This document shows, one piece after another, positions 1 through 64,000 of a DNA stretch of 64,000 nt (position 1 is the first letter of the stretch; every line of letters begins with the position of its first letter). The notes beneath the pieces were generated by a model that saw nothing but the letters and a program-made list of their open reading frames with translations, was not told the DNA's origin and ran no database searches. The stretch lies in contig JAFLTW010000003.1 of assembly GCA_022509085.1 (NCBI GenBank), positions 124,001-188,000 of the forward strand, written 5' to 3'. Origin of the DNA: Muribaculaceae bacterium. GTDB lineage: Bacteria > Bacteroidota > Bacteroidia > Bacteroidales > Muribaculaceae. Position numbers and translations under genes: made by a program.

Positions 1-1
1 T

Positions 2-919
2 ATGGCAAGTAAAGTAAGAGTTTACGGTAAAGCTCAAAACCGCACTTCTTTAGGCATTATGCATGCCTATATGGTGATGTTCCCCCATGCAACACTCGAA
101 GACCTTCGTAAAGCTTTCCCAAATGAGCTGGCCCCGGACAACGGTACTGGCCAAATTTTTATCCTCGCAAATGAAAAAGGCACCACTGCTGACTGGGACG
201 GATATTTTAAGGCTGATGATGAGGTCCTTACAACCGGCGACGGCAAAAAGGTTGCTGTCAACAAGATGTGGACCAAAAAATCATTTGAAAATCTGGTTCG
301 CCATGCCGGTCAGTATGATATCGAGGTTGCGCAGTTCGATCCGGCAGAAAAAGGTTTCGGCAAGAAAGGCTCATTCGCACTTGAATATCTTAACGGATAT
401 GTACCTCCGGTCGCCGGCAGGAAGAAAGGGCTTCCCTGGTGGCTTTGGCTACTGCTGGCGCTCATAGTAGCCGGTGTAGTGGTGGCCCTCTGCCTCCCCA
501 GAGGAGAAAAGGTTATAGAAAAGGAAGTGGTAGTGGAGAAAGAGGTTGTTGTGCGCGATACGGTCTATGTTCAGCAGATTGAAGACATTGAAAAGAATTT
601 CAATGCTGCACAATTTGAACAAGGTAAAGCCGACCTTAACGATGACGCCAAACTGGCCCTTCACGATCTTGCAAAGGTGCTCAACCAGAACCCTGAACTG
701 AAACTTAAAATAGAAGGTCATACTTCTTCAGAGGGTGATGATGCTACTAATCAGAAGCTTTCAGAAGCCAGGGCTCAAGCCGCTGTTGATTTCTTGGTTA
801 ATAAAGAGGGAATTGACAAATCAAGGCTTGAAGCAAAAGGTATGGGATCTTCTCAACCCATTGACCCTGACAATCTTGACGCAAATCGAAGAACCGAATT
901 CGTTGTTATAGATGAGTAA
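2..919 (+). CDS. OmpA-domain inner-membrane-anchored protein with unknown cytosolic N-terminal domain
   Basis: This 305-residue protein starts at the first ATG of the window, so its promoter lies outside. Residues 1 to about 135 form a soluble domain I cannot assign. A strong membrane helix follows (about 143-166, starting GLPWWLWLLL), then a Glu/Lys/Val-rich stretch likely to be coiled (VIEKEVVVEKEVVV), then an OmpA/MotB-like peptidoglycan-binding domain with the IEGHTSSEG and NRRTEFVV motifs. There is no signal peptide. The inferred topology is N-in, with the OmpA domain in the periplasm gripping the cell wall, as in MotB-like anchors. It overlaps the next gene by 8 bases. The OmpA part is certain; the system role is unknown. 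ZorB-like proteins have a related layout, but no ZorA-like partner is present. Confidence 0.85.
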   Translation: MASKVRVYGKAQNRTSLGIMHAYMVMFPHATLEDLRKAFPNELAPDNGTGQIFILANEKGTTADWDGYFKADDEVLTTGDGKKVAVNKMWTKKSFENLVRHAGQYDIEVAQFDPAEKGFGKKGSFALEYLNGYVPPVAGRKKGLPWWLWLLLALIVAGVVVALCLPRGEKVIEKEVVVEKEVVVRDTVYVQQIEDIEKNFNAAQFEQGKADLNDDAKLALHDLAKVLNQNPELKLKIEGHTSSEGDDATNQKLSEARAQAAVDFLVNKEGIDKSRLEAKGMGSSQPIDPDNLDANRRTEFVVIDE

Positions 920-1160
920 TAAAGCATATTATCAGAAGCAAATAATAGATTTACGCGCTCGTATTGCTCGCGAAAAGGAAGTAATGAAGCGTGATAATGA
1001 ATCTTATGCCCGAATGATAAAAAGTGCTTCTTCTCCTTCAAGCAAAGCAACTTATCGTAAGAGTAAGATTGATAGGGCTGAATCTCACAAAAGAGAAATC
1101 GCGAGACTGCAAACTCAGATAGCGCAGGCCCAGCTAAACAAAGCTAAAGCACCTAAATAA
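912..1160 (+). CDS. small charged coiled-coil protein
   Basis: The 82-residue product is rich in Lys, Arg, Glu and Gln, with long heptad-like stretches (residues about 8-30 and 50-78), and is predicted to be an alpha-helical coiled coil without signal peptide or membrane helix. Its start overlaps the end of the OmpA-type gene by 8 bases, which points to translational coupling and a common complex. No family was recognised. A helical hairpin that binds the cytosolic domain of the upstream protein is possible but is only inference. Confidence 0.7.
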   Translation: MSNKAYYQKQIIDLRARIAREKEVMKRDNESYARMIKSASSPSSKATYRKSKIDRAESHKREIARLQTQIAQAQLNKAKAPK

Positions 1161-1184
1161 TATTAACCCGTAAAATTTATTATT

Positions 1185-1499
1185 ATGGCAGATTTCAAAA
1201 TCGATGGCCGCATGAAAGTAAAAGGCCTCAAAGACAAATTTAAAGAAACCTTCGGACTTACACTCCGCGTGTACACAACCGTTAATTGCAAGCAGCCTGC
1301 CAAAGATGATGCAACTCTTGCATCAATCCGCGCGGAAGGCGCAAAAGGCGGAGAAATCGTAGTTGGTTCAAACCGTAAGGTTGGCAGCTTTGAGAAAATG
1401 GTTGCCGATGCTTATGGTATCGGTGTGCAGGTAGCCAATGCGGCAAACACCAAACTCAGCAACGACGACGATACTCTCGCAGCTGCAGCCAAGAAATAA
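1185..1499 (+). CDS. small protein with two copies of a repeated 50-60 residue domain
   Basis: The 104-residue soluble protein consists of two tandem copies of one motif. Copy 1 is about residues 3-55 (FKIDGRMKVKGLKDKFKETF, then TLASIRAEGAKGG). Copy 2 is about 56-104 (EIVVGSNRKVGSFEKMVADA, then DDTLAAAAKK). The pattern 'beta strand, G-N-x-K-[VI], K-x-F, aromatic/Gly-Leu, short strand, D-x-TLA-x-x-R' recurs twice in the protein at 4676-5200. No named family was recognised. It lies 24 bases behind the coiled-coil gene and ahead of a strong terminator, so it closes the first transcription unit. Confidence 0.75.
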   Translation: MADFKIDGRMKVKGLKDKFKETFGLTLRVYTTVNCKQPAKDDATLASIRAEGAKGGEIVVGSNRKVGSFEKMVADAYGIGVQVANAANTKLSNDDDTLAAAAKK

Positions 1500-1512
1500 A
1501 TTTGATTATAGT

Positions 1513-1552
1513 AGGGTCGTTGTTGCCTTGTCTTATACAACGACCCTTCTTT
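1513..1552 (+). terminator. rho-independent terminator
   Basis: An 11-base perfect stem (AGGGTCGTTGT at 1513-1523 pairs with ACAACGACCCT at 1537-1547) has a 13-base loop and is followed by TCTTT. It sits 13 bases after the repeat-domain gene and separates it from the lipoprotein operon. Confidence 0.8.
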
Positions 1553-1676
1553 AATTCACCCTTGAGGGAGTGATAAACATCTATTTAAGTAGGTGAGATC
1601 CAAAATAACCCCTGGAGAAAAAGAGGGCAAAAAACCTAAATCATAAGGGGCGATACCGTTTAATCATCTTTTCTCT

Positions 1677-2690
1677 ATGAGATTTATACGTAATTCATTT
1701 CTATTTGCTTTAATGATACTGGTTGTCGGATGTTCAAAAACCGGCAATCGGTCTCTTGCGGACAAATCCGAGGGGAGTATCGAGGACTATGAAATGCAGT
1801 CTGTGAATGCTGTCGAACAGGCCAGACCTACGATTATGGTAATTCCAAGCGATATCCTCATGAAACGATATGGAGCCCTTAAAACGCAAAAGATTAATGG
1901 CGTAAACACTAATATTTATGATTACAATAAATATCTGTTGGCCAACAATGATAATAAAGCCCTCCTTTCTGTAATTACTGAGAATTTTGTGGACCAAAAT
2001 TATCCAGTTCAGGATTTTGAACAGACCCTCAAACAACTTCGCAATAACGAAATATTAGATGAAGCCGACGGTATAGGGAAAGATACAAAAACCATTCTTC
2101 TTACCACTGCCCAACCGGACTTGATAATAGAACTTGACTACGCTGCCAGGATGAATATGCGTGGGAATATGAATTCTACGTATAGCTACACTTTGAATGT
2201 CATAGACCCTTATACCAATAATGTTATTGCTACCTCCACACAATCTGATTTAAAAGGCGACAACGTGCTTGATGCTTTGTCAAAACCCATGAAAAATAAT
2301 TTGGCTAAGATTAATCATGATATTGTTAAATCATTTAGCGAAATTAGCGAAAGAGGACGTAACATCACAGTTCGTATCAATATAGCCAAGGATTGTCCGT
2401 TTAACCTTGATAATAGATCTATCACGGGAAAAACCTACGCCGATTGGATAGTTGATTATGTCAAGACGCATACCGTAAAAGGGGCATATAAGCTTGAGCG
2501 TAACACTGCCAAAGAATTGTACTTCGTTAATTGCCGTATAAAGCTCCTTAATGATGACAATACCCAATACGGCGTTTATGACTGGGCTCGGGATATGTCC
2601 GATTCATTATATAAAAATCTCGGCGTGGAAAGCACCAACAAGGCTCAAGGTCTTGGAGAAGTAGTAATAACCATCAATGGCTTGAAATGA
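1677..2690 (+). CDS. lipoprotein, DUF6175-like
   Basis: The 337-residue product has a lipoprotein signal (lipobox VVGC, Cys at about 19) and a body resembling the DUF6175 family. It opens with PTIMVIPSDILMKRYG, has a middle segment DLIIELDYAARMNMRGN followed by YSYTLNVIDPYTNNVIATST, and ends with an 'LGEVVITI' strand. The same order of motifs is seen in the protein at 42931-43884 (LMILPSDNWCTQRYF, SDIVIQLWWNFTK, FTLEAFDAYTNKRIATATG, IIRGLGEAILILG), so the two are paralogues. The function of the family is unknown and an envelope location is inferred. The gene overlaps the next lipoprotein gene by 4 bases. Its upstream gap contains the preceding terminator but no clear consensus promoter. Confidence 0.8.
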   Translation: MRFIRNSFLFALMILVVGCSKTGNRSLADKSEGSIEDYEMQSVNAVEQARPTIMVIPSDILMKRYGALKTQKINGVNTNIYDYNKYLLANNDNKALLSVITENFVDQNYPVQDFEQTLKQLRNNEILDEADGIGKDTKTILLTTAQPDLIIELDYAARMNMRGNMNSTYSYTLNVIDPYTNNVIATSTQSDLKGDNVLDALSKPMKNNLAKINHDIVKSFSEISERGRNITVRINIAKDCPFNLDNRSITGKTYADWIVDYVKTHTVKGAYKLERNTAKELYFVNCRIKLLNDDNTQYGVYDWARDMSDSLYKNLGVESTNKAQGLGEVVITINGLK

Positions 2691-3868
2691 TGAAAACCAA
2701 CATCTTGTTTGCCGGCTCGTTGTTAATTATATCCTTCCTGGTGTCAAACTGCGGCAATACATCAAAGGATGGATTTAACCCCAAAGACCGAACATCGGTC
2801 AATTTAAGTGACGCCGACAAAGACCGAGCGATTGAAGAATTAAAGCAATCAACGGTAATAAATATCGATACTTTACTTTATTCCAATAACGTGAAAATGT
2901 CGGTTCTGCCTCCGCTTTCTGATAAACTGACAGATGGGCAGACGGAAATTATAGGGGTAAAGATGCTGCAAATGCTATGTGAAAACGGGATTGGGGGAAT
3001 GAACAACGTTCCCGGATTCGCTTTGACGGCCACCATTACCACTTCATCCACGAAAGCCATGGCAGGTGCCCCTACGAAATTCCTTGTCGAATATGATGTC
3101 AATTATTCAGTCATCAACACTGTAACAGGTGAAGTATATGCCACCGCTGTGCAAAAAATATCCGGGGCCGGATCTTCAGAAGAACAGGCATCCAATGAAG
3201 CGATAAGGCTGATTGCCTCGAATAATGATATTGCTAAAATGCTTAGGACCGCTTCAAATAGAATCATAAGTTGGTTTAATGACAATTTAAGCACTTTTAA
3301 GGCACAAGTGTCAAAGGCTGAAGCAAACAACGATTATGCATTGGCTCTTGCATTGCTCCAGTCGGTACCGCAGCAGGCATCATCTGCATTTTCATATGCT
3401 GAAAGTCGCAGAGCTGACATTGAGACAAAACTTATGCGACAGATTGCAAATTCCGAATTAGTGGCTATGAAACAAGCCATCATCGACTCTAACAATAAGC
3501 CATCCACAGAAGTATATGCGCACTTCAGCCTGATTCCTCCTTCATCCCCTTACTACAAAGAAGCAACTGCAGCTTTAACAAAGTATGAGAAAGATGTGGA
3601 GACAAAAAGAGCGAGCGAAAACGCGCAACTACAAGCCAATCTTGAGGCAGACCGGAAGCAACAAATGGAGCTTGCCAAAATGGAAACCAGTCGTATTATG
3701 GCTAAATATACCGCTCAGGCCTCTGAGCAAGCCATTCGTCTTCATTTAAGTCAAAATTCAGCCGGAGGAGGTTTCTGGAAAAATCTTGGAGCGCGGATTA
3801 TTGGAGCCATAGACGGAACAAACTGGCAATACCGCGTTAAAGATAAACCGTATACTGAAGACTTGTAA
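2687..3868 (+). CDS. lipoprotein of the DUF6175-associated cassette
   Basis: The 393-residue protein has a signal peptide and lipobox (FLVSNC, Cys about 22). The first half is a mixed alpha/beta domain (about 40-190) carrying 'MLCENGIGG' and 'EVYATAVQKISGAGSSEEQA'. The second half is helical and repeat-like (about 200-310, 'YALALALLQSVPQQASSAF'), followed by a Glu/Lys/Met-rich coiled coil (about 310-350). The protein at 41963-42934 has the same plan (MTQNGIGNLEY; IFASATFDLKGIGTNEHKAW; EYDEAISLLVSVPAIC; charged helical tail), so the two are paralogues. In both places the gene overlaps its DUF6175-like neighbour by 4 bases, which suggests that the two products act together in the periplasm or at the outer membrane. 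Confidence 0.75.
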   Translation: MMKTNILFAGSLLIISFLVSNCGNTSKDGFNPKDRTSVNLSDADKDRAIEELKQSTVINIDTLLYSNNVKMSVLPPLSDKLTDGQTEIIGVKMLQMLCENGIGGMNNVPGFALTATITTSSTKAMAGAPTKFLVEYDVNYSVINTVTGEVYATAVQKISGAGSSEEQASNEAIRLIASNNDIAKMLRTASNRIISWFNDNLSTFKAQVSKAEANNDYALALALLQSVPQQASSAFSYAESRRADIETKLMRQIANSELVAMKQAIIDSNNKPSTEVYAHFSLIPPSSPYYKEATAALTKYEKDVETKRASENAQLQANLEADRKQQMELAKMETSRIMAKYTAQASEQAIRLHLSQNSAGGGFWKNLGARIIGAIDGTNWQYRVKDKPYTEDL

Positions 3869-3881
3869 CAACTTACATCTC

Positions 3882-4490
3882 ATGAAAAATTGGGTTTGGA
3901 TAATCGTAGGGATCATAGCGATTGGTGCAATTATGGACCAGTGCTCCTGTAGTCGTGAAGAAAATTCTCCAAAAGCCTATATTAATGCCGTCAATGATAA
4001 TGACTTTGAAAAGGCCCATAAGATCTTAGACAATCTCTATGCAAACTACTTGCAGTATCCTGATGGTGAGACTTCTTCTCAAAAATATTGGACTGCGGCA
4101 GAATATATCTATAAAGCCGAAATGCAATGGCTACTTCCTCAACACGACACCGAAGCCGACAGACGATTAATCTACACCCTTGACGCCTTTAATCCTGTTG
4201 GATTAGAGCCTGTCGGGAACTACGCTTATGGTCTGAGTGAGCATATTAATAAATACAAGCAATTCAATGGATATTGCAGATTTGCCGAAGAATACAATAA
4301 GCTGTGTATTGAATTAATTAAAATTTCCCTTAGAAACGACAACCTTCCATTAGCGGAGCTTACCTTGAGCACAATGAAAAATTGCTATATCAAAGAAAAT
4401 GAAGATAATACATATAAGTATATTCCAAATAATTCTGACAAAGAAAGAGCATTGCAATTGATTAATAACTATAAAGAAGAGAATATATGA
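3882..4490 (+). CDS. predicted membrane-anchored or lipid-anchored helical protein
   Basis: The 202-residue product begins with a hydrophobic segment (WVWIIVGIIAIGAIMDQC) that could be a signal anchor or an atypical lipobox. The rest is helical, with TPR-like character (DNDFEKAHKILDNLYANYL; AEEYNKLCIELIKISL). No family was recognised. It starts 13 bases after the preceding lipoprotein gene, and its stop overlaps the start of the 54-residue gene (ATGA), so it belongs to the same operon. Confidence 0.65.
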   Translation: MKNWVWIIVGIIAIGAIMDQCSCSREENSPKAYINAVNDNDFEKAHKILDNLYANYLQYPDGETSSQKYWTAAEYIYKAEMQWLLPQHDTEADRRLIYTLDAFNPVGLEPVGNYAYGLSEHINKYKQFNGYCRFAEEYNKLCIELIKISLRNDNLPLAELTLSTMKNCYIKENEDNTYKYIPNNSDKERALQLINNYKEENI

Positions 4491-4651
4491 AAGTCCCCGG
4501 ATTATCTTTTTCACTTAAACGGGCAGTTGGCGTTTCTGCTGCCAAACAGAATATCGCTCGAAAAACCGGAATTCCACTTACAAAGGGAGGACTGGAACGA
4601 AAAGTAGGTCGCGCTGTAATTAATGCCGTAATCGGTAAAAAGAAAAATTAA
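4487..4651 (+). CDS. 54-residue basic peptide
   Basis: This is a short gene whose ATG overlaps the preceding stop (ATGA at 4487-4490). It encodes a 54-residue, strongly basic product that begins MKVPGLSFSLKRAVGVSAAK, has IARKTGIPLTKGG in the middle and ends IGKKKN. It has no membrane segment. The tight overlap and good codon composition support translation. The high Lys/Arg content suggests binding to nucleic acid or to an acidic partner, but that is inference. Confidence 0.6.
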   Translation: MKVPGLSFSLKRAVGVSAAKQNIARKTGIPLTKGGLERKVGRAVINAVIGKKKN

Positions 4652-4675
4652 TGTCAAATTTCAAAATATAATGTT

Positions 4676-5200
4676 ATGGCTGTAACAAAGAAACCGACTA
4701 CTTCAAAGCCCGCGGCTAAAAAAACAACAGCCGCAAAACCGGTGGCTAAGAAAACCACCACGGCGGCAAAAAAGCCCACTACGGCTAAGACTGCGGCTAA
4801 AACTGCAACCGGAGAATTGTCAGTAACAGGGAACAAGAAGATTGGCACCCTTCAAAAGGAGTTTAACAAGAAATTTCCATATCTTCAATTAGGGCTGTTT
4901 TACAGCTATGCACGCCAGCAAGTCAAGAAGGGAGAATCTATCAGTCAGATTCCTGAAGACAAGACACTTGCCTCCGTAAGACGTGCAGACTCCGGTGGCG
5001 ATATATCTATTTCCGGAAACAAAAAGATTAAAACCATTGAAAAAGAGTTTGATACTGTCTTTGGACTATACTGTCAAGTTTGCTACTATGACAAAGAAGG
5101 TCGAGGCTATTACACATCCGGCTCTAATGATGAAAAGACTCTTTCGGCTTTTAATTCTGAATGCGAAAAGAACGGATGCAAAAAAGGCAAATACAGATAA
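4676..5200 (+). CDS. histone-like tail fused to two copies of the repeated domain
   Basis: The 174-residue protein has a low-complexity Lys/Ala/Thr/Pro tail at residues 1-45, like histone H1 or bacterial Hc1 tails. Two tandem copies of the domain also seen at 1185-1499 follow: about 46-108 (GELSVTGNKKIGTLQKEF, then KTLASVRRADSGG) and about 109-174 (DISISGNKKIKTIEKEFDTV, then EKTLSAFNSECEKNG). Pairing this domain twice with the same operon suggests a dedicated structural or adaptor role. The basic tail may contact nucleic acid or phospholipid. No function can be assigned. The gene lies 24 bases after the small basic peptide. Confidence 0.75.
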   Translation: MAVTKKPTTSKPAAKKTTAAKPVAKKTTTAAKKPTTAKTAAKTATGELSVTGNKKIGTLQKEFNKKFPYLQLGLFYSYARQQVKKGESISQIPEDKTLASVRRADSGGDISISGNKKIKTIEKEFDTVFGLYCQVCYYDKEGRGYYTSGSNDEKTLSAFNSECEKNGCKKGKYR

Positions 5201-5272
5201 TCCTTTTTATGGTTTGAAAGGTTAGTGTCATTCATTAACCTTTCATTTTTAACGAATTATATTTTTTCTTTA

Positions 5273-7006
5273 ATGAAAAATAGAATACAAGAATTTAAAC
5301 AAAATTTAGCCGCTGTATTCGATGATAATCTCCACACCAAGAAGTGGCATAATATTGTCGACTGGCTCATAATAGGATTGATTTTAGTCTCAACCGCTGA
5401 AATATTCATTTCTACGTTCGATATTGATCCTGAACTTAGGAAAATCTTATTGTGGGTCGATGCTTTTATTCTTGTTTTCTTCACAATAGAGGTAACACTT
5501 CGAATATGGGTTGCACCTCTTGTTAATCCTAAATATAAAGGGTGGAAAGGGCGTTTGAAATACTGTTTCTCTTTCCATGGTTTTATAGACATCGTCAGCA
5601 CCTACCCCTTTTATCTACAATGGCTTATTCCTTTTCCCATTCTCTGGTTGCGTGCATTCAGGACTTTCCGCGTGATTCGCCTGTTCCGTATCTCAAGGTA
5701 CATGAAATCATGGAAACTTCTTGAAAACACATTTAAAGAAAAGAAGCGGGAGTTAATCGTGTCAAGTCAATTCCTTATTGTTATTACACTTATTCTTTCT
5801 TTGATTCTATATTTTTGTGAACATGAAGCGCAACCGGAAAATTACGATAATGGCTTTTCCTCTGTATTGTGGGCATTTGGCCAATATATAGGAGATCCGG
5901 GCGGTTTTTCTGAAAATCCACCTATCACCGGATTCGGTAAGGCAATTGCCTGTATTGTAGGTCTGCTGGGCATAGCCATTGTAGCGGTCCCCGCAGGTAT
6001 TCTCGGTTCTGGTTTCACTGAGGCCATCGAACACGAACGGGACGATGAAAAGCTTAAGGCAAATCAGCAAAAACTACTTAATGTTTTTGATCGAAAACTC
6101 GATAGGCCAACGGGTTTTCAGGCTGTACCGTTTTTTAAAACCATTCCTTTTATTCAAGCACGTGTAAATATGTCGGAACAGGATATTTTTGATACCGTGG
6201 GTCAGACACCCGGCTTTAGAATCATTAATACTTCTTCTACAATACCCTTAGAACAACAATCTGTTGACCAACTGGCTGTTGAACACTTCCCGGTAAACAC
6301 TTCCTATGGGTGTCTTATTGACAGAGGATCCTCTGTCACAATTATTGCGTCCGGTTCTTTGGCCGATGCAGCTACCGGCATATTTTCTTTTTATGTAGCC
6401 TTATTTGGAGGATTCAATTTTATCAGTAGAGATTTGGGCCGGAAAAATCCCTATGTCTCAATGTATATTATAAATGACTATGATAATATCATTGAATCGG
6501 AGCGAGAATTCTTTCAAGACTTAAAGAAGTTATTAAACCGTGAAAATGCTTGGAGTTTTGATATTTTAGCTTCAAGTGGGGCATTGGAAAATGCCTTCGA
6601 TACGGAATTCCATTTTGGCATTGGAAATGCCAAAGGGGATGAGTCGTTTGGAGGAGATAATATTTTCGTTAAGGATATTACGAAATATAAAAACTTCTAT
6701 GATCATTTTTCCAAAATCATGAAAGATAAATTTGGCATTGGAACCGATAATGGGAAGTATCATTCTTACGCCAATCCAAAGATGTGGCCACGAATCATAG
6801 AAATGGAAAAAGATGTAAATTCAGTAATGTTGAGAGTTGCATGGAGTGTTATGCTGTGGAACGACAAACGTTTACTCATTGCCCGGACAATAGCTGAATG
6901 CATCAATAAGTATATTTTGGGAAAGGCAGATGTTGACGTGCCTGAATCGCTCAAGATTAAGGGCCTGGGTTTTAAAGGATATGATATCCCTAATTATAAA
7001 TTATGA
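5273..7006 (+). CDS. voltage-gated-type ion channel with atypical pore and large C-terminal domain
   Basis: The 577-residue protein has six N-terminal membrane helices arranged as in Kv channels. S1 is near 27-47 and S2 near 58-80. S4 is Arg-rich (RAFRTFRVIRLFRISRY), and S5 precedes a re-entrant pore and an S6 helix (AIVAVPAGILGSGF) that closely matches bacterial ion-transporter channels. The usual TVGYGD filter is absent; WAFGQYIGDPGGF stands in its place. The C-terminal 300 or so residues form a soluble domain I cannot assign. I chose ATG 5273 rather than the in-frame GTG at 5225 because channels of this kind begin just before S1 and the extra residues are not conserved-looking. The stop overlaps the peptidase gene (ATGA). 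Confidence 0.8.
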   Translation: MKNRIQEFKQNLAAVFDDNLHTKKWHNIVDWLIIGLILVSTAEIFISTFDIDPELRKILLWVDAFILVFFTIEVTLRIWVAPLVNPKYKGWKGRLKYCFSFHGFIDIVSTYPFYLQWLIPFPILWLRAFRTFRVIRLFRISRYMKSWKLLENTFKEKKRELIVSSQFLIVITLILSLILYFCEHEAQPENYDNGFSSVLWAFGQYIGDPGGFSENPPITGFGKAIACIVGLLGIAIVAVPAGILGSGFTEAIEHERDDEKLKANQQKLLNVFDRKLDRPTGFQAVPFFKTIPFIQARVNMSEQDIFDTVGQTPGFRIINTSSTIPLEQQSVDQLAVEHFPVNTSYGCLIDRGSSVTIIASGSLADAATGIFSFYVALFGGFNFISRDLGRKNPYVSMYIINDYDNIIESEREFFQDLKKLLNRENAWSFDILASSGALENAFDTEFHFGIGNAKGDESFGGDNIFVKDITKYKNFYDHFSKIMKDKFGIGTDNGKYHSYANPKMWPRIIEMEKDVNSVMLRVAWSVMLWNDKRLLIARTIAECINKYILGKADVDVPESLKIKGLGFKGYDIPNYKL

Positions 7007-7581
7007 ATGTATTGATTAGTGGGTTCGAGCCTTTTGGAAATCGAGAGGTCAATAATTCGTGGGAAGTGGCAAAACGATTTGAGGCATCCAATGAAATAGA
7101 TGTTTGCCGTGTTCCCGTGAGTTTCAGAAAATCCCATGATGTAATTATTGATGCCTTGAGGCGTAAAGAATATGATTTGGTGATATTGCTGGGTGAGACT
7201 GCGTTTACCAAAGACTATGTCCGTCTTGAAAGACTCGCCATAAACTACAAGGACTCTACCAAGCCTGACAATGATGGGTATATCGCCTGTGATGAAGAAC
7301 TTGTTAGAAATGCCCCTAAAGCGTATTTTTCCACGCTCCCCATAAAAAGGTTAACGGCTTACTTAAAGGAATTGGGACACAAGGTAAAAATCACCAATTC
7401 GGCGGGCACATTCGTTTGTAATAGTTTATATTATCATGTGCTACGATATCTTGAAGGAAACGGAAGTGACACGGCGGCTCTCTTTCTCCATCTCCCTGTT
7501 GAAACCGAAGTCGTTTCAATGAAGGAGATGGAAGACACGCTCGCGGCAATTCTTTCTTATTTTAATAAAAGTCCTTTTTAA
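7003..7581 (+). CDS. pcp: pyroglutamyl-peptidase I-like (peptidase C15)
   Basis: The 192-residue protein has the C15 fold signatures: GFEPFG at residues 7-12, LERLAIN with Glu76, AGTFVCN with Cys139, and FLHLP with His163. The Glu-Cys and Cys-His spacings (63 and 24) equal those of characterised enzymes (E81, C144, H168), so the triad is complete. The substrate loop normally reading GLAGGR is changed to GETAFTK, so the specificity may differ from removal of N-terminal pyroglutamate. Its start overlaps the channel stop by 4 bases, an unusual partner for a housekeeping peptidase, which suggests a role tied to the channel or to this operon. It would be cytosolic. Confidence 0.85.
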   Translation: MNVLISGFEPFGNREVNNSWEVAKRFEASNEIDVCRVPVSFRKSHDVIIDALRRKEYDLVILLGETAFTKDYVRLERLAINYKDSTKPDNDGYIACDEELVRNAPKAYFSTLPIKRLTAYLKELGHKVKITNSAGTFVCNSLYYHVLRYLEGNGSDTAALFLHLPVETEVVSMKEMEDTLAAILSYFNKSPF

Positions 7582-7637
7582 CTTTCCTGTAGTGTTTTCA
7601 TTAAACCTATGAGATAAAGCCTGTGAGATAAGGAACG

Positions 7638-7657
7638 AGGAGTCACGGCTCCTTTTA
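7638..7657 (+). terminator. weak terminator-like hairpin after pcp-like gene
   Basis: A 5-base stem (AGGAG, loop TCACGG, CTCCT) is followed by TTTAT. It lies 57 bases after the stop codon, in the 203-base gap before the cupin gene. The stem is short, so termination here is only plausible. Nothing else was recognised in the gap. Confidence 0.35.
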
Positions 7658-7784
7658 TGTGACTGAGAGTTTTGACGGGTGTTTTGGGTAATTGAACCGT
7701 AATAATGACAGGGGCGTTTAATATTTGATCGGGATACCCAATATCCGGAATCGATAAAATGACCAACTTAAATTTTTAATTACT

Positions 7785-8117
7785 ATGAAAACAACAACAG
7801 ATCTGCGTTTTGGCGAAGTGTTTCGCCTTACCGACCAAATTAATTATTCAGGCGACAAAGTGGAATTCCTGAATGTAATGAATACTCCCAACGGCGGGGT
7901 AGGCCTTATGGCGCTCGAGACAGGACAGAAACTTGACAGTCATGTGGCACCTGCCGAGCTCTTTGTGCTCGTGCTCGAGGGAGAAATTGTATTCAACGTA
8001 GACGACAAGGCAAACGTGATGAAGGAAGGCGACATCATGATGCTCGGCGAAGGTGTGCGCCACTCCGTAGAATGCGTCAGGAATGCCAAGGTCCTGCTCT
8101 GCAAGTCGCGTCCGTAG
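7785..8117 (+). CDS. small cupin-domain protein
   Basis: The 110-residue single-domain cupin 2 protein carries the motif 'SHVAPAELFVLVLEGEIVF' (residues about 52-70) and the second strand pair 'EGDIMMLGEGVRHSVECV'. The metal-binding set is only partly canonical: a His in the first motif and a His in the second (GVRHSV). Such stand-alone cupins bind metals or small ligands, but the substrate cannot be told from sequence. The gene is monocistronic, followed directly by a strong terminator. Confidence 0.85.
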   Translation: MKTTTDLRFGEVFRLTDQINYSGDKVEFLNVMNTPNGGVGLMALETGQKLDSHVAPAELFVLVLEGEIVFNVDDKANVMKEGDIMMLGEGVRHSVECVRNAKVLLCKSRP

Positions 8118-8137
8118 GCAGTGAAGATATACCAAAA

Positions 8138-8172
8138 ATGAAACCGTGACATAGGCCACGGTTTCATTATTA
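8138..8172 (+). terminator. rho-independent terminator after cupin gene
   Basis: An 11-base perfect stem (ATGAAACCGTG at 8138-8148 with CACGGTTTCAT at 8157-8167) has an 8-base loop and is followed by TATTATA. A second perfect 10-base inverted repeat (AAAGCTGTAA at 8198-8207 with TTACAGCTTT at 8219-8228) follows 30 bases later and may add to termination. Confidence 0.85.
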
Positions 8173-8269
8173 TACCCCTGAGATGCTGTGATTTTGGAAA
8201 GCTGTAAGGGGAAGATGATTTACAGCTTTATACGGTCATTGCACGGCGAGCTAAGGACATATCTTATTT

Positions 8270-8300
8270 TTTGCAAATTCACTTTTTAATCGTAAATTTG
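8270..8300 (+). promoter_or_regulatory. Bacteroidota consensus promoter for the YncE-like gene
   Basis: TTTG at 8270-8273 and TAAATTTG at 8293-8300 are 19 bases apart, the ideal spacing for the major Bacteroidota sigma factor. Transcription should start near 8307, giving a leader of roughly 110 bases before the preferred start codon at 8416. Confidence 0.75.
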
Positions 8301-8361
8301 CAAAAACATTACAGTCATGATTAAAAGGAGTCTTGAACCAGGCAACTCTCCAGACATTTCC

Positions 8362-8406
8362 CATTCACAACCGACAGTAATATTTGATCTTGACGGAACT
8401 CTGCTC
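8362..8406 (+). pseudogene. 45-base fragment of the gph-like HAD phosphatase 5' end
   Basis: These 45 bases match 44 of 45 bases of codons 5-19 of the HAD phosphatase gene at 51535-52206 (complementary positions 52150-52194). They encode the same motif HSQPTVIFDLDGTLL. The single difference is at 8373. The fragment is in frame with the downstream YncE-like gene and lies in its 5' leader, so a naive start at 8317 yields a false chimera. It is best read as a recombination scar or gene relic. Confidence 0.85.
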
Positions 8407-8415
8407 CATTATAAG

Positions 8416-9897
8416 ATGCATTGCTTTAAGGTATTAATCGGCTTGCTTTGCCTCATCCCCATTGCCGCCGGGGCCCAAAGTAGGGAGGCGGGAGGTGAGC
8501 CGGTCAGAATTAGCGTGGAGGATAAGATTCATGGGTTTGGCAAAAACTATGACCCCGACATCTATTCCCCGAAGTCGGCTGTATTCAGCAAAGACGGCAA
8601 AAAGATTTATGTCAACTCCCTCGAGGGAGGCAAGACCGTGGTTTATGATTCCAGCACCCGCGAGAAGCTCAAAACCATATCCCATACCTTCAACAGCGGA
8701 CAGGGAGACCTCTGGCTGGAGCCGTCTGAATTTTATTCATTCACCCATTATCCCGAGGGGCGTTCCCGGTCGTTTATGGGGAAACCCGTGGAGGGAGCGC
8801 TTTCCAAAGACGGACGGTATCTGTTTGTTTCCTATTATCGGCGCACCTTCGACATCAATGCCCAGGATCCCTCCGCCATCGCCGTGATCGACACGGCCAC
8901 CGACGAGATTGTGCTCATGATCGAGACGGGGCCGTTACCCAAGATGGTCAAGGTGTCAAACGACGGAAAGCTGCTGGCCGTAACGCATTGGGGAGACAAT
9001 ACAGTGGGATTGATTGACATCTCTGACAAGAATCCCAAAAACTGGCGTTATCTCTCCTCAATACCTATCGGCAGGAAACTGAATCTAAACTTCAGCCTCG
9101 ACACGCCGGTAAACCGGGACGCCAACAGCGGGTTCCTTCTACGCGGCACGGCCTTTCTTCCCGGCGACTCAATTTTGCTGGTGGGAGGGATGGCGGGACC
9201 GCTGGCGGTGATCGATGTCAGGAAACGCAAATGGTTGGGCGGTTTCAGCTCGCTCCATGGGGTAAGGCATCTGACAGCGAAGGGAGGCAGGATATACATG
9301 AGCCGAAACTCGGCCGGAGAGCTGGTTATGGTGCCTGTTGATTCCGTAGTAAAGGCTATAGGGAGGGGAACCGCCGGCACCGGCAATTACACGGTCAACG
9401 GAATCGAGCGTGTCAAGGTAGGGGCAGGCGCACGCACCCTTCAGGTTTCACCTTCGGGAAGATTTGTATTCATCGCCTGCAACAACTCCTCTGAAATCGT
9501 GGTGGTTGACGCGGAAGAGAAGAAAGTTATAAACCGCATCGCTGCCGACTCTTATCCTGTGGGACTCGACATCTCGCCCGACGGGTTGCAGCTTGTAAGC
9601 ACCTCGCAGGGCCACAACGGGATTGGGGGTAACGCCGTGAATTTCTTCAGGTTGGAATACGCCATTCCCGAAGTCCCGATCAATGACGAGGCAGCGATTG
9701 AAGACGGGCCTGCAGTTCCGGCAGACACGACGGCCCTCACCTCGGCGCCTGACAGCGAGGCGCGCGCCACTGACGACGCGCAAGCCGGAGGCAACGCATC
9801 GACGCCCATCCTGGCTATAGGTATCGGCATCCTGCTCCTTGGGATAATCCTTTTCGCCGTCAGGCTGCTGCGCCACCGGAGGCAGGAAGACAAGTGA
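8416..9897 (+). CDS. exported YncE-like beta-propeller protein with C-terminal membrane anchor
   Basis: From ATG 8416 the product is 493 residues with a clean signal peptide (MHCFKVLIGLLCLIPIAAGA). The body consists of YVTN/YncE-type propeller repeats, for example 'AVIDTATDEIVLMIETG', 'DGKLLAVTHWGDNTVGLIDI' and 'SPSGRFVFIACNNSSEIVVV'. An acidic linker, a C-terminal helix (LAIGIGILLLGIILFAVRLL) and a basic tail suggest anchoring in the inner membrane with the propeller outside. An in-frame ATG at 8317 would add 33 residues derived from the gph fragment ahead of the signal peptide, so it was rejected. The ligand is unknown. The gene is preceded by a consensus promoter. Confidence 0.8.
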   Translation: MHCFKVLIGLLCLIPIAAGAQSREAGGEPVRISVEDKIHGFGKNYDPDIYSPKSAVFSKDGKKIYVNSLEGGKTVVYDSSTREKLKTISHTFNSGQGDLWLEPSEFYSFTHYPEGRSRSFMGKPVEGALSKDGRYLFVSYYRRTFDINAQDPSAIAVIDTATDEIVLMIETGPLPKMVKVSNDGKLLAVTHWGDNTVGLIDISDKNPKNWRYLSSIPIGRKLNLNFSLDTPVNRDANSGFLLRGTAFLPGDSILLVGGMAGPLAVIDVRKRKWLGGFSSLHGVRHLTAKGGRIYMSRNSAGELVMVPVDSVVKAIGRGTAGTGNYTVNGIERVKVGAGARTLQVSPSGRFVFIACNNSSEIVVVDAEEKKVINRIAADSYPVGLDISPDGLQLVSTSQGHNGIGGNAVNFFRLEYAIPEVPINDEAAIEDGPAVPADTTALTSAPDSEARATDDAQAGGNASTPILAIGIGILLLGIILFAVRLLRHRRQEDK

Positions 9898-9905
9898 ACT
9901 AACCG

Positions 9906-10256
9906 TCAGGAGGTCAAGAGGCGGTAGACGATGACGGCGTTGTTGTGCTGCTCGTCGTGGGATGAATACAGGAGGGTGACTGTCGGTTTGGTCTCGAGCA
10001 GGCTTCGCAGGGATGCGAACGAGGGGTTGGCCTTCAGCTCGGCTGAATATTTCTGCTCGAAACCGCTCCAGCGGTTCTGAGGGTCGGCGTGAAACCATTC
10101 CCGCAGCTCAGTGGAGGGTGCGATGTCCTTATCCCAGAGGTCGTAATGGAAAGTCTCGTGGCTGAGGCCTCGCGGCCAGAGCCGGTCAATGTAGACGCGG
10201 AAACCGTCGTCGGGCGATTCAGCGTCATATGCCCTTTTAAGTTTATACGTCGTCAT
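9906..10256 (-). CDS. DUF488 family protein (YeaO-like)
   Basis: The 116-residue soluble protein matches the DUF488/YeaO family: 'YIDRLWPRGLSHE' near residue 22, 'WFHADPQNRWSGFEQKY' in the middle and 'VTLLYSSHDEQHNNAVIV' near the end. The length equals the family norm. The biochemical function of the family is not established. The gene is convergent with the YncE-like gene (8 bases between stops) and divergent from the fimbrial operon. Confidence 0.9.
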   Translation of the reverse strand: MTTYKLKRAYDAESPDDGFRVYIDRLWPRGLSHETFHYDLWDKDIAPSTELREWFHADPQNRWSGFEQKYSAELKANPSFASLRSLLETKPTVTLLYSSHDEQHNNAVIVYRLLTS

Positions 10257-10423
10257 CTCGTCTAAGATTTAATCGTTGGAGTTACATTCTGAAAACGCCA
10301 ACCTCCACCCGTTGGTTTAAGGGCAAACGCTGACATTTACCCCTCTTTCCGGAATAAGACATCAGACAAATGTCAAAAATTTTCAATCCGGAGGCCAAAA
10401 ATAATTATTTAAATATTTATTCT

Positions 10424-10455
10424 TTTGTCGGTTTTATAAAAAAACATTAATTTTG
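10424..10455 (+). promoter_or_regulatory. promoter of the fimbrial operon
   Basis: TTTG at 10424-10427 and TAATTTTG at 10448-10455 are 20 bases apart, close to the Bacteroidota consensus. Transcription would start near 10462, giving an AT-rich leader of about 80 bases before the Mfa1-like start. The 287-base gap between the DUF488 gene and this operon holds no other gene. Confidence 0.75.
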
Positions 10456-10543
10456 CACGTTGGAATAAAATGCACGAAGAGTCTATTAAGGAATTTTACA
10501 GAAAACAAAAATAAATTTATTCACTATATTAATCTAATTATTA

Positions 10544-12415
10544 ATGAAAAAGTTACTTTACGCAATTCCTGTTTTAGGGATGTTGATCAGCTCCTGTGCA
10601 AGCGATGAGCCTGTCAAAGGGAACGGCAGCCCGGCAGATGTACAGGTTACAAATTACCTGACTGTCAACATCGTGCCCACCCTTTCCCCCGGAACCAGAG
10701 CCTACGTCGACGGTGACAACACAGACAACGACAAGCAGGGCAACTACGAAGATGGTACGGACTCAGAAAACCAGGTAAACTCCATCCGCTTCTTCTTCTT
10801 TGACGGCGAAGGTAACGGTGCTCCCGTGAGTGTCGTGACAGAAGGCGACCAGAACAAGAGCGTTTCCTACATCGACTGGATCCACTATGACAGCGAGCTC
10901 GGTGCAGGCGACGAGGACATCACCGTAGAGGCTACCGTTACAGCCACGCTCGGCCTTACAATTCCCGACAATGTGGATACTCCGGAAAAACTGATTGCAG
11001 TCATCAATCCTTCACCGAATGTAACCGGTCTTACCGGTACAGGCACTTATGGCCCGACCATCGGGGAGGTGCAGAACGCACTTGCAAATTATGAAGCCGG
11101 CCTCACCGACCACAACTTCGTAATGAGCAACTCCGTATACGTCAACACGGCAAGCACTTCTACGGACCCGACGGTGAATTACACCAGCCTCGTACCGGCC
11201 GACGGTTCGGCTTCCTATTTCCAGAACAGCATTGAGGCCGCACAGGCCAACCCCGTCACCGTATACGTTGAGCGCGTTGTAGCCCGTCTCGACCTTAAGA
11301 TTGGCATTCCGAATCCGGAAAACGGCTACTATCCTGTTTTGAAGAAAGTGGATGGCGGCCAGGATATGCAGGTGGAAATCGACTTGGACGGAGACGGTGT
11401 GGGAGAAAAAATCTACGTCAAGTTCCTCGGCTGGAACGTGACCACCACCCCCGACAAGTCTTACCTCGTAAAGAAGGTTAACCCGAACTGGACCTCCGCC
11501 CTATTATTCGGCGCTACTTCAAACTGGCTATGGAACAGCATGGACTTCCACCGCAGCTTCTGGGCCATTAACCCCGAAACCTTCAACTACCAGTATGGCA
11601 ACTTCGGTCTTGAGGATGACAAGGACGTTGAGGGCAACTTCCAGCCCGCACAGGCCAACCCGATGCCGACAGACGGTGCATTTGCTTCAACCTACATGCT
11701 TGAAAACGCATCTCCCTACGATGAAACTCCTCTGAACCCCTCACACCCCACCCAGGTGATCCTTGCCGCACAGCTCGTCACCGAGAACGGCACACCGGTT
11801 CGTCTTGCTGAATGGGGTTACAACAAGTACACCCAGGATGGTCTTCTCGCCTACCTCGTTAATAACATCATCTCCAAGGGTAATTTCTGGAAGCAGAACG
11901 GCGATAACAGCTATGTCCAGCTCGATGACGAAGACCTTACTTATATCTCCGCCGCTCAGAGATTCCCCGGCGAGACCCTCCCCGAAAATGTTGAAAGCTA
12001 CTACTCATACGTAGTTGTGAAAACCACCAACCCCGCAACCAAGTGGTTCCAGTGGAACGGCGTAGGCGAGGAGCCCACTACGGAGACCCTCACGGAGGTT
12101 ACAGATTCCGACATCAACCAATATATCCTCAACAACGTAGGCTACACGATGATGTGGAATAACGGTTACACTTACTATTACTTCGACGTTAAACACCTCG
12201 GCGAGGAGAATTCTCCCGCATTCTACGGTGTCGTCCGCAACCACGTATACCAGTCCACAGTGACCAGCCTCTATGGTTTCGGTACTCCCGTATGCGACCC
12301 GAGAGAGATCATCATTCCGGAGGCTCCGAAGTATGAGGAGGTAATCCTCACGGCTGAAATCAAGATTCTTCAGTGGAGGGTTGTAAGCTCAAACTACACA
12401 CTCGAGTGGAGATAA
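10544..12415 (+). CDS. Mfa1/FimA-superfamily major fimbrial subunit (fimbrillin lipoprotein)
   Basis: The 623-residue lipoprotein has lipobox Cys at residue 18 (LISSC). The sequence SPGTRAYV places an Arg near residue 52, where FimA-superfamily pilins are typically cut by an Arg-specific protease before donor-strand assembly (known for Porphyromonas; inferred here). The N-terminal region has 'VNSIRFFFFDGEGNG', and the C-terminus ends with 'EIKILQWRVVSSNYTLEW', the Mfa1 C-terminal strand pair. First position in the operon and a strong hairpin after it fit an abundant shaft subunit. It is larger than P. gingivalis Mfa1. Confidence 0.85.
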   Translation: MKKLLYAIPVLGMLISSCASDEPVKGNGSPADVQVTNYLTVNIVPTLSPGTRAYVDGDNTDNDKQGNYEDGTDSENQVNSIRFFFFDGEGNGAPVSVVTEGDQNKSVSYIDWIHYDSELGAGDEDITVEATVTATLGLTIPDNVDTPEKLIAVINPSPNVTGLTGTGTYGPTIGEVQNALANYEAGLTDHNFVMSNSVYVNTASTSTDPTVNYTSLVPADGSASYFQNSIEAAQANPVTVYVERVVARLDLKIGIPNPENGYYPVLKKVDGGQDMQVEIDLDGDGVGEKIYVKFLGWNVTTTPDKSYLVKKVNPNWTSALLFGATSNWLWNSMDFHRSFWAINPETFNYQYGNFGLEDDKDVEGNFQPAQANPMPTDGAFASTYMLENASPYDETPLNPSHPTQVILAAQLVTENGTPVRLAEWGYNKYTQDGLLAYLVNNIISKGNFWKQNGDNSYVQLDDEDLTYISAAQRFPGETLPENVESYYSYVVVKTTNPATKWFQWNGVGEEPTTETLTEVTDSDINQYILNNVGYTMMWNNGYTYYYFDVKHLGEENSPAFYGVVRNHVYQSTVTSLYGFGTPVCDPREIIIPEAPKYEEVILTAEIKILQWRVVSSNYTLEWR

Positions 12416-12430
12416 AGAAATCCTGAATTC

Positions 12431-12510
12431 ATACTCCGTGAGTATGACAAACCTATGATTCCGAATCCCGGCGGCGTGTCGGCGCGACACGCTTGCCGGG
12501 GCTCTCGGAA
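12431..12510 (+). terminator. intra-operon attenuator hairpins between shaft and anchor genes
   Basis: A small hairpin (ATACTC at 12431 with GAGTAT at 12440) is followed by a long compound hairpin at 12459-12510. It has outer TTCCGA/TCGGAA, then CCCGGC/GCCGGG, then an 8-base GCGTGTCG/CGACACGC stem closed by a GCG loop. There is no proper U-tract, only TAAAAG. It probably limits read-through or stabilises the upstream message so that the shaft subunit is made in excess. Confidence 0.6.
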
Positions 12511-12560
12511 TAAAAGAAACTGACTCTTACAAACATAAGGATCAAACACCCAACCACACG

Positions 12561-13646
12561 ATGAAAAGCAAAATATCACTGAAATACGCATGCCTTGCCT
12601 TGATTAGCGCGGCCTCCGCCCTTTTTACCTCCTGCGATGATTTTATCATGGAGAAGGAAGGCGATTGCGCAGTGAAATACAGAGTGAAATTCGTCTACGA
12701 CATGAATTTAAAGTGGGCCGACGCATTCTCCTCGGAGGTCAACTCGGTCAATCTCTATGCTTTTGACTCCGACGGGGTGTTTTACAAAGAATTTACCGCA
12801 AGCGGCGAAGCGCTTGCCAATCCCGATTTTTATATCGAGCTTGACCTCCCCGCGGGCGATTATGAGCTCGTGGCATGGTGCGGACTGGTAAACCCCGGCG
12901 CACCGGAAGAGTCCTTTACGGTAACGACGCCCCAGGCCGGCGTAACCCGGCTCGACGACTTCATCTGCAGCCTCAACACCACTGCTGTCAGGAGCGGCGA
13001 AACGGGTCCGGTTTCCGACGAAAGGCTCTACTTCCTCTATCACGGCAATTTGGCCGTGAATCTCCCCGACACCCAGGATGGGGAGACCTACTACTATACG
13101 ATGCCTCTTGTAAAAGACACCAACCATATAAGGATAATTTTGCAGGAACTGGCTTCCGACGAGGATATGATACCGTCGGATTACGATATCAGCATCGAGG
13201 CCGCCAACGGCCTGATGGCTTACAACAACGACCTCCTTCCCTCTCCCGTCATTACCTACCGCCCGTGGGCACAGGTGCAGGACGAAGTGGGCGTGGGACG
13301 TGTCGACGTGGCTAACGGCGAGATAAAATATGTGAAGGGTATCATTGCCGACCTCAGCGTGGCCCGTATCATGGCCTCGCAGACCGACTCCTTCAACCTC
13401 GTGGTGAGAAAAGCTGACTCCCAGGAGCTCATAGCAAGCGTCCCCATAATAAAATATGCCCTGCTCGCCAAGAAATATTATGAGCTCGCCTACAACCATA
13501 AGATGACAGACCAGGAACTTCTCGACCGGGAGGATGAATACGTAATGACCTTCTTCCTCGAGAAAGGGAAATGGATTGATGCCTATGTCGACATCCTCCA
13601 GTGGAGAATAATTTCGGAAGATTACGAAATCGGCGACAAGAAATAA
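12561..13646 (+). CDS. FimB/Mfa2 family fimbrial anchor lipoprotein
   Basis: The 361-residue lipoprotein has Cys at 25 (LFTSC). The family signature 'DFIMEKEGDCAVKYRVKFVY' is followed by a transthyretin-like strand pattern (VNSVNLYAFDSDGVFYKEF; YELVAWCGL), as in Mfa2/FimB proteins that cap the fimbria and fix it to the outer membrane. The C-terminus 'VDILQWRIISEDYEIGDK' resembles the shaft subunit tail. It lies 145 bases downstream of the shaft gene, after the hairpins, and upstream of further fimbrial genes, the usual order for this family. Confidence 0.88.
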   Translation: MKSKISLKYACLALISAASALFTSCDDFIMEKEGDCAVKYRVKFVYDMNLKWADAFSSEVNSVNLYAFDSDGVFYKEFTASGEALANPDFYIELDLPAGDYELVAWCGLVNPGAPEESFTVTTPQAGVTRLDDFICSLNTTAVRSGETGPVSDERLYFLYHGNLAVNLPDTQDGETYYYTMPLVKDTNHIRIILQELASDEDMIPSDYDISIEAANGLMAYNNDLLPSPVITYRPWAQVQDEVGVGRVDVANGEIKYVKGIIADLSVARIMASQTDSFNLVVRKADSQELIASVPIIKYALLAKKYYELAYNHKMTDQELLDREDEYVMTFFLEKGKWIDAYVDILQWRIISEDYEIGDKK

Positions 13647-13666
13647 GGACGAGAAAGAGGAATAAG

Positions 13667-15007
13667 ATGGCAAGACTTGTCTGCAGAATACTGGCCTCCC
13701 TGTGCATGATCCTTCTGTTCGGATCATGCGTGATGGAGTATGCTCCCGACATGGAGGATACAGACTATGCCGAAATCAGCAGCAACAATGTGACACTTCT
13801 GCTCAACATCAAGCCCCTCGCGGCCTCATCCTCATCCTCCGTAGTAAATCCCACTGAGAAGATAAAGACGCTGCGCGTCATAATCATAGGAAAGGGAGAA
13901 AACGAATCGCTACCCGACACGATCGAATGCAACCGGCTGTTCGACATACCGGAGCCCGTGGCCAAAGACTTCTCATATATCGTTCGCTGGAACTCCAACT
14001 CCGGACACAAGGACATCTTCGTGATAGCGAATGAAGGCAGCGTCGACGACGGGCTGACGACCCTGCTCGAAGGTTTTGAGGAAAATGAACTGACCAGCGA
14101 TTTCATGAGACGGGTAAACGACTATTATTTCACTCCCCAATATACTGCCGACGATAAAAACAACATATTCCTCCCCTATACCTTCAGCCAGCAGGACATC
14201 GTGCCAAAGGCGGGGGTTGTAAACACCGTGAACGCCTGGCTGATACCCGTGGCCACGAAATTCGTATTCAATTTCGTCAACTACAGGCCTGCCGCGATGA
14301 AGGTGAACGAGATTTCAATGAAGTATGCCAACAAGGCCAACTACCTTCTTGCCCATCCGGGACCCGATGAGCTCGAAAAGGAATACAACGGGAAGATGAT
14401 GGGTTGGGCCGACTGGCTTGCCGAGATTTCGAACAACTCGTGGCTTTATCCCGATTTCGGACCCAACCAGGATTACAACGACGAGGTGGGCTGGATAGTA
14501 GACTACGAGCTGCCGAATCCTACCGATAAAGCCAAATACACATTCTTCAACACAAATGTGGCAGGCGAGGTTTTCAAGGTGGACGCCGGCACAACCACAG
14601 AAAAAGACGGAGTGGAGACCACCGACCCGGGCAGGCGTTCCACGCCCGTCTATTACCTGCCGGAGAGCGCCAATTTCGAACTCCTCGGTGCGGACCAGTC
14701 GGGACAGACCACACCCGGCGGCGACGGCCAGGACGAGGAGCCTGCGGAACAGAGATTTTATCTTACGATGCGTTTTGAAGACACGGCCGCAGCGGCCTCC
14801 ACTCCCCCCGTCTTCGAAGACGTTGCAATCCCCAATCTCAAGGCTCTCTTCAGAAACACGTACGTGATAATAAACGTCACGATGTCGGAAGGCGACATAG
14901 AACTTTATGCCGAAATAGCTGATTGGAACCACAAGACAGCCAACGGATGGGTAAACGAAGGCAACGCTCCTTCCAACAATCCCTTCACAATCAGAAAGAA
15001 ATGGTAA
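13667..15007 (+). CDS. fimbrial minor subunit lipoprotein (Mfa-type accessory)
   Basis: The 446-residue lipoprotein has Cys at 21 (LLFGSC). ATG 13667 was chosen because it follows an AGAGGA-like ribosome site and starts a proper lipoprotein signal; an upstream in-frame ATG at 13601 lies inside the Mfa2-like gene and would add a charged tail before the signal. The body has 'IKTLRVIIIGKGENES', typical of the first beta-domain of fimbrillins, and ends with a strand pair (IELYAEIADWNHKT) like other fimbrial subunits. It is probably a tip or accessory pilin; the exact family is uncertain. Confidence 0.75.
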   Translation: MARLVCRILASLCMILLFGSCVMEYAPDMEDTDYAEISSNNVTLLLNIKPLAASSSSSVVNPTEKIKTLRVIIIGKGENESLPDTIECNRLFDIPEPVAKDFSYIVRWNSNSGHKDIFVIANEGSVDDGLTTLLEGFEENELTSDFMRRVNDYYFTPQYTADDKNNIFLPYTFSQQDIVPKAGVVNTVNAWLIPVATKFVFNFVNYRPAAMKVNEISMKYANKANYLLAHPGPDELEKEYNGKMMGWADWLAEISNNSWLYPDFGPNQDYNDEVGWIVDYELPNPTDKAKYTFFNTNVAGEVFKVDAGTTTEKDGVETTDPGRRSTPVYYLPESANFELLGADQSGQTTPGGDGQDEEPAEQRFYLTMRFEDTAAAASTPPVFEDVAIPNLKALFRNTYVIINVTMSEGDIELYAEIADWNHKTANGWVNEGNAPSNNPFTIRKKW

Positions 15008-16215
15008 GAAACCAACCATATATACTCACTCTAATCCTCCTTCTGGGACTCATGGCCTCATGCTCTCGGAGCGACAACGAGGACTCCCCCCTGCCCGAGA
15101 CGGCAGAGGACGGCCTCTTTGCAGGGTGTGAGAATATGAGGTTAGCGGCCGGAATCGAACTGAGCGACCCCGAGACCGACAACTACGCTCCCATCGTGAT
15201 TAATAAATTCACGGAGGGAGACCTCCTCTATTTCTCTCAGATGCCCCAGGGTGGCAACCCGAATTTCAAGGATTGGACCGAAGACATTGACAACTACCTC
15301 TACGTGTACAAATACAGTCCCAACCTCAATGCCACCTGGACCGAAGGCTACAATTTCAAGGTGAACGAAGGGCGCCTCGGATTCAACTGGGACAACGTGA
15401 TAGCCGTAGGGGCCAACGGTAACGCCTTCAAGTTTTTCGGTTTCCATTTCCCCGTAGGGCAGCAGCCCGTCTGGAAAGTGCAGACCGACCAGACCGGCAC
15501 GGAAGATCCCTATGACAGGAGCAACTTCATGAAGTCTGACATACTCGGCGCCTACCACTCCACGTCGGCAATCTTCACGAGGATGCGTTTCCGCCTCTTC
15601 CACCTGATGACCTACCTGATGGTGAAGATCTACGTTCCCGTCTACGACGGCACGGCCGACGACTACAACAACCAGAGCTTTTCCGGCTTCAACGAGGGCG
15701 CGCTCAAGGGAGCGTACGTGATGAACGCCTTCACCGACTTCAAGATAGAATGGGCCGCCGCAAAAAGCTCCGACTCCGAGGCTCCTCTGGTGCAGCCCGA
15801 CGAATCCAAGGGCCGATACAACATCAGGATGTATCGCCACGACATCGACGAGGACGCTACGCAGGAGATTGACGTGAAGCCCTATTACAACGAAAACGTA
15901 GAGGGCATAACCGGCAACAAGGACACTGTGCGCACCTATCTCTTCAGCGTCCTCATCCCGCCCCAGAACTTCCCGGGCGACTTCCTTTGCTTCGCCCTCC
16001 AGAGCCCCGGCGGCGACACGAAATATTATTACTTCAAGTCGGAGCAGATTGTGGGAGCCGACGGAAACAGCTACGGCCTCACGCAGGGAACGCTGCAGGA
16101 GCTCACGCTCTATCTCCCCAGAAAGACAAACCAGACCGTGCTGGTGGGTGCCAAGATACTGCCGTGGAAGAACGCGGAGACCGATATGACCGTAAACAAG
16201 CAGACCAATGATTAG
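15001..16215 (+). CDS. fimbrillin-family lipoprotein
   Basis: The 404-residue lipoprotein has Cys at 21 (LMASC). ATG 15001 overlaps the preceding stop and gives a proper signal peptide; the longer frame from 14923 would not. The core shows the fimbrillin-A-like pattern 'FTEGDLLYFSQMPQGG', an internal 'FRLFHLMTYLMVKIYVPVYD' segment common to these proteins, and a C-terminal 'LTLYLPRKTNQTVLVGAKIL' ending in PWKN. This is the FimA-like two-domain plan. It is most likely a minor subunit incorporated into the same fimbria. Confidence 0.75.
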   Translation: MVRNQPYILTLILLLGLMASCSRSDNEDSPLPETAEDGLFAGCENMRLAAGIELSDPETDNYAPIVINKFTEGDLLYFSQMPQGGNPNFKDWTEDIDNYLYVYKYSPNLNATWTEGYNFKVNEGRLGFNWDNVIAVGANGNAFKFFGFHFPVGQQPVWKVQTDQTGTEDPYDRSNFMKSDILGAYHSTSAIFTRMRFRLFHLMTYLMVKIYVPVYDGTADDYNNQSFSGFNEGALKGAYVMNAFTDFKIEWAAAKSSDSEAPLVQPDESKGRYNIRMYRHDIDEDATQEIDVKPYYNENVEGITGNKDTVRTYLFSVLIPPQNFPGDFLCFALQSPGGDTKYYYFKSEQIVGADGNSYGLTQGTLQELTLYLPRKTNQTVLVGAKILPWKNAETDMTVNKQTND

Positions 16216-17623
16216 ACACACCGGCATACTAAAGTTGATGGCAGCGGCGGCATGCATCCTCGGGGTGCAGGGCTGCACTGACGACGTGGCTCCCGAACAG
16301 GATTACACTCCTGAAATCAAGGTTGCTGCCCGTATCGCCACCCATGTGGCCACCAGGGGCTACCAGGAGCAGGGGCCGGTGACCGAGGGGAAATACTTTC
16401 TGTCGTATCCGCAGAACAACCAGGCCAGAAATTACACCGTGGCCATAGTAGACTTCGACCTCATGGGAGCGGAGACTCCCGGACTCGGAATTGTACACAC
16501 CCTTGCGGGCAACGAGCTCAAATGGAGCGATATCGGGGGGTCTCCCGTCACTTTCTACCTTGACAACGTGAGCCAGACTTTCGGCACCGACACACTGGTG
16601 ACACTCTCCCCGGCCACCAATCCTTACGTGGCGGGAGTATTCGACTCCACCGGAGGCACCAACGACCTCCTGTGGGGCGAGAAGGCCGTAAACAGCGGCA
16701 CCCCGAGCATCGGGTTCGACCTCCATCACTACATGTCGCGGGTAAAGGTGCAGGTAGAGGTGGTGCATGAAGACAACTCCGTAGAAGACATCACGCTCGC
16801 CGGAGCCAAGGTAAGGATTACCAACCTCTACCCGAAGACAGTCGCCTACAACCGCAGCACAGGCGCCCTGACCCTCGACGAGGAGGACGCCTCGGGCATC
16901 ACAATCGTAGACCCCACCCTTCCCGGATACGACTGGGCAGACACCGACGAGAGCAACCCCGACAGGACAATGTACCTCTCACCGGACATCGTGCTGCCCC
17001 CGCAGGCGCTGGCTGAGGATGCCTCACGCTCGCAACTGGAGATAGAGCTGGCCAACGGCGACGTGTATACCGGCATCCTGCCTCACGCAATGATGATAGC
17101 CAACAGCACCGACAACTCTCTCAATTATCCCGTGACGCTGGCGTTTTTGAAGGAATACATCCTTACGATCCATACAGTGATAACGGAAGAGCCGCCGGAA
17201 CTGGCCTTCATGCCCGTGTGGGTGACAGATTGGGTTGACAAGGGAGAGTTTACTCTCGAGGCCCACCAGTCGGGTATCTACACCGCGGCGGAATTCATAA
17301 AACTGACGGAATACTATTCAAAAAACAACGAATATCAGCTCGTAAGATACGGCTATCTCGAAACTCCCGAGGGAGAGACCCAAAAGAAATGGCTCTTTAA
17401 CTTCTTCAGCAGCGTCGTGCTCAACTTCAATTCAATCTACAACACGATGCACCCGGGCGTGGAGGTGCCCGACAAGGGCGTCACCAAAGACTTCTCGTTC
17501 CAGTTCAACAACTACGCCGAGTACGTAACCAACGGCAACGACGAAGAGATGGTGAAGGTGACTCCCGACGAGCTATACAGAATCGTGACCGGCACACTCG
17601 ACTGGAACGGACTAACAAGATAG
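16208..17623 (+). CDS. fimbrillin-family lipoprotein
   Basis: The 471-residue lipoprotein has Cys at 23 (GVQGC). 'HVATRGYQEQ' places a possible Arg processing site near residue 50. It contains 'FDLHHYMSRVKVQVEV', the helix-strand segment seen in fimbrillin-like proteins, and 'LPPQALAEDASRSQLEIEL' followed by 'YILTIHTVI', the closing strands of the second beta-domain. A C-terminal extension after 'WVTDWVDKG' (about 120 residues) is not explained by the family. It overlaps the preceding gene by 8 bases. Confidence 0.72.
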   Translation: MIRHTGILKLMAAAACILGVQGCTDDVAPEQDYTPEIKVAARIATHVATRGYQEQGPVTEGKYFLSYPQNNQARNYTVAIVDFDLMGAETPGLGIVHTLAGNELKWSDIGGSPVTFYLDNVSQTFGTDTLVTLSPATNPYVAGVFDSTGGTNDLLWGEKAVNSGTPSIGFDLHHYMSRVKVQVEVVHEDNSVEDITLAGAKVRITNLYPKTVAYNRSTGALTLDEEDASGITIVDPTLPGYDWADTDESNPDRTMYLSPDIVLPPQALAEDASRSQLEIELANGDVYTGILPHAMMIANSTDNSLNYPVTLAFLKEYILTIHTVITEEPPELAFMPVWVTDWVDKGEFTLEAHQSGIYTAAEFIKLTEYYSKNNEYQLVRYGYLETPEGETQKKWLFNFFSSVVLNFNSIYNTMHPGVEVPDKGVTKDFSFQFNNYAEYVTNGNDEEMVKVTPDELYRIVTGTLDWNGLTR

Positions 17624-17625
17624 GA

Positions 17626-19383
17626 ATGGCGAAGAAAAATATAATATGGCTCCTGGCTGTGCTGCTTCTGCAGCTCACATCGTGCATCTCCAACGACATG
17701 ACCGACGGGGACGTCATGGAGTCTGGTATGCCCCGGCCTCTGGCTGTGGCAGCCCGCATAGAAGGGACGGTAGCAACCCGAGCCGCCACCAACGCCACAA
17801 CCGGCACAGACGACCGGTGGTCTTATGTGGATTTCACCATCGACGACGCCATGGGCTTCTTCGCCTCCGGAGGAAACCTTACCGGAGGGAACTACGGCGA
17901 GGCGCCGTTTATCAACCAGAAGCTGATTTACACCGGAGGCACCGGCGGCAACAACTTCCGCGACCCGAACAACACCCAGTTCAGCCCCACACACATGAAC
18001 GGGAATGAAATCTACATGTATTATCCCTATACCCCGACAATCGACGGGGAATTCGGTTTTGAACTGCGCACGAACACGAACCACAACGGCGAGCATCTCG
18101 ACACAGCGAGATGCATCGACTTCCTTTCCACCAGGCATCTGGACGTGATGGGGGAGGGAGTGGGCTCTTCGGCCGCCCTTTACGGGGAATTCCAGCATAC
18201 GTTTGCAGAGCTGATAATCATGAGGGGCGAGGGATTCGACAAGCCCAAAAAGCCTGCCGACAACGTGAACGAATGGCAGATAAAGGCCGTGCTCAACACC
18301 CCGATAACGGGCATCAAGGCCGTGGTGACCACCGACGACGGATGGAAATGCACTCCCGAACTTGTCTACGATTCCGTAACCTACACCGACCGTGCGAAGG
18401 CCATGGAATGGGATGCATGGCTGGGGTCAAATTTCTACAAGACACAACAGGACACAATAGGCCAGAACGCCTGGTATATAATAGTGCCTACCATAGGCTG
18501 CCAGGCCAAGGACGTGGCCCAGCGCCCGGGTGTGAGGACAAGGGTGGAATACATCGAGCTATATGACAATGACGGCAACCTTCAGAGGGTTTCCTCACTC
18601 CTGCTGAGCAACGGCAACTCGAAATATGTCGACGGCGGATGGCGATACCCCATGGAGATAGAGATGAGGGAACTCGTGCCGACCGCCAACCCCTGCGGCA
18701 TCGTGCCCTGGAAACCCAACGTCGACCTTACCGACGAGCGTAAGAGGGGTATAAACGACGAGTCGGAGTTTGCCGCATGGCTCCAGGCCTACAACACGTA
18801 TCTCGACGACCCCAACGACCAGAACACCAACACGCTGCTCAAATACGGCGACCTCTACATCGACAACGACTACAACAAGTCGTGGCATTTCTACGTGTTG
18901 AGAGACCTTGACCTCTCCACCTACGAGGCCGGCACGCCGATAGTGCCCGTGCTTCAGGATATTCTTGACGGGCAAAGTGCCGTCTACACCAACGGAAGGC
19001 CTCAAAGCCACAAGATAACCGGACTCAAGACCACTCTTGTGGGGAACCTGACGGGCGATAACGCCATAGTGCAGAACTTCACGTTCGAAAACCCCGACGT
19101 AAACTACGGCGACAACAATACCGCCCCTGTAGGGATCATCGCCAACTACATGGACAACAAGGCTACCGTAAAAGACTGCCGGATCAACAACGGCAATCTC
19201 TACAATCCCGACGGCCCGGCAGGAATGGTGGCGGGGTCGGTAACCTCCGAATGCACCGTGGAGGGATGCGTACTCTACGGCTTCCTGATATCCTCCGGAA
19301 CCTACGACAACATCGTGGGCACGGCACCGGCGGGCTATAATAGTGTGGGCAACAACGCCAACAACGTTACAAACCAGAACTGA
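17626..19383 (+). CDS. fimbrial-operon lipoprotein with C-terminal beta-helix-like region
   Basis: The 585-residue lipoprotein has Cys at 20 (LQLTSC) and TVATRAAT near residue 52, the likely processing Arg. The first two thirds are fimbrillin-like (MGFFASGGNL; ALYGEFQHTFAELIIMRGEG). The last 150 residues look like a short right-handed beta-helix with GLUG-like turns (ITGLKTTLVGNLTGDN; GPAGMVAGSVTSECTVEGC). This combination suggests a tip adhesin-like subunit. The gene follows 2 bases after its neighbour, so translation is probably coupled. Confidence 0.7.
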   Translation: MAKKNIIWLLAVLLLQLTSCISNDMTDGDVMESGMPRPLAVAARIEGTVATRAATNATTGTDDRWSYVDFTIDDAMGFFASGGNLTGGNYGEAPFINQKLIYTGGTGGNNFRDPNNTQFSPTHMNGNEIYMYYPYTPTIDGEFGFELRTNTNHNGEHLDTARCIDFLSTRHLDVMGEGVGSSAALYGEFQHTFAELIIMRGEGFDKPKKPADNVNEWQIKAVLNTPITGIKAVVTTDDGWKCTPELVYDSVTYTDRAKAMEWDAWLGSNFYKTQQDTIGQNAWYIIVPTIGCQAKDVAQRPGVRTRVEYIELYDNDGNLQRVSSLLLSNGNSKYVDGGWRYPMEIEMRELVPTANPCGIVPWKPNVDLTDERKRGINDESEFAAWLQAYNTYLDDPNDQNTNTLLKYGDLYIDNDYNKSWHFYVLRDLDLSTYEAGTPIVPVLQDILDGQSAVYTNGRPQSHKITGLKTTLVGNLTGDNAIVQNFTFENPDVNYGDNNTAPVGIIANYMDNKATVKDCRINNGNLYNPDGPAGMVAGSVTSECTVEGCVLYGFLISSGTYDNIVGTAPAGYNSVGNNANNVTNQN

Positions 19384-19385
19384 CA

Positions 19386-21737
19386 ATGCTAAAGACTCTG
19401 CGATATATATCGGCGGCAATCGCAATACTCCTTCTGGCCGGCTGCAGCGACGACGACCTGCTCCGGACAGACAGGGACGATACTGACGGCGAACTCCCGA
19501 TAGAGTTCAGTTTCGAATGGCCGGGAATCACCGAAACCAGAGGGTTTGACGACGCAACGGTGAAAACGAAGTTTACCGACGGCGACGTAATCCATGTGGT
19601 GGGTACGTTCAAGACGAGCGCCCTCCAGACCGACGGCTCCTACAAAGACGGGACCACGGCAAGATACGGAGCCCTCAAATACAATGGCAAGACCCGCCAG
19701 TGGGAGCCCGTAGCGGGCAACAAGCTCACATGGCCCTCCATCTCGACCGAAGGCAAGTTTTATGCCTATTACCTCAGCTCCACCAGCGGCATGTTCACGT
19801 CTTACGACAGCCCGGTGACGGTGTCGCTGTCGGATGTGACACCCGAGTCTGACCCCCTCATGGCTCCCGAGACCGCCTACATGCAGTACGGGCATGCCGT
19901 AAAACTTCAGTTCGAGCATCTCTGCACCTACCTTACCCTTGTGGATCTCGAGCCGATGGTTGCCACCAACTACTTCTTCTATGCCCCGATCGTGGGTACG
20001 GAAGACGGCGGCTCCAAGCCTTTCAACAACGCTTTCTCGCTCACTCTTGTGGAGAACACCGACAGCGACGACCCGGATCTTCTGGGCACTCCCCAGCTCA
20101 AATTCAATTTCACCCAGGTGGAAAATGCCCAGTATGACAACCGGATTTTCATCTCGGGCCGAGCAACCTCCGGAGATGAGGAAGACGAGGAGGGTGAGAT
20201 GAGGACCGTGACGAAAGTAGGCTACTTCCTCGAGCCGGGAACCTACAACACCTTCAAGGTGGAATATTCGGCCATAGCGCCCCAGACGTATGAATACCTG
20301 AGCTACAACTACTCCGACATACCCCCGGCTGTAGAAGGTGTGGAGTATGAGAACATACCCCCTGACCTCGAGGCCGGACGCACATACACACTGACGGTGA
20401 CGAAGTCGCCGGGCATCACCATCGTGTCGCCACCCTCCGGAGAGGGATGGGACGAGGAGACAACCCCGGCCGACGTGAATGTAAGAGACTTCCTCGATGC
20501 CGTAAGAAACAGCAGGGGCTACACCAACCAGCACGGAACGGAGATTCTCGAGGCCGTGCCCGGAGGCACCAGGCTCCTCACCAACGTCGACTTCGGCAAC
20601 TATAACTACGAGGATTTCTCCACCGAACTGGGATTTATGCCCGACGTGCTTCAGGGCCAGACCTTCGACGGCGATTATCACTATATCAAGAATCTGGGGT
20701 GCCCGCTCTTCAGATACAACTACGGGACGATAACCAACCTCGGAGTTGAAAACGTGAACTTTACGGCCGTCTCGCAGGAATACTCCTACGGCAATGTGGA
20801 AAGAGACGAGGACCGAAGCCGCCACGGAGCCGTCTGCATGTGGAACCGTCCTGAAGGAACCATCAACAACGTGAGGGTGTCCGACGTCACGATGAACATA
20901 GAGGTTGTCTACACCAACGACAGTGACGACGGCGGCGAAGTGCACAACATCGGAGGCATCACGGGCTCCAACACCGGAAGGCTCATCTCCATCGCAATGG
21001 GCGGAACCTTCAACATCACGGTGGGGGGCTCCGACGTGCAGAACGCCGAGGTGCTTATCGGAGGCGTTTGCGGCCAGAATGCGGGCGAAGGCAGAATCAA
21101 CGACATCTCGATGCTCGACGATGATTTCGCCATGAACATAACCAACAACTGTACCGGCAACCTCGGGTCTTACTCCGTGGGAGGAATTGTGGGGGCATCG
21201 TCGGGATACATATCCGGCGTAATACTGTCTGACGTGGCCATCAAGGCCGCGAGAAGCAGCGGCGTGGTGTCAAACATCGGGGGTATGGCCGGAAAACTTG
21301 ACGTTTCCGAAAACTCCACGGCATATATGACCTCGTGCATTCTCAGCGGTTCGATCGAGGCAGGCAACACCAAGGCCTACGACTATATCCGCGGACAGGC
21401 ATATACGGGAGGTATGGCCGGATACGACAACAACGTTCCCGTAACGGGCTGCCGCTCTTCCGTATCCGTCGCCGGAGCGCCATCAGTGGAAGACAACGTA
21501 ATCTACGGTACGGGTGGCGCTTTCGGCATCATTGCCAAACCCTCCACCTTCAGCAGCCTGATAGCCTACGGAGCCAAACTCCAGGCTCCCGGAGGCCAAT
21601 CCAACGTGGGCTCGAATTATATAGGCAACTTCGCAGGCATCGGACCGGCCGGACAGGACTGGGACACCGATTATGCCAACAATAATATCATCTTCCGTTC
21701 CTTCAATCTCCTTGACCCCATAGGAACGTATATGTAA
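19386..21737 (+). CDS. large fimbrial-operon lipoprotein with GLUG-like repeats
   Basis: The 783-residue lipoprotein has Cys at 20 (LLLAGC) and ITETRGFDD with Arg near 52. Residues about 40-340 are fimbrillin-like (FTDGDVIHVVGTFK; VKLQFEHLCTYLTLV). Residues about 360-770 carry repeated 'NIGGITGSNTGRLIS', 'LIGGVCGQNAGEGRI' and 'SVGGIVGASSGYIS' units, which are GLUG-type beta-helix turns found in bacterial surface adhesins. It is therefore a candidate adhesive tip. It is the largest product of the operon and lies 2 bases after the preceding gene. Confidence 0.75.
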   Translation: MLKTLRYISAAIAILLLAGCSDDDLLRTDRDDTDGELPIEFSFEWPGITETRGFDDATVKTKFTDGDVIHVVGTFKTSALQTDGSYKDGTTARYGALKYNGKTRQWEPVAGNKLTWPSISTEGKFYAYYLSSTSGMFTSYDSPVTVSLSDVTPESDPLMAPETAYMQYGHAVKLQFEHLCTYLTLVDLEPMVATNYFFYAPIVGTEDGGSKPFNNAFSLTLVENTDSDDPDLLGTPQLKFNFTQVENAQYDNRIFISGRATSGDEEDEEGEMRTVTKVGYFLEPGTYNTFKVEYSAIAPQTYEYLSYNYSDIPPAVEGVEYENIPPDLEAGRTYTLTVTKSPGITIVSPPSGEGWDEETTPADVNVRDFLDAVRNSRGYTNQHGTEILEAVPGGTRLLTNVDFGNYNYEDFSTELGFMPDVLQGQTFDGDYHYIKNLGCPLFRYNYGTITNLGVENVNFTAVSQEYSYGNVERDEDRSRHGAVCMWNRPEGTINNVRVSDVTMNIEVVYTNDSDDGGEVHNIGGITGSNTGRLISIAMGGTFNITVGGSDVQNAEVLIGGVCGQNAGEGRINDISMLDDDFAMNITNNCTGNLGSYSVGGIVGASSGYISGVILSDVAIKAARSSGVVSNIGGMAGKLDVSENSTAYMTSCILSGSIEAGNTKAYDYIRGQAYTGGMAGYDNNVPVTGCRSSVSVAGAPSVEDNVIYGTGGAFGIIAKPSTFSSLIAYGAKLQAPGGQSNVGSNYIGNFAGIGPAGQDWDTDYANNNIIFRSFNLLDPIGTYM

Positions 21738-21749
21738 CAACTCCTCGAT

Positions 21750-23492
21750 ATGTCAAAGACAAGACACATATATATCCCGTTCCTTTTCGCGGCCCTGCTC
21801 GCCTCGACGGTATCGTCGTGCAGCGACGACTATATGCCGGGCGACCCGGGCTCAGGCCTCGGAAGCGGAATAACATTCGGGGCCTCGATTGAGGAAGACC
21901 GCGGAGTGGACACCCGCGGCCTCACGAGAGGCAATCCGGGGCTCGACTCCATCTATGTGGCATATAACCCCTGGAACCAGGACTTCTATATCCAGCTCAA
22001 TACCGAGACGGCAACGGGCGAGCCTGAGACGGAATATGGCGTGTATCGTGTGCCGTCGGCCTACGAGGGACGTCTCGATGCCGTCGACGAACAAAACACC
22101 CTCAACTGGAAAAACCTCGACAGGACCCACACTTTCTATGCCTGGACCATTCCATGGATGGAAACCAATCCCGAGGCCTTATCCGACGAGCCGGAAGGCG
22201 CCGATGACACCGGAGACACAGGCTCCGAGACCCCCGAGCTCTACACACCCTCCGACAGGACCGTGCCGGTGCCTTTCTACAATTCATCGGAGCAATATGG
22301 CTTTGATCTGAATAAAAACAATGCCGTTTACGAAGGCTTTATCGGCGCGAAATCGGGATCGTACACCTATAGCGAGCATGGAAAGTATGTGGACCTTACC
22401 TTCCATCATCTCGTTTCCAAGATCAAAATCGAGAGTCTGATCCTGATCCAGCCCGACGGCTCCGTGCAGAAAGACCTCCAGGCCGACATGACATTCATAG
22501 GAATGCCGATAGAGGCGACCTTCTATCCTCACCCCGTGCCGAACGACCCGAGCGGAGCTCCCGAGGGATGGAGGCCTTACGTGGGGAAACCTTATGTGGA
22601 ATCTCCCGACACCGGCGTGACATACTACATCAACAACAGGGCCAACTCGCAAGACGTCTTCTACGTATGCCCCGAAGTCGACTTCTCCAAGATCGACTAT
22701 CAGATTAAAATCAACACCCAGGGATACGAGAAACTCAAAACCTATTACGGGACATTTGACGACGTGGTGTTCGAAAGGACTCCGGGCTGGGGTTACGACA
22801 TCGGTCCGGATGAAAAGGGTGACACCATCGACCGCAAGATACTCCATGCCGGAGAGGAGATGCGCCTCAACATAGTGCTCATCCCGGGCGTGGGCCCCGG
22901 ACTCAAGGTGATAATCCAGAAGTGGAGCACCGACAAGCCCGTGGAATCCCAGTATCATTCGCATCCGGGGTTCTATTCCGACGCCGAGCTCCAGGAACTC
23001 ATGGACATGATGTACGACATAAACCAGTCGACATACGAAAATCCGCCGGAAGAGCTGGACTTGCTCTTTGAGATGTACGGCTACACGAAAGACGGCAAGA
23101 AGTACTTCCCGCTCTACGAGAACGTGACTCCCAAGAAGGGAACCAGCACCTCCAACATTTTCCCCGTGCCACCCGGCTATATCATCGACGGCATGGGCCA
23201 TACGGTGACGCTGAAGACAAATGAAGGTGACTACTGGCAAGAGGGCCGCTCCAAATACTTCAATGTCGGCGGCCAGTGTCGCGACATATACTTCTCTGAT
23301 GAAAACGGCGAGAACACCATATACATCGACCCTGACGGGTACATCTGGATAACGGGAGCCGACGGGCAGCTAGAGCGGACCGAGAACTTCATACCTTATC
23401 CCACCCCGGAAGGCTATAGAGGATTCGACATAAGCTGCAAGTCCGGCAAAATTAGGCCAACGACCTATTTTAACGACCGCCTGGGCAGCTGA
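21750..23492 (+). CDS. terminal fimbrial-operon lipoprotein
   Basis: The 580-residue lipoprotein has Cys at 24 (STVSSC) and two TRG motifs (DTRGLTRG, Arg about 56 and 60). It has a fimbrillin-like central region (YVDLTFHHLVSKIKIESLIL; 'EEMRLNIVLIPGVGPGLKVI' then IQKW). A C-terminal part from about residue 415 includes 'GYIIDGMGHTVTLKTNEGDY', which resembles a beta-helix or pectate-lyase-like turn. It is the last fimbrial gene before the outer-membrane barrel. A host-ligand-binding or tip role is plausible but not shown. Confidence 0.7.
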   Translation: MSKTRHIYIPFLFAALLASTVSSCSDDYMPGDPGSGLGSGITFGASIEEDRGVDTRGLTRGNPGLDSIYVAYNPWNQDFYIQLNTETATGEPETEYGVYRVPSAYEGRLDAVDEQNTLNWKNLDRTHTFYAWTIPWMETNPEALSDEPEGADDTGDTGSETPELYTPSDRTVPVPFYNSSEQYGFDLNKNNAVYEGFIGAKSGSYTYSEHGKYVDLTFHHLVSKIKIESLILIQPDGSVQKDLQADMTFIGMPIEATFYPHPVPNDPSGAPEGWRPYVGKPYVESPDTGVTYYINNRANSQDVFYVCPEVDFSKIDYQIKINTQGYEKLKTYYGTFDDVVFERTPGWGYDIGPDEKGDTIDRKILHAGEEMRLNIVLIPGVGPGLKVIIQKWSTDKPVESQYHSHPGFYSDAELQELMDMMYDINQSTYENPPEELDLLFEMYGYTKDGKKYFPLYENVTPKKGTSTSNIFPVPPGYIIDGMGHTVTLKTNEGDYWQEGRSKYFNVGGQCRDIYFSDENGENTIYIDPDGYIWITGADGQLERTENFIPYPTPEGYRGFDISCKSGKIRPTTYFNDRLGS

Positions 23493-23509
23493 CGCTCGCC
23501 ACATCTCTT

Positions 23510-25759
23510 ATGAAAAGGTTATTATCCGCAATTACCCTGGCTGCAGCCGTCATGGCTGCCGGCCAACAGGCTTATGCCGCACCTGACACGGAGGCTACCG
23601 ACTCCCTGTCGGTGCCCGGCTACGAGCAGCTTGACGAGCTCGTGATAGAAGCCACGCGTCCGCTAATGCAGACCGACGGCGCGAAACTTACCTACAACGT
23701 GGAGGAAGACCCCGCCGCCTCCACCTCGAGCGCCCTCGAAATCCTGAAGAAGGTGCCCCAGATCTCAATCGACAACGACGGCTACATACGCCTTAACGGC
23801 TCGACGGCCTTCAAGGTGCAGCTCAACGGCATGGAAAACCCCATGCTGAAGCAGTATGCCGAGCAGCTGCTCCAGGGCGTTCCGGCCTCCATGATCGTGA
23901 AGATTGAGGTGATCACCGAGCCCGGCGCCAAAGAGGACGCCGAGGGTGTGGCCGGAATCATCAACATCATCACCGAACGCTCCCAGAAGAAGGACGGCTA
24001 CAGCGGCAGCGTGTCGCTCCGGGCAGAAAACCGCTCCCTCACCCCTTCGCTCAACGGAGTGTTCAAGAAAGACAACTTCACCCTCTCCGCCGCCCTCAAC
24101 TACCAGTGGGGGTTCGCGCCGCAGAGGGGTGAGAACAACACCATCACCACCTACCTGCCCCCCGCAGGCTCCGGCTCGCTGCAAAGCACCATGGGCCAGC
24201 GCAGCAAGCACCATTTCGTGGGAGGCAACCTCAACATGTCGTGGGAACCCAATCCCTCAAATCTCTTCACCGCCGGGGCCGACATTTTCTACATCGACGC
24301 CAACCTCTACAGACTCTACGGCTCAACGCAGAGCTTCGACGCCGCCGGCAACAGGCAATGGAGCTTCCGCCAGGACGGCAAGGGCAACATGACCGTGCTC
24401 AACGTCTCGGCCAACGCCTCCTTCCGCCACAACTTCCGCCCCGAAGGCAACTATCTCGTGATATCCTATCTTTACAATTTCGGGAAAAATGACCTTTGGA
24501 TAAACCGTTTCTACCCGGAATACGAAAACTACACCCCCTCTTACCTCTACCAGAACGAGACCGGCCTCTCCTTCGACCGCGGGCATACCGTCCAGGCCGA
24601 CTATGCCAACTCTTTCGGCACGGAACACCATCTTCTGGAGGTGGGCGCCAAGGGCATATTCCGCCACAACACGGCCATCTCCGACTACGCCTACGGCGAC
24701 ACCCCCGATGCGATAGCCATCTTCCCGCTGCAGAGCACCGATATCCTACAGCCGCAAAACATCTATGCCGGCTACGCCTCCTATACGGGCAAATTCGCCA
24801 AACTCGGCGTCGTGGCAGGGCTTCGCTATGAGCACACCCTCATGGGGATCACCGACAGGCTCGACGCCGCCGACAGCTTCCGCAACCGCCTCAACGACTG
24901 GGTGCCCAACGCGGCCCTGACGTGGAACTTCTCGGCCTCGTCAAACCTTCGCCTCTCCTATCAGATGAGGATTTCGCGCCCCTCGATACAGCAGGTGAAC
25001 CCCTACGAGCTCTACATCACCCCCTTCGAGCTGCGCAAGGGTAACCCCGACCTCACCAGCGAGCGGTCGCATATCGTGGCTCTCAAATATTCATCGTTCG
25101 GGCGCGTGGTAGGAGGCTCGATCGGAGTGGAATACAACCTCTCCGACAATGCCATAAGCAGCTTCACCTACCTGCTGCCCATGACCCAGGGGCAGGCCAT
25201 CGTCACCTCCTTCGCCAATATCGGCAAAAAGCAGGACATCGCCCTGACCGGCTTCATGAACTGGAACATTATCCACAACATGTCGCTGATGCTCAACGGC
25301 AGACTTGCCTACAACAAGTTGAGCGCACCGGCCGAAGGCTTCCGCAACCACGGATGGAGCGGCAACATTGCAGGAAACTGGACCTACAACGTGGCCGACG
25401 TCAATAAATTTTCCGCCTACGCCGCATGGTTCTCACGCTCGCTCACCGTGCAAGGCAAGACAACGGGCTATTACTACTACGGCATCAGCGCCTCGCGCGA
25501 CTTCCTGGCCGACCGCAGCCTGACGCTCGGCGTTAGCGCCAACAACTTCCTGCAGAAACGCATGAAGTTCAAAAACTATACGGCCACTCCCAACGTCATC
25601 TACGACGTCACGGCCCTCAACCTCCAGGCCTGGAGCGTGGGCGTATCGCTCACTTGGAAGTTCGGCTCCCTCTCCGCCCAGGTGAAGAAGACGGGCGTGG
25701 AGCTCAACAACGACGACATCAACACCTCGAGCAACAAAGGGCAGGGAGGAGGCCTCTGA
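23510..25759 (+). CDS. TonB-receptor-like outer-membrane beta-barrel protein
   Basis: The 749-residue protein has a signal peptide (MKRLLSAITLAAAVMAAGQQ) and a plug-like domain (about 35-150: 'IEATRPLMQTDGAKLTYNVE', 'ALEILKKVPQISIDNDGYI', 'SMIVKIEVITEPGAKEDAEG', 'GIINIITER'). A barrel follows with the outer-membrane family 3 pattern ('NLRLSYQMRISRPSIQQVNP', 'LRKGNPDLTSERSHIVALKY'). The N-terminal carboxypeptidase-regulatory-like domain usual in this subfamily is missing. It is 17 bases downstream of the fimbrial operon and ends in a terminator, so it is probably co-transcribed; a functional link to the fimbriae is only inference. Confidence 0.85.
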   Translation: MKRLLSAITLAAAVMAAGQQAYAAPDTEATDSLSVPGYEQLDELVIEATRPLMQTDGAKLTYNVEEDPAASTSSALEILKKVPQISIDNDGYIRLNGSTAFKVQLNGMENPMLKQYAEQLLQGVPASMIVKIEVITEPGAKEDAEGVAGIINIITERSQKKDGYSGSVSLRAENRSLTPSLNGVFKKDNFTLSAALNYQWGFAPQRGENNTITTYLPPAGSGSLQSTMGQRSKHHFVGGNLNMSWEPNPSNLFTAGADIFYIDANLYRLYGSTQSFDAAGNRQWSFRQDGKGNMTVLNVSANASFRHNFRPEGNYLVISYLYNFGKNDLWINRFYPEYENYTPSYLYQNETGLSFDRGHTVQADYANSFGTEHHLLEVGAKGIFRHNTAISDYAYGDTPDAIAIFPLQSTDILQPQNIYAGYASYTGKFAKLGVVAGLRYEHTLMGITDRLDAADSFRNRLNDWVPNAALTWNFSASSNLRLSYQMRISRPSIQQVNPYELYITPFELRKGNPDLTSERSHIVALKYSSFGRVVGGSIGVEYNLSDNAISSFTYLLPMTQGQAIVTSFANIGKKQDIALTGFMNWNIIHNMSLMLNGRLAYNKLSAPAEGFRNHGWSGNIAGNWTYNVADVNKFSAYAAWFSRSLTVQGKTTGYYYYGISASRDFLADRSLTLGVSANNFLQKRMKFKNYTATPNVIYDVTALNLQAWSVGVSLTWKFGSLSAQVKKTGVELNNDDINTSSNKGQGGGL

Positions 25760-25806
25760 CCTTCCGCCATTCCGCCGGCCTGCCACGGCCGCGGCCCTAA
25801 CATTAT

Positions 25807-25836
25807 AAAAATCCGGCAAAAGTCGGATTTTTTTTG
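25807..25836 (+). terminator. rho-independent terminator of the fimbrial/receptor operon
   Basis: A 9-base stem (AAAAATCCG at 25807-25815 with CGGATTTTT at 25824-25832) has an 8-base loop and continues into a T-tract. A TAATTTTG promoter -7 element follows at once at 25837-25844. Confidence 0.8.
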
Positions 25837-25844
25837 TAATTTTG
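25837..25844 (+). promoter_or_regulatory. putative -7 element for the DUF2723 operon
   Basis: TAATTTTG matches the Bacteroidota -7 consensus 29 bases before the ATG at 25873. No TTTG is found at the expected upstream distance because that DNA is the terminator stem, so the promoter would be atypical. Confidence 0.45.
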
Positions 25845-25872
25845 TAGGAATTTTCGCGAAAACGATTCTTAA

Positions 25873-28800
25873 ATGATTACCAGGCAATACCGACTGATCA
25901 ACAACGCCGGAGGATGGTTCGTCTTCATCATCGCGTTGCTGACCTACTGGCTCACACTGGAGCCCACCGCCTCCTATTGGGACTGCGGTGAATTCATCAT
26001 ACAGGCCGACAAGCTCGAGGTGGGTCACCCGCCGGGCAACCCCATCTTCATGCTCACGGCGCGCTTCTTCGCCAACTTCGCCCCCTCGATCGAGAAGGTG
26101 TCGGTGATGGTCAACGCCATGAGCGGCCTCTTCTCGGCCCTCACCATCCTGCTTCTGTTCTGGACCATCACCCATCTGGTGAGGCGCCTGCTGGTGGCCG
26201 ACGACAGCCGCTCCGAGCTCACCATACAGCAATATCTGCTCGTGATGGGCAGTGGCCTTGTGGGCTCGCTGGCCTACTGCTGGAGCGACACCTTCTGGTT
26301 CTCGGCCGTAGAAGGCGAGGTATACGCCTTCTCCTCCTTCTGTACGGCCCTGGTGTTCTGGCTCATCCTGAAGTGGGAAAACCGCGCCGACGAACCCCAC
26401 TCCGACCGCTACCTCATCCTGATAGCCTATATCATCGGCGTCAGTGTGGCCGTGCATCTGCTCAACCTGCTCTGCATCCCGGCCATCGTGCTCGTCTTCA
26501 CCTACAAGAAGTGGCCCTCCATCGGCCTTGTGGGCAGCCTGGTGGCCCTGCTGGTGTCGTTTGCCATCGTCTTCTTCGTGCTCTACGGCCTGGTGCCGGG
26601 CTTCATCAAGGTGGCACAGGTGGCCGAGCTCCTCTTCGTCAACGGTTTCCACCTCAGCTTCAACAGCGGCGCGCTGGCCTATGCCATCGCGATGATCATA
26701 TCCCTCTTCTGGGCGCTCTACTCTCTATATACCCAGCGCAGCGAATGGCAGATCAAGGTGTCGTTCATCCTGGTAGTGACTCTCTCCGGAGTGCTCTTCA
26801 TCGGCAGCGGCATCACCATCGGCATCGTGCTCAGTGTGGCCCTCATTGCATTGCTCTTCTGGGGGTTCCGCCAGACCGGCCTCCCCGTGCGCGCTCTGAA
26901 CGTCATCATGTGGAGCATCGCCGTAATCTTCGCCGGCTACTCCAGCTATGCCCTGATAATCATACGCTCCACGGCCGACACGCCGATGAACCAGAACTCG
27001 CCCGACAACGTGTTTGCACTGGCCTCCTACCTCAACCGCGAGCAGTATGGCGACACTCCGCTCTTCTACGGCGAGACCCTCTACAGCAACACCCAGCGCG
27101 AGATTTCAGGCGACTACACCAAGCCCCGCGTGACGAAAGGGGAGGCAATCTACACCAAGGGTGTGGCCGAAGCCACTCCCCGAAGCGAGTATGACTTCCT
27201 GACCAACAGCGACATACAGAATAACGAACAGCTGCGCCAGCGTGGCGGCGACTACTACGTGAAGCAAGACTACAAGGCGAAATACAAGATGAACCCCGAG
27301 CTTGACATGGTGTTCCCGCGCCTCTACAGCCGCGCACATGTGGCCGCCTACAAGAACTGGGTACGCCTCGACACGGTGTCGCCAAGCCAGATTGTGCCCC
27401 TCACACTCTACGACCCCGCCACGGGCGAGAACGTATACCCCGAGATGTATGGCTACCCGGCTCAGACCGCCTTCAAGCCCACCTTCAAGCAGAATCTGGA
27501 ATACTTCTTCGCCTACCAGCTCAACCACATGTACATGCGCTATTTCCTGTGGAACTTCGTGGGGCGGCAGAACGACATCAACAACCAGCGCGGCGAGCTT
27601 GACGCCGGCAACTGGATAAGCGGCATACCCTTCGTAGACAACGCCCGCCTGGGCGACCAGAGCCTGCTTCCCGACTATCTCGGCAAGGGCAACAAGGGCC
27701 ACAACACATTCTACTTCCTGCCGCTGCTGCTCGGCCTCGTGGGCCTCATCTGGCAGTCGTTTGCCGGACGGCGCGGTATCGAGCAGTTCTGGGTGGTGTT
27801 CTTCCTCTTCTTCATGACGGGTATAGCCATCGTGCTCTACCTCAACCAGACCCCCGACCAGCCCCGCGAGCGCGACTACGCCTTTGCCGGCTCCTTCTAC
27901 GCCTTCGCCATCTGGATTGGCATGGGTGTGGCCGGGCTGTGGCGCCTGCTCACGTGGGGCCTCTCGCGCACCAGCCTCACATCTCCGAAAGAGACGGAAA
28001 AGAAAGAGCAGGAGGAAGGAAACCCCAGACTCTCGCCTGCCCGCATGGGTCTGATAGCCTCCGGCGTGGCCCTGGTGCTCGGCATCTGCGTGCCGCTCCA
28101 GATGGTGAGCCAGACCTGGGACGACCACGACCGCTCCGGACGCTATGCCGCCCGCGACTTCGCCATCAACTACCTGGAGAGCCTCGAGCCCAACGCCATA
28201 GTGTTCTGCAACGGCGACAACGACACCTTCCCGCTATGGTACGTGCAGGAGGTGGAGGGTGTGCGCCCCGACGTCAGGATCATCAACCTCAGCTACCTGA
28301 ACTCCGACTGGTATGCCAACCAGCACCGCATGCAGGCCTACGATGCCGCTCCGGCGCCTCTCACGGCCAAGCCCGAGGATATCGCCTACGGCAAGAACGT
28401 GCTGGCCGTCTTGCCGAGGGAATCAATAGAGGGTGACCTTCTGCAGAGCCTGCGGGCCCTCTATGCCTCCGTAGGCGTCGACCCCAACTACGGCTATCCC
28501 AAATTCGCCTCCAGCATCGTCACCATCCCCATCGACAAGCAGCTGATGGTGAAGCGTGGCCTCGTGGCCCCGCAGGATACGGCCGACATCGTAAACGAAA
28601 TCCGCGTCGACCTTCGCGGCACGGCTGCCGGGCAGCGCGGCTACATAACGCTCGGTGAGATCCTGATGCTCGACATCATCGCCACCAACGCAGCCCAGGG
28701 TTGGCCGCGTCCCATCTACTGGGCCTCGACCGTAGGCGACAGCTACTACCTCGGCTTCGACCCCTACATGCGCTCAACGGGCATGACGCTTCAGCTCGTG

Positions 28801-29700
28801 CCCACCATGACCGAAGACCGAGCTCCGCGCACCGACAGGGCCTACGACGTAATCACAAAGAAATATCAATGGGGCTCCCGACCGGATGACGGAGTGGCGT
28901 CGCCCTACTTCGACGAGACGGCCCGAAGGATGCTCTACGGCGTGCGCAACTCAATGATCGACGTCGCGGGGATGCTCTACGAGGAGGGCTGCCTCCAGGA
29001 GGAGCGGGGCGAGAAGAAGCAGGCCATGGAGTCGGTTGGCAAGGCGCGTCAGCTGCTGCTGCTCCTCGAGGAGAAGACTCCCGAGAGCGTGTCGTACTAT
29101 GAGCTGGGCAATGCCCTGACCATGGGCGAGCTCTACGGCGACCTCGGCATCAAGCTGGCCGACAAGAAGCTCCGCGAACGCGGCCTCGAGATTTTGAAGT
29201 CGACGCTCGAGAGGTATGCCGGCCCGATGAAGTATCGCAGCGAGATTGCCTATAAGTATGTCAACCCGATGCTGACCCACGAAATGTATTATCTCCCCGG
29301 CTTCTACTACCAGCTCGCCGTGGCCTACGAGAACCTGGGCGGCGACCAGCAGTTTATCGACAGTCTGCTCCGGGGCTCGGGCTGGACCTGGGCCGACCTC
29401 AAGCGCTACTACGAGGGAGGCGGATCGCCGGCGGCAACCGAACAGTTCTCACTCCAGGATTTCGCCCTGCAGATCATAGACCTCTGCGAGGAGGTGAACC
29501 GTCTGCAGCAGCTGAGTCCCGACGAGTATGCCAAGGAACCGCTCGACCTGCGCCAGATGGATACCCTGCTCCTCGAGTTTATCGACGTGTATATCAGCAA
29601 CGGCGGCCAGGAGGCCGACCTCGAGCAGTATGATGCCTACAGGAAGGTAGACCGCGTGCGCTCCGAGCGTCTGCGCCGTGAAAGCGAACAGAGCCTATGA
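25873..29700 (+). CDS. DUF2723 integral membrane glycosyltransferase-like protein with C-terminal TPR-like region
   Basis: The 1275-residue protein carries N-terminal signatures of DUF2723 (GT-C fold, protein O-mannosyltransferase-like): SYWDCGEFIIQADKLEVGHPP beginning near 36 (acidic catalytic-type loop) and about ten membrane helices to residue 350. A second block has 'NQTPDQPRERDYAFAGSFYAF', and helices continue to about 745. The soluble C-terminus includes 'FCNGDNDTFPLWYVQEVEGV' and TPR-like helices (YYELGNALTMGELYGDLGI). The family is thought to transfer sugar from a lipid-linked donor to exported proteins; in Bacteroidota this could be O-glycosylation of secreted proteins. The stop overlaps the epimerase gene by 4 bases. 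Confidence 0.88.
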   Translation: MITRQYRLINNAGGWFVFIIALLTYWLTLEPTASYWDCGEFIIQADKLEVGHPPGNPIFMLTARFFANFAPSIEKVSVMVNAMSGLFSALTILLLFWTITHLVRRLLVADDSRSELTIQQYLLVMGSGLVGSLAYCWSDTFWFSAVEGEVYAFSSFCTALVFWLILKWENRADEPHSDRYLILIAYIIGVSVAVHLLNLLCIPAIVLVFTYKKWPSIGLVGSLVALLVSFAIVFFVLYGLVPGFIKVAQVAELLFVNGFHLSFNSGALAYAIAMIISLFWALYSLYTQRSEWQIKVSFILVVTLSGVLFIGSGITIGIVLSVALIALLFWGFRQTGLPVRALNVIMWSIAVIFAGYSSYALIIIRSTADTPMNQNSPDNVFALASYLNREQYGDTPLFYGETLYSNTQREISGDYTKPRVTKGEAIYTKGVAEATPRSEYDFLTNSDIQNNEQLRQRGGDYYVKQDYKAKYKMNPELDMVFPRLYSRAHVAAYKNWVRLDTVSPSQIVPLTLYDPATGENVYPEMYGYPAQTAFKPTFKQNLEYFFAYQLNHMYMRYFLWNFVGRQNDINNQRGELDAGNWISGIPFVDNARLGDQSLLPDYLGKGNKGHNTFYFLPLLLGLVGLIWQSFAGRRGIEQFWVVFFLFFMTGIAIVLYLNQTPDQPRERDYAFAGSFYAFAIWIGMGVAGLWRLLTWGLSRTSLTSPKETEKKEQEEGNPRLSPARMGLIASGVALVLGICVPLQMVSQTWDDHDRSGRYAARDFAINYLESLEPNAIVFCNGDNDTFPLWYVQEVEGVRPDVRIINLSYLNSDWYANQHRMQAYDAAPAPLTAKPEDIAYGKNVLAVLPRESIEGDLLQSLRALYASVGVDPNYGYPKFASSIVTIPIDKQLMVKRGLVAPQDTADIVNEIRVDLRGTAAGQRGYITLGEILMLDIIATNAAQGWPRPIYWASTVGDSYYLGFDPYMRSTGMTLQLVPTMTEDRAPRTDRAYDVITKKYQWGSRPDDGVASPYFDETARRMLYGVRNSMIDVAGMLYEEGCLQEERGEKKQAMESVGKARQLLLLLEEKTPESVSYYELGNALTMGELYGDLGIKLADKKLRERGLEILKSTLERYAGPMKYRSEIAYKYVNPMLTHEMYYLPGFYYQLAVAYENLGGDQQFIDSLLRGSGWTWADLKRYYEGGGSPAATEQFSLQDFALQIIDLCEEVNRLQQLSPDEYAKEPLDLRQMDTLLLEFIDVYISNGGQEADLEQYDAYRKVDRVRSERLRRESEQSL

Positions 29701-30713
29701 AACGTGTGCTTGTGGTAGGGGCGGGAGGCTTCGCGGGGGGCTTTATCTGCGAGGAATGCCTGCGTCGCGGCTGGGACACCTGGGCCGGAGTCAGGGCGAC
29801 CACCTCGCGGCGCTACCTCACCGACCCGCGCCTGAAGTTTGCCGTGCTTGACTTCGAGAATCCCGCCTCACTGGGCTCCGACCTGAAGAAGGCACTGGGC
29901 GAAAGCCCGGAGGCCCCGGAGCGGTGGGACTATATCATCTACAACCTCGGAGCCACAAAATGCGTGAACTATGTAGACTTCAACCGTATCAACTACCTCT
30001 ATCTGCGGGAGTTTACGGAGGCACTGAAGGAGGCAGGGCTCGTGCCCGACAAGATGGTCTACATCAGTTCGCTCTCGGCCATGGGAAAGGGCGACGAGAA
30101 GGGCTATGCGCCCTTCACAGAGAAGATGGTGCCCATCCCCGACACACGCTACGGCGCCTCGAAGCTGAAGGCGGAGATGTGGCTGGCCACGGCCGGAATC
30201 CCTACGGTGATATTCCGCGCCACCGGTATCTACGGTCCGCGCGACAGAGACTACTTCCTGATGTTCAAGAGCATAGCCCGTGGGGCTGACTTCTCGCTCG
30301 GATTCCGCAGGCAACTGCTTTCGTTTCTCTATGTGGAAGACCTTGCGCGCGCCTGCTGCGATGCACTGGAGAAGGCTCCTGCGGGACGCACCTACATCGT
30401 GGGCGAGCCGGCGGTCTACACCCAGAAGGAGTTCCGCGGTCTCGTCGCCGGGGCGCTTGGGAAAAAGCTCGTGGTGCCCGTGCGGCTTCCCCTCGCTGTG
30501 GTGAGGATGGTGTCGGCAATCGCCGAGAAGATAGGCGTTGCCAGAGGCAAGCCGTCGACCCTCAACAGCGACAAATACCGCATCATGGCCCAACGCAACT
30601 GGAATATCGACATCTCGCGTGCACGCGAGGAATTTGGTTTCGACCCCCGGGTGTCTCTCGCCGAGGGGGTGAGGCGTAGTGTGGAATGGTATCGCAAGGA
30701 GGGCTGGCTCTGA
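29697..30713 (+). CDS. NAD-dependent epimerase/dehydratase family protein
   Basis: The 338-residue extended SDR has a Rossmann NAD site GAGGFAGGFI (residues 8-17) and YGASK (catalytic Tyr and Lys, about 152-156) after an SSLSAMG strand. A C-terminal substrate domain carries 'FLYVEDLARACCDALEKAP'. It resembles UDP-sugar or hydroxysteroid-type epimerases; the substrate cannot be fixed. It is coupled to the DUF2723 gene by a 4-base overlap, so nucleotide-sugar metabolism for glycosylation is a reasonable guess. Confidence 0.88.
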   Translation: MKRVLVVGAGGFAGGFICEECLRRGWDTWAGVRATTSRRYLTDPRLKFAVLDFENPASLGSDLKKALGESPEAPERWDYIIYNLGATKCVNYVDFNRINYLYLREFTEALKEAGLVPDKMVYISSLSAMGKGDEKGYAPFTEKMVPIPDTRYGASKLKAEMWLATAGIPTVIFRATGIYGPRDRDYFLMFKSIARGADFSLGFRRQLLSFLYVEDLARACCDALEKAPAGRTYIVGEPAVYTQKEFRGLVAGALGKKLVVPVRLPLAVVRMVSAIAEKIGVARGKPSTLNSDKYRIMAQRNWNIDISRAREEFGFDPRVSLAEGVRRSVEWYRKEGWL

Positions 30714-31507
30714 CGGCCGACACTGTTGCCGCCGCCGACACGCTGGGCGCAGACTCACTTGCCGCGGCTGACAGAAGCGGCATGGAGCTCACCTACGGGC
30801 TCAGGCTCGAGGCTCCGGCCGAACGCCCGGCCGTTCCCGTTGGCGAAGGGAGCGCCGGGATGTCGTGGATCCTCACGGGGGTGGTGCTGCTGTTTCTCGT
30901 AGCCTGCCTGCGCTACAGGCAAAACTCACGCTATCTCTCGCTCATAATCCACGATATGCTCGAGGTGCGCGAGCGCCACAACGCCTTCGACGACACCCTG
31001 CGAGAGACCACCTTCGTATGGCTGCTCAACATCCTCTGGTGCTGCCTGGCCGGCGTCATGGTCTACGGCCTGATGTCCGGAGGCCTGCCGGGAGCCATCG
31101 GCGCCCTCGATGCAGGCCGCATCGGCATATGCATCGGCATGGCCGCGGCCTACACCGTATTCCTCTCGCTGGCCTACACTGTGATGGGCAACCTCTTCTC
31201 CGACGGCCCGAAGGCGTCGCTATGGGTGAAGGGGCATCTCTCCACGCAGGGCCTCGAGGCTATCCTCTTCTTCCCCGTGGCCATGATTGCGCTCTGCGTT
31301 CCGGCCATAGCTCCGGCCATGCTCACCGTAGGGGTGATAATATTCATTCTGGCCAAAATACTCTTTATTTATAAAGGTTTTTGCATTTTTTTTGCAAATC
31401 CTGCCGGTTGGGTCTTATTTTTGTATTATCTTTGCAGTCTGGAAATTGTTCCGATAGTCATTACGTATGTGGCGGTGCGGCAACTGTGCTGGCCGGCAGG
31501 TGCGTAA
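30686..31507 (+). CDS. DUF4271 membrane protein
   Basis: The 273-residue protein has an Ala-rich N-terminal segment (1-60) and six or so membrane helices from about 60 onwards (ILTGVVLLFLVACLRYRQNS; 'FVWLLNILWCCLAGVMVYGL'; 'WVLFLYYLCSLEIVPIVITY'). This is the plan of DUF4271, a Bacteroidota family commonly next to hemD. The start at 30686 overlaps the epimerase gene by 28 bases; an alternative ATG at 30782 would remove only the low-complexity N-terminus. The function of the family is unknown. Confidence 0.82.
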   Translation: MVSQGGLALTADTVAAADTLGADSLAAADRSGMELTYGLRLEAPAERPAVPVGEGSAGMSWILTGVVLLFLVACLRYRQNSRYLSLIIHDMLEVRERHNAFDDTLRETTFVWLLNILWCCLAGVMVYGLMSGGLPGAIGALDAGRIGICIGMAAAYTVFLSLAYTVMGNLFSDGPKASLWVKGHLSTQGLEAILFFPVAMIALCVPAIAPAMLTVGVIIFILAKILFIYKGFCIFFANPAGWVLFLYYLCSLEIVPIVITYVAVRQLCWPAGA

Positions 31508-31542
31508 CGAGTTCATATATAGGGTTTAACTAAAGGTAAGGA

Positions 31543-32322
31543 ATGAAGAAAAAGAAGATATTGGTGTCGCAGCCGCGTCCAAAGTCTGACAAGTCTCCCT
31601 TTTTCGATGTTGCGGAGAAGCATGACGCCGAGGTGGTGTTCCGTCCCTTCATCAAGGTAGAGGGTCTTACGGCCAAGGAGTTCCGGCAGTCAAAGATCAA
31701 TATTCCCGATTATACGGCGGTAATCTTCACGGCACGCACGGCCGTCGACCATTATTTCCGACTCTGTGAGGAAAACCGCTTCAAGGTGCCCGACACGATG
31801 CGCTATTTCTGCACCACTGAGGCCATAGCCCGCTATCTGCAGAAATACATCGTCTACCGCAAGCGCAAGATTTTCTTCGGTGCCTCGGGGCATCTCAATG
31901 ACCCCCAGCTGATCCAGGCGATGACGAAAAACAATAAAGAGAAATTCCTTTTCCCGGTTTCCGACGTGCACAACTCCGAAGACGCCAAGGCCGACGAGGA
32001 TGTGCTTTCGGCCCATAAGGTAAACTTCACCAAGTGTGTGATGTATCGCACGGTGAGCAACGACTTCACCCCCGACGAGCCGTTCGACTACGACATCCTG
32101 CTCTTCTTCTCCCCCTCGGGCATCGACTCCCTGATGAAGAACTTCCCGGACTTCCGGCAAGAGGAGAGCGGCATCAGCATCGGAGCCTTCGGCGAGGCCA
32201 CGGCCAAGGCCGTGGAAGACGCAGGGCTGGCGCTGGCGTTTCACGCTCCCACCCCGACGGCGCCATCCATGGCTGCCGCTCTCGATGAATTTCTCGTGGC
32301 CCAGAAGAAGAAAAAGAAATGA
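31543..32322 (+). CDS. hemD: uroporphyrinogen-III synthase family protein (HemD)
   Basis: The 259-residue soluble protein has the HemD two-domain pattern: an N-terminal 'KILVSQPRPKSDKSPFFDVA', 'YTAVIFTARTAVDHYFRLCE' at the domain cross-over, and a C-terminal 'LLFFSPSGIDSLMKNFPDF' followed by 'IGAFGEATAKAVEDAGL'. The enzyme closes hydroxymethylbilane to uroporphyrinogen III in tetrapyrrole synthesis. Sequence divergence within this family is high, so activity is inferred. A possible -7 element (TATCTTTG, 31427-31434) lies within the end of the DUF4271 gene. The stop overlaps the next gene by 4 bases. Confidence 0.85.
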   Translation: MKKKKILVSQPRPKSDKSPFFDVAEKHDAEVVFRPFIKVEGLTAKEFRQSKINIPDYTAVIFTARTAVDHYFRLCEENRFKVPDTMRYFCTTEAIARYLQKYIVYRKRKIFFGASGHLNDPQLIQAMTKNNKEKFLFPVSDVHNSEDAKADEDVLSAHKVNFTKCVMYRTVSNDFTPDEPFDYDILLFFSPSGIDSLMKNFPDFRQEESGISIGAFGEATAKAVEDAGLALAFHAPTPTAPSMAAALDEFLVAQKKKKK

Positions 32323-35300
32323 AAAATTTTGACGATACCATTTTAGGGAGGCTGTATCTTAAGGAGACAGCCTTTCAAAATTTAATGCAGAACCGTATCT
32401 TCAACGTTCTGCTCATCGCCACCCCCTACGACGCCTTCATGATGGAGGAAGACGGAAGGGTAGACGAACAGATCTATTTTGAATATGTCTCGCTCAACCT
32501 CTCGTCGGCTCCGCGTTTCACGAAGGTGGCCAATTATGAGGAGGCCTACCGGATGCTTGCCCAGAAGAGCTTCGACCTCATCATAGCCATGCCGGGCGTC
32601 GACGTTTCGGAGACCTTCCGCGAGGCCCGCGAGATCGACCGCCTCTACCCGGAGATTCCGTTCGTGGTGCTCACGCCCTTCTCGAAGGAGGTGCGGCGCC
32701 GCATCGCCAACGAAGACCTCCGCGGCGTTGACTACGTGTTCTCATGGCTTGGCAACGTAGACCTCATCCTTGCCATAATAAAGCTGATAGAAGACAAGCA
32801 CAACGCCGCCAACGACATCTCGCAAGTGGGCGTGCAGGGCGTGCTGCTGATAGAAGACTCCATCCGCTTCTACTCCGCCGTGCTGCCCCATATCTTCAAG
32901 TATCTGCTCAAGCAGAGCATGATATTCTCGGAAGAGGCGCTCAACGACCATGAGCGCATGCTCCGCATGAGGGGGCGCCCGAAGGTGCTCCTGGCCCGCG
33001 ACTATGAGGAGGCCGAACACCTTCTCGACCTCTACGGCGAGAACATTCTGGGCGTCATCTCCGACATCCGCTTCCCGCGCGGCGGGGAGAAAGATCCCCA
33101 GGCCGGCTTCCGCTTCGCCGAGAAGCTGCGCGAGCGATACCCATACACCCCCGTGATCCTGCAGAGCCAGGAGAGCGAGAATGCCGAAAGGGCCGAAAGG
33201 GAAGGCTTTACGTTTCTCGACAAGAACTCCAAGACGTTGCCTCAAGACCTCAACCGGGCCATGCGCAAGCTCTTCGGCTTCGGCGACTTTGTGGTAAACG
33301 ACCCCGTGACGGGTGAGGAGGTGGCGCGCATACGCGAGCTGAAAGACCTCCAGAAGAAGGTGGCCGACATCTCGGCCGAGGCCCTCTATGAGGTGTGCCA
33401 GAACAACAGTGTGTCACGCTGGCTCTACTCGCGTGCGCTCTTCCCGCTGGCAGACGCCCTGAAGACGTTCCGCTTCACCGACCTCTCGCAGGCCGACGCC
33501 GTGAAGCGCCTCATCACGGAGTCGATCATCAAATACCGCCGCATGAAAAACCGCGGCGTCGTGGCCATATTCCGCAAAGACCGCTTCGACCGCTACAGCA
33601 ACTTCGCCCGCATCGGCGAGGGCTCGCTGGGCGGCAAGGGCCGCGGCCTGGCCTTCATCGACCAGATCATAAAGCGCAATCCGAAATGCGACAACTTCGA
33701 GGGTGTGCAGATTACGATTCCGCGCACTGTCGTGATATGCACCGACCTCTTCGACGAGTTTATGGAGGCCAACTCGCTCTACCCCGTGGCTCTCTCCGAC
33801 CTCCCTGACGGCGAGATCCTCGAGGCCTTCCTCAAGGCCGAACTTCCGGCCACACTTGTGGAGGACATCGACGCGCTCTGCGACGTGGTAGACCGCCCCG
33901 TCGCCGTGCGCTCGTCGTCGCTGCTTGAAGACAGCCACTACCAGCCCTTCGCCGGCATATACGCCACATATATGGTGCCCAGCCTGGCCGACCGCAAGGA
34001 GCGTCTGCGCCAGCTATGCGATGCCGTGAAGGGCGTGTATGCCTCCGTATTCTTCGCCGACTCGAAGGCGTATATGAATGCCACCAGCAATGTGATCGAC
34101 CAGGAAAAGATGGCCGTGATTCTCCAGGAGGTGGCGGGCGAAGACCATGGCGGCGTATACTATCCGAGCTTCTCGGGCGTGGGCCGCTCGCTCAACTACT
34201 ACCCCGTGGGCGACGAAAGCGCCGAAGAGGGTGTGGCTGAGGTGGCCGTGGGTCTGGGCAAGTATATCGTCGACGGCGGCCGCGCGCTCCGTTTCTCGCC
34301 GGCCCACCCCGACAAGGTGCTCCAGACGTCGACCCTCGACCTTGCCCTTCGCGACACCCAGACCGTGCTCTACGGCCTCCCCTCGGGCGAGAGGGCTTCG
34401 GGCGCCTTCACCACCAACGACAGCTTCAACCTTGAGAAACTCAACGTCTCCGACGCTTTCAAGACCGGGGCGCTGAAATATATGGTGTCGACCTACGATG
34501 TGGAAGACGGCGTGATCCGCGACAACGAGCTCGGACGCGGCCGCAAGGTGGTGACCTTTGCCAACGTGTTGCGCCACGGGGCCTTCCCGCTGGCCGACGT
34601 GGTGAAATTTATGCTCTCTGCCGGCCAGTATGAGATGGGGCGCCCCGTGGAGATCGAGTTTGCGGGCAACATTGCCCACAACGCCATGGGCTCCGACTAC
34701 AAGGGCACCGTCTACTGGCTCCAGATACGCCCCATTGTAGACAAGAAGGAGATGCTCGACGACTCCATACTCGAGATGCCCGACAAAGACCTTATCCTGC
34801 GCTCCGAGATGGCTCTGGGCCACGGTCTGCAGGAAAACATACGCCATATCGTCTACCTGCGGCCGCAGGCTTTCGACTCCATGCGCAACTCCGAGACAGC
34901 CCTCGAGATCGAGAAGATCAACAAGGGGTTTGCCGAGCGCGGCGAAGGCTACATCCTCATAGGCCCGGGCCGATGGGGGTCGTCAGACTCGGCGCTGGGC
35001 GTGCCGGTGAAGTGGCCGCAGATCTCCGCGGCGCGCCTCATCGTGGAGTGCGCCCTCCCGGGCTACCGTATAGAACCCTCGCAAGGCACCCACTTCTTCC
35101 AGAACCTCACCTCCTTCGGAGTGGGCTACTTTACCGTAGACCCCTCTCACGGAGAAGGCGTGGCCGACCTTGACTATCTCGACTCGCTCCCGGCCCTGCA
35201 TGAGACGGACACACTCCGCATTGTGGAATTCCCGGAACCGCTCACCATCGCCATCAACGGCCGGAAGTCGCGCGGAATAGTGATGAAACCCGTCTCTTGA
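32319..35300 (+). CDS. PEP/pyruvate-binding domain protein with two receiver-like N-terminal domains
   Basis: The 993-residue protein carries two response-regulator-like alpha/beta domains: about 25-160 ('FDLIIAMPGVDVSE', 'IPFVVLTPFSKEV') and about 165-325 ('GVLLIEDSIRFYSAVLPHIF', 'GVISDIRFPRGGEKDPQAGF'). The second keeps an Asp at the usual phosphoacceptor position. From about 420 there is a PEP synthase-type pyruvate/PEP-binding ATP-grasp domain ('RIGEGSLGGKGRGLAFIDQI', 'VAVRSSSLLEDSHYQPFAGI', 'VEIEFAGNIAHNAMG'). The swivelling phosphohistidine and TIM-barrel domains of true PEP synthase are absent, so it is probably not a complete PEP synthase but a regulator or partial phosphotransferase. 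It overlaps hemD by 4 bases. Confidence 0.85.
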   Translation: MKNFDDTILGRLYLKETAFQNLMQNRIFNVLLIATPYDAFMMEEDGRVDEQIYFEYVSLNLSSAPRFTKVANYEEAYRMLAQKSFDLIIAMPGVDVSETFREAREIDRLYPEIPFVVLTPFSKEVRRRIANEDLRGVDYVFSWLGNVDLILAIIKLIEDKHNAANDISQVGVQGVLLIEDSIRFYSAVLPHIFKYLLKQSMIFSEEALNDHERMLRMRGRPKVLLARDYEEAEHLLDLYGENILGVISDIRFPRGGEKDPQAGFRFAEKLRERYPYTPVILQSQESENAERAEREGFTFLDKNSKTLPQDLNRAMRKLFGFGDFVVNDPVTGEEVARIRELKDLQKKVADISAEALYEVCQNNSVSRWLYSRALFPLADALKTFRFTDLSQADAVKRLITESIIKYRRMKNRGVVAIFRKDRFDRYSNFARIGEGSLGGKGRGLAFIDQIIKRNPKCDNFEGVQITIPRTVVICTDLFDEFMEANSLYPVALSDLPDGEILEAFLKAELPATLVEDIDALCDVVDRPVAVRSSSLLEDSHYQPFAGIYATYMVPSLADRKERLRQLCDAVKGVYASVFFADSKAYMNATSNVIDQEKMAVILQEVAGEDHGGVYYPSFSGVGRSLNYYPVGDESAEEGVAEVAVGLGKYIVDGGRALRFSPAHPDKVLQTSTLDLALRDTQTVLYGLPSGERASGAFTTNDSFNLEKLNVSDAFKTGALKYMVSTYDVEDGVIRDNELGRGRKVVTFANVLRHGAFPLADVVKFMLSAGQYEMGRPVEIEFAGNIAHNAMGSDYKGTVYWLQIRPIVDKKEMLDDSILEMPDKDLILRSEMALGHGLQENIRHIVYLRPQAFDSMRNSETALEIEKINKGFAERGEGYILIGPGRWGSSDSALGVPVKWPQISAARLIVECALPGYRIEPSQGTHFFQNLTSFGVGYFTVDPSHGEGVADLDYLDSLPALHETDTLRIVEFPEPLTIAINGRKSRGIVMKPVS

Positions 35301-35307
35301 GAAAAAA

Positions 35308-35339
35308 TTTGGCCGTTTGCATATTTTGGGCTAAATTTG
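35308..35339 (+). promoter_or_regulatory. promoter of the steroid-reduction cluster
   Basis: TTTG at 35308-35311 and TAAATTTG at 35332-35339 are 20 bases apart. The start point near 35346 is followed by a GC hairpin (AGGCGC CTCC GCGCCT, about 35354-35369) and about 20 bases before the TTG start at 35392. Confidence 0.72.
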
Positions 35340-35391
35340 TAGGTTGAAAGGAAGGCGCCTCCGCGCCTGAAACCACTTAAGACTAATACCG

Positions 35392-36162
35392 TTGTTTGAG
35401 ATAGACATATACAATGCGGTTGTTGGCGTGATGATTGCCCTCTCGGTAGTGGTGTTCATCGTGCTGCAGCGCATCGACGCTCCCTACGGCATGACGTATT
35501 CAGGGCGCTGGGGATGGTCGGTGCCCAACCGCCTGGGATGGATCCTCATGGAGTGGCCCGTGTTCATTGCCATGGTGCTCCTATGGGTGCTGTCGCCGCG
35601 GCGCGGCGAGCCGGCTCTGATCGTGATGGCCTGCATCTTCCTGGCCCACTATTTCCAGCGCTGTTTCATCTTCCCCTTCATCCTGCGCGGCAAAAACCGC
35701 ATGCCGCTCGCAGTGGTGTCCATGGGGGTGGTGTTCAATCTCGTCAACGCATATATGATAGGAGGGTGGCTCTTCTACGTTTCGCCCGCGGAGATGTATG
35801 GAGTGAGCTGGCTCTACAGCCCGCTCTTCATACTCGGCACGGTAATCTTCATATTCGGGATGGTGGTCAACATAAGCTCCGACAGCATTATCCGCCATCT
35901 GAGGCAGCCCGGCGACTCGCGCCATTACATCCCCAAGGGGGGAATGTACCGCTACGTCACGGGCGCCAACTATTTCGGCGAGCTCTCCGAATGGCTCGGC
36001 TACGCCATCCTCACCTGGAGCCTGGGCGGCCTGGCATTCTTCCTCTGGACGTTCGCCAACCTCGCTCCGAGAGCCCGAGCCGTCCATGGCCGCTACATCA
36101 AGGAGTTCGGTTCGGATTACACCTCACTCAACCGTAAATACATCATTCCCTTCATCTACTGA
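35392..36162 (+). CDS. steroid 5-alpha-reductase family membrane protein
   Basis: The 256-residue integral membrane protein has six or seven helices and matches the 3-oxo-5-alpha-steroid 4-dehydrogenase (SRD5A) family: 'YGMTYSGRWGWSVPNRLGWI' then 'LMEWPVFI' near the N-terminus, 'IPKGGMYRYVTGANYFGELS' then 'EWLGY', and a C-terminal 'RAVHGRYIKEFGSDYTSLNR' then 'KYIIPFIY' (NADPH-site signature). Members reduce the delta-4 double bond of 3-oxo-4-ene steroids to the 5-alpha form. I used a TTG start because family members begin just before the first helix; an in-frame ATG about 36 bases later would cut into that helix. It is first in a three-gene cluster. Confidence 0.87.
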   Translation: MFEIDIYNAVVGVMIALSVVVFIVLQRIDAPYGMTYSGRWGWSVPNRLGWILMEWPVFIAMVLLWVLSPRRGEPALIVMACIFLAHYFQRCFIFPFILRGKNRMPLAVVSMGVVFNLVNAYMIGGWLFYVSPAEMYGVSWLYSPLFILGTVIFIFGMVVNISSDSIIRHLRQPGDSRHYIPKGGMYRYVTGANYFGELSEWLGYAILTWSLGGLAFFLWTFANLAPRARAVHGRYIKEFGSDYTSLNRKYIIPFIY

Positions 36163-36169
36163 GACCCAA

Positions 36170-37399
36170 ATGGAAAGCAAGCTCTTCACTCCCGGCAACA
36201 TAGGACCCGTAACCCTGCGCAACCGCACCATACGGTCGGCGGCATTCGAGGGGATGGGGCGCGACAACAACCCCACCGAGGAGCTGAAGGCCTACCATGT
36301 AAGTGTGGCCGAAGGTGGCGTGGGAATGACCACCGTGGCCTATGCCGGGGTGTGCCGCTCGGCGCTCTCCTTCAAGTCGCAGCTATGGCTGCGTCCGGAG
36401 ATCGTGCCTCAGCTGCTCGACATGACCGACGCTATCCATGCCGCCGGCGCAAAGGCCTCGATCCAGATAGGCCACTGCGGCAACATGACGCATATCGCCA
36501 CGGCCGGAGGGGTGCCCGTGGGTGCATCCACGGGGTTCAACCTCTACTCTCCCACCATCTGCCGCGGCCTGAGGAAGGATGAGCTGGAGCAGATGGCCCG
36601 CGAGTTTGGCAACGCCGTGCGCACGGCCCGCGACGCAGGTTTCGACTGTGTGGAGGTGCACGCCGGCCACGGCTATCTCATCTCACAGTTTCTCTCCCCC
36701 TACACCAACCACCGGCGCGACGACTTCGGCGGCTCGCTCTCCAACCGCATGCGCTTCATGCGGATGTGTATGGAGGAGGTGATGAAGGCTGCCGGAAGCG
36801 ACATGGGAGTGCTCGTGAAGATGAATATGCGCGATGGTTTCCGCAAGGGTATGGACATCGACGAGAGTCTCGTGGTGGCGCGCGAGCTTCAGGCATACGG
36901 CGCCCATGCGCTCGTGCTGTCGGGCGGCTTTGTGAGCAAGGCTCCGATGTACGTGATGCGCGGCGAGATGCCGATCTATACGATGACCCATTACATGACG
37001 CAGTGGTGGCTCAAGTATGGCGTAAGGATGTTTGGCCGTATGATGGTGCCCTCCGAGAAGTTCAAGGAACTCTATTTCCTTGAGGATGCGCGCCGTTTCC
37101 GCGAGGCGCTCCCTGAGATGCCTCTGGTATACGTGGGCGGCGTCGTGAGCCGCAAGGGCGCCGAGAAGGTGATGCGGGAGGGTTTTGACTTCGTGCAGAT
37201 GGGCCGGGCTCTGCTCAACGACCCTGCCTTCGTGGATAAGATGAGACTCGACGAGGATTGCCGCTCGGGCTGCGACCATGTGAACTACTGCATCGCACGC
37301 ATGTATTCGCGCGACATGGCATGCCATAAGCATCTTGAGGGGCTGCCACCGAAAATTCAGCGCGAGATCGAGGAGATCCGCCGCCGCGATGCCAACTGA
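36170..37399 (+). CDS. NADH:flavin oxidoreductase / Old Yellow Enzyme family (candidate 5-beta-reductase)
   Basis: The 409-residue FMN TIM-barrel protein has 'NRTIRSAAFEGMG' at the first strand, 'SIQIGHCGN', 'HAGHGYLISQFLSPYTNHRR' then 'DDFGGSL' (substrate and FMN site), and 'MGRALLNDPAFVDKM' at the end of the barrel. The C-terminus has CRSGCDHVNYC, a possible partial cluster-type Cys set, but the large Fe-S/FAD domain of BaiCD-type enzymes is missing. Start ATG 36170 is 8 bases after the 5-alpha-reductase stop; the longer frame from 36086 overlaps that gene. In Odoribacteraceae an OYE-type enzyme next to a 5-alpha-reductase acts as a 5-beta-reductase on 3-oxo-4-ene bile acids, which suggests this assignment. 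Confidence 0.87.
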   Translation: MESKLFTPGNIGPVTLRNRTIRSAAFEGMGRDNNPTEELKAYHVSVAEGGVGMTTVAYAGVCRSALSFKSQLWLRPEIVPQLLDMTDAIHAAGAKASIQIGHCGNMTHIATAGGVPVGASTGFNLYSPTICRGLRKDELEQMAREFGNAVRTARDAGFDCVEVHAGHGYLISQFLSPYTNHRRDDFGGSLSNRMRFMRMCMEEVMKAAGSDMGVLVKMNMRDGFRKGMDIDESLVVARELQAYGAHALVLSGGFVSKAPMYVMRGEMPIYTMTHYMTQWWLKYGVRMFGRMMVPSEKFKELYFLEDARRFREALPEMPLVYVGGVVSRKGAEKVMREGFDFVQMGRALLNDPAFVDKMRLDEDCRSGCDHVNYCIARMYSRDMACHKHLEGLPPKIQREIEEIRRRDAN

Positions 37400-37427
37400 G
37401 AATCCATAAATTCCGACATATTTTTCT

Positions 37428-38243
37428 ATGGGAAAAGGTAAGAAGACGTCGCTTCAGGGACGTTGGGCCGTCATCACCGGCGCCTCCGGAGGCATAGGTC
37501 TGGAGTTTTGCAGGAATCTGGCCTCCAGAGGGTGTAACCTGCTGATGGTGGCTATCGAGGACGAGCTGCTGGCCAACCGCGCCGCGGAGGTGGCGGAGGC
37601 GTATGGCGTGCAGGCGCTTCCGCTCACCCTCGACCTTACCGACGCCCAGGCCGTGATGCGCATCATGGCCTATATGGAGGCGCGCTCCATCGACCCCTAT
37701 ATCCTTATCAACAATGCCGGAATCTTCACCTTCTCTCCCATCGTGGAGCATGCGGAGCGCAAGATCGACCGTTTTATCGACCTCCACATGCGCTCAGTGA
37801 CGCAGCTCTGCCGGGAGGTTGGCGAGAGGATGGTGGCCGCCGGCGAGGGCCGCATGCTCAACATGAGTTCGATGTCTTGCTGGATGCCCATGCCTGGAAT
37901 TGCGATGTATTCTGCCACCAAGGCCTATATCCGCGTCTTCTCCCGGGCGCTCCACTATGAGCTGAAAGACTCGGGAGTGACGGTGACAGTGGCCTGCCCG
38001 GGAGGGATTGCCACCGACCTTTTCGGTTTGCCTGAGAAGCTGCAGAGGCTTGCCGTGGGACTCGGGGTACTTGCTCGACCCGAACGCTTCGCCGCCAAGG
38101 CCATAGACCGTATGCTGAAGGGTCGCAAGCAGTATGTCAACGGACTGCTAAACCGCTTCTCGATCTTCTTCGTGGCCGTGATGCCAACACCCGTGCGCAT
38201 GATGGTGAAACACCGCATGCTCGACCGCGGCATACGGGTCTGA
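37428..38243 (+). CDS. short-chain dehydrogenase (candidate hydroxysteroid dehydrogenase)
   Basis: The 271-residue classical SDR has TGASGGIG (nucleotide site, about 17-24), NNAG (about 89-92) and YSATK (catalytic Tyr/Lys, about 157-161) after an SSMSCWMP strand. A hydrophobic C-terminal helix (NRFSIFFVAVMPTPVRMMVK) may associate with the membrane. It lies 28 bases after the OYE-type gene. With a 5-alpha-reductase and an OYE-type reductase in the same operon, oxidation or reduction of the steroid 3-hydroxyl group is the most likely role; the stereochemistry cannot be predicted. Confidence 0.87.
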   Translation: MGKGKKTSLQGRWAVITGASGGIGLEFCRNLASRGCNLLMVAIEDELLANRAAEVAEAYGVQALPLTLDLTDAQAVMRIMAYMEARSIDPYILINNAGIFTFSPIVEHAERKIDRFIDLHMRSVTQLCREVGERMVAAGEGRMLNMSSMSCWMPMPGIAMYSATKAYIRVFSRALHYELKDSGVTVTVACPGGIATDLFGLPEKLQRLAVGLGVLARPERFAAKAIDRMLKGRKQYVNGLLNRFSIFFVAVMPTPVRMMVKHRMLDRGIRV

Positions 38244-38282
38244 CCCCCTCTTTTTAGAGAAGGCAGAAGACGCAGACGTTTT

Positions 38283-39089
38283 TTAGAAAAGATAGGAGAC
38301 GCCGACGGCAAAGACGCCGTAGGAGTTGGGATAACCCTGCTGCCTACCCCTGAAGTTGGCGTTGATGAGTCCGAGCTGAAGGTCGGCTCCCCAGTTGTCG
38401 GTAAGGTAGTAGGTAGCCCCGAGGTAGAGCGAGAAAGAGGGCACCACCTTGGCTCCGAGCGACTTGTCCCATCTCACATGGTCGAGGTCGTTGTAGGAGT
38501 ATTTAATATAGGAGTCGGAAGTGCCGGTGACGTTATGCTCGTAGAAGTCGGCGCTGTCGAAATTCTGCTGGTTGTGATAGTTGGAGTAGATGTAGTTCAT
38601 CACTCCGAAGCCAAGCCCGAGCCGTGCATAGGTGTCAAGTTTCTCCATTGGTGAATAGTGGAGGGAGACTATGCCGAGGAAGTCGACGTCTTCGCGGGCA
38701 ACGTGGCATTCGGCCCACCCCGTGCCTTGGCGCTGCACGTTACGGGAGTCGTCGTAGGAGGTTTGCAGTCCGGTGGCGGGGTCGATGACGGTGCCGTAGT
38801 CAGACAGGCGGTAGGAATAGTCGTAGGAGCCGGTGTCTGAGCCCTCGAACATACCGCCATACATGTTGTTTACGGCAAAGCCTGCGCCGACGGTGAAGCC
38901 GTCGCCAAACTCTGCCACACCCCATTCCATGGTGAAGTGCTGGTCGAAGGTGGCGCGGTTCTTGTCGGCATAGTCGATGGCACCCACGCCGATGGTGAAA
39001 TCGATCTTCTTGTCTCCTTCCTTAAATATCTGTGCATTCGCACCCATGGCAACGCCTGCAATGGCGCCAATCAGCAATAACCTCTTCAT
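38283..39089 (-). CDS. outer-membrane beta-barrel protein
   Basis: The 268-residue protein has a signal peptide (MKRLLLIGAIAGVAMGANAQ) and alternating strands typical of small porin-like barrels, for example 'FTIGVGAIDYADKNRATF', 'LGIVSLHYSPMEKLDTYARL' and 'VPSFSLYLGATYYLTDNWGA'. It ends in an aromatic residue (GVFAVGVSYLF), the usual barrel assembly signal. No substrate can be given. It is convergent with the steroid cluster and has its own consensus promoter. Confidence 0.85.
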   Translation of the reverse strand: MKRLLLIGAIAGVAMGANAQIFKEGDKKIDFTIGVGAIDYADKNRATFDQHFTMEWGVAEFGDGFTVGAGFAVNNMYGGMFEGSDTGSYDYSYRLSDYGTVIDPATGLQTSYDDSRNVQRQGTGWAECHVAREDVDFLGIVSLHYSPMEKLDTYARLGLGFGVMNYIYSNYHNQQNFDSADFYEHNVTGTSDSYIKYSYNDLDHVRWDKSLGAKVVPSFSLYLGATYYLTDNWGADLQLGLINANFRGRQQGYPNSYGVFAVGVSYLF

Positions 39090-39219
39090 AACGTGCTCTT
39101 TCTTAATTTGTAACTGTTTCTGTCAACCGCCGGAAGCCGCTATCGCCACTATATGGGCCTGAGGCCGTTATCGCCACTATATAGGAAAGTAGGTAGGCCC
39201 ACCCGTTGGTTTACAAATG

Positions 39220-39250
39220 CAAAATTACAAATAATCCTGAAAGAAACAAA
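39220..39250 (-). promoter_or_regulatory. consensus promoter of the barrel gene
   Basis: On the minus strand, TTTG (39247-39250) and TAATTTTG (39220-39227) are exactly 19 bases apart. The predicted start near 39213 coincides with the beginning of the motif AAACCAACGGG (39202-39212). The leader also holds two direct copies of TATCGCCACTATAT (near 39142 and 39169). Confidence 0.78.
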
Positions 39251-39412
39251 CCCCTCAGCCTCCAAAAATTTTCATTCGTAAATCCCCTCCATTTAGCCGT
39301 CCGCATTACAGCTAGTCATAGCCGCGGCAGCGGCGAGTGTAGGAATGCTTGGTAAGGGTCTTAAGAAGGAATTAAGTGTGTCTCGATGTGTGAGCATTTA
39401 TGCGATTTTCCA

Positions 39413-39606
39413 GAAGGTGATGCCGAAGGTTTGGGGGCGGTCGAGGGCGCGGTAGCCGATGGCTTCGGCGATGTGGCGCGCCTCGACGGGAGCAGAGACA
39501 GCGGAGGAGAGGGCGGCGGTGTATGCCTCGGAAGGAGCACGGTTGGCCATATCGTCGAATTCAACAGGTTCAATCTCTACCTGAATGTTGATACTGTCGG
39601 AGATTA
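39413..39606 (-). pseudogene. comM 3'-end remnant A (internally deleted)
   Basis: On the minus strand this reads '[20 protein letters not shown]' fused in frame to a variant of '[20 protein letters not shown]' and then '[15 protein letters not shown]', the last part of ComM with about 130 codons deleted from the middle. The reading frame runs on to a stop at 39398. The end carries the GAGGGCGCGG variant also present in remnants B and C, not the AAGGGCTCTG of the intact gene. Most of the gap 39090-39656 is this remnant plus the barrel-gene leader; nothing else was recognised there. Confidence 0.9.
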
Positions 39607-39656
39607 TATCCTCCCGTTTTCCTTCGAGATTTTTATTTGTGTCAGTTGGACTAATT

Positions 39657-40118
39657 TTATTTGTTTAACGGTGTTAGGAAAATAAAAACAACCTCATTTT
39701 CACCAGATTGGAAGTTCGTTAATTGTTCTAATTGTTTAACGTATCCTGCCGAATGTTCACGAATATTTTCAATGATTTCCGTTTCCGAAAACTCTCCTTC
39801 CTTTTCTGAAGTACGGATAATCAGGTCACTGGTAATATCCGAACCGTTAAAATATCGAGAAGCTTGCGACATCGCTTTTACTGAAGCTACACGATTAAGC
39901 TCTGAATCTCCTTTATATTTTGTTTTATCCAGTTTTACTACAGACATAAGATATGCATTATCGTAGTCTTCGACAGCCTTTACTCCATCGAAAGGAGAGT
40001 TTTCATACATTCTGATTAGGAAATTAGTCAAAGCAGTCCGCTCTTGATTATAATTTTGAGAAAATATGCAAGGGATTTGAAACAGTATAGCCACTAAAAA
40101 TATTATTACCTTCTTCAT
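39657..40118 (-). CDS. secreted protein, last gene of second DUF6175 cassette
   Basis: The 153-residue product has a signal peptide (MKKVIIFLVAILFQIPCIFS) followed by a small mixed alpha/beta domain ('NSPFDGVKAVEDYDNAYLMS', 'RVASVKAMSQASRYFNGSDI'). No family was recognised. It starts 22 bases after the 605-residue gene and is AT-rich like the rest of the cassette. It ends about 50 bases before the comM remnant. Periplasmic location is inferred. Confidence 0.7.
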   Translation of the reverse strand: MKKVIIFLVAILFQIPCIFSQNYNQERTALTNFLIRMYENSPFDGVKAVEDYDNAYLMSVVKLDKTKYKGDSELNRVASVKAMSQASRYFNGSDITSDLIIRTSEKEGEFSETEIIENIREHSAGYVKQLEQLTNFQSGENEVVFIFLTPLNK

Positions 40119-40140
40119 CGGGATGGATATATTTTAGAAT

Positions 40141-41958
40141 TTAATTGTCGTTTGGTTCAATTTTAAATGAGGCATATTTTGATATCTCCGACTTTGGCAA
40201 TAAAACATAAATTTCCCAATCAGATCCAAAGCAAGTAAATATTTTGCCGGTTCTATCTTCAAATCGTGATGGCGCTTTTATAAAAAATAAATTAGAGAGA
40301 ATCCCAGTGCTTCCCAAACAAGTGAAATCCCAGCTACCATTATCAAAGTCAGACAACTGAAATTTTTTGATTTTATAGGGGATACAATATTGAGTGTTTA
40401 TATCGTAACAAAGATCTCTACAAAACTCGGGGTAATCTTCATATTTTTTTATTATTACGCCATCCATTAATTCATCCTCCAAAGCGTTTCTCTCTTCTTC
40501 CGAAAGGAAGTCAATTGATTCAAAATATCTATGATCAAACCCTCCTTGCGACCAATCTTTTAAATTTGCAAGTTTAACGGGTGCAAAATCACTTATCTGG
40601 CCCGTATTATCAACTATTACAAAGTTGTTTTTTATGTTATTCAGCTCTGTCACGAGCCTGTCAAACCATACCGCTATATCTTTTGGTGAGTTACGAAAAC
40701 AAGAGTAGTGATCTTCTGATATAAGAAATGATTGAAAATAGGTAACGTTATAACCTTGATCTTTCAAATGATTGTAACTCTTAGAATCCAATGATAAAGA
40801 ATTAACGGTCTCTCGAAATGCTTTTACCACCGGGTTATTATTTAATAATTCTTCAGACCTTCTATTTTCTTCTTTTAACCTTTTATATTCTATGCTGTTT
40901 GGTTCCCATACAACATCAAATTTAATAACAGCATATTGATCTGACGGCATCATTTCCATAATAGCCAACGTTCCTTCGTCTTTTTCATATCTATTATTTT
41001 GTAAAAAGTTATTCAAAAGCCCGCTTATATTTTCGTTAAATTCAATTGTGTGGCCATTATTGCTATTCCTATATTCACTTGAAAAAAATTCTCCTAAAGC
41101 ATAATTCTCATGCTCATTTAGTTCATATTTGAAATCTATCAATTTAGGTTGATCTACTACTAACTTCCACTCCATGCAGTTTTTAGCCAGTTCCTTTAAA
41201 TAAGGAATAAGGTTATATAAAGCCTTAAGTTCGTTTTGTTTCTCAATCTCAAAGAGTCGAATATTTAAACCGAATTCATTGCCCGCAAACTCACATTCAC
41301 TTCCGTGGTTTTTTGCATAGGTAATTAAATGAGGTAGAGATACGGTTGCTGTAATGGTAACATTATATCTACCGCTGGATAAAAGGACGGATGAGAGTTC
41401 AGAATAATCTTTAATCGCACCATTTGTAACCGTAATAATTTCATCCTTAACCAACTCGTCATTGAGAATAGTGGTATTAGCAGAGACAAAAGCACCATAA
41501 GACTGCTCAATTGCACTCCTCAAAGCGTTTTTGACCGCTTCGTCTTTTGTGGCACCGTCGGAAGTAACAGTTAGAACAATCTCATCTTTTGAATTTGTTT
41601 CTTTTATCCCATCTGAACTCGTGTTTTGTGTGGAGGTTTGGGAATCGGAATAACTATTGTTAGCCGATGTCATGTCATTATGGGAGAGATCCGAGCTTTC
41701 GATTTCTTTAAGAGAGATGGTTCCAAGCGCTTCTTCCAAAAGCAACAGGCTGTTTTCATAACGCTCTCGTAGCCGGTCTTTTACATTAGAGGGTGTACTG
41801 GTGTCCTTATTAAGATTCTCCAGATCCTTTTTCAACTGTTTTATTTCATTCTGAATTGTTTTCTTTTCTTGTTTGGTCAGCTGATTATCCTGATCAGGGA
41901 ATGCATAAGTGCATAATCCTGTAAATGCTATAATAAGAATCAGATATAATTTTCTCAT
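40141..41958 (-). CDS. large secreted protein with coiled coil and LPP20/FlgT-like domain
   Basis: The 605-residue product has a signal peptide ending near residue 19 (FTGLCTYAF). A Lys/Glu-rich coiled coil (about 25-80) and a Ser/Asn linker precede a domain reading 'VTSDGATKDEAVKNALRSAI' then 'EQSYGAFVSANTTI' (about 130-170). That resembles the N-terminal fold of FlgT or LPP20-type envelope proteins, in which 'A...A..A...' helices follow a strand. The C-terminal 350 residues are unassigned. It lies 4 bases after the lipoprotein-like gene of the cassette. Probably periplasmic or outer-membrane associated. Confidence 0.72.
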   Translation of the reverse strand: MRKLYLILIIAFTGLCTYAFPDQDNQLTKQEKKTIQNEIKQLKKDLENLNKDTSTPSNVKDRLRERYENSLLLLEEALGTISLKEIESSDLSHNDMTSANNSYSDSQTSTQNTSSDGIKETNSKDEIVLTVTSDGATKDEAVKNALRSAIEQSYGAFVSANTTILNDELVKDEIITVTNGAIKDYSELSSVLLSSGRYNVTITATVSLPHLITYAKNHGSECEFAGNEFGLNIRLFEIEKQNELKALYNLIPYLKELAKNCMEWKLVVDQPKLIDFKYELNEHENYALGEFFSSEYRNSNNGHTIEFNENISGLLNNFLQNNRYEKDEGTLAIMEMMPSDQYAVIKFDVVWEPNSIEYKRLKEENRRSEELLNNNPVVKAFRETVNSLSLDSKSYNHLKDQGYNVTYFQSFLISEDHYSCFRNSPKDIAVWFDRLVTELNNIKNNFVIVDNTGQISDFAPVKLANLKDWSQGGFDHRYFESIDFLSEEERNALEDELMDGVIIKKYEDYPEFCRDLCYDINTQYCIPYKIKKFQLSDFDNGSWDFTCLGSTGILSNLFFIKAPSRFEDRTGKIFTCFGSDWEIYVLLPKSEISKYASFKIEPNDN

Positions 41959-41962
41959 ACGT

Positions 41963-42934
41963 TTACCAATTTAGATATACCTTTGTTAGGTGTTGATTTT
42001 CTGCTCGTTTCTCAGCTACTGAACGGCAAGCAGCTATCGTTGCCATTGCTCTGGCATGAGAATTGGCTTGTTCCTTCCGCTGGAATTCCTTTTTGTCTTT
42101 ATATTCCTGGAGTGCCTTTTCATATTCTCTATTTTTGTCAGACTGAATTGAAGCAGACATTGTTTCCACAAGAGCTTGTCCTTGGTCAAATGCAGCAGAA
42201 TTAACGGGGATCATATCAAGAAATGAAATTGCTGTTTGAGCCCCTTCCATACTTGGATTTATTGCCCAAGCATTTTTTGCTTTAGATAATAACTTGAGTC
42301 CGTCAGAGTCGATTTTGTGGTTATAGATTGTAATCGCCGTTGACTGCGCCTCATTTAAACAATCCTTGCATATTGCCGGAACCGATACTAGAAGACTAAT
42401 AGCCTCGTCATATTCACCAGTTGAAGCCAGAGTTTTAGCCTGTGTTATTATGCTTTGGCAATTTTCTGAATAATAATCCTCGATTCTTTCTTTGGCTGTA
42501 TTAAACAGGTCTTTAAATTGGGGATTTGAGGAGTTCAAATTGTTGAAAGCGGATTGCCATGCCTTATGTTCATTAGTTCCGATTCCTTTTAAATCAAAAG
42601 TGGCTGATGCAAAAATTATATTTTCCAGGGCATCTCCTATCAGGAATGTCACCTCAACTGTCTGAGAAATGCGGGGAGGAGTAGTCGGAACTATATTTTT
42701 CTCGACAACATTACATTTTGCAAGAATTACAAAACGCTCTGCATATTCAAGATTTCCTATCCCGTTCTGAGTCATTGCTTGCTCCATTTTGGCAATCAAA
42801 GACAATTTTGCATCTTCGGGCAAGCCATTTCCAACTACTACCGGATAGTATGACAACTCGTATTCATTTAACTTTGATGCCTGAATGTTATGAAAACTCA
42901 GGCATAGAAAAATTAACAGAAATATTTTTTTCAT
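41963..42934 (-). CDS. exported protein, paralogue of the lipoprotein at 2687-3868
   Basis: The 323-residue protein has a signal peptide (MKKIFLLIFLCLSFHNIQA) but no lipobox Cys, unlike its paralogue. The N-terminal domain has 'LIAKMEQAMTQNGIGNLEYA' and 'EVTFLIGDALENIIFASATF'. A helical repeat region follows ('LASTGEYDEAISLLVSVPAI') with a charged coiled-coil tail ('YEKALQEYKDKKEFQRKEQA'). The layout matches 2687-3868 domain by domain. It overlaps the DUF6175-like gene by 4 bases, the same coupling as in the first cassette. Confidence 0.78.
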   Translation of the reverse strand: MKKIFLLIFLCLSFHNIQASKLNEYELSYYPVVVGNGLPEDAKLSLIAKMEQAMTQNGIGNLEYAERFVILAKCNVVEKNIVPTTPPRISQTVEVTFLIGDALENIIFASATFDLKGIGTNEHKAWQSAFNNLNSSNPQFKDLFNTAKERIEDYYSENCQSIITQAKTLASTGEYDEAISLLVSVPAICKDCLNEAQSTAITIYNHKIDSDGLKLLSKAKNAWAINPSMEGAQTAISFLDMIPVNSAAFDQGQALVETMSASIQSDKNREYEKALQEYKDKKEFQRKEQANSHARAMATIAACRSVAEKRAENQHLTKVYLNW

Positions 42935-43884
42935 TTCTCTCCTAAAATTAATATGGCTTCGCCTAATCCGCGTATTATTACCTTTGAATTAATATTATAT
43001 GGTGCTTTCTGCAAATATTTCCTGAGAGATGTCGCAAATGCCCGGGCATCCGTTGCATTCCCGTTTTTGTCGGATAATGGGATTCTTACTTGTTCGAATT
43101 GAGCAAAATTTTCTGACCCGTCACTGAGATTAAAATTTCCATTGACCGAATTTTCTCGCATCCATTTTTGAATACAATCAATCAGTTCTTCGCCTCCGTA
43201 TTCGGTTTCTAAATCATTCTCCCAATTGTCCCAGCATCTAACCGTCAATACTATTTCTCGGCCGTTTTTCTTTTGATCGGCATACCATTTATCAAGCTGT
43301 TTGTCAAAATCCTTTACATTGTCTTTCACTGCCTTCTCGAGAGCAACGGGAATTGCATCCTGAGTAGGCTTGGAATTACCTGTTGCCGTGGCAATACGCT
43401 TGTTGGTGTATGCATCAAAAGCTTCAAGGGTAAACGAAACTATTTTACCTGTGGGTTCCTTGGTGAAATTCCACCATAATTGAATGACTATATCGGACTT
43501 CAGCCTGCGCTTTAAGATGTCAAGAGGTGTTTCTGCAATATTAGCACCTGACGTTTTACTTGATACAGCATTGTCTTCCGCCTGTTTTACATTAAGCGAT
43601 TTAATTTCCATCTCTGCATCTTTCAGACTATATCCCATGCCTGTAAGCACAGCGCCAACCTTTGAAAGGACCTGCGGAAGTTCCATGTCCTCATTAAAAG
43701 CTCTTTGGTAGTCGGGAATCCTAATTGTTGATCCCATATCTTCAAAAGACTGAGTGAAATATCGTTGTGTACACCAATTATCGCTTGGAAGTATCATCAA
43801 TGTAGGTTTCTTCACTTCCTCCGCTAATACAGTTAGCGATATCACGAGGAGTAAACTCATTAGAAGTCTTAAATGCTTCATCAC
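42931..43884 (-). CDS. DUF6175-like exported protein
   Basis: The 317-residue protein has a signal peptide (RLLMSLLLVISLTVLAEE) without a lipobox. Signatures are 'KKPTLMILPSDNWCTQRYF', 'LKSDIVIQLWWNF', 'SFTLEAFDAYTNKRIATATG' and 'IIRGLGEAILILGEK'. It is paralogous to the lipoprotein at 1677-2690. The family is common in Bacteroidota and has no known function. It is placed 4 bases after the small P-loop gene. Confidence 0.8.
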   Translation of the reverse strand: MMKHLRLLMSLLLVISLTVLAEEVKKPTLMILPSDNWCTQRYFTQSFEDMGSTIRIPDYQRAFNEDMELPQVLSKVGAVLTGMGYSLKDAEMEIKSLNVKQAEDNAVSSKTSGANIAETPLDILKRRLKSDIVIQLWWNFTKEPTGKIVSFTLEAFDAYTNKRIATATGNSKPTQDAIPVALEKAVKDNVKDFDKQLDKWYADQKKNGREIVLTVRCWDNWENDLETEYGGEELIDCIQKWMRENSVNGNFNLSDGSENFAQFEQVRIPLSDKNGNATDARAFATSLRKYLQKAPYNINSKVIIRGLGEAILILGEK

Positions 43885-43888
43885 AACC

Positions 43889-44350
43889 TTATTTTTCTAT
43901 TTCGTTAGCCTTGTCAATGATATTCAGAATGTTCTCAGCGCATATCTTGTTGAGAACATCAGCACTTACGTGTTTCCCCCAATTGTCATATTTTACTATG
44001 GTGGAGGTTTCGAAGGTTATATAATTCTTTTCATGGGCGTAATCCCACAAAAACTTATACACGGAATCAGTTCTGTATTTCGTGCGGCTGGCGGCTACTA
44101 TGAAATCTACACCCTTTGCATGACAGTATTCTACTTTCTCTCTAACATAATCCGTACATCCCGGGTCTCCCAAGGTGATAATACCGATTTTCATTCCGTT
44201 GCGTTCTGTTATTACCAACACATCGTCTCCATAGGTAGTCGGCTCTCGATCCATCGGCTCCTTCCCGTCAAGAAGATTGTCAATTAAGTTTTTCAATGTG
44301 CTTGTCTTCCCTCTAGAACCGGCACCTTTCACTATAAGCATTATTGCCAT
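43889..44350 (-). CDS. small P-loop NTPase
   Basis: The 153-residue cytosolic protein has Walker A GAGSRGKTST (residues about 9-18), a second strand motif 'MKIGIITLGDPG' (about 53-64, like a Walker B/switch region) and 'DFIVAASRTK' where GTPases carry base-recognition motifs. It resembles a minimal kinase or GTPase and has no close named family. Its start may be the second Met (44341). It heads the second DUF6175 operon and is preceded by a long structured leader. There is no counterpart in the first cassette. Confidence 0.75.
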   Translation of the reverse strand: MAIMLIVKGAGSRGKTSTLKNLIDNLLDGKEPMDREPTTYGDDVLVITERNGMKIGIITLGDPGCTDYVREKVEYCHAKGVDFIVAASRTKYRTDSVYKFLWDYAHEKNYITFETSTIVKYDNWGKHVSADVLNKICAENILNIIDKANEIEK

Positions 44351-44419
44351 AATAGACGTTCTTGCCGCGGTCCCCTCCTCGTTGGCTTTTGGTATACAAA
44401 AAGAGCGTGAGAGTCTGTA

Positions 44420-44554
44420 TCAGTTACTCATCTCACTACTCAAGGTCTTAGCATTACCCAATCGATAAGAGATGAGTAACGCGGAGCCCCCACGCCGTAT
44501 GATAAACCAAAGGAATATGGCAAAGCCATACCCGAATGTCGGATTTACAATCAT
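44420..44554 (-). CDS. possible 44-residue membrane peptide within the leader
   Basis: A short frame begins MIVNPTFGYGFAIFLWFIIR and ends 'LSSEMSN', with one hydrophobic helix followed by Arg-Arg-Gly-Gly. The same frame is open upstream of the ATG for another 30 codons (to a TAG near 44646) without a start. It may be a small gene, a decayed longer one, or chance within a structured RNA. Confidence 0.25.
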   Translation of the reverse strand: MIVNPTFGYGFAIFLWFIIRRGGSALLISYRLGNAKTLSSEMSN

Positions 44555-44699
44555 ACAGGAGACGCCTATCGTTACCTCGTCCTTGATATCGATTTTGAAG
44601 TTGCTAAGTTCTGAGTAGTCAAGAACAAGCGTCCAATAAACGCTCTATGTTATTAAAACATCCCTCCCGACTCTAGCTTGCCCTCTCTTGGGCTCCGCG
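44423..44699 (-). ncRNA. candidate structured RNA leader upstream of the P-loop gene
   Basis: Two long-range perfect helices abut each other: CGCGGAGCCC (44480-44489) pairs with GGGCTCCGCG (44690-44699), enclosing 200 bases, and GTTACTCATCTC (44423-44434) pairs with GAGATGAGTAAC (44469-44480). A smaller hairpin ATGGC AAA GCCAT lies near 44517-44529. A TAATTTTG -7 box on the minus strand (44715-44722) and an inverted repeat ATTATTTCC/GGAAATAAT (44726-44750) lie just upstream, so transcription would begin right before the outer helix. The remaining part of the 556-base gap (44751-44906) shows nothing recognisable. Confidence 0.5.
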
Positions 44700-44906
44700 G
44701 TTGAGATGTACTCGCAAAATTAACAATTATTTCCGAAATCGGGAAATAATAGCAAAAAAGTCAAAATAATTTTAGGAGTCCCTATAGATTGACAGATGGC
44801 TTAAAAATAAGCCACACGTTCCAATCTTACCTTTACCAACTCATCTCTCGTGTTGAAGAAGAGGGTAGTTTCCGATGCCTTGAAGGGTGTCATAAACGGT
44901 TAATCT

Positions 44907-46052
44907 TTACTTGTCATCGTTTTCGGAGAGTTGTTCCAAGGAGCTTTCGATTTCCTCGATGGTAGGGAGGGAACTTTTGAACTCCTCCGGGATGAGCTTG
45001 GATAATTCGTATTCTGAGATTCCGAGAGGGAGATTATAGCCTTCGAGGGCATACTGGGCTTCGATGTTGTCTTTATCTTTACAAATTAAAAGACCTATCG
45101 TGGGGTTATCCTGCTTGGTTTTGAGTTGATGGTTCACTGCGCTGACATAGAAGCTCAACTGACCGAGGTATTCCGGTTTGAATGATGTGGCCTTGAGCTC
45201 GATGCAGCAATATGCATGGATTCGGGTGTTGTAGAACAACAAATCTATAAAGGATTCTTTAGTCCCAACCTGAAGCCGGTATTGTCTTCCCATAAATGCG
45301 AACCCAGTGCCGAGTTCTACAAGGAATTTGGTGACGTTGGCCACCAAGGCATCTTCCAGTTCGCGCTCGTTGTAGTGTTCCGTCATAGTCAGGAAGTTGA
45401 AGACGTAAGGGTCTTTAGTTACCTGTTGGGCCAAATCGCTTTGCATCGCTGGCAGAGTCTGACTGAAATTGGATATTGCTTTACCGGACCTTTCGTATAA
45501 GTCAGTACTGAGAAAATTCAGAAGCATATCCCTTCCCCAATTGTGTTCGATTACCTTCCGAACAAAAAATAGAGCCTTCTCAGGATTGCCTTTGCATTTA
45601 TCAATAATTCTCCTTTGATGATCCCAAGGGATTGAAAATAATTCTTTTCTCAAATCGTCCGCAGGGTGCGGAAGATTTTGGCCATCGGAATCGTCTATAC
45701 CTGGAAGGCGACTTTGTCTTTCCAAATCTTCCGCAAGGTGCGGAAGATTTTTAAGCGTCTGAGAATAAAGCTCATAAAACCTACACATATATCGAATATT
45801 GGTTTCGGAAAAACCTTTCTCACCCGGCATTTCAGCCCGCAAATCATGACTCAACGTGCGGTAGAAGGCCGAACCGTAAGTGTTGGCATACTGCCTGTCG
45901 GCGATATCCTTTCCAAGGCTCCAATAATATTCCAGAAGAGTGCGGTTAGCCTCAGCAGAGGCTCTTAACCGCGCTTGAAGATAGCGCTGCTTGAGTTCTC
46001 TCACCCAAGAACGATAGTCATTATTCTGATTTAACTGCAGAAGGGGTTTCAT
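44907..46052 (-). CDS. DUF1016 (YhcG-like) PD-(D/E)XK nuclease domain protein
   Basis: The 381-residue protein has an N-terminal helical DUF1016 domain ('LLEYYWSLGKDIADRQ', 'GFSETNIRYMCRFYELYSQT') and a C-terminal nuclease core with Asp272, Glu287 and Lys289 (FIDLLFYN, then CCIELKA), followed by 'GQLSFYVSAVN'. The family is common in defence islands and around restriction systems. Between the domains is a variable loop containing two in-frame copies of NLPHxAxDL, encoded by two palindromic 29-base repeats. The start is 14 bases after remnant B of comM. Confidence 0.85.
   Translation of the reverse strand: MKPLLQLNQNNDYRSWVRELKQRYLQARLRASAEANRTLLEYYWSLGKDIADRQYANTYGSAFYRTLSHDLRAEMPGEKGFSETNIRYMCRFYELYSQTLKNLPHLAEDLERQSRLPGIDDSDGQNLPHPADDLRKELFSIPWDHQRRIIDKCKGNPEKALFFVRKVIEHNWGRDMLLNFLSTDLYERSGKAISNFSQTLPAMQSDLAQQVTKDPYVFNFLTMTEHYNERELEDALVANVTKFLVELGTGFAFMGRQYRLQVGTKESFIDLLFYNTRIHAYCCIELKATSFKPEYLGQLSFYVSAVNHQLKTKQDNPTIGLLICKDKDNIEAQYALEGYNLPLGISEYELSKLIPEEFKSSLPTIEEIESSLEQLSENDDK
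45651..45751 (-). repeat. paired palindromic in-frame repeats inside the DUF1016 gene
   Basis: Copy 1 (45651-45680) and copy 2 (45723-45751) are near-identical 29-30 base units. Copy 2 contains a perfect hairpin CTTCCGCA AGG TGCGGAAG. Copy 1 has GTCCGCA AGG-type arms with one mismatch. Both encode N-L-P-H-x-A-x-D-L. Confidence 0.75.
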
Positions 46053-46066
46053 AATAATGTTTGGTT

Positions 46067-46312
46067 TCAGAAGGTGATGCCGAAGGTTTGGGGGCGGTCG
46101 AGGGCGCGGTAGCCGATAGCCTCGGCGAGATGGGAGACCAAAATCGGCATATCTACTTTTACGGTAAAATATTTCTGGGCAACGTTATCGGGATTGATAT
46201 AGACTGCATCTTCAAGCCACTCGCTTCTTAGCAATCTTGAAGTTATGGTCGTTTTGCCAGAACCGTTAGGACCTGCTATGACAATTAGAATTGGTTTATG
46301 TATGGAGGTCAT
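46067..46312 (-). pseudogene. truncated zeta-toxin-like kinase fused in frame to comM remnant B
   Basis: The 81-residue open frame starts with a zeta-toxin-like P-loop (ILIVIAGPNGSGKTT, residues 8-22, then 'YINPDNVAQKYF') but loses the rest of the toxin at about residue 60. It continues as '[20 protein letters not shown]', the ComM C-terminus (DNA 46067-46130). A functional zeta kinase needs about 200 residues or more, so the toxin is inactivated. It overlaps the partner gene by 4 bases. Confidence 0.88.
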
Positions 46313-46509
46313 ACTTTTTTAGAATTAGATAGAGAGCGGTTTTTCGCCTCTTCGCATTTCTCATGCAGAGTTTCAAAGAAGCGTTTGTTTGCTATCTTGT
46401 TACTTTCTCTCGCGTCCGCCGCGGCCTGCCGCATCAGCTCGGCCAACTGCTCGTCGGTAGGATCAGTCTCGTCGTTGAATCGGTATGAATGAAATTGAGC
46501 GTCTGTCAT
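46309..46509 (-). CDS. putative antitoxin partner of a zeta-type toxin
   Basis: The 66-residue helical acidic/basic protein ('ETDPTDEQLAELMRQAAADA', 'KIANKRFFETLHEKCEEAKN') lies immediately upstream of, and overlaps by 4 bases, the truncated zeta-like kinase. Such short helical proteins commonly neutralise zeta/PezT-like kinases in Bacteroidota. With the toxin broken it may be an orphan antitoxin. Confidence 0.65.
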   Translation of the reverse strand: MTDAQFHSYRFNDETDPTDEQLAELMRQAAADARESNKIANKRFFETLHEKCEEAKNRSLSNSKKV

Positions 46510-46544
46510 AATGTGTGTTTTAGAATTGCAAATTTACTGAACTC

Positions 46545-46612
46545 TATGCAATGGTGCAAATTTCTGCGCCAGGGCGTTCATGCGTTTGGCGAGTTCACGG
46601 GGCAGTACGGCG
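46545..46612 (-). other. short coding-like relic (copy 1)
   Basis: On the minus strand this reads as a gene end, 'LPRELAKRMNALAQKFAPL' plus a few residues to a stop, with no start upstream. A diverged copy lies at 52433-52480; both share the 17-base core CGCATGAACGCCCTGGC. The parent gene is unknown. Confidence 0.45.
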
Positions 46613-46638
46613 CCTAAAGACTAACGCTATATAAATCA

Positions 46639-46671
46639 GGGGGAGTCTCTCACTCCCCCTTTATTTTTACC
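46639..46671 (+). terminator. strong hairpin terminator
   Basis: GGGGGAGT (46639-46646) pairs perfectly with ACTCCCCC (46652-46659) over a 5-base loop and is followed by TTTATTTTT on the plus strand. It lies 60 bases beyond the stop of the DJ-1/PfpI gene and may act in both directions. Confidence 0.75.
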
Positions 46672-46731
46672 CCTATGGGGCAAGTTCTATATCATTGCCT
46701 ATTATAATAAGTGATGGAATTTAACTGCCTT

Positions 46732-47418
46732 CTATTCTACGTTTTGGAGGGCCTTGAGGAGTGCCTTACCCAAACTCAGGGCCGACATTGGGTTTTGGCC
46801 GGTTATGAGTCGGCCGTCCACCACCACGTTGTCTCCCCACATGGGGCCTTCCTGGAAGATGGCTCCTTCATTTTCAAGAGCCGTCTCGAGCAGGAAGGGG
46901 ACGATATCGGCTGTGCCGTTGGCATACTCTTCAGGGTTGGTAAAGCTTGTGAGTTTACGGCCCTTGACAAACTCCTCACCGTCAGCGAGTCTGATGGGGA
47001 GCAGTCCTGCCGGGCCGTGGCATACGGCAGCCACAAAACCGCCATTCTCATAGATACGGGAAGCTATGGAGGCAAGTTTTTCATTGTGTGGGAAATCCCA
47101 CATTGCACCATGTCCTCCTGCATAAAATATTGCCTTGTAAAGGGACGGATCCACGTCGTCGGGAGTCATCGTGGAACCCATCTTTTCCTGCCAGGCGGCA
47201 TCATTCCAGAAACGCGCGTTGATCGGATCACTGAGGTCAAAACCGTCTACCGGCGGTCTGCCACCTTTGGGGCTAACAACGTCAATGTCGTAATACTCAC
47301 CGAGCACCGACCATGGATGTGTCACTTCCGAAAGGAAATAACCTGTTTTCTTTCCCGTATCGCCTAATTCTCCGTGGCTTGTTACCACAAATAAAATTTT
47401 GTCTTTCATAGCATTCAT
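46732..47418 (-). CDS. DJ-1/PfpI superfamily protein, Hsp31-like (type 1 glutamine amidotransferase fold)
   Basis: The 228-residue protein has a nucleophile elbow AVCHGPAG with Cys133 and His134, and Glu31 in 'TGYFLSEVTHPW', the Glu-Cys pair of Hsp31-like proteins that act as chaperones or glyoxalase III. 'IFYAGGHGAMWDFPHN' is the typical oxyanion region. The start may be the second Met (47409). A TAATTTTG box on the minus strand near 47504-47511 may be its promoter, with a leader starting AAACCAACGGG. It is cytosolic and most likely a response to electrophile stress. Confidence 0.88.
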   Translation of the reverse strand: MNAMKDKILFVVTSHGELGDTGKKTGYFLSEVTHPWSVLGEYYDIDVVSPKGGRPPVDGFDLSDPINARFWNDAAWQEKMGSTMTPDDVDPSLYKAIFYAGGHGAMWDFPHNEKLASIASRIYENGGFVAAVCHGPAGLLPIRLADGEEFVKGRKLTSFTNPEEYANGTADIVPFLLETALENEGAIFQEGPMWGDNVVVDGRLITGQNPMSALSLGKALLKALQNVE

Positions 47419-47509
47419 ATTTAGAGGTCTACATATTTAAGGTCTAAATAGAGAACGCTCGCACTCCCCCGTTGGTTTTCTCCCCTCCCCGAGATATCGG
47501 ACATCAAAA

Positions 47510-49480
47510 TTACTTATCGGGGGCTGCCCCGCTGTAGCGGCGAAGGCGCAGACCAAGGTTGGAGTTTCTTACGGCCGGAGAGTCGTTGGCCAGAGCAGTC
47601 TCTATGGCACGCTCCTCGCCTACCAGCACGCAGAGGCGGCGTGCGCGGCTCACGCCTGTGTAGAGCAGGTTGCGGTAGAGCAGGTTGCGGTGAAGGCTGG
47701 AGAGAATCATCACCATATAGTCGGTTTCGGAGCCCTGGAGCTTATGGACGGTGGTGGCGTAGGCAAGCGTCAGCTCGCGAAGCCGTTCGCGGCCGTAGCG
47801 CAACCGCTTGCCGTCGTGAAAGGTAACCTCCAGCTGACGCAGCTCTTCGTCAACGCCTGAAATCCAACCGGTCTCACCGTTGTAGACGTCTCGCTCCGAC
47901 GAGTTTGTTTTCTGCATCACCCTGTCGGCGAGCCGAAACACTCTCTGCCCAGACCGCAGGGAGGGCCCCGTGGGGTTCACTCTCTCCTGGATGGCCACGT
48001 TCAGCTCTTTCGAGCCCAGAATACCGTCTTGCTGCGGGCTGACCACCTGGATATCCTTAGGGTCGATGCCTAAGTCGCGCGGGATGGTTTCCGCCACGAG
48101 GCGCAATACGGTAGCCAGTATCTCCCGGGCCCCTTTTTCAGGAATCAGTATGAAGTCTTTCATATCGCCACGGCCGGGACTGATGCCTTGCTTTATCCCC
48201 TCGGCTGTGGCCGCGATGTTGCTCCCGGCCTTCTGCCGGAAGTTTTCGGTGAATCTCACCACGGGCACCGCTCCGGAGGCTATGAGGTCGTTGAGCACGT
48301 CGCCTGCCCCTATGGCCGGCAGCTGGTTGGTATCACCCACGAGCACTATCTTCGTGTCGCCGTCAAGGGCGTCGAGAAGGTGTGAGAAGATCACCTGCTC
48401 GAGCATCGAGGCCTCGTCGATCACGAGGATGCCGGCGTCAAACCGTTTGTTGCGGTAGCCCCTTCCCATGCTGTAACCCAGAAGGCGGTGGATTGTCTTG
48501 GCCTCCGTGCCCGCAAGGTCGGAAAGGCGTTTGGCGGCTCTTCCTGTAGGAGCAACGAGCACCACCTTGCGGTCAAGGTCTTCGAAGAGTTTCACGATGC
48601 CCCTTACGGCAGTGGTTTTTCCGGTGCCGGGTCCGCCGGTAATCACCGTTACGGGATGGGTCATCACCGTCTCGAGGGCCTCTTTCTGGTCGGCGTTGAG
48701 GAGATGCCCCTCCATGTCTGTGTCGGGGAGACAGAGGCCTTCGATATCGGAGGGGCGTGAGCGTTCGATAAGGGCTGCGAGTTTGCGGGCCGTCTCTTTC
48801 TCAGCGTGGAAGTAGACGGGGAGGTAGATGCCGTCGTGGCTACGGATCAGACGACCCTCCTTTATGAGAACCTCCAGTTGAGGCTGCACTTCTCCTGCGG
48901 ATACCCCCGCAATGGCTGCTGCTGTCTTCACGGCCTGCTGTTCTGTAGCGAAAAGGCTTCCTTTTTCAGCATAAAACTTTACTGCCGTCAGCAGGGCGCC
49001 GCGCAGGCGCCGGGGGTCGTCGGTATGGATTCCAAGCCATTTCCCGAGTTTGTCGGCGGTAAAGAAGGAAACCTTCCAGGCGTTTTCCACCATGTCGTAA
49101 GGGTCATCCAGCAGGGCTTCCCGGGCCTTGCGACCGTAGTGTGACATGATTTTTTCCGCCTCCACGTCTTTGAACCCTGCCGAGTAGAGCATGGCGGCCA
49201 CGGAGGGGTCGAACTTCAGGGTCTCGAAACTCTTGCGGATATCTTCAATCTTGCTTGCGGGCAGTCCTTGCACCTTCGCCCTGAGGGAGTCGAAGTCGAA
49301 ATCAGGGCACAGAATATCGGCACCAACAGCCTCGGCAATCCTTGCGGCGTACACGGCCCCTATGCCTTTGATGTATGGACTGCCAAGAAAGCCCTGTATG
49401 CCCTTGATGCTTACTGCCTCGGCAGGCAGCGAGGCGGATGAAGAGGAGGGGGCTGATATGTCGATGAGAGTGTTTTCCAT
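47510..49480 (-). CDS. recD2: RecD2-type SF1B DNA helicase
   Basis: The 656-residue protein has an N-terminal helix-hairpin-helix-rich region (about 25-170), Walker A GGPGTGKTT (282-290) and motif Ia 'VVLVAPTGRAAKRL'. Walker B is 'VIDEASML' and motif III 'LVGDTNQLPAIG'. The C-terminus has 'AYATTVHKLQGSETDYMVMI' and 'LYTGVSRARRLCVLVG'. This is the RecD2 plan, a 5'-3' helicase acting without RecBC in DNA repair. The SH3-like insertion appears present (GWISGVDEELRQLEVTF). Shorter than Deinococcus RecD2 but complete in motifs. Confidence 0.88.
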   Translation of the reverse strand: MENTLIDISAPSSSSASLPAEAVSIKGIQGFLGSPYIKGIGAVYAARIAEAVGADILCPDFDFDSLRAKVQGLPASKIEDIRKSFETLKFDPSVAAMLYSAGFKDVEAEKIMSHYGRKAREALLDDPYDMVENAWKVSFFTADKLGKWLGIHTDDPRRLRGALLTAVKFYAEKGSLFATEQQAVKTAAAIAGVSAGEVQPQLEVLIKEGRLIRSHDGIYLPVYFHAEKETARKLAALIERSRPSDIEGLCLPDTDMEGHLLNADQKEALETVMTHPVTVITGGPGTGKTTAVRGIVKLFEDLDRKVVLVAPTGRAAKRLSDLAGTEAKTIHRLLGYSMGRGYRNKRFDAGILVIDEASMLEQVIFSHLLDALDGDTKIVLVGDTNQLPAIGAGDVLNDLIASGAVPVVRFTENFRQKAGSNIAATAEGIKQGISPGRGDMKDFILIPEKGAREILATVLRLVAETIPRDLGIDPKDIQVVSPQQDGILGSKELNVAIQERVNPTGPSLRSGQRVFRLADRVMQKTNSSERDVYNGETGWISGVDEELRQLEVTFHDGKRLRYGRERLRELTLAYATTVHKLQGSETDYMVMILSSLHRNLLYRNLLYTGVSRARRLCVLVGEERAIETALANDSPAVRNSNLGLRLRRYSGAAPDK

Positions 49481-49603
49481 AGTGTTGAAAATTGGCGCAG
49501 ACTATATGAATTATAACGTCTTGAATCACTAAGGGGTTGACGGAGGTGAGGGAAAATAAGAAATAAAAATCTGCCTGCACTTGCAGGAATAAAAAAAGTT
49601 TTG

Positions 49604-49611
49604 TAATTTTG
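49604..49611 (+). promoter_or_regulatory. -7 element of the tRNA-Ser promoter
   Basis: TAATTTTG ends 13 bases before the first tRNA base. The upstream half (CTTG at 49580-49583) is a weak match at about the right distance and overlaps a small hairpin (CCTGCA CTT GCAGG). Confidence 0.6.
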
Positions 49612-49624
49612 CAACTCGAAACCC

Positions 49625-49714
49625 GGAGAGGTGGGTGAGTGGCTGAAACCACCAGTTTGCTAAACTGACGTAGGAGCAATCCTACCACGAGTTCGAATCT
49701 CGTCCTCTCCGCCA
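49625..49714 (+). tRNA. tRNA-Ser(GCU)
   Basis: A complete class II tRNA. The acceptor stem GGAGAGG pairs with CCTCTCC, the anticodon loop TTGCTAA has anticodon GCT, there is a long variable arm (GTAGGAGCAATCCTAC) and a T-loop GTTCGAATC, with discriminator G and an encoded CCA at 49712-49714. It reads AGC/AGU serine codons. Confidence 0.95.
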
Positions 49715-49856
49715 AGAAAATCTATTAATGGAGAAACCGCCCTACCGGGGCGGTTATTTGTATTTTAAAGGGTAGCCTGAAACTTGTTTCAAAGGCTTGC
49801 CCTCTAAAATACAAATGCCATCAATTAGAGTGATTCTCCATTAATAGATTTTCTTG
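49713..49856. repeat. 144-base nested palindrome abutting the tRNA 3' end
   Basis: A 23-base perfect inverted repeat (49713-49735 with 49834-49856, beginning CAAGAAAATCTATTAATG) starts at the CCA of the tRNA. Inside are a GC hairpin (ACCGCCC TACCG GGGCGGT, 49736-49754, probably the tRNA terminator), a 12-base repeat ATTTGTATTTTA/TAAAATACAAAT (49756-49767 with 49805-49816), and a core hairpin TGAAAC TT GTTTCA (49778-49791). It could be a folded RNA, a MITE or an integration scar. Confidence 0.85.
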
Positions 49857-49874
49857 CAAAGCGTTCCTCCAAAG

Positions 49875-50059
49875 GAGATCGGCGTAGCGCTAGCGAAGCC
49901 AATCTCGTCCCCTCCTTACCATGACGGATATGCTGGTCCTCAAACTTGTTTGAAAGGGGCAGTCTATCCAAGAAAAAAAGAGACTCCGCAAGAATTTGTT
50001 TTCTTTTGATTTTTCTTGAACCGCCTCTCCCCTCAGCGAGATCGGCATCAGCCAATCTC
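49875..50059. repeat. second hairpin set downstream of tRNA-Ser
   Basis: Two copies of GAGATCGGC ... GCCAATCTC occur at 49875-49906 and 50038-50059. Between them lies TCAAAC TT GTTTGA (49940-49953), a compensated variant of the core hairpin at 49778-49791. The 'AATCTCGTCC' that follows each copy resembles the tRNA-Ser 3' end. The remainder of the gap 49857-50492 holds the palindrome listed next and no recognisable gene. Confidence 0.65.
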
Positions 50060-50219
50060 GTCCTCCTTCTCCTCAATGTTTTTACACCTCGCGACTATGC
50101 CTGACTCCCGGACTGTCCTCAGTTCGTGGGATCGACTAATAATTCCTCGATATCCACATTCTGAAAAAACGGTCTTCCACTTCATACCCCGCATCGGTCC
50201 GGGCTATCATTCCCTCTTT

Positions 50220-50250
50220 TATGCAAAATTACATTATGTAATTTTGCATA
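50220..50250. repeat. 31-base perfect palindrome with back-to-back -7 elements
   Basis: TATGCAAAATTACAT, one T, then the reverse complement. Each arm contains TAATTTTG reading outward, so it could serve as a pair of divergent Bacteroidota promoters or as an operator. Partial repeats (TTTTACATAATGCA) follow. Confidence 0.6.
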
Positions 50251-50492
50251 ATGCAGTTTTACATAATGCAATCTGCCATAATCGCCTACCGTTTCTGAAT
50301 CCGCGTGCCGATAAGGCACACATTAGGCGAGTTTACAGGGAGAGAACAACCTGATGGAAAGCAGAATCAAAAGCATCTCTCCATGATTTTTAAAAGGTGA
50401 TGAGCAAAATGTGAAATAATATTCGTATATTCGCAACAGTTTTTAATTCAACTGGATGAGAATAATCTCCAAGATAGAAAATGAAATAAAAT

Positions 50493-51458
50493 ATGAAAGA
50501 GAGGAATGTGTCGGAATTGAGAAAAGAAATTAAGGCTGCCACTGAGCTGGCACGCAGCGGAGGCGACGTTACTGAGATATATGACCGTCTGTCATCTTTG
50601 CATAAGGCAGGAAACCTTGACCAATCCCTGTTTCTCAATTTCGGTTGGCTCATCTATTACAAACTGAAACATACTCCCCTCAACAGCGTGCTACCGCGCA
50701 AGAGGCTCCTCATCCAGTATCTTAACCTTGACCTGCCACGCCCCTCTCTGCTCCATTCCCTCATTCTTAACGAGGCAATCAAACTCAAAAAGAATTCTCC
50801 AAGCCAATTCCGCATACGCGATTTCATGGAACTCTGGGGCATTGATAACCTGCGCGATGAAGACTGGGAAAAATTCAAGCCCGAATCCGGACATGCAACT
50901 AACTCTCTGGTAGAAAATCTTATAGGCGTTTATACCCGTGAAATAAAAAAAGACCGCACCGCTGCCTCCGAAGAGTTCGGCAGGCTGCTCGACAAGGCTA
51001 TTGAGGTATATCGCTCCAACGTTCACCTCCCCCTGTATCGCCCGATAGTGCTGGAATCGCAGGGCAGGCAGGAGGAAGCCCTGGCATGCTACCGCAAACT
51101 TCTGAAACGCTGGCCTCGGAAGTTCTTCCTGTGGAGCAGAGCCGAAGAGCTGCTCCCCGCCTCCGACCTTGACACACGCATCGCCCTGCTCAGTAAGGCT
51201 GTGACGCTTGTGAGAGACGAGAACTTTCTTGGCGACATCCGACTGCGCCTTGCCAACGTGCTGCACAAGAAGGGACTTCATCATCATGCGAAACACGAAT
51301 TGAATCAGTATCAAAGTCTCTATGTCTCGCGGAGATGGCACATAAAGGCCTGGCATGGCACCCTGAGCCGTCGGATTGAGGCAGCAGCACCGGGAGTGTC
51401 CCCGGCTCCCACACCCTACGATGCTTTCATAGCTCCGGCAATGCAATTCCCGCAATAA
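50493..51458 (+). CDS. helical-repeat (TPR-like) protein of unknown function
   Basis: The 321-residue soluble protein is almost entirely helical. It has 'MKERNVSELRKEIKAATELA' at the N-terminus, 'LDQSLFLNFGWLIYYKLKHT' near 50-70, and a TPR-like unit 'ESQGRQEEALACYRKLLKRW' near 190. It resembles the N-terminal part of longer DUF7017-type proteins of Bacteroidota, which I recall as conflict-system associated; this is uncertain. The C-terminus (TPYDAFIAPAMQFPQ) is not obviously a natural end, so the gene may be shortened. It is convergent with the gph-like gene. Confidence 0.65.
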   Translation: MKERNVSELRKEIKAATELARSGGDVTEIYDRLSSLHKAGNLDQSLFLNFGWLIYYKLKHTPLNSVLPRKRLLIQYLNLDLPRPSLLHSLILNEAIKLKKNSPSQFRIRDFMELWGIDNLRDEDWEKFKPESGHATNSLVENLIGVYTREIKKDRTAASEEFGRLLDKAIEVYRSNVHLPLYRPIVLESQGRQEEALACYRKLLKRWPRKFFLWSRAEELLPASDLDTRIALLSKAVTLVRDENFLGDIRLRLANVLHKKGLHHHAKHELNQYQSLYVSRRWHIKAWHGTLSRRIEAAAPGVSPAPTPYDAFIAPAMQFPQ

Positions 51459-51534
51459 GCTCTGCGCCAAACACGGCTATATCATCTGAATCTCACGCAA
51501 GCATTTTATCCAGGCAGGTGATGTTGGAATTCCC

Positions 51535-52206
51535 TTATCGAGATTTCATCACTATCGGCAGGATTTGAGAGGGACTGGCCACGAGATGGTCAGGAGCCGC
51601 ATCCATGAGTTCTTGCTGCGGACTGAATCCCCATGTAACCGCAATGGAGGGGATTCCGGCCTTCCGTGCCGTTTCAATATCCACCGTGCTGTCACCGACC
51701 ATAATTGCCCGGGCTTCAGAGAGGGCGTTATCCGCCATGATGCTCTTCAGGATGGCCGGATCAGGCTTTATGGGGCGGCCATACCTTTGCCCTTCAATAC
51801 TGACGAATTCAATTTTGGGGAAGTAATGGCGGATAATCCTGTCGACGGCAGCCTGATATTTATTTGAGGCCACAGCCAGCTTTACCCCGCGTGCCTGCAG
51901 CTCTTCAAGAAGCGCAGGAATCCCCGGATACGGAGTCGTAGACTCCATGCAATGATTATCGTAATATTCACGGCTTAACCGGGTGAGGCAATCAAGTGTT
52001 TCGGGCAGGGTGGCAGGCGGAGCCGCTCTCTCAATCAGCTTTCGGAAGCCATTGCCAACCATCCTGTGATAATCCGCTACGGGATGTGTCGGCATTCCTG
52101 AAACGGAGAGCGCATGGTTGCACGCTTTTCCCAAGTCGGAAATCGTGTTGAGCAGAGTTCCGTCAAGATCAAATATTACTGTTGGTTGTGAATGTGTATC
52201 TGTCAT
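51535..52206 (-). CDS. HAD-superfamily phosphatase, phosphoglycolate phosphatase-like
   Basis: The 223-residue protein has all four HAD motifs: DLDGT (Asp13 nucleophile and Asp15), 'VASNK', 'KPDP' and 'MVGDSTVDIETARKAG'. A helical cap domain lies between motifs I and II. The likely reaction is hydrolysis of 2-phosphoglycolate or a related phosphate ester. Its first 15 or so codons are duplicated at 8362-8406. It lies about 290 bases beyond comM remnant C and reads in the same direction as comM. Confidence 0.87.
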   Translation of the reverse strand: MTDTHSQPTVIFDLDGTLLNTISDLGKACNHALSVSGMPTHPVADYHRMVGNGFRKLIERAAPPATLPETLDCLTRLSREYYDNHCMESTTPYPGIPALLEELQARGVKLAVASNKYQAAVDRIIRHYFPKIEFVSIEGQRYGRPIKPDPAILKSIMADNALSEARAIMVGDSTVDIETARKAGIPSIAVTWGFSPQQELMDAAPDHLVASPSQILPIVMKSR

Positions 52207-52432
52207 AATAGTTGTTGCTTATGATTGCCGTGCTCATAAACCCGACTTGTGGTTTCGCAAATATAGTCCAAATTTATGATATTACCAAACCAAGTGCCGC
52301 GCGCCCTATGATGATCTAGTGGGCGGGTGATACCACTAACTTGGCCAAGAACACATCAAAGATTTATGCGAACGGGTTCGCCCACAGTAAAACAAAGGGG
52401 AGCCGGAGATCTATAGCCTTGTTATCACTTCG

Positions 52433-52480
52433 GCCAGGGCGTTCATGCGCTCGCAGAGCTCGCGTGAAAGCTCTGTGCAT
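52433..52480 (-). other. short coding-like relic (copy 2)
   Basis: On the minus strand this reads 'LSRELCERMNALAEVITRL' followed by a stop, directly after the end of comM remnant C. It is homologous to the relic at 46545-46612, with codon-level divergence outside the 17-base core. The rest of the 284-base gap 52207-52490 shows an imperfect inverted repeat (CCAAGTG near 52291 with CACTAACTTGG near 52333) but no gene. Confidence 0.45.
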
Positions 52481-52490
52481 TGATGCTAAT

Positions 52491-53292
52491 TTAGAAGGTG
52501 ATGCCGAAGGTTTGGGGGCGGTCGAGGGCGCGGTAGCCGATGGCTTCGGCGATGTGGCGCGCCTCGACGGGAGCAGAGACAGCTGCAGAGAGGGCGGCCA
52601 TATATTCGGCAGAGGGAGAACCATTCGGTTCGGAGGAGTTTGAGGCAGAGCGGGAGGGGAGGGTGGTGGCGGATTCCAGGTCGGCGATGGTGCGGGCGAC
52701 CCTTAAAATTCTATCGAAGGCGCGGGCTGACATGTTCAGCTTGGTCATACGGTCCTTGAGCTTCTTCAGGCCGGCTTCGTCGGGCCAGGCGAACTGGCGG
52801 AGCTGCCTGCCGCTCATCTGGGCGTTGCAGTGGATGCCGGGGAGGTCCTTGAAGCGCTCGCGCTGTATGTCGCGTGCCGCCATCACACGCTTCCTAATCT
52901 CACTGCTCGACTCCGAAGGAGCACGGTTGGCCATGTCGTCGAATTCAACAGGCTCAATCTCTACCTGAATGTCGATGCGGTCCATAAGCGGTCCGGAGAT
53001 CTTGCTCATATATTTCTGCACCTGGTTGGGCATGCAGGTGCAGCGGCGCGTTGGATGTCCGTAATAGCCGCAAGGGCAAGGATTCATCGAGGCTACGAGC
53101 ATGAACGAGGCAGGGTAATCCACCGTATATTTGGCGCGGGAGACGGTAATGACCCTATCCTCTATCGGCTGGCGCATCACCTCCAGCACCTGACGCGGAA
53201 ATTCCGGGAATTCATCGAGGAAAAGCACCCCGTTGTGAGCCAGGGAAATCTCTCCCGGCATCGGGTTGGCACCGCCGCCGACAAGGCCACGA
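52491..53292 (-). pseudogene. comM 3'-half remnant C
   Basis: About 800 bases correspond to the last 268 codons of comM (from '[20 protein letters not shown]' to '[10 protein letters not shown]' and stop), nearly identical to the intact gene except for small indels in the Ser-rich segment and silent changes. The Walker A half is missing, so it cannot be functional. One base is lost at the 5' junction (acaaggccac instead of acaagggccac), after which homology ends abruptly. Confidence 0.93.
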
Positions 53293-53332
53293 CACTAGTA
53301 CACGATTCGGTGTAAGAAGAAATAGTCATTCT

Positions 53333-55101
53333 TTAGGTGTGTGCATTTATAGTTGGAGGAGTCGAAATTAAATTTTCCTGTAACTTTCTTTTCAGAAGTG
53401 TCTTACGCGCACTGATAAAATTATTGAAATCTTTATAGTCCAAACTTACATCGACAGGGATTAAATGAGATTCAAAAAACAGGTCCTTGTTCTTACCAGC
53501 ATCCAATTCCTTCTTAACCCATGAGTCAAGAGGCTCGGCATTTTTGACATGTTTTCATTGGCATCAAGCATTTGAAGGTTCAAAATGGAATTGTGAATCT
53601 CCCAGGAATGGTCTGCATTGTTAGCATCATAGGAAATTGCCGGATGCATGTGGTCAAGATGGAAAATATTGCCATAATCAAGATGAGGAAATAAAACCGA
53701 GAGAATTGAAAATGCGTATGGTTGATCCTTTTGTGTCATAAGTATTTCATCTAATGTTTCCTCATTGAGATAATCATCATGCTTTAATACTTTTGAAAGT
53801 CTAACTTCTGGGAAAGATTTTAATGATTTCGCCTTAATAAAATCTTCCTGGTTCTCTTCATCGAGCATTTCCTTTCTAACTCTTGCCAAAGTTTGGTCTG
53901 AACTACCACCAAAACTTTTAAACAGAAGACTCCGGAGTAACCATCTTTTAATCAATGCCCTTTCCTCCTTGAGGGAAGCCGAATTTGCAATTGTTGTATA
54001 GGTTCCACTATAATATAAATAGAACACTATGGGTAATACTGCATTATTGGATGTAAGGGTTCTACCATTGAATCCCATTCCCTTCAACAAAACAAAGCAC
54101 TGATACAAACAATCTCGGATCGACTCCCAATTTTCTTCAATTTTTTCAATAAATACATTACTGAAACTTTTGATTCTAAATCTTATGTCCTTATGATATA
54201 AAACAAGAAAACTTCTCAATACTAAGTCTTTACTTATATTAAATCCCAAATTGTTAATTTGATCCACCAATCCGTTTATTTCGGTGCGTGCGTCTTTAGA
54301 TTGCCAAGTGGCGGTAGCCAAAGACATTAGTATGTCGGAAAAAGTCAGCTGGGTACCTCCGGAATTAATCCTAACAAAAATGTTGACAGCAGTATCCGGA
54401 TCTGTTGTATCTTCCTCATAATAATTTATTAAATGTGTGTTACAGATAACCTTCTCTAGTTTGCGTAAAACCTTTTTCTCCTCTTTAGTTAATTCATTAG
54501 AATCGCTGAAATCGTCGATATCTTCTGTATCACCTGAGTATAAATCAAGAATTTTGGAAACCCTAAACCATTTATCGACTTCTTTATCAACGAAGAGAGG
54601 CAATTCCTGACTTTCAGCTTTATCAATGAAGAGAAAATTATAGGTTTTATCGGATTCGTCTTCGGGAAAGATTCTCGATATATTGAGGTAAAGATGGCGG
54701 GTAGGGAAATTTTGCTCTAAATTAATCCAACGTGCACGAAGCTTCTTATATGCGTATGAGCCGCATAACCCTAAATACAATGAGGTGAGACGTTGCTGGC
54801 CATCTAATATAGCCCAAAAATCATTTGTTAGGTTTGTATCAAACGAATCATTGTGCACATGGTAACGCTCGATATAATAACGTAGTATCGAATAAAAACG
54901 ATATTTACTTTTAGCCTCCCCCTTGACTCTCCAAAACAACATAGAGCTAATGGGATAGCCTTTCATAAGGGAGTCAAAAAGTGTTTCTACCTGATTTGCC
55001 GACCATACATATTCCCGTTGGAATGAGGGTAATAAATATTCATTATGGCTAATTCTATGAATAGCCTCTCTAATTGTAATTGGAGATTGAAATCCTGCCA
55101 T
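53333..55101 (-). CDS. DUF262/DUF1524 (GmrSD-like) protein with a frameshift near the C-terminus
   Basis: The N-terminal DUF262 part has 'LLPSFQREYVWSANQVETLF' and DGQQRLTSLYLGL (nucleotide-binding motifs). The C-terminal DUF1524 HNH-like part has 'FHLDHMHPAISYDANNADHS'. After 'MLDANENMSK' a run of five A (minus strand; T5 at 53541-53545) lacks one base, and the reading ends at 53461. Restoring the base gives a natural family ending ('NAEPLDSWVKKELDAGKNKD', 'LFFESHLIPVDVSLDYKDF', 'FISARKTLLKRKLQENL') to a stop at 53333. GmrSD-type enzymes are modification-dependent nucleases in phage defence. Phase variation, decay or a sequencing error are all possible. Confidence 0.82.
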
Positions 55102-55213
55102 TTGCTATTTAAATTTAAATATTTACTAATTATATTTTTGCTTATATTATTTTCTTTGATTTCAGAAAACAGTTCTTTAGGGTGTTATGAATCCCATCAG
55201 GGTGAAACCCAAC

Positions 55214-55699
55214 CTAAATAATGATCTTGTTATCGGGCTGAAGGCTCGATATTTGCTTGAGGTCTACATTGTAGCTCCTAAGGAATCTGATTTTTGCACG
55301 TTCCAATGCCGACCGTGAGGCACTTGACACTCCTCTGTTGCTTATTATTCTCGCCCTCGCTTTATCTTTCTTTGATGGATACGGCATGAACAGAGGATTT
55401 TTAATTGTGGATTCCAGCTGGTCTATGGCATGGCTTATATCGCCTCCTTTTAATTCCAAAAATACGGCGATACCCGAGTTATCATTTAGAACGGTAATAA
55501 ATTTGTCGCATCGTTGACCTTCTTTTATGGCAACGCCATCAATTGGATAGATAATAACAATATTTGTCCCTTCTATTTCTACATTATAGTTGACGCCCTT
55601 TTCTGTCACTGAAACTTTTTTCATGAGAGAAGGTCCCTTGTCAGGATTAACGCCCAAAGCGTCAAGACGCAGCCTTCTTTCAAAAGCATATTTACCCAT
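55214..55699 (-). CDS. putative PD-(D/E)XK-like nuclease partner of the ATPase
   Basis: The 161-residue soluble protein has a core 'GQRCDKFITVLNDNSGIAVF' followed by LELKGG, giving Asp65, Glu82 and Lys84 in PD-(D/E)XK spacing, then a helix 'DISHAIDQLESTI'. A basic C-terminal half contains 'KKDKARARIISNRG'. The family is not named, so nuclease activity is inferred from this pattern. The start overlaps the AAA ATPase stop by 8 bases, indicating a two-gene unit. Confidence 0.7.
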   Translation of the reverse strand: MGKYAFERRLRLDALGVNPDKGPSLMKKVSVTEKGVNYNVEIEGTNIVIIYPIDGVAIKEGQRCDKFITVLNDNSGIAVFLELKGGDISHAIDQLESTIKNPLFMPYPSKKDKARARIISNRGVSSASRSALERAKIRFLRSYNVDLKQISSLQPDNKIII

Positions 55700-56873
55700 A
55701 GATTATCTCGTTAAAATGGCTGATAAGGTCTTCGTAATTATCTGATATGCTATCCAAATAGGTGCCGTCAATTATCTGCAATTCTTCATCAAGAATGTTT
55801 CTGATTTCTCCCTCTCTCACCTCCCATGCTCTAATTTCCGAGGGGTTGATTTCCGGCATATTGATTTCGTCTCTTTCTGCCATGCCAGAGGCTCGGAATG
55901 CTCGGCTCATGATGTTTAAGGCGGTGATAATATACGGACTGTGAGTTGCCAGGGTAAGATTCATATCAGCCTCCTTACATTCTAGACAACATTTTACCAG
56001 ATACTTCATCAGGCCCCATTGATTCGATGGGAAAAGACTCAATTCGGGTTCTTCTAAATGAACACTTATAATCTTATTTGGGAACTTACCTATATCAGTG
56101 GAGGCCCTGAACTTCGACAGATTATCAGTCTCGGCAAGATATTTCAGTATTGTGGAATTCATGGCTTCCACAATATTAAAATGCTCAGCAAAATATTGCA
56201 TTATAAAATGCAATGCAACACTGTTTTGTATTCCGGAAGATGCACTCGTCAACGGTAGATTATCGAACGAATCGACGTTTTCCCGGCCACTGACATACAC
56301 TCTCCGGAAACCATTGGTTTTGACAACATTCATTTTCACTCCTAAATAAGCCAATTCAGTTGAATTTATGGCATCAATGGCTTTTTGGAAGTTCAAAAAA
56401 GTTTCATCAAGATAAAACATGTTATGCCTAAGCGCAACATTACCTGCCGCCAAATCGGGTATCATGACTCTTTTGTCAGATATATAGGCTATCTTTTGGA
56501 TTGTGAGTTCTTCCTTGGAAACAGTTTTTTTGGGCAGATCTATTTTACCGTTCTTAATTATAATATCAAAATTCCCATTACTGTAATGAATTCTTGTGTT
56601 GTAATGTAAGAACGGTTTCAGTCCATTCTTAGCCAGAATGTTACCGAGATTTAGTCTAAAAGGGCTGCTGTTGATGCCTGAGATTTTAAGATAAGAACGC
56701 ACACACATCATCTTATAAATCCAGCGCATCATAGCCAATACTTTCATAATGGTACTTTTACCCGATCCGGATTCTCCTATAAATACACTAATCTTCTTTA
56801 AATCCCAAATCGTAATATCTTTGATTGGGCCAAAGTTTTTTATTTCAATGCTTTCTCTTCCAGTCAATATCAT
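55692..56873 (-). CDS. AAA/ABC-type ATPase (OLD-like, without TOPRIM domain)
   Basis: The 393-residue protein has Walker A GESGSGKST (33-41), an ABC-like signature TSASSGIQ (209-216), Walker B 'IISVHLEEPELSLFP' with Glu274/275, and switch His311 in LATHSPYI. This is the AAA_15/AAA_21 arrangement of OLD-type ATPases found in defence systems. It has no TOPRIM nuclease of its own; the overlapping downstream gene may supply it. It has its own promoter directly behind comM. Confidence 0.85.
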   Translation of the reverse strand: MILTGRESIEIKNFGPIKDITIWDLKKISVFIGESGSGKSTIMKVLAMMRWIYKMMCVRSYLKISGINSSPFRLNLGNILAKNGLKPFLHYNTRIHYSNGNFDIIIKNGKIDLPKKTVSKEELTIQKIAYISDKRVMIPDLAAGNVALRHNMFYLDETFLNFQKAIDAINSTELAYLGVKMNVVKTNGFRRVYVSGRENVDSFDNLPLTSASSGIQNSVALHFIMQYFAEHFNIVEAMNSTILKYLAETDNLSKFRASTDIGKFPNKIISVHLEEPELSLFPSNQWGLMKYLVKCCLECKEADMNLTLATHSPYIITALNIMSRAFRASGMAERDEINMPEINPSEIRAWEVREGEIRNILDEELQIIDGTYLDSISDNYEDLISHFNEIIYG

Positions 56874-56892
56874 TATACTAAAGATTTTATTG

Positions 56893-56924
56893 CAAATTTA
56901 CTTTAATCTCTCTTATCCTACAAA
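56893..56924 (-). promoter_or_regulatory. promoter of the ATPase-nuclease-DUF262 cassette
   Basis: On the minus strand, TTTG (56921-56924) and TAAATTTG (56893-56900) are 20 bases apart, between the comM stop and the ATPase start. The cassette therefore carries its own promoter right at the comM junction. Confidence 0.7.
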
Positions 56925-56948
56925 TGTTTACACCATATGATAAACATT

Positions 56949-58604
56949 TTAGTAGGTGATGCCGAAGGTTTGGGGGCGGTCAAGGGCTCTGTAGCCGATG
57001 GCTTCGGCGATGTGGCGCGCCTCAACGGGAGCAGAGACAGCGGCGGAGAGGGCCGTCATATATTCGGCAGAGGGAGAACCGCTTGCTTCTGAAGAGGCAG
57101 GGTTAGGGGCTGCGGAGCCGGAGCGGGAGGGGAGGGCGGAGGCGGATTCCAGGTCGGCGATGGTGCGGGCGACCCTTAAAATTCTATCGAAGGCGCGGGC
57201 CGACATGTTCAGCTTGGTCATGCGGTCCTTGAGCTTCTTCAGACCGGCTTCGTCGGGCCAGGCGAACTGGCGGAGCTGCCTGCCGCTCATCTGGGCGTTG
57301 CAGTGGATGCCGGGGAGGTCGCGGAAGCGCTCGCGCTGTATGTCGCGCGCCGCCATCACACGTTTCCTAATCTCACTGCTCGACTCCGAAGGGGCACGGT
57401 TGGCCATATCGTCGAATTCAACAGGCTCAATCTCTACCTGGATGTCAATACGGTCCATCAGCGGTCCGGAGATCTTGCTCATATATTTCTGTACCTGGTT
57501 GGGCATGCAAGTGCAGCGGCGCGTCGGATGCCCGTAATAGCCGCAAGGGCAAGGATTCATCGAGGCCACGAGCATGAACGAGGCTGGATAATCCACCGTA
57601 TATTTGGCGCGGGAGACGGTAATGACCCTATCCTCTATCGGCTGGCGCATCACCTCCAGCACCTGACGCGGGAATTCCGGGAATTCATCGAGGAAAAGCA
57701 CCCCGTTGTGGGCTAGCGAAATCTCCCCGGGCATAGGGTTGGCCCCGCCGCCGACAAGGGCCACAGGCGAGACCGTATGGTGGGGCGTGCGGAAGGGCCG
57801 GCGCGTCATCAGCATCGAGCCTTTGGTGAGCTTGCCGGCTACGGAGTGTATCTTCGTGGTCTCGAGTGCCTCGGCCATGTCGAGGGGTGGCAGGATCGAG
57901 GGGAGGCGCTTGGCCATCATCGACTTGCCCGCACCCGGAGGGCCTACCATCAGCAGGTTGTGGCCGCCGGCACAGGCCACCTCAAAAGCCCTTTTCACCG
58001 TGTCCTGTCCCTTCACTTCCGAGAAATCGAAGTCGAAATTCTCGGCCTGTTCGGCGAAGATCCTTCGTGTGTCGATAACGGTGGGCGACAGCTCGCCCTT
58101 ATTGGACACAACCCCGACGGCCTCGGCCAGCGACGATACGCCATACACCTCCAGGCGGTTTACCACGGCCGCTTCCGTCACATTATCGACGGGCACGATG
58201 AGCTTCTTGAAGCCCATCTTTCTGGCCAACACGGCGATGGGGAGGGCTCCCTTCACGGGGAGCACCTTGCCGTCGAGCGAGAGTTCGCCGATAATCATGC
58301 AGTCGGCCAGCGCGTCAGCGGGGATGAGCTCGTTGGCTGCCAGCATACCGATAGCCATAGGGAGGTCGAACCCCGCTCCCTCCTTCTTGATGTCGGCAGG
58401 GGAGAGGTTGATCACGATACGCCGGTGTTTCCAGCCTACCTTGCTCTGTTCCAAGGCAGTTATGATGCGCTGGTAGCCGTCTTTCACCGCAGCGTCCGGG
58501 AGTCCTACGATGGTGAAACCGACTCCCTGGGTCGACATGGTCTCTATGGTTACGGGTATGGCGTCGATGGCAATGATGGCTGCCGAGAAGGTCTTGGTAA
58601 GCAT
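56949..58604 (-). CDS. comM: ComM/YifB family Mg-chelatase-like AAA+ ATPase (intact)
   Basis: The 551-residue protein has an N-terminal Lon-protease-like domain (1-170), Walker A GPPGAGKS (221-228), Walker [11 protein letters not shown] (302-311) and a Cys-rich zinc-like motif '[17 protein letters not shown]'. ComM is a helicase that extends branch migration during natural transformation (known in Vibrio and Acinetobacter). It ends GITY where all three remnants end GITF, and its last 40 bases differ from theirs. A Ser/Ala-rich insertion near the C-terminus makes it longer than the usual 500 or so residues. Confidence 0.95.
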   Translation of the reverse strand: MLTKTFSAAIIAIDAIPVTIETMSTQGVGFTIVGLPDAAVKDGYQRIITALEQSKVGWKHRRIVINLSPADIKKEGAGFDLPMAIGMLAANELIPADALADCMIIGELSLDGKVLPVKGALPIAVLARKMGFKKLIVPVDNVTEAAVVNRLEVYGVSSLAEAVGVVSNKGELSPTVIDTRRIFAEQAENFDFDFSEVKGQDTVKRAFEVACAGGHNLLMVGPPGAGKSMMAKRLPSILPPLDMAEALETTKIHSVAGKLTKGSMLMTRRPFRTPHHTVSPVALVGGGANPMPGEISLAHNGVLFLDEFPEFPRQVLEVMRQPIEDRVITVSRAKYTVDYPASFMLVASMNPCPCGYYGHPTRRCTCMPNQVQKYMSKISGPLMDRIDIQVEIEPVEFDDMANRAPSESSSEIRKRVMAARDIQRERFRDLPGIHCNAQMSGRQLRQFAWPDEAGLKKLKDRMTKLNMSARAFDRILRVARTIADLESASALPSRSGSAAPNPASSEASGSPSAEYMTALSAAVSAPVEARHIAEAIGYRALDRPQTFGITY

Positions 58605-58618
58605 GATTATGGCGTGTG

Positions 58619-59644
58619 TTATTTTATCTTTTTAAATTTCTTGACGGCCTCTTCCCAGAGAGCCGTGCGGCCCACCTCTTTCCCCTTGGCGTCAATCACG
58701 ATGTAGAGGGGCAGGGAGCGCACCTGCATGGCGAGGGCAACGGTATCGGCCACTCCATAGGGCATCCAGAGGCGTTGCAGCCCCTCGATGGTATCCTTGC
58801 GAAGGTGCCGGCGCCAGTTGAGCGAGTCAGACTCCAAGATTATTTCGGCCAGCTGACGTTTCCCTTTGTATCGCGTGGCGAGAGCCCTGAGCGAGTCGGC
58901 GGGGATTTCGGAGGCCGCGCCCCGGATCATGCCGCGAAACACCAGCAGCGTGGGCATTCCGTTCCTCAGCGAGAGTGTGTCGGCATAGCCGTCTTCGCCC
59001 CCGAGGATAATCTCCGCAGGAATCTCCACCTCCATGGGAAGGTCGGAAAGCAGGTCGCCAAACGAGAGGGCGTTCATCAGATCATTGTCGCCGGTCACCT
59101 TGCGGCCCAGGAGCCCCTGCAGGGCGAGAAATCCCGCCGCGTCTTCACGGCGGTCGTAGTAGACGTAGAGGGCTATTGCGGCAGCCGGAGAGTCGGGATT
59201 GCTTTCCACGAATTCCTTTACGGCCGCATTGAGTGCCTTCGGACTGCCCGAGGCGATGGTTTTCTCGTTATTGATGCGCCAGGCCGAGAGGGCGTCGGTG
59301 GCCGCGTTGCCGGTGGCGTTCCAGCGGGTCACGTTGGCATCGGTGCCCGTAATCTTTATCTTGTCGCCGCGGCGGATGTAGACCACGGCCGCAGGCATAT
59401 TGCTGCCACGCGGGAAGATGTAGAGCAGCGAGGGGTATCTCTCGGGGAGCTTGAGCTCACCTTTACCGCCCACAATCTCAGCCGCCGTCTCGCGCATGGT
59501 GCCCCCGTTTTTCCCGGAGGCGTAGTAGATCACTCTCACGGGGTCGTGATAGTCGGCGGGGAGCTGAAACGTGAGCGTCACCTCGTTTTTTGTGCAGGCT
59601 CCCAGCAGCAGCCCAAGCAGCAGGAAAATCCAGACCCTTCCCAT
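58619..59644 (-). CDS. thioredoxin-like lipoprotein (DUF4369/TlpA-type plan, no CXXC)
   Basis: The 341-residue lipoprotein has Cys at about 17 (LLLGAC). An N-terminal beta domain of DUF4369 type ('LTFQLPADYHDPVRVIYYAS', 'VVYIRRGDKIKITGTDA') and a helical linker precede a thioredoxin-fold tail ('MPTLLVFRGMIRG', 'RSLPLYIVIDAKGKEVGRT'). The redox CXXC is absent, so it is probably not an active oxidoreductase. It follows comM in the reverse sense: it is transcribed just upstream of comM with 14 bases between. Confidence 0.78.
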   Translation of the reverse strand: MGRVWIFLLLGLLLGACTKNEVTLTFQLPADYHDPVRVIYYASGKNGGTMRETAAEIVGGKGELKLPERYPSLLYIFPRGSNMPAAVVYIRRGDKIKITGTDANVTRWNATGNAATDALSAWRINNEKTIASGSPKALNAAVKEFVESNPDSPAAAIALYVYYDRREDAAGFLALQGLLGRKVTGDNDLMNALSFGDLLSDLPMEVEIPAEIILGGEDGYADTLSLRNGMPTLLVFRGMIRGAASEIPADSLRALATRYKGKRQLAEIILESDSLNWRRHLRKDTIEGLQRLWMPYGVADTVALAMQVRSLPLYIVIDAKGKEVGRTALWEEAVKKFKKIK

Positions 59645-59648
59645 GGCT

Positions 59649-60716
59649 CTACACGAACTGCTCGCCGAAGCGGTCTTTCACCTCGTTGACGATGTGCCTG
59701 AGCCCCTGTTCCTTCGCGATGGGGTAGATAAGCAGCGCCTTTTCGGAGTCGGCCACGATGTAGTCTTTAAGCCCGTCGGCCACGATAATCTTGTCGCCCT
59801 TCACGGCGAAGAGTGTGCCCTTGCAGTCGGATGCGAGCAGGCGGCAGTTTTGCGTCACGTTGCCGTCGGCGTTGCGGGGCGACACCTCGTAGAGGGCTTT
59901 CCAGCTGCCGAGGTCGCTCCAGCCGAGGTCGACGGTCTCCACATACACGTTGGGAGCCTTCTCCATCACGGCATAGTCTATCGAGATGGAGGGGGCGGCG
60001 GGGAAGCTGCGGTCGATGAATTCCCGCTCACCCTTAGGGGAGTAGTCGCCGTCGTCGAATGCTGCGGCCACCTGAGGGGCGCACTCACGGAAGGCTTTGA
60101 GCAGCGAGGAGGTCTTCCAGAGGAAGATGCCGGCGTTCCAGAAAAACTCGCCGCTGTTCACGAACACCTTGGCCATCTCTTCGGAGGGCTTTTCGGTAAA
60201 CGACTTCACCTTCAGAATGCTGTCGGTCCCGGTGGGTTCGCCTCGCTGTATGTAGCCGTATCCGGTGTGGGGCGACGAGGGGCGAATGCCGAGTGTCAGG
60301 AGGCGGTCGCCACCCTCCACGAAGTCGAACCCCCTTCGCAGTGCCTCATGGAATGCGCTCTCCTTGAGCACGAGATGGTCTGACGGGAGCACCACCATCG
60401 AGGCTTCCGGGTCGCGCGCCGCGATGTGGTGGGCAGCCCAGCAGAGGCAGGGGGCCGTGTTGCGCCGCGCCGGCTCGAGCAGGATGTTCTCCTCCTTGAT
60501 CTCGGGGAGCTGGGCGCGCACCAGGTCGTAGTATTCCCGGTTGGTCACGATTACTATGTTTTCGGGCTGCACAACGGGGCGCACCCTCTCGAAGGTGGCC
60601 TGCAGCAGGGTGGTGCCGGAGCCAAAGAAGTCGAGAAACTGTTTGGGGAGTTCCCTGCGGCTGAAGGGCCAGAAACGCGAGCCCACGCCGCCGCACATTA
60701 TCACGCAATATCTCAT
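59649..60716 (-). CDS. manC: mannose-1-phosphate guanylyltransferase
   Basis: The 355-residue nucleotidyltransferase has a GDP-mannose pyrophosphorylase N-terminus 'VIMCGGVGSRFWPFSRRELP' followed by KQF (active-site Lys near 26), 'VVLPSDHLVLKESAFHEAL', 'VKSFTEKPSEEMA' and 'FFWNAGIFLWK'. It makes GDP-mannose from mannose-1-phosphate and GTP for glycans or capsule. The fused isomerase domain of type II enzymes is missing. The stop of the next gene lies 4 bases beyond, so the pair is likely one operon. Confidence 0.93.
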   Translation of the reverse strand: MRYCVIMCGGVGSRFWPFSRRELPKQFLDFFGSGTTLLQATFERVRPVVQPENIVIVTNREYYDLVRAQLPEIKEENILLEPARRNTAPCLCWAAHHIAARDPEASMVVLPSDHLVLKESAFHEALRRGFDFVEGGDRLLTLGIRPSSPHTGYGYIQRGEPTGTDSILKVKSFTEKPSEEMAKVFVNSGEFFWNAGIFLWKTSSLLKAFRECAPQVAAAFDDGDYSPKGEREFIDRSFPAAPSISIDYAVMEKAPNVYVETVDLGWSDLGSWKALYEVSPRNADGNVTQNCRLLASDCKGTLFAVKGDKIIVADGLKDYIVADSEKALLIYPIAKEQGLRHIVNEVKDRFGEQFV

Positions 60717-60733
60717 GTATGTTGATGTAGAAG

Positions 60734-62545
60734 TTAAGCCACTCCGAGGGGTTTGTCTTCGGGGCGGGCGGGTTTAAACTGATGCTTCACGCCCTCCACC
60801 ACATTGAGCATGTAGTCGCCGAGTTTTTCGGCCTCGCCGATGAGGTCCATGAAGAAGATTCCCTGTTCGTAGTTATATTGCCGGTTGTTGATGTTGTAGA
60901 TATTCTCGTCGCGCAGGCGGTTGCGGAAGTTGTTGATCTCGCGCTCGCGGTTGTAGGCTGCGATGATGCGGGCGTCTTCCGGGGTCTCCATCTGGCGCAG
61001 GAGTTCGAGCATGTTGTTCATGGCGCCGTCTACCAGGTCGTACATCATGTCGATCTCCTTCACGATTTCCGCGCCAAACTCCACATGGGCCTGGTTCTTG
61101 CGCGTAAGGGTTTTGGCGATGTTGAAGCAGCCGTCGGCAATCGACTCTATCTCGCTGATTATGCGCAGCATACCGGCTACCCTCATCTTGCCTTCAGGGC
61201 TCAGACGCCCCTCGGCCACCTTATTGAGGAAGCCGGCAATCTCGAGCTCCATGCGGTCGGAAATCTCCTCATACTTCTCCAGGCGCGAGTAGAGTGTGGA
61301 ATATTCGTCGGCTTTCGGGTCCATATGGATCAGCTGCCTGCCCATGTCGAGCATCCGCTTCACCCTCTCCCCGTAGACGGCTATCTCCTTCTGTGCCTGG
61401 GCTATGTTGAGCTCAGAGGCGCTGAGAATACCGCGGTTGATAAACTTGAGCGAGAATTCCTCCTCCTCGTCTTTGTGGCGCTGGGGCATAATCCAGCATA
61501 CGGCCTTGACGTAGAGTTTGGTAAACCATATCATCACCAGGAGGTTGCAGGCGTTGAAGACGGTGGGAAACATTGCCAGGCCGAAAGCCACGGCGCCCTG
61601 CGCCTTGGCCGTGAGGCCTCCGGCTGGGTTGAGCAACGTGGAGTCGGCCATCTTCATCTCCTGGGCCTTCGTGATGTCGAGGGGGTTTAGGCCCTGGCAG
61701 GCTCCCGTGATGTCGCCCACGAGTTTTACGAAGGGTATGAAGACGCAGAGCACGATTATGGAGCCTATCACGTTGAAGAGCACGTGGCCCATGGCCGTGC
61801 GCCGCGCGGCAAGGTTACCGCTCAGAGAGGCGAGCACCGGGGTGATGGTGGTTCCGATGTTGCCGCCCAGGATTATGGCGCATCCCAGCTCGAACGAGAT
61901 CCACCCCTGAGAACACATGATAAGGGTGATGGCAAAAGTTGCCGCCGAGCTCTGGGCCACCATCGTGAGCACGATGCCTATGCCGAAAAATATCAGCACG
62001 GAGCCTATGCCGAGGCTGGTGAAGTCGGTGACAAACTGGAGCATGCCGGGATTCTGCTGCAGGTCGGGCACATATTTGCTGATCAGGTCGAGGCCCATGA
62101 AGAGGAAGCAGAACCCGATGAGGAACTCGCCCGAGCTCTTGTAGACGCTCTTCTTCATGAAGAGCATCGGCACGCCGATGGCCAGCAGGAGAATGGAATA
62201 GTCGGAAATGGATACCTCAAACGAGAAGGCCGAGATTATCCAGGTGGTGACGGTAGTGCCCACGTTGGCGCCGAAGATCACGGCCATGGCCTGCTGCAGG
62301 CTCATGAGGCCGGCGTTGACGAAGCTCACCACCATCACCGTCGAGGCCGACGACGACTGGATGAGTGCCGTGATGATGATGCCGGTGAAGACGCCGGCCA
62401 CACGGTTTTTCGTCATGGCTCCCAGGATGTTGCGCAGGCGGTCGCCGGCCACTTTCTGGAGGCCCTCGCTCATCACCTTCATGCCGTAGAGGAAGAGGCA
62501 TACGGAGCCCAGGAGGCAGATAAAGTCAAATATCGTGTAGTTCAT
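60734..62545 (-). CDS. Na/Pi cotransporter family protein with PhoU-like domain
   Basis: The 603-residue protein has two inverted Na/Pi modules with the QSSSA motifs ('ALIQSSSASTVMVVSFVNAG' and 'VAQSSAATFAITLIM') within about ten membrane helices (1-370). A cytosolic PhoU-like helical domain follows (about 400-570, 'EYSTLYSRLEKYEEISDRME', 'IISEIESIADGCFNIAKTL'). It probably imports phosphate or related anions with sodium. The gene lies 17 bases upstream of manC in transcription order. Confidence 0.9.
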   Translation of the reverse strand: MNYTIFDFICLLGSVCLFLYGMKVMSEGLQKVAGDRLRNILGAMTKNRVAGVFTGIIITALIQSSSASTVMVVSFVNAGLMSLQQAMAVIFGANVGTTVTTWIISAFSFEVSISDYSILLLAIGVPMLFMKKSVYKSSGEFLIGFCFLFMGLDLISKYVPDLQQNPGMLQFVTDFTSLGIGSVLIFFGIGIVLTMVAQSSAATFAITLIMCSQGWISFELGCAIILGGNIGTTITPVLASLSGNLAARRTAMGHVLFNVIGSIIVLCVFIPFVKLVGDITGACQGLNPLDITKAQEMKMADSTLLNPAGGLTAKAQGAVAFGLAMFPTVFNACNLLVMIWFTKLYVKAVCWIMPQRHKDEEEEFSLKFINRGILSASELNIAQAQKEIAVYGERVKRMLDMGRQLIHMDPKADEYSTLYSRLEKYEEISDRMELEIAGFLNKVAEGRLSPEGKMRVAGMLRIISEIESIADGCFNIAKTLTRKNQAHVEFGAEIVKEIDMMYDLVDGAMNNMLELLRQMETPEDARIIAAYNREREINNFRNRLRDENIYNINNRQYNYEQGIFFMDLIGEAEKLGDYMLNVVEGVKHQFKPARPEDKPLGVA

Positions 62546-62586
62546 GTGGATTCTATGGTTTCTGCATTGGCAAAATTAGCAAAAAA

Positions 62587-63489
62587 TCAGGGATTATCAT
62601 ACTGCTCGAGGGCCTTCTTAAGCTCGTTGGTGACCATAAGCTGCAGCTCACGGGGCTCGAGCACCTTCACCCCGTCGCCGAGACTCATGAGCTCGTGGAC
62701 GAGTTCGTAGTTGAGCTTGAGGCGGTATTTGAAGATGGAGTGGTCGGGTCCGGTGAGCTCCTCTTCCTGCGAGTGGTGGAGGGGGAGAGCCCTGAAGTAT
62801 TTGGCCTGCGTGCGGGTGGTATGCAGCCTTACGGTGCGCTCCTCGGCCTTCGAGGAGGTGACGCCAAGGATGTTGCCGAAGAGCTCGCCTATCGTTAGGC
62901 CGGCAGGGAGCTCGAAGTGGTCGCCGGTCTCCTCCACGGCCTTAACTCGGTCGAGGGCATACGTTCGCAGGTCGGCGGACTTCACCCTCCGGCCTATCAT
63001 ATACCATCGCTGCTTGTAGCGCTTCAGGAAGTAGGGGTGAAACTCGATGCTCTTCTCGGTCATCGAGCGGTTGAATCCGGCATAGTCAAACCGTATTGCG
63101 GCTCCGGCTCTGAGGGCTGCGATTACCGCCGGGAGAAACTCGCGTGCCGAAGGCACCTCCTCCACCTCGATGCGGTCGGCGATGTCGGGGGAGTCGGCAA
63201 GCAGGTTGTTGATGGCGAAGGAGTCGAGCAGCCAGTCGGTCATGCCGTTTGAGGCCCTGTCTGCGCCCCGTTCCACATAGTATTCACCCCGCGAGTTGCA
63301 GGCGATCTCCACCTTGAAGATCTCTTCCACGGCGCGCCTGTAGTGGTAGAAGGTGCGTTCCGGCAGGGGGTTGCCGTCTCCCACGTTGCTCTTGAGCCAG
63401 AGGTCGTTGAGCTGGGCCCTTGTGAGCTTGCCGTGGCTGCTCAGGGCGTCGGCCAACCAGATGTAGCGCGCTATGAGGTTCTTGTTCAT
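62587..63489 (-). CDS. WYL-domain transcriptional regulator
   Basis: The 300-residue protein has an N-terminal winged-helix ('RYIWLADALSSHGKLTRAQL', 'LPERTFYHYRRAVEEIF') and a WYL domain ('RFDYAGFNRSMTEKSIEFHP', 'YFLKRYKQRWYMIGRR', 'LRTYALDRVKAVEETG') with a WCX-type C-terminal extension. WYL proteins respond to nucleotides or single-stranded DNA and often regulate defence or DNA-damage genes. Its start overlaps the stop of the upstream partial gene by 4 bases. Confidence 0.9.
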   Translation of the reverse strand: MNKNLIARYIWLADALSSHGKLTRAQLNDLWLKSNVGDGNPLPERTFYHYRRAVEEIFKVEIACNSRGEYYVERGADRASNGMTDWLLDSFAINNLLADSPDIADRIEVEEVPSAREFLPAVIAALRAGAAIRFDYAGFNRSMTEKSIEFHPYFLKRYKQRWYMIGRRVKSADLRTYALDRVKAVEETGDHFELPAGLTIGELFGNILGVTSSKAEERTVRLHTTRTQAKYFRALPLHHSQEEELTGPDHSIFKYRLKLNYELVHELMSLGDGVKVLEPRELQLMVTNELKKALEQYDNP

Positions 63490-64000
63490 TTGCTTAGCTT
63501 TTCTCCTCGAGGCACGACATTGCGCTCATAGTCGGTCTTGGCGTCCCGGAAGGTGTAGGAAGCCACGGTGGCCTTCCCCCAGCGTATCGACATGAAGTAT
63601 TGAAACTGCGGGTCGGTGAGCAGGGCGAGGGTCCACTCCCGCGGCGAGGTGCGGTGGAAGTGTTTGGTGGCGTTGATGAGTCCGATCTGCTCCAGCATCC
63701 CCTCGGTGAGTTCGCGGCAGGTGGCCTCCACGGTGTTGAGCCCGTCGTAACACTGCCCGATGTAGTATACGAGGCTGTCGCTCTGGCTCTGCAGCTGCCA
63801 GAGCTGGTAGCTGCCGCGGAAGATTTTCTCGAAGTCGTGGTCGAATGCCGACACCTTGATGTAGGGAATGGTGGTGCGGAATTTGAGGCTGATGCTGTCG
63901 GGGAGGTCGCCGGTAGAGTAATAGATGCTGTCGGCTATCTCGTAAATCCTGTTCTGGTCGAGTATCTTGCCGAGCCAGAGTCCGGTGTCGTCGAAGCGTT
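63486..64000 (-). CDS. uncharacterised protein, 5' end beyond the window
   Basis: The frame is open to the window end, so the true start lies outside. At least 170 residues are visible, including 'GDLPDSISLKFRTTIPYIKV', 'LVYYIGQCYDGLNTVEATCR' and 'FRDAKTDYERNVVPRGEKLS'. It is not recognised. The ATGA overlap with the WYL regulator gene suggests one transcription unit and a related role. Confidence 0.7.
   Translation of the reverse strand, partial: RFDDTGLWLGKILDQNRIYEIADSIYYSTGDLPDSISLKFRTTIPYIKVSAFDHDFEKIFRGSYQLWQLQSQSDSLVYYIGQCYDGLNTVEATCRELTEGMLEQIGLINATKHFHRTSPREWTLALLTDPQFQYFMSIRWGKATVASYTFRDAKTDYERNVVPRGEKLSK

Follow-up and report, generated by a model that had tools for sequence, protein, structure and literature searches.

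Accessory gene cassettes appear to be stacked serially at a fixed point of comM in Muribaculaceae

In Muribaculaceae, which are abundant in the mouse gut, foreign cassettes, often carrying anti-phage genes, appear to have been stacked serially at a fixed point of the housekeeping gene comM, which encodes the recombination helicase of DNA uptake and natural transformation. Serial accretion of cassettes at this gene is well supported; the full explanation, by which the locus gathers them one after another through codon 281, is probably correct. The stacking points to a hitherto undescribed route of gene collection: the arrangement was not found described in the open-licence PMC literature, in a search that was weak in part, comM also matching "common". 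The displaced comM halves represent a fossil record of successive acquisitions, and codon 281, together with the short arm preceding it, provides a sequence handle for finding stacked accessory genes, many of which are anti-phage-like. A testable question is also raised, namely what moves the cassettes without a recognised recombinase and why the carrier is the gene for a DNA-uptake protein.

comM and its copies in the window

The window is a stretch of 64,000 nucleotides of a Muribaculaceae genome (G000). It contains an intact comM and three 3′ remnants, numbered 2 to 4, all on the comM strand; a further copy is located outside it, on the other strand. The features are the following:

56949..58604, minus strand: intact comM, 551 aa, with the junction of class A units at codon 281
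55692..56873, minus strand: cargo, AAA_15 ATPase, PDC-M29A-like (Pfam AAA_15 5e-16; PADLOC PDC-M29A 5.8e-37)
55214..55699, minus strand: cargo, PDC-M29B-like partner, weak match (PADLOC 3e-4; no Pfam match)
53461..55101, minus strand: cargo, GmrSD_N (DUF262-type), HEC-05-like (Pfam GmrSD_N 1.9e-34; PADLOC HEC-05 1.1e-205)
53291..53317, minus strand: degenerate class A arm, abutting comM codon 281 of remnant 2 (18/27 positions match the g18 arm in fixed register, binomial P 1.9e-5)
52491..53290, minus strand: remnant 2, displaced comM 3′ half, codon 281 to stop (alignment from comM nt 841; one base missing near the start)
46067-46130 within 46067..46312, minus strand: remnant 3, last 64 nt of comM, in an in-frame fusion to a zeta-toxin-like N-terminus
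44907..46052, minus strand: cargo, DUF1016/YhcG_C nuclease, PDC-S02-like (Pfam and PADLOC)
39657..44350, minus strand: cargo, an unnamed ORF with nucleotide-binding-like start, a DUF6175 protein and three ORFs that match no family (GC 0.37)
39599..39640, minus strand: class B arm, abutting comM nt 1150 of remnant 4 (similar arms before nt 1150 in L031:7856-7966, G094 and G005)
39409..39598, minus strand: remnant 4, comM nt 1150-1221 followed at once by the final ~110-130 nt (internally deleted, no stop codon)
L031:7856-7966, plus strand: further comM copy outside the window, 63 kb from comM and on the opposite strand to it

The three same-strand remnants listed in the preliminary description are real; they are not due to chance, since BLAST over the genome gave E=0 for remnant 2 (52491-53290), E=2.7e-39 and 4.2e-21 for the two blocks of remnant 4 (39409 copy) and E=9.7e-17 for the 65-nt remnant 3, in a scoring that covered five of the 47 first-look candidates in G000. 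A 23-nt comM tail pattern, with up to three mismatches, matched five times in G000 and not once in 110 further species belonging to the genus; the reversed pattern, used as control, had no match in G000 and one in another genome (G045). The tail signature described earlier was also confirmed, as GAGGGCGCGG is common to the three remnants, all ending GITF, while the intact gene has AAGGGCTCTG and ends GITY.

An unguided comparison located the three at 52490-53290, 46065-46133 and 39408-39606. Remnant 2 matches the intact gene in blocks of 300 nt (95%) and 149 nt (90%), and its mismatches by codon position are 6/3/39, with no stop among them. Remnant 4 matches in blocks of 149 and 72 nt, with an internal deletion, and its stop codon is gone (TTCTGG). 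In remnant 3 (46067 copy), the comM tail is attached in frame to the N-terminal ~50 residues of a zeta-toxin-like kinase (Pfam Zeta_toxin); a similar antitoxin and zeta pair was seen by eye between comM and its tail copy in G040, as were DUF6175-like genes downstream of comM in G082. Outside the window, the L031 copy sits behind a YefM/Txe-like pair, also named by eye.

Between remnants 2 and 3 the window carries recD2, a HAD phosphatase, DJ-1 and a tRNA-Ser, with GC 0.52-0.59 in the three protein genes; this DNA looks like host chromosome, unlike the accessory cassette at 53293-56948 (GC 0.37). The "TA/recD2" cassette proposed previously is thus not retained, and these host-like genes speak against the explanation preferred here. 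Remnant 2 is the sole clean class A example in the window, which is a worn case and forms no simple three-step stack.

Fixed junctions and the proposed mechanism

At remnant 2, codon 281 starts right after the class A arm, which is about 27-28 nt long. A pattern search for the arm in 397 genomes of the family gave 22 arms in 14 genomes, all from genus g18, with none for the reversed control; 21 of them are directly followed by the GTNGC of codon 281 and the remaining one by ATTGC. When 23 arms were compared in 253 pairs, the median identity was 0.33 in the 60 nt upstream, 0.89 in the arm and 0.70 in the 60 nt of comM after it, and the cargo side was common to 12 pairs. One pair agreed at 60/60 positions upstream and 43/62 after the arm, another at 22/60 before and 53/62 after. 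The arm was never inverted in 19 loci scanned. In 19 loci that were read, 19 of 26 extra comM pieces have residue 281 as their exact start, and one more starts at 278, its arm preceding 281, these loci having been picked with a query spanning the codon-281 region, which leaves pieces without that region unsampled. Remnants beginning at nt 841 were found in G000, G411 (locus L156), G085 and G083; L156, with a contig of the same length (21,599) and the same cargo, appears to be identical to the g18 record G411 and is not taken as an independent case. Since the junction between arm and codon 281 recurs and identity jumps at the arm, the anatomy of these loci can be written comM5′-[comM3′-cargo-arm]n-old comM3′; as in an integron-like array, the cargo differs and a conserved short site lies between cassettes.

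Two roles for the arm were rejected. It is often in frame in the window's genus, as a protein-coding start would be, but the g18 arm contains an in-frame TAA and is therefore conserved as DNA; as a perfect dyad it is unconvincing, the best pairing being only 7/13. When the two halves of comM were compared among the species of the genus, no breakpoint stood out clearly. This counts against the preferred explanation, as do several remnants that consist of just a 26-62 nt tail with no recognisable arm.

Remnant 4 goes back to a second junction, at codon 384. Pieces beginning at nt 1150 occur in G005, G094, remnant 4 and the outside copy L031:7856-7966, from which the class B arm model was built; remnant 4 and the outside copy share this junction and have since moved apart.

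In the explanation judged probable above, a cassette would consist of a comM 3′ half, from codon 281 to the stop, of cargo behind the stop and of an arm of about 28 nt. It would enter at codon 281, the resident 5′ half being joined to the 3′ half of the cassette, so that ComM would stay whole, and the old 3′ half would be displaced downstream, behind the new arm; repetition would give the array written above, and old copies would afterwards erode by internal deletion. The junction of arm and codon 281 would be the recombination site and the exchange may be catalysed in trans by a recombinase, host-encoded or since lost, while RecA recombination between the ~700-nt comM3′ repeats may add reshuffling, excision and loss. 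Remnant 2 would then represent a class A unit whose cargo is defence-like; both the L031:7856 copy and remnant 4 would be class B relics (codon 384) scattered by rearrangement, and remnant 3 would retain the tail only.

A similar outcome could be expected, with rather low probability, from homologous recombination alone, if circles or linear DNA with comM 3′ and cargo from relatives recombined with comM by way of RecA in a Campbell-type event, with no site-specific step and the arm as an inherited old junction. The ~700-800 nt of homology per unit, the mosaic ancestry of comM3′, the role of ComM in natural transformation and the finding of no recombinase on the array contigs tested all agree with it; however, a passive relic is not expected at the edge of ever-new cargo, where the arm keeps 0.89 identity beside mostly unrelated DNA, nor does a second fixed junction, at codon 384 and with another arm, fit this proposal.

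Search for a recombinase and a carrier

No tyrosine integrase (PF00589) was found on the comM or array contig in 12 genomes, all 12 of which have matches elsewhere. The Resolvase domain of serine recombinases (PF00239), ccr-type enzymes included, gave no match on these contigs in 13 genomes; G000 had no PF00239 match at E <= 0.001. Among eight genomes of the window's genus, G000 and G082 have a tyrosine integrase-like match about 50 kb from comM, G100 a weak integrase-like frame about 6 kb upstream of comM, and the remaining five no integrase-like match on the comM contig. The linked recombinase for which the preliminary description proposed a search did not emerge: neither the tyrosine nor the serine type was found on the array contigs tested in g18, and in G000 the nearest tyrosine recombinase is the one at ~50 kb. 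The Pfam scan of the window cargo proteins revealed no DDE transposase of a tni-type transposition module.

A RAYT transposase (Y1-type, named by eye) was considered as agent and rejected. Members of one RAYT cluster are present at 21 of the comM loci, frequently right beside the gene, and at three of the seven clear tail-bearing loci outside the window (G100, G005 and G048), but the window locus has none; single genomes contain between 0 and 7 RAYT matches.

In Bacteroidales, no free cassette, carrier plasmid or phage was detected by the IMG/VR protein scan, the arm patterns or the phage and plasmid collections. Two exact IUPAC arm patterns from the window's genus had no match in IMG/VR, the g18 arm being outside that scan, and the phage and plasmid records contained only other comM homologues. 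L151 and an Acetoanaerobium phage record comprise phage DNA with a comM piece, the match ending near residue 360 and not 281.

These two examples, and the weak frame in G100, are in line with a derivation of the cassettes from prophages or integrative elements that once had a comM-targeting integrase, of the large serine or the tyrosine type, and later lost it; the arm would then be an attachment half-site, which its length fits. This derivation also has a rather low probability. Against it, phages of this kind usually interrupt their target gene or rebuild a short end of it, and not a diverged half of 700 nt; neither integrase type was found on the contigs above (0/12 and 0/13), and both phage matches end away from codon 281. 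In its favour, a survey of large serine recombinases assigns magnesium chelatase homologues to 12.4% of the predicted site-specific integrases as targets, in the portion of that work available here (PMC10083194). A wider picture, put forward tentatively, is that of integron-like gene capture in Muribaculaceae: comM would serve as the platform, and a trans-acting host recombinase would recognise the 28-nt arm and the second half of comM, insert cassettes at codon 281 and swap the C-terminal half of ComM with each defence or metabolic cassette gained.

Origin of the displaced halves and sharing of cargo

In most of the longer remnants, third codon positions account for the bulk of the differences from the resident comM, and no stops are among them. 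They are therefore functional 3′ halves of diverged lineages and not decayed tandem duplicates; two remnants are without a clear selection pattern (mismatches by codon position 6/2/3 in G085 and 8/8/23 in G082). The G351 remnant is 83.6% identical to its own comM and 91.8% to that of G168, while the G257 remnant is 73.8% identical to its own comM and 95.2% to the remnant of G351.

Tandem duplication was raised in the preliminary description. If the comM 3′ end had been duplicated locally in this way, and the copies had then decayed and received insertions independently, this would account for copies of the same orientation, mostly downstream of comM, and for the even decay of the G085 remnant. 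This reading is very improbable: the codon-position counts disfavour remnants that are mostly closest to their own comM and evenly mutated, some remnants are nearer to other species than to their own gene, and the arm is conserved at the copy start.

In the window's genus, displaced tails accompany 8 of 70 comM genes as against 5 of 589 other ORFs, one of these five being a comM remnant itself and three paralogue-like; one other gene, the RAYT adjoining comM in G005, has a displaced tail as well, which speaks against the preferred explanation. In two loci (G005 and G110) the last comM tail is located just before a gene that closely follows comM in other species, in support of the displacement of old 3′ ends.

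Cargo is shared across species, with breaks at the arm. A 6.8-kb block of G238 and G149 (97%) begins at the first base of the arm; a GH32 locus is common to G367 and G397 (15.7 kb at 95%); and a stretch of ~340 nt that follows the intact comM in G411 is present again after the most distal comM copy in G367, where it runs to the contig end. Anatomy and shared cargo would fit an integron-like single entry with ordered addition, one cassette at different positions being suggested by the ~340-nt stretch. Overall, the cargo includes ThsB-, AbiL-, HEC-05- and PDC-like genes and the GH32 polysaccharide locus. A similar arrangement is found in Prevotellamassilia timonensis An873, whose record is that of a strain rather than a MAG; there the comM3′ copy starts later, at nt 883, has no recognisable arm and shows mismatches of 3/0/8.

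An assembly or binning artefact at repeats in metagenome-assembled genomes is the least probable reading, since the junction is identical across many species, several arrays are internal to one contig (e.g., G316 and G238) and An873 is a strain record, although most genomes are drafts of 20 or more contigs and the 2842 bp that G367 and G351 share at 100% up to a contig end could be contamination.

Support for the core of the earlier proposal, in which each incoming segment supplies a new comM 3′ end while the old one stays in place behind it, comes from the fixed 5′ boundary, from the divergence of most longer remnants at third positions and from the recurrence of the arrangement in other species; a simple three-step stack in the window does not hold.

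Comparison with known systems

The SCC elements of staphylococcal rlmH restore a short 3′ end, form composite arrays with attachment repeats and use a ccr recombinase, some elements being without one. The comM loci resemble them in that the 3′ end of a core gene is restored by a presumably incoming end, the old end is kept downstream and elements are stacked; they differ in that each unit brings ~700-800 nt of coding sequence, which has diverged from one unit to another, in place of a short end and ccr genes. Integron arrays consist of ordered cassettes that enter at one end, with a conserved short site after the cargo and a recombinase outside the cassettes. The comM arrays resemble them in the short site and in cassettes free of a recombinase, and would do so in their order and presumed single entry end; their site, unlike that of integrons, is half a host gene.

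Large serine recombinases share with these loci the preference for comM homologues, as far as the available part of PMC10083194 describes it, but the array contigs of 13 genomes have no resolvase-domain gene and in the two phage examples the match to comM stops near residue 360. In dusA, too, islands and prophages use a core protein gene site-specifically; in the text available of PMC4482086, they have an integrase gene, at the 5′ end of dusA, and no stacked displaced halves are mentioned. Finally, AbaR/Tn6022-type islands recur in comM of Acinetobacter baumannii, which makes comM a recurrent insertion site for accessory DNA there as well. The AbaR analogy drawn in the preliminary description goes no further than this, since AbaR, according to the available sections of PMC7253598, disrupts comM and carries transposition genes, whereas here an AbaR-type insertion is rejected: comM is intact and open over 551 codons, and a comM 3′ half accompanies each unit.

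Displaced comM ends in the window

The preliminary description had reported repeats of the comM 3' end behind the intact gene and had taken comM for a serial insertion hotspot, in which each incoming segment restores the 3' end; sequence comparison of the window found the repeats at the positions claimed for them, all on the comM strand. The features of the locus and the one further copy in the same genome are as follows.

56949-58604, minus strand: intact comM
comM to remnant 2: PDC-M29A-like ATPase, weakly matched partner and HEC-05-like GmrSD_N protein (profile matches)
52491-53290, minus strand: remnant 2, a displaced comM 3' piece
Remnant 2 to remnant 3: recD2, HAD phosphatase, DJ-1 protein, 321-aa ORF and tRNA-Ser (GC 0.42-0.59)
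46067-46510: antitoxin-like ORF and a zeta-toxin-like gene, cut after ~50 residues and running in frame into a comM tail (remnant 3, 46067-46130, minus strand)
Past remnant 3: PDC-S02-like DUF1016 protein and DUF6175 module, then remnant 4 (39409-39598, minus strand)
C23:117857-117966 of the window's genome, G000 (excised locus L031:7856-7966), plus strand, opposite to the window copies: extra comM fragment with a class B arm (genome search with its own comM)

The cargo between comM and remnant 2 has a GC content of 0.37; comM itself is at 0.61 and the genes lying upstream are at 0.59. The stretch from remnant 2 to remnant 3 is probably host DNA. An intact relative of the antitoxin and zeta pair lies behind comM in G040, a one-insert case (by eye); a similar antitoxin start is found behind comM in G160.

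The search of G000 with its own comM (scores computed for 5 of 47 first-look candidates) recovered comM itself, the three remnants of the window and the extra copy, matched at C23:117867-117930, 63 kb from comM. The latter sits behind a toxin-antitoxin-like YefM/Txe-like pair and ahead of a Bro-N-like fragment (names by eye); this kind of gene is found directly 3' of comM in three other species (L058, L071, L100; cluster c29). Past the fragment there is a kinase-like gene (by eye), and the surroundings are AT-rich. A 23-nt comM tail pattern gave 5 matches in G000, one in the reversed control (in G045) and none in 110 further species of this genus, whose tails differ.

Fixed junctions and arms

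Aligned to the comM of the same genome, remnants start at nt 841 (codon 281) in G000, G411 (locus L156), G085 and G083, and at nt 1150 (codon 384) in G005 and G094, as do remnant 4 and the extra copy of G000. A stretch of ~27-28 nt, arm A, directly precedes nt 841, and a different arm, arm B, precedes nt 1150. Among database proteins chosen for likely arms, mostly unnamed ORFs whose counts therefore give no rate, arm A stood before residue 281 in 18 of 23 inspected (the query itself counted; 103 matches) and an arm B-like start was present in 10 of 24 (2118 matches, of which 120 were listed), the letters being judged by eye in both cases.

A 62-residue arm-bearing query matched at least 368 of 397 family genomes, in 30 genera; most gave a single match, as expected from comM itself, and twenty had two or more among the matches listed. 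A repeat search of 18 of these (all but G000 and G085) gave 20 matches, in 14 genomes, whose alignment extends into the arm (query start at or below 8). Twenty regions were examined, of which 19 contained comM blocks and that of G008 did not; 19 of the 26 extra pieces in these loci begin exactly at residue 281, three merely continuing blocks being uncounted. One piece starts from residue 278 and has the arm in front of 281, one from 292 in G238, with the arm present, and one from 284 in G044; G149 has pieces from residues 274, 416 and 400, with an arm before the first, and in G180 (L305, genus g7) a second partial comM, ~1-2 kb downstream, starts near residue 238 without an arm. Since the query covers around residues 281-326 and later-starting pieces fall outside the sample, the test shows only that pieces do not reach upstream of 281, G180 excepted.

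The consensus of the arm in g18, another Muribaculaceae genus, reads TCCCACCACATAATCGTATACTTGTGCC and leads into comM; over the 60 nt ahead of the arm, most pairs are unrelated. The arm pattern identified 22 arms in 14 of the 397 genomes, all belonging to g18, and none in the control, with GTNGC directly after the arm in 21 of 22. None of the 19 scanned loci had an inverted arm. In the window's genus and in G160 the arms have diverged, matching the g18 arm at 15-18 of 27 positions (P 1.6e-3 to 1.9e-5 each, in fixed register). In the window's genus (111 genomes) the 21-nt pattern TTCCACCACCAAACTGTCTAC matched 9 times, in 8 genomes, versus 8 times in the reversed control; taken by itself it is thus not significant in this genus, while the context is, and five of the 9 are genuine by context. 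A longer pattern occurred in 3 of 397 genomes (control 0).

Shared cargo and sequence breaks at the arm

Blocks common to different species break at the arm; the edge comparisons come from seven pairs that were hand-chosen for display. G367 and G357 are identical over the 60 nt before the arm and agree at 43/62 positions after it, whereas G357 and G257 agree at 22/60 before and 53/62 after; G316 and G397 share 57/60 on the cargo side and 35/62 on the comM side (ungapped). G238 and G149 are 97% identical over 6.8 kb from the first base of the arm (BLAST), with 18/62 after it in an ungapped comparison broken by indels. Moreover, ~340 nt behind the intact G411 comM recur behind the most distal G367 copy, until the contig end.

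The G316 cargo includes AbiLi/AbiLii-like and three ThsB-like proteins. That of G367 codes for a SusC-like receptor, SusD, two GH32 enzymes, an MFS transporter and a PfkB kinase, a fructan-type locus common to G397 (95% over 15.7 kb); therefore, cargo is not defence alone. G367 and G351 (L294/L296) share 2842 bp at 100% identity, reaching the contig end, which may reflect recent transfer or contamination. DUF4143-type ATPase genes (by eye) are recurrent comM cargo in several genera (L053, L054, L152, L226, L296, L300, L302).

Origin of the displaced halves

Mismatches between displaced pieces and the resident comM, by codon position 1/2/3
Window remnant 2: 6/3/39
Other genomes: G411 11/2/76; G005 3/2/37; G094 10/3/44; G083 3/2/17; Prevotellamassilia timonensis 3/0/8
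Counter to the trend: G085 6/2/3; G082 8/8/23
g18: G316 7/4/26; G168 12/3/53 and 21/7/85; G367 7/1/45 and 8/4/60; G351 14/7/72; G297 11/4/39
g18, short pieces: G316 1/0/4; G351 2/0/10; G397 2/0/17; G238 4/1/9 and 3/4/11; G257 8/4/17

Most of these displaced halves thus diverged while still functional. Some are not native to the genome carrying them: the G351 remnant is 91.8% identical to G168 comM versus 83.6% to its own, and that of G257 is 95.2% identical to the G351 remnant versus 73.8% to its own comM. Other remnants are nearest to their own comM (G316, 94.7%; G297, 90.8%).

Recurrence in the genus and beyond the family

A comM 3' match was found in 98 of 111 genomes of the window's genus, and 80 loci from 77 of them were excised, with up to 20 kb around and downstream of comM, many shortened by contig ends. 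Comparison of comM with its downstream DNA in 75 loci, including the window, gave same-strand matches in 11 (L066, L078 and L130 being weak and chance-like), opposite-strand matches in 3 and one with the reversed sequence. Clear displaced tails reaching the last codon occur in G082 (two), G048, G100, G005 (two), G110, G040 and the window (three), while the G085 pieces, from nt 841, end before the stop. The insert behind comM in G100 is a single RhuM-like gene (by eye). In G005 and G110 the most distal tail is immediately ahead of a chromosomal-type gene, as expected of the original comM end.

Displaced tails were present for 8 of 70 comM genes versus 5 of 589 other ORFs used as control; the window's own comM remnant accounts for one of these five and apparent tandem paralogues for three, which leaves a single real case. 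In that case (G005, L099, ~2.1 kb behind comM), the tail of a RAYT-like gene adjoining comM is copied behind a RhuM-like gene, with similarity extending beyond the stop codon; displacement is therefore not strictly confined to comM. RAYT-like (Y1) transposase genes are the commonest clustered comM neighbour (21 loci, e.g., L092, L099, L061, L082), often with REP-like palindromes around them and a differing wider gene order.

Among named Bacteroidota comM loci, 73 of 80 had at least 1 kb downstream, with same-strand matches in 9 and opposite-strand matches in 3. Three are convincing: L156 (G411, Muribaculaceae), P. timonensis An873, where a DUF4143-like gene (by eye) is followed by nt 883-1169 and 1480-1560, and L152, with 29 nt nearly reaching the stop. 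The P. timonensis record is that of a strain, a point against an assembly artefact. In two phage-like contigs from other bacteria (L151, i.e., IMG/VR 3300001866_000188, and PP197248.1) the comM match stops near residue 360, perhaps a second comM site for phages.

Proposed mechanism and known systems

Taken together, the data support the serial capture of cassettes (comM 3' half, cargo and arm) at one constant position in comM, where the second half of the gene is replaced, the half now joined to the comM 5' part being the presumed newcomer. We consider this the probable explanation, our confidence being tempered by an integrase-like frame in G100 and by the shortness (~340 nt) of the stretch that places one cassette at more than one position. 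The main rival is shuffling by RecA only; a site-specific step, which would act in trans, is preferred because the arm is still conserved although the cargo beside it changes.

As regards candidate recombinases, PF00589 matches occur somewhere in 12 of 12 genomes (11 of g18, one of g4), with none on the comM/array contigs, which are fragmentary. In the window's genus, three of eight genomes have a match on the comM contig: in G000 and G082 it is ~50 kb from comM, and in G100 the weak integrase-like frame (C1:21856-22419; 659 aa, 26.5 bits) is ~6 kb upstream. PF00239 matched in 5 of 13 genomes, with none on their comM/array contigs, again fragmentary.

No account of the stacked comM arrangement was found in the open literature searched, where comM partly matched "common" and subscription journals and preprints were mostly uncovered. 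In earlier work, predicted large serine recombinases are described as favouring magnesium chelatase genes as targets (PMC10083194), and comM as disrupted by AbaR islands (PMC7253598).
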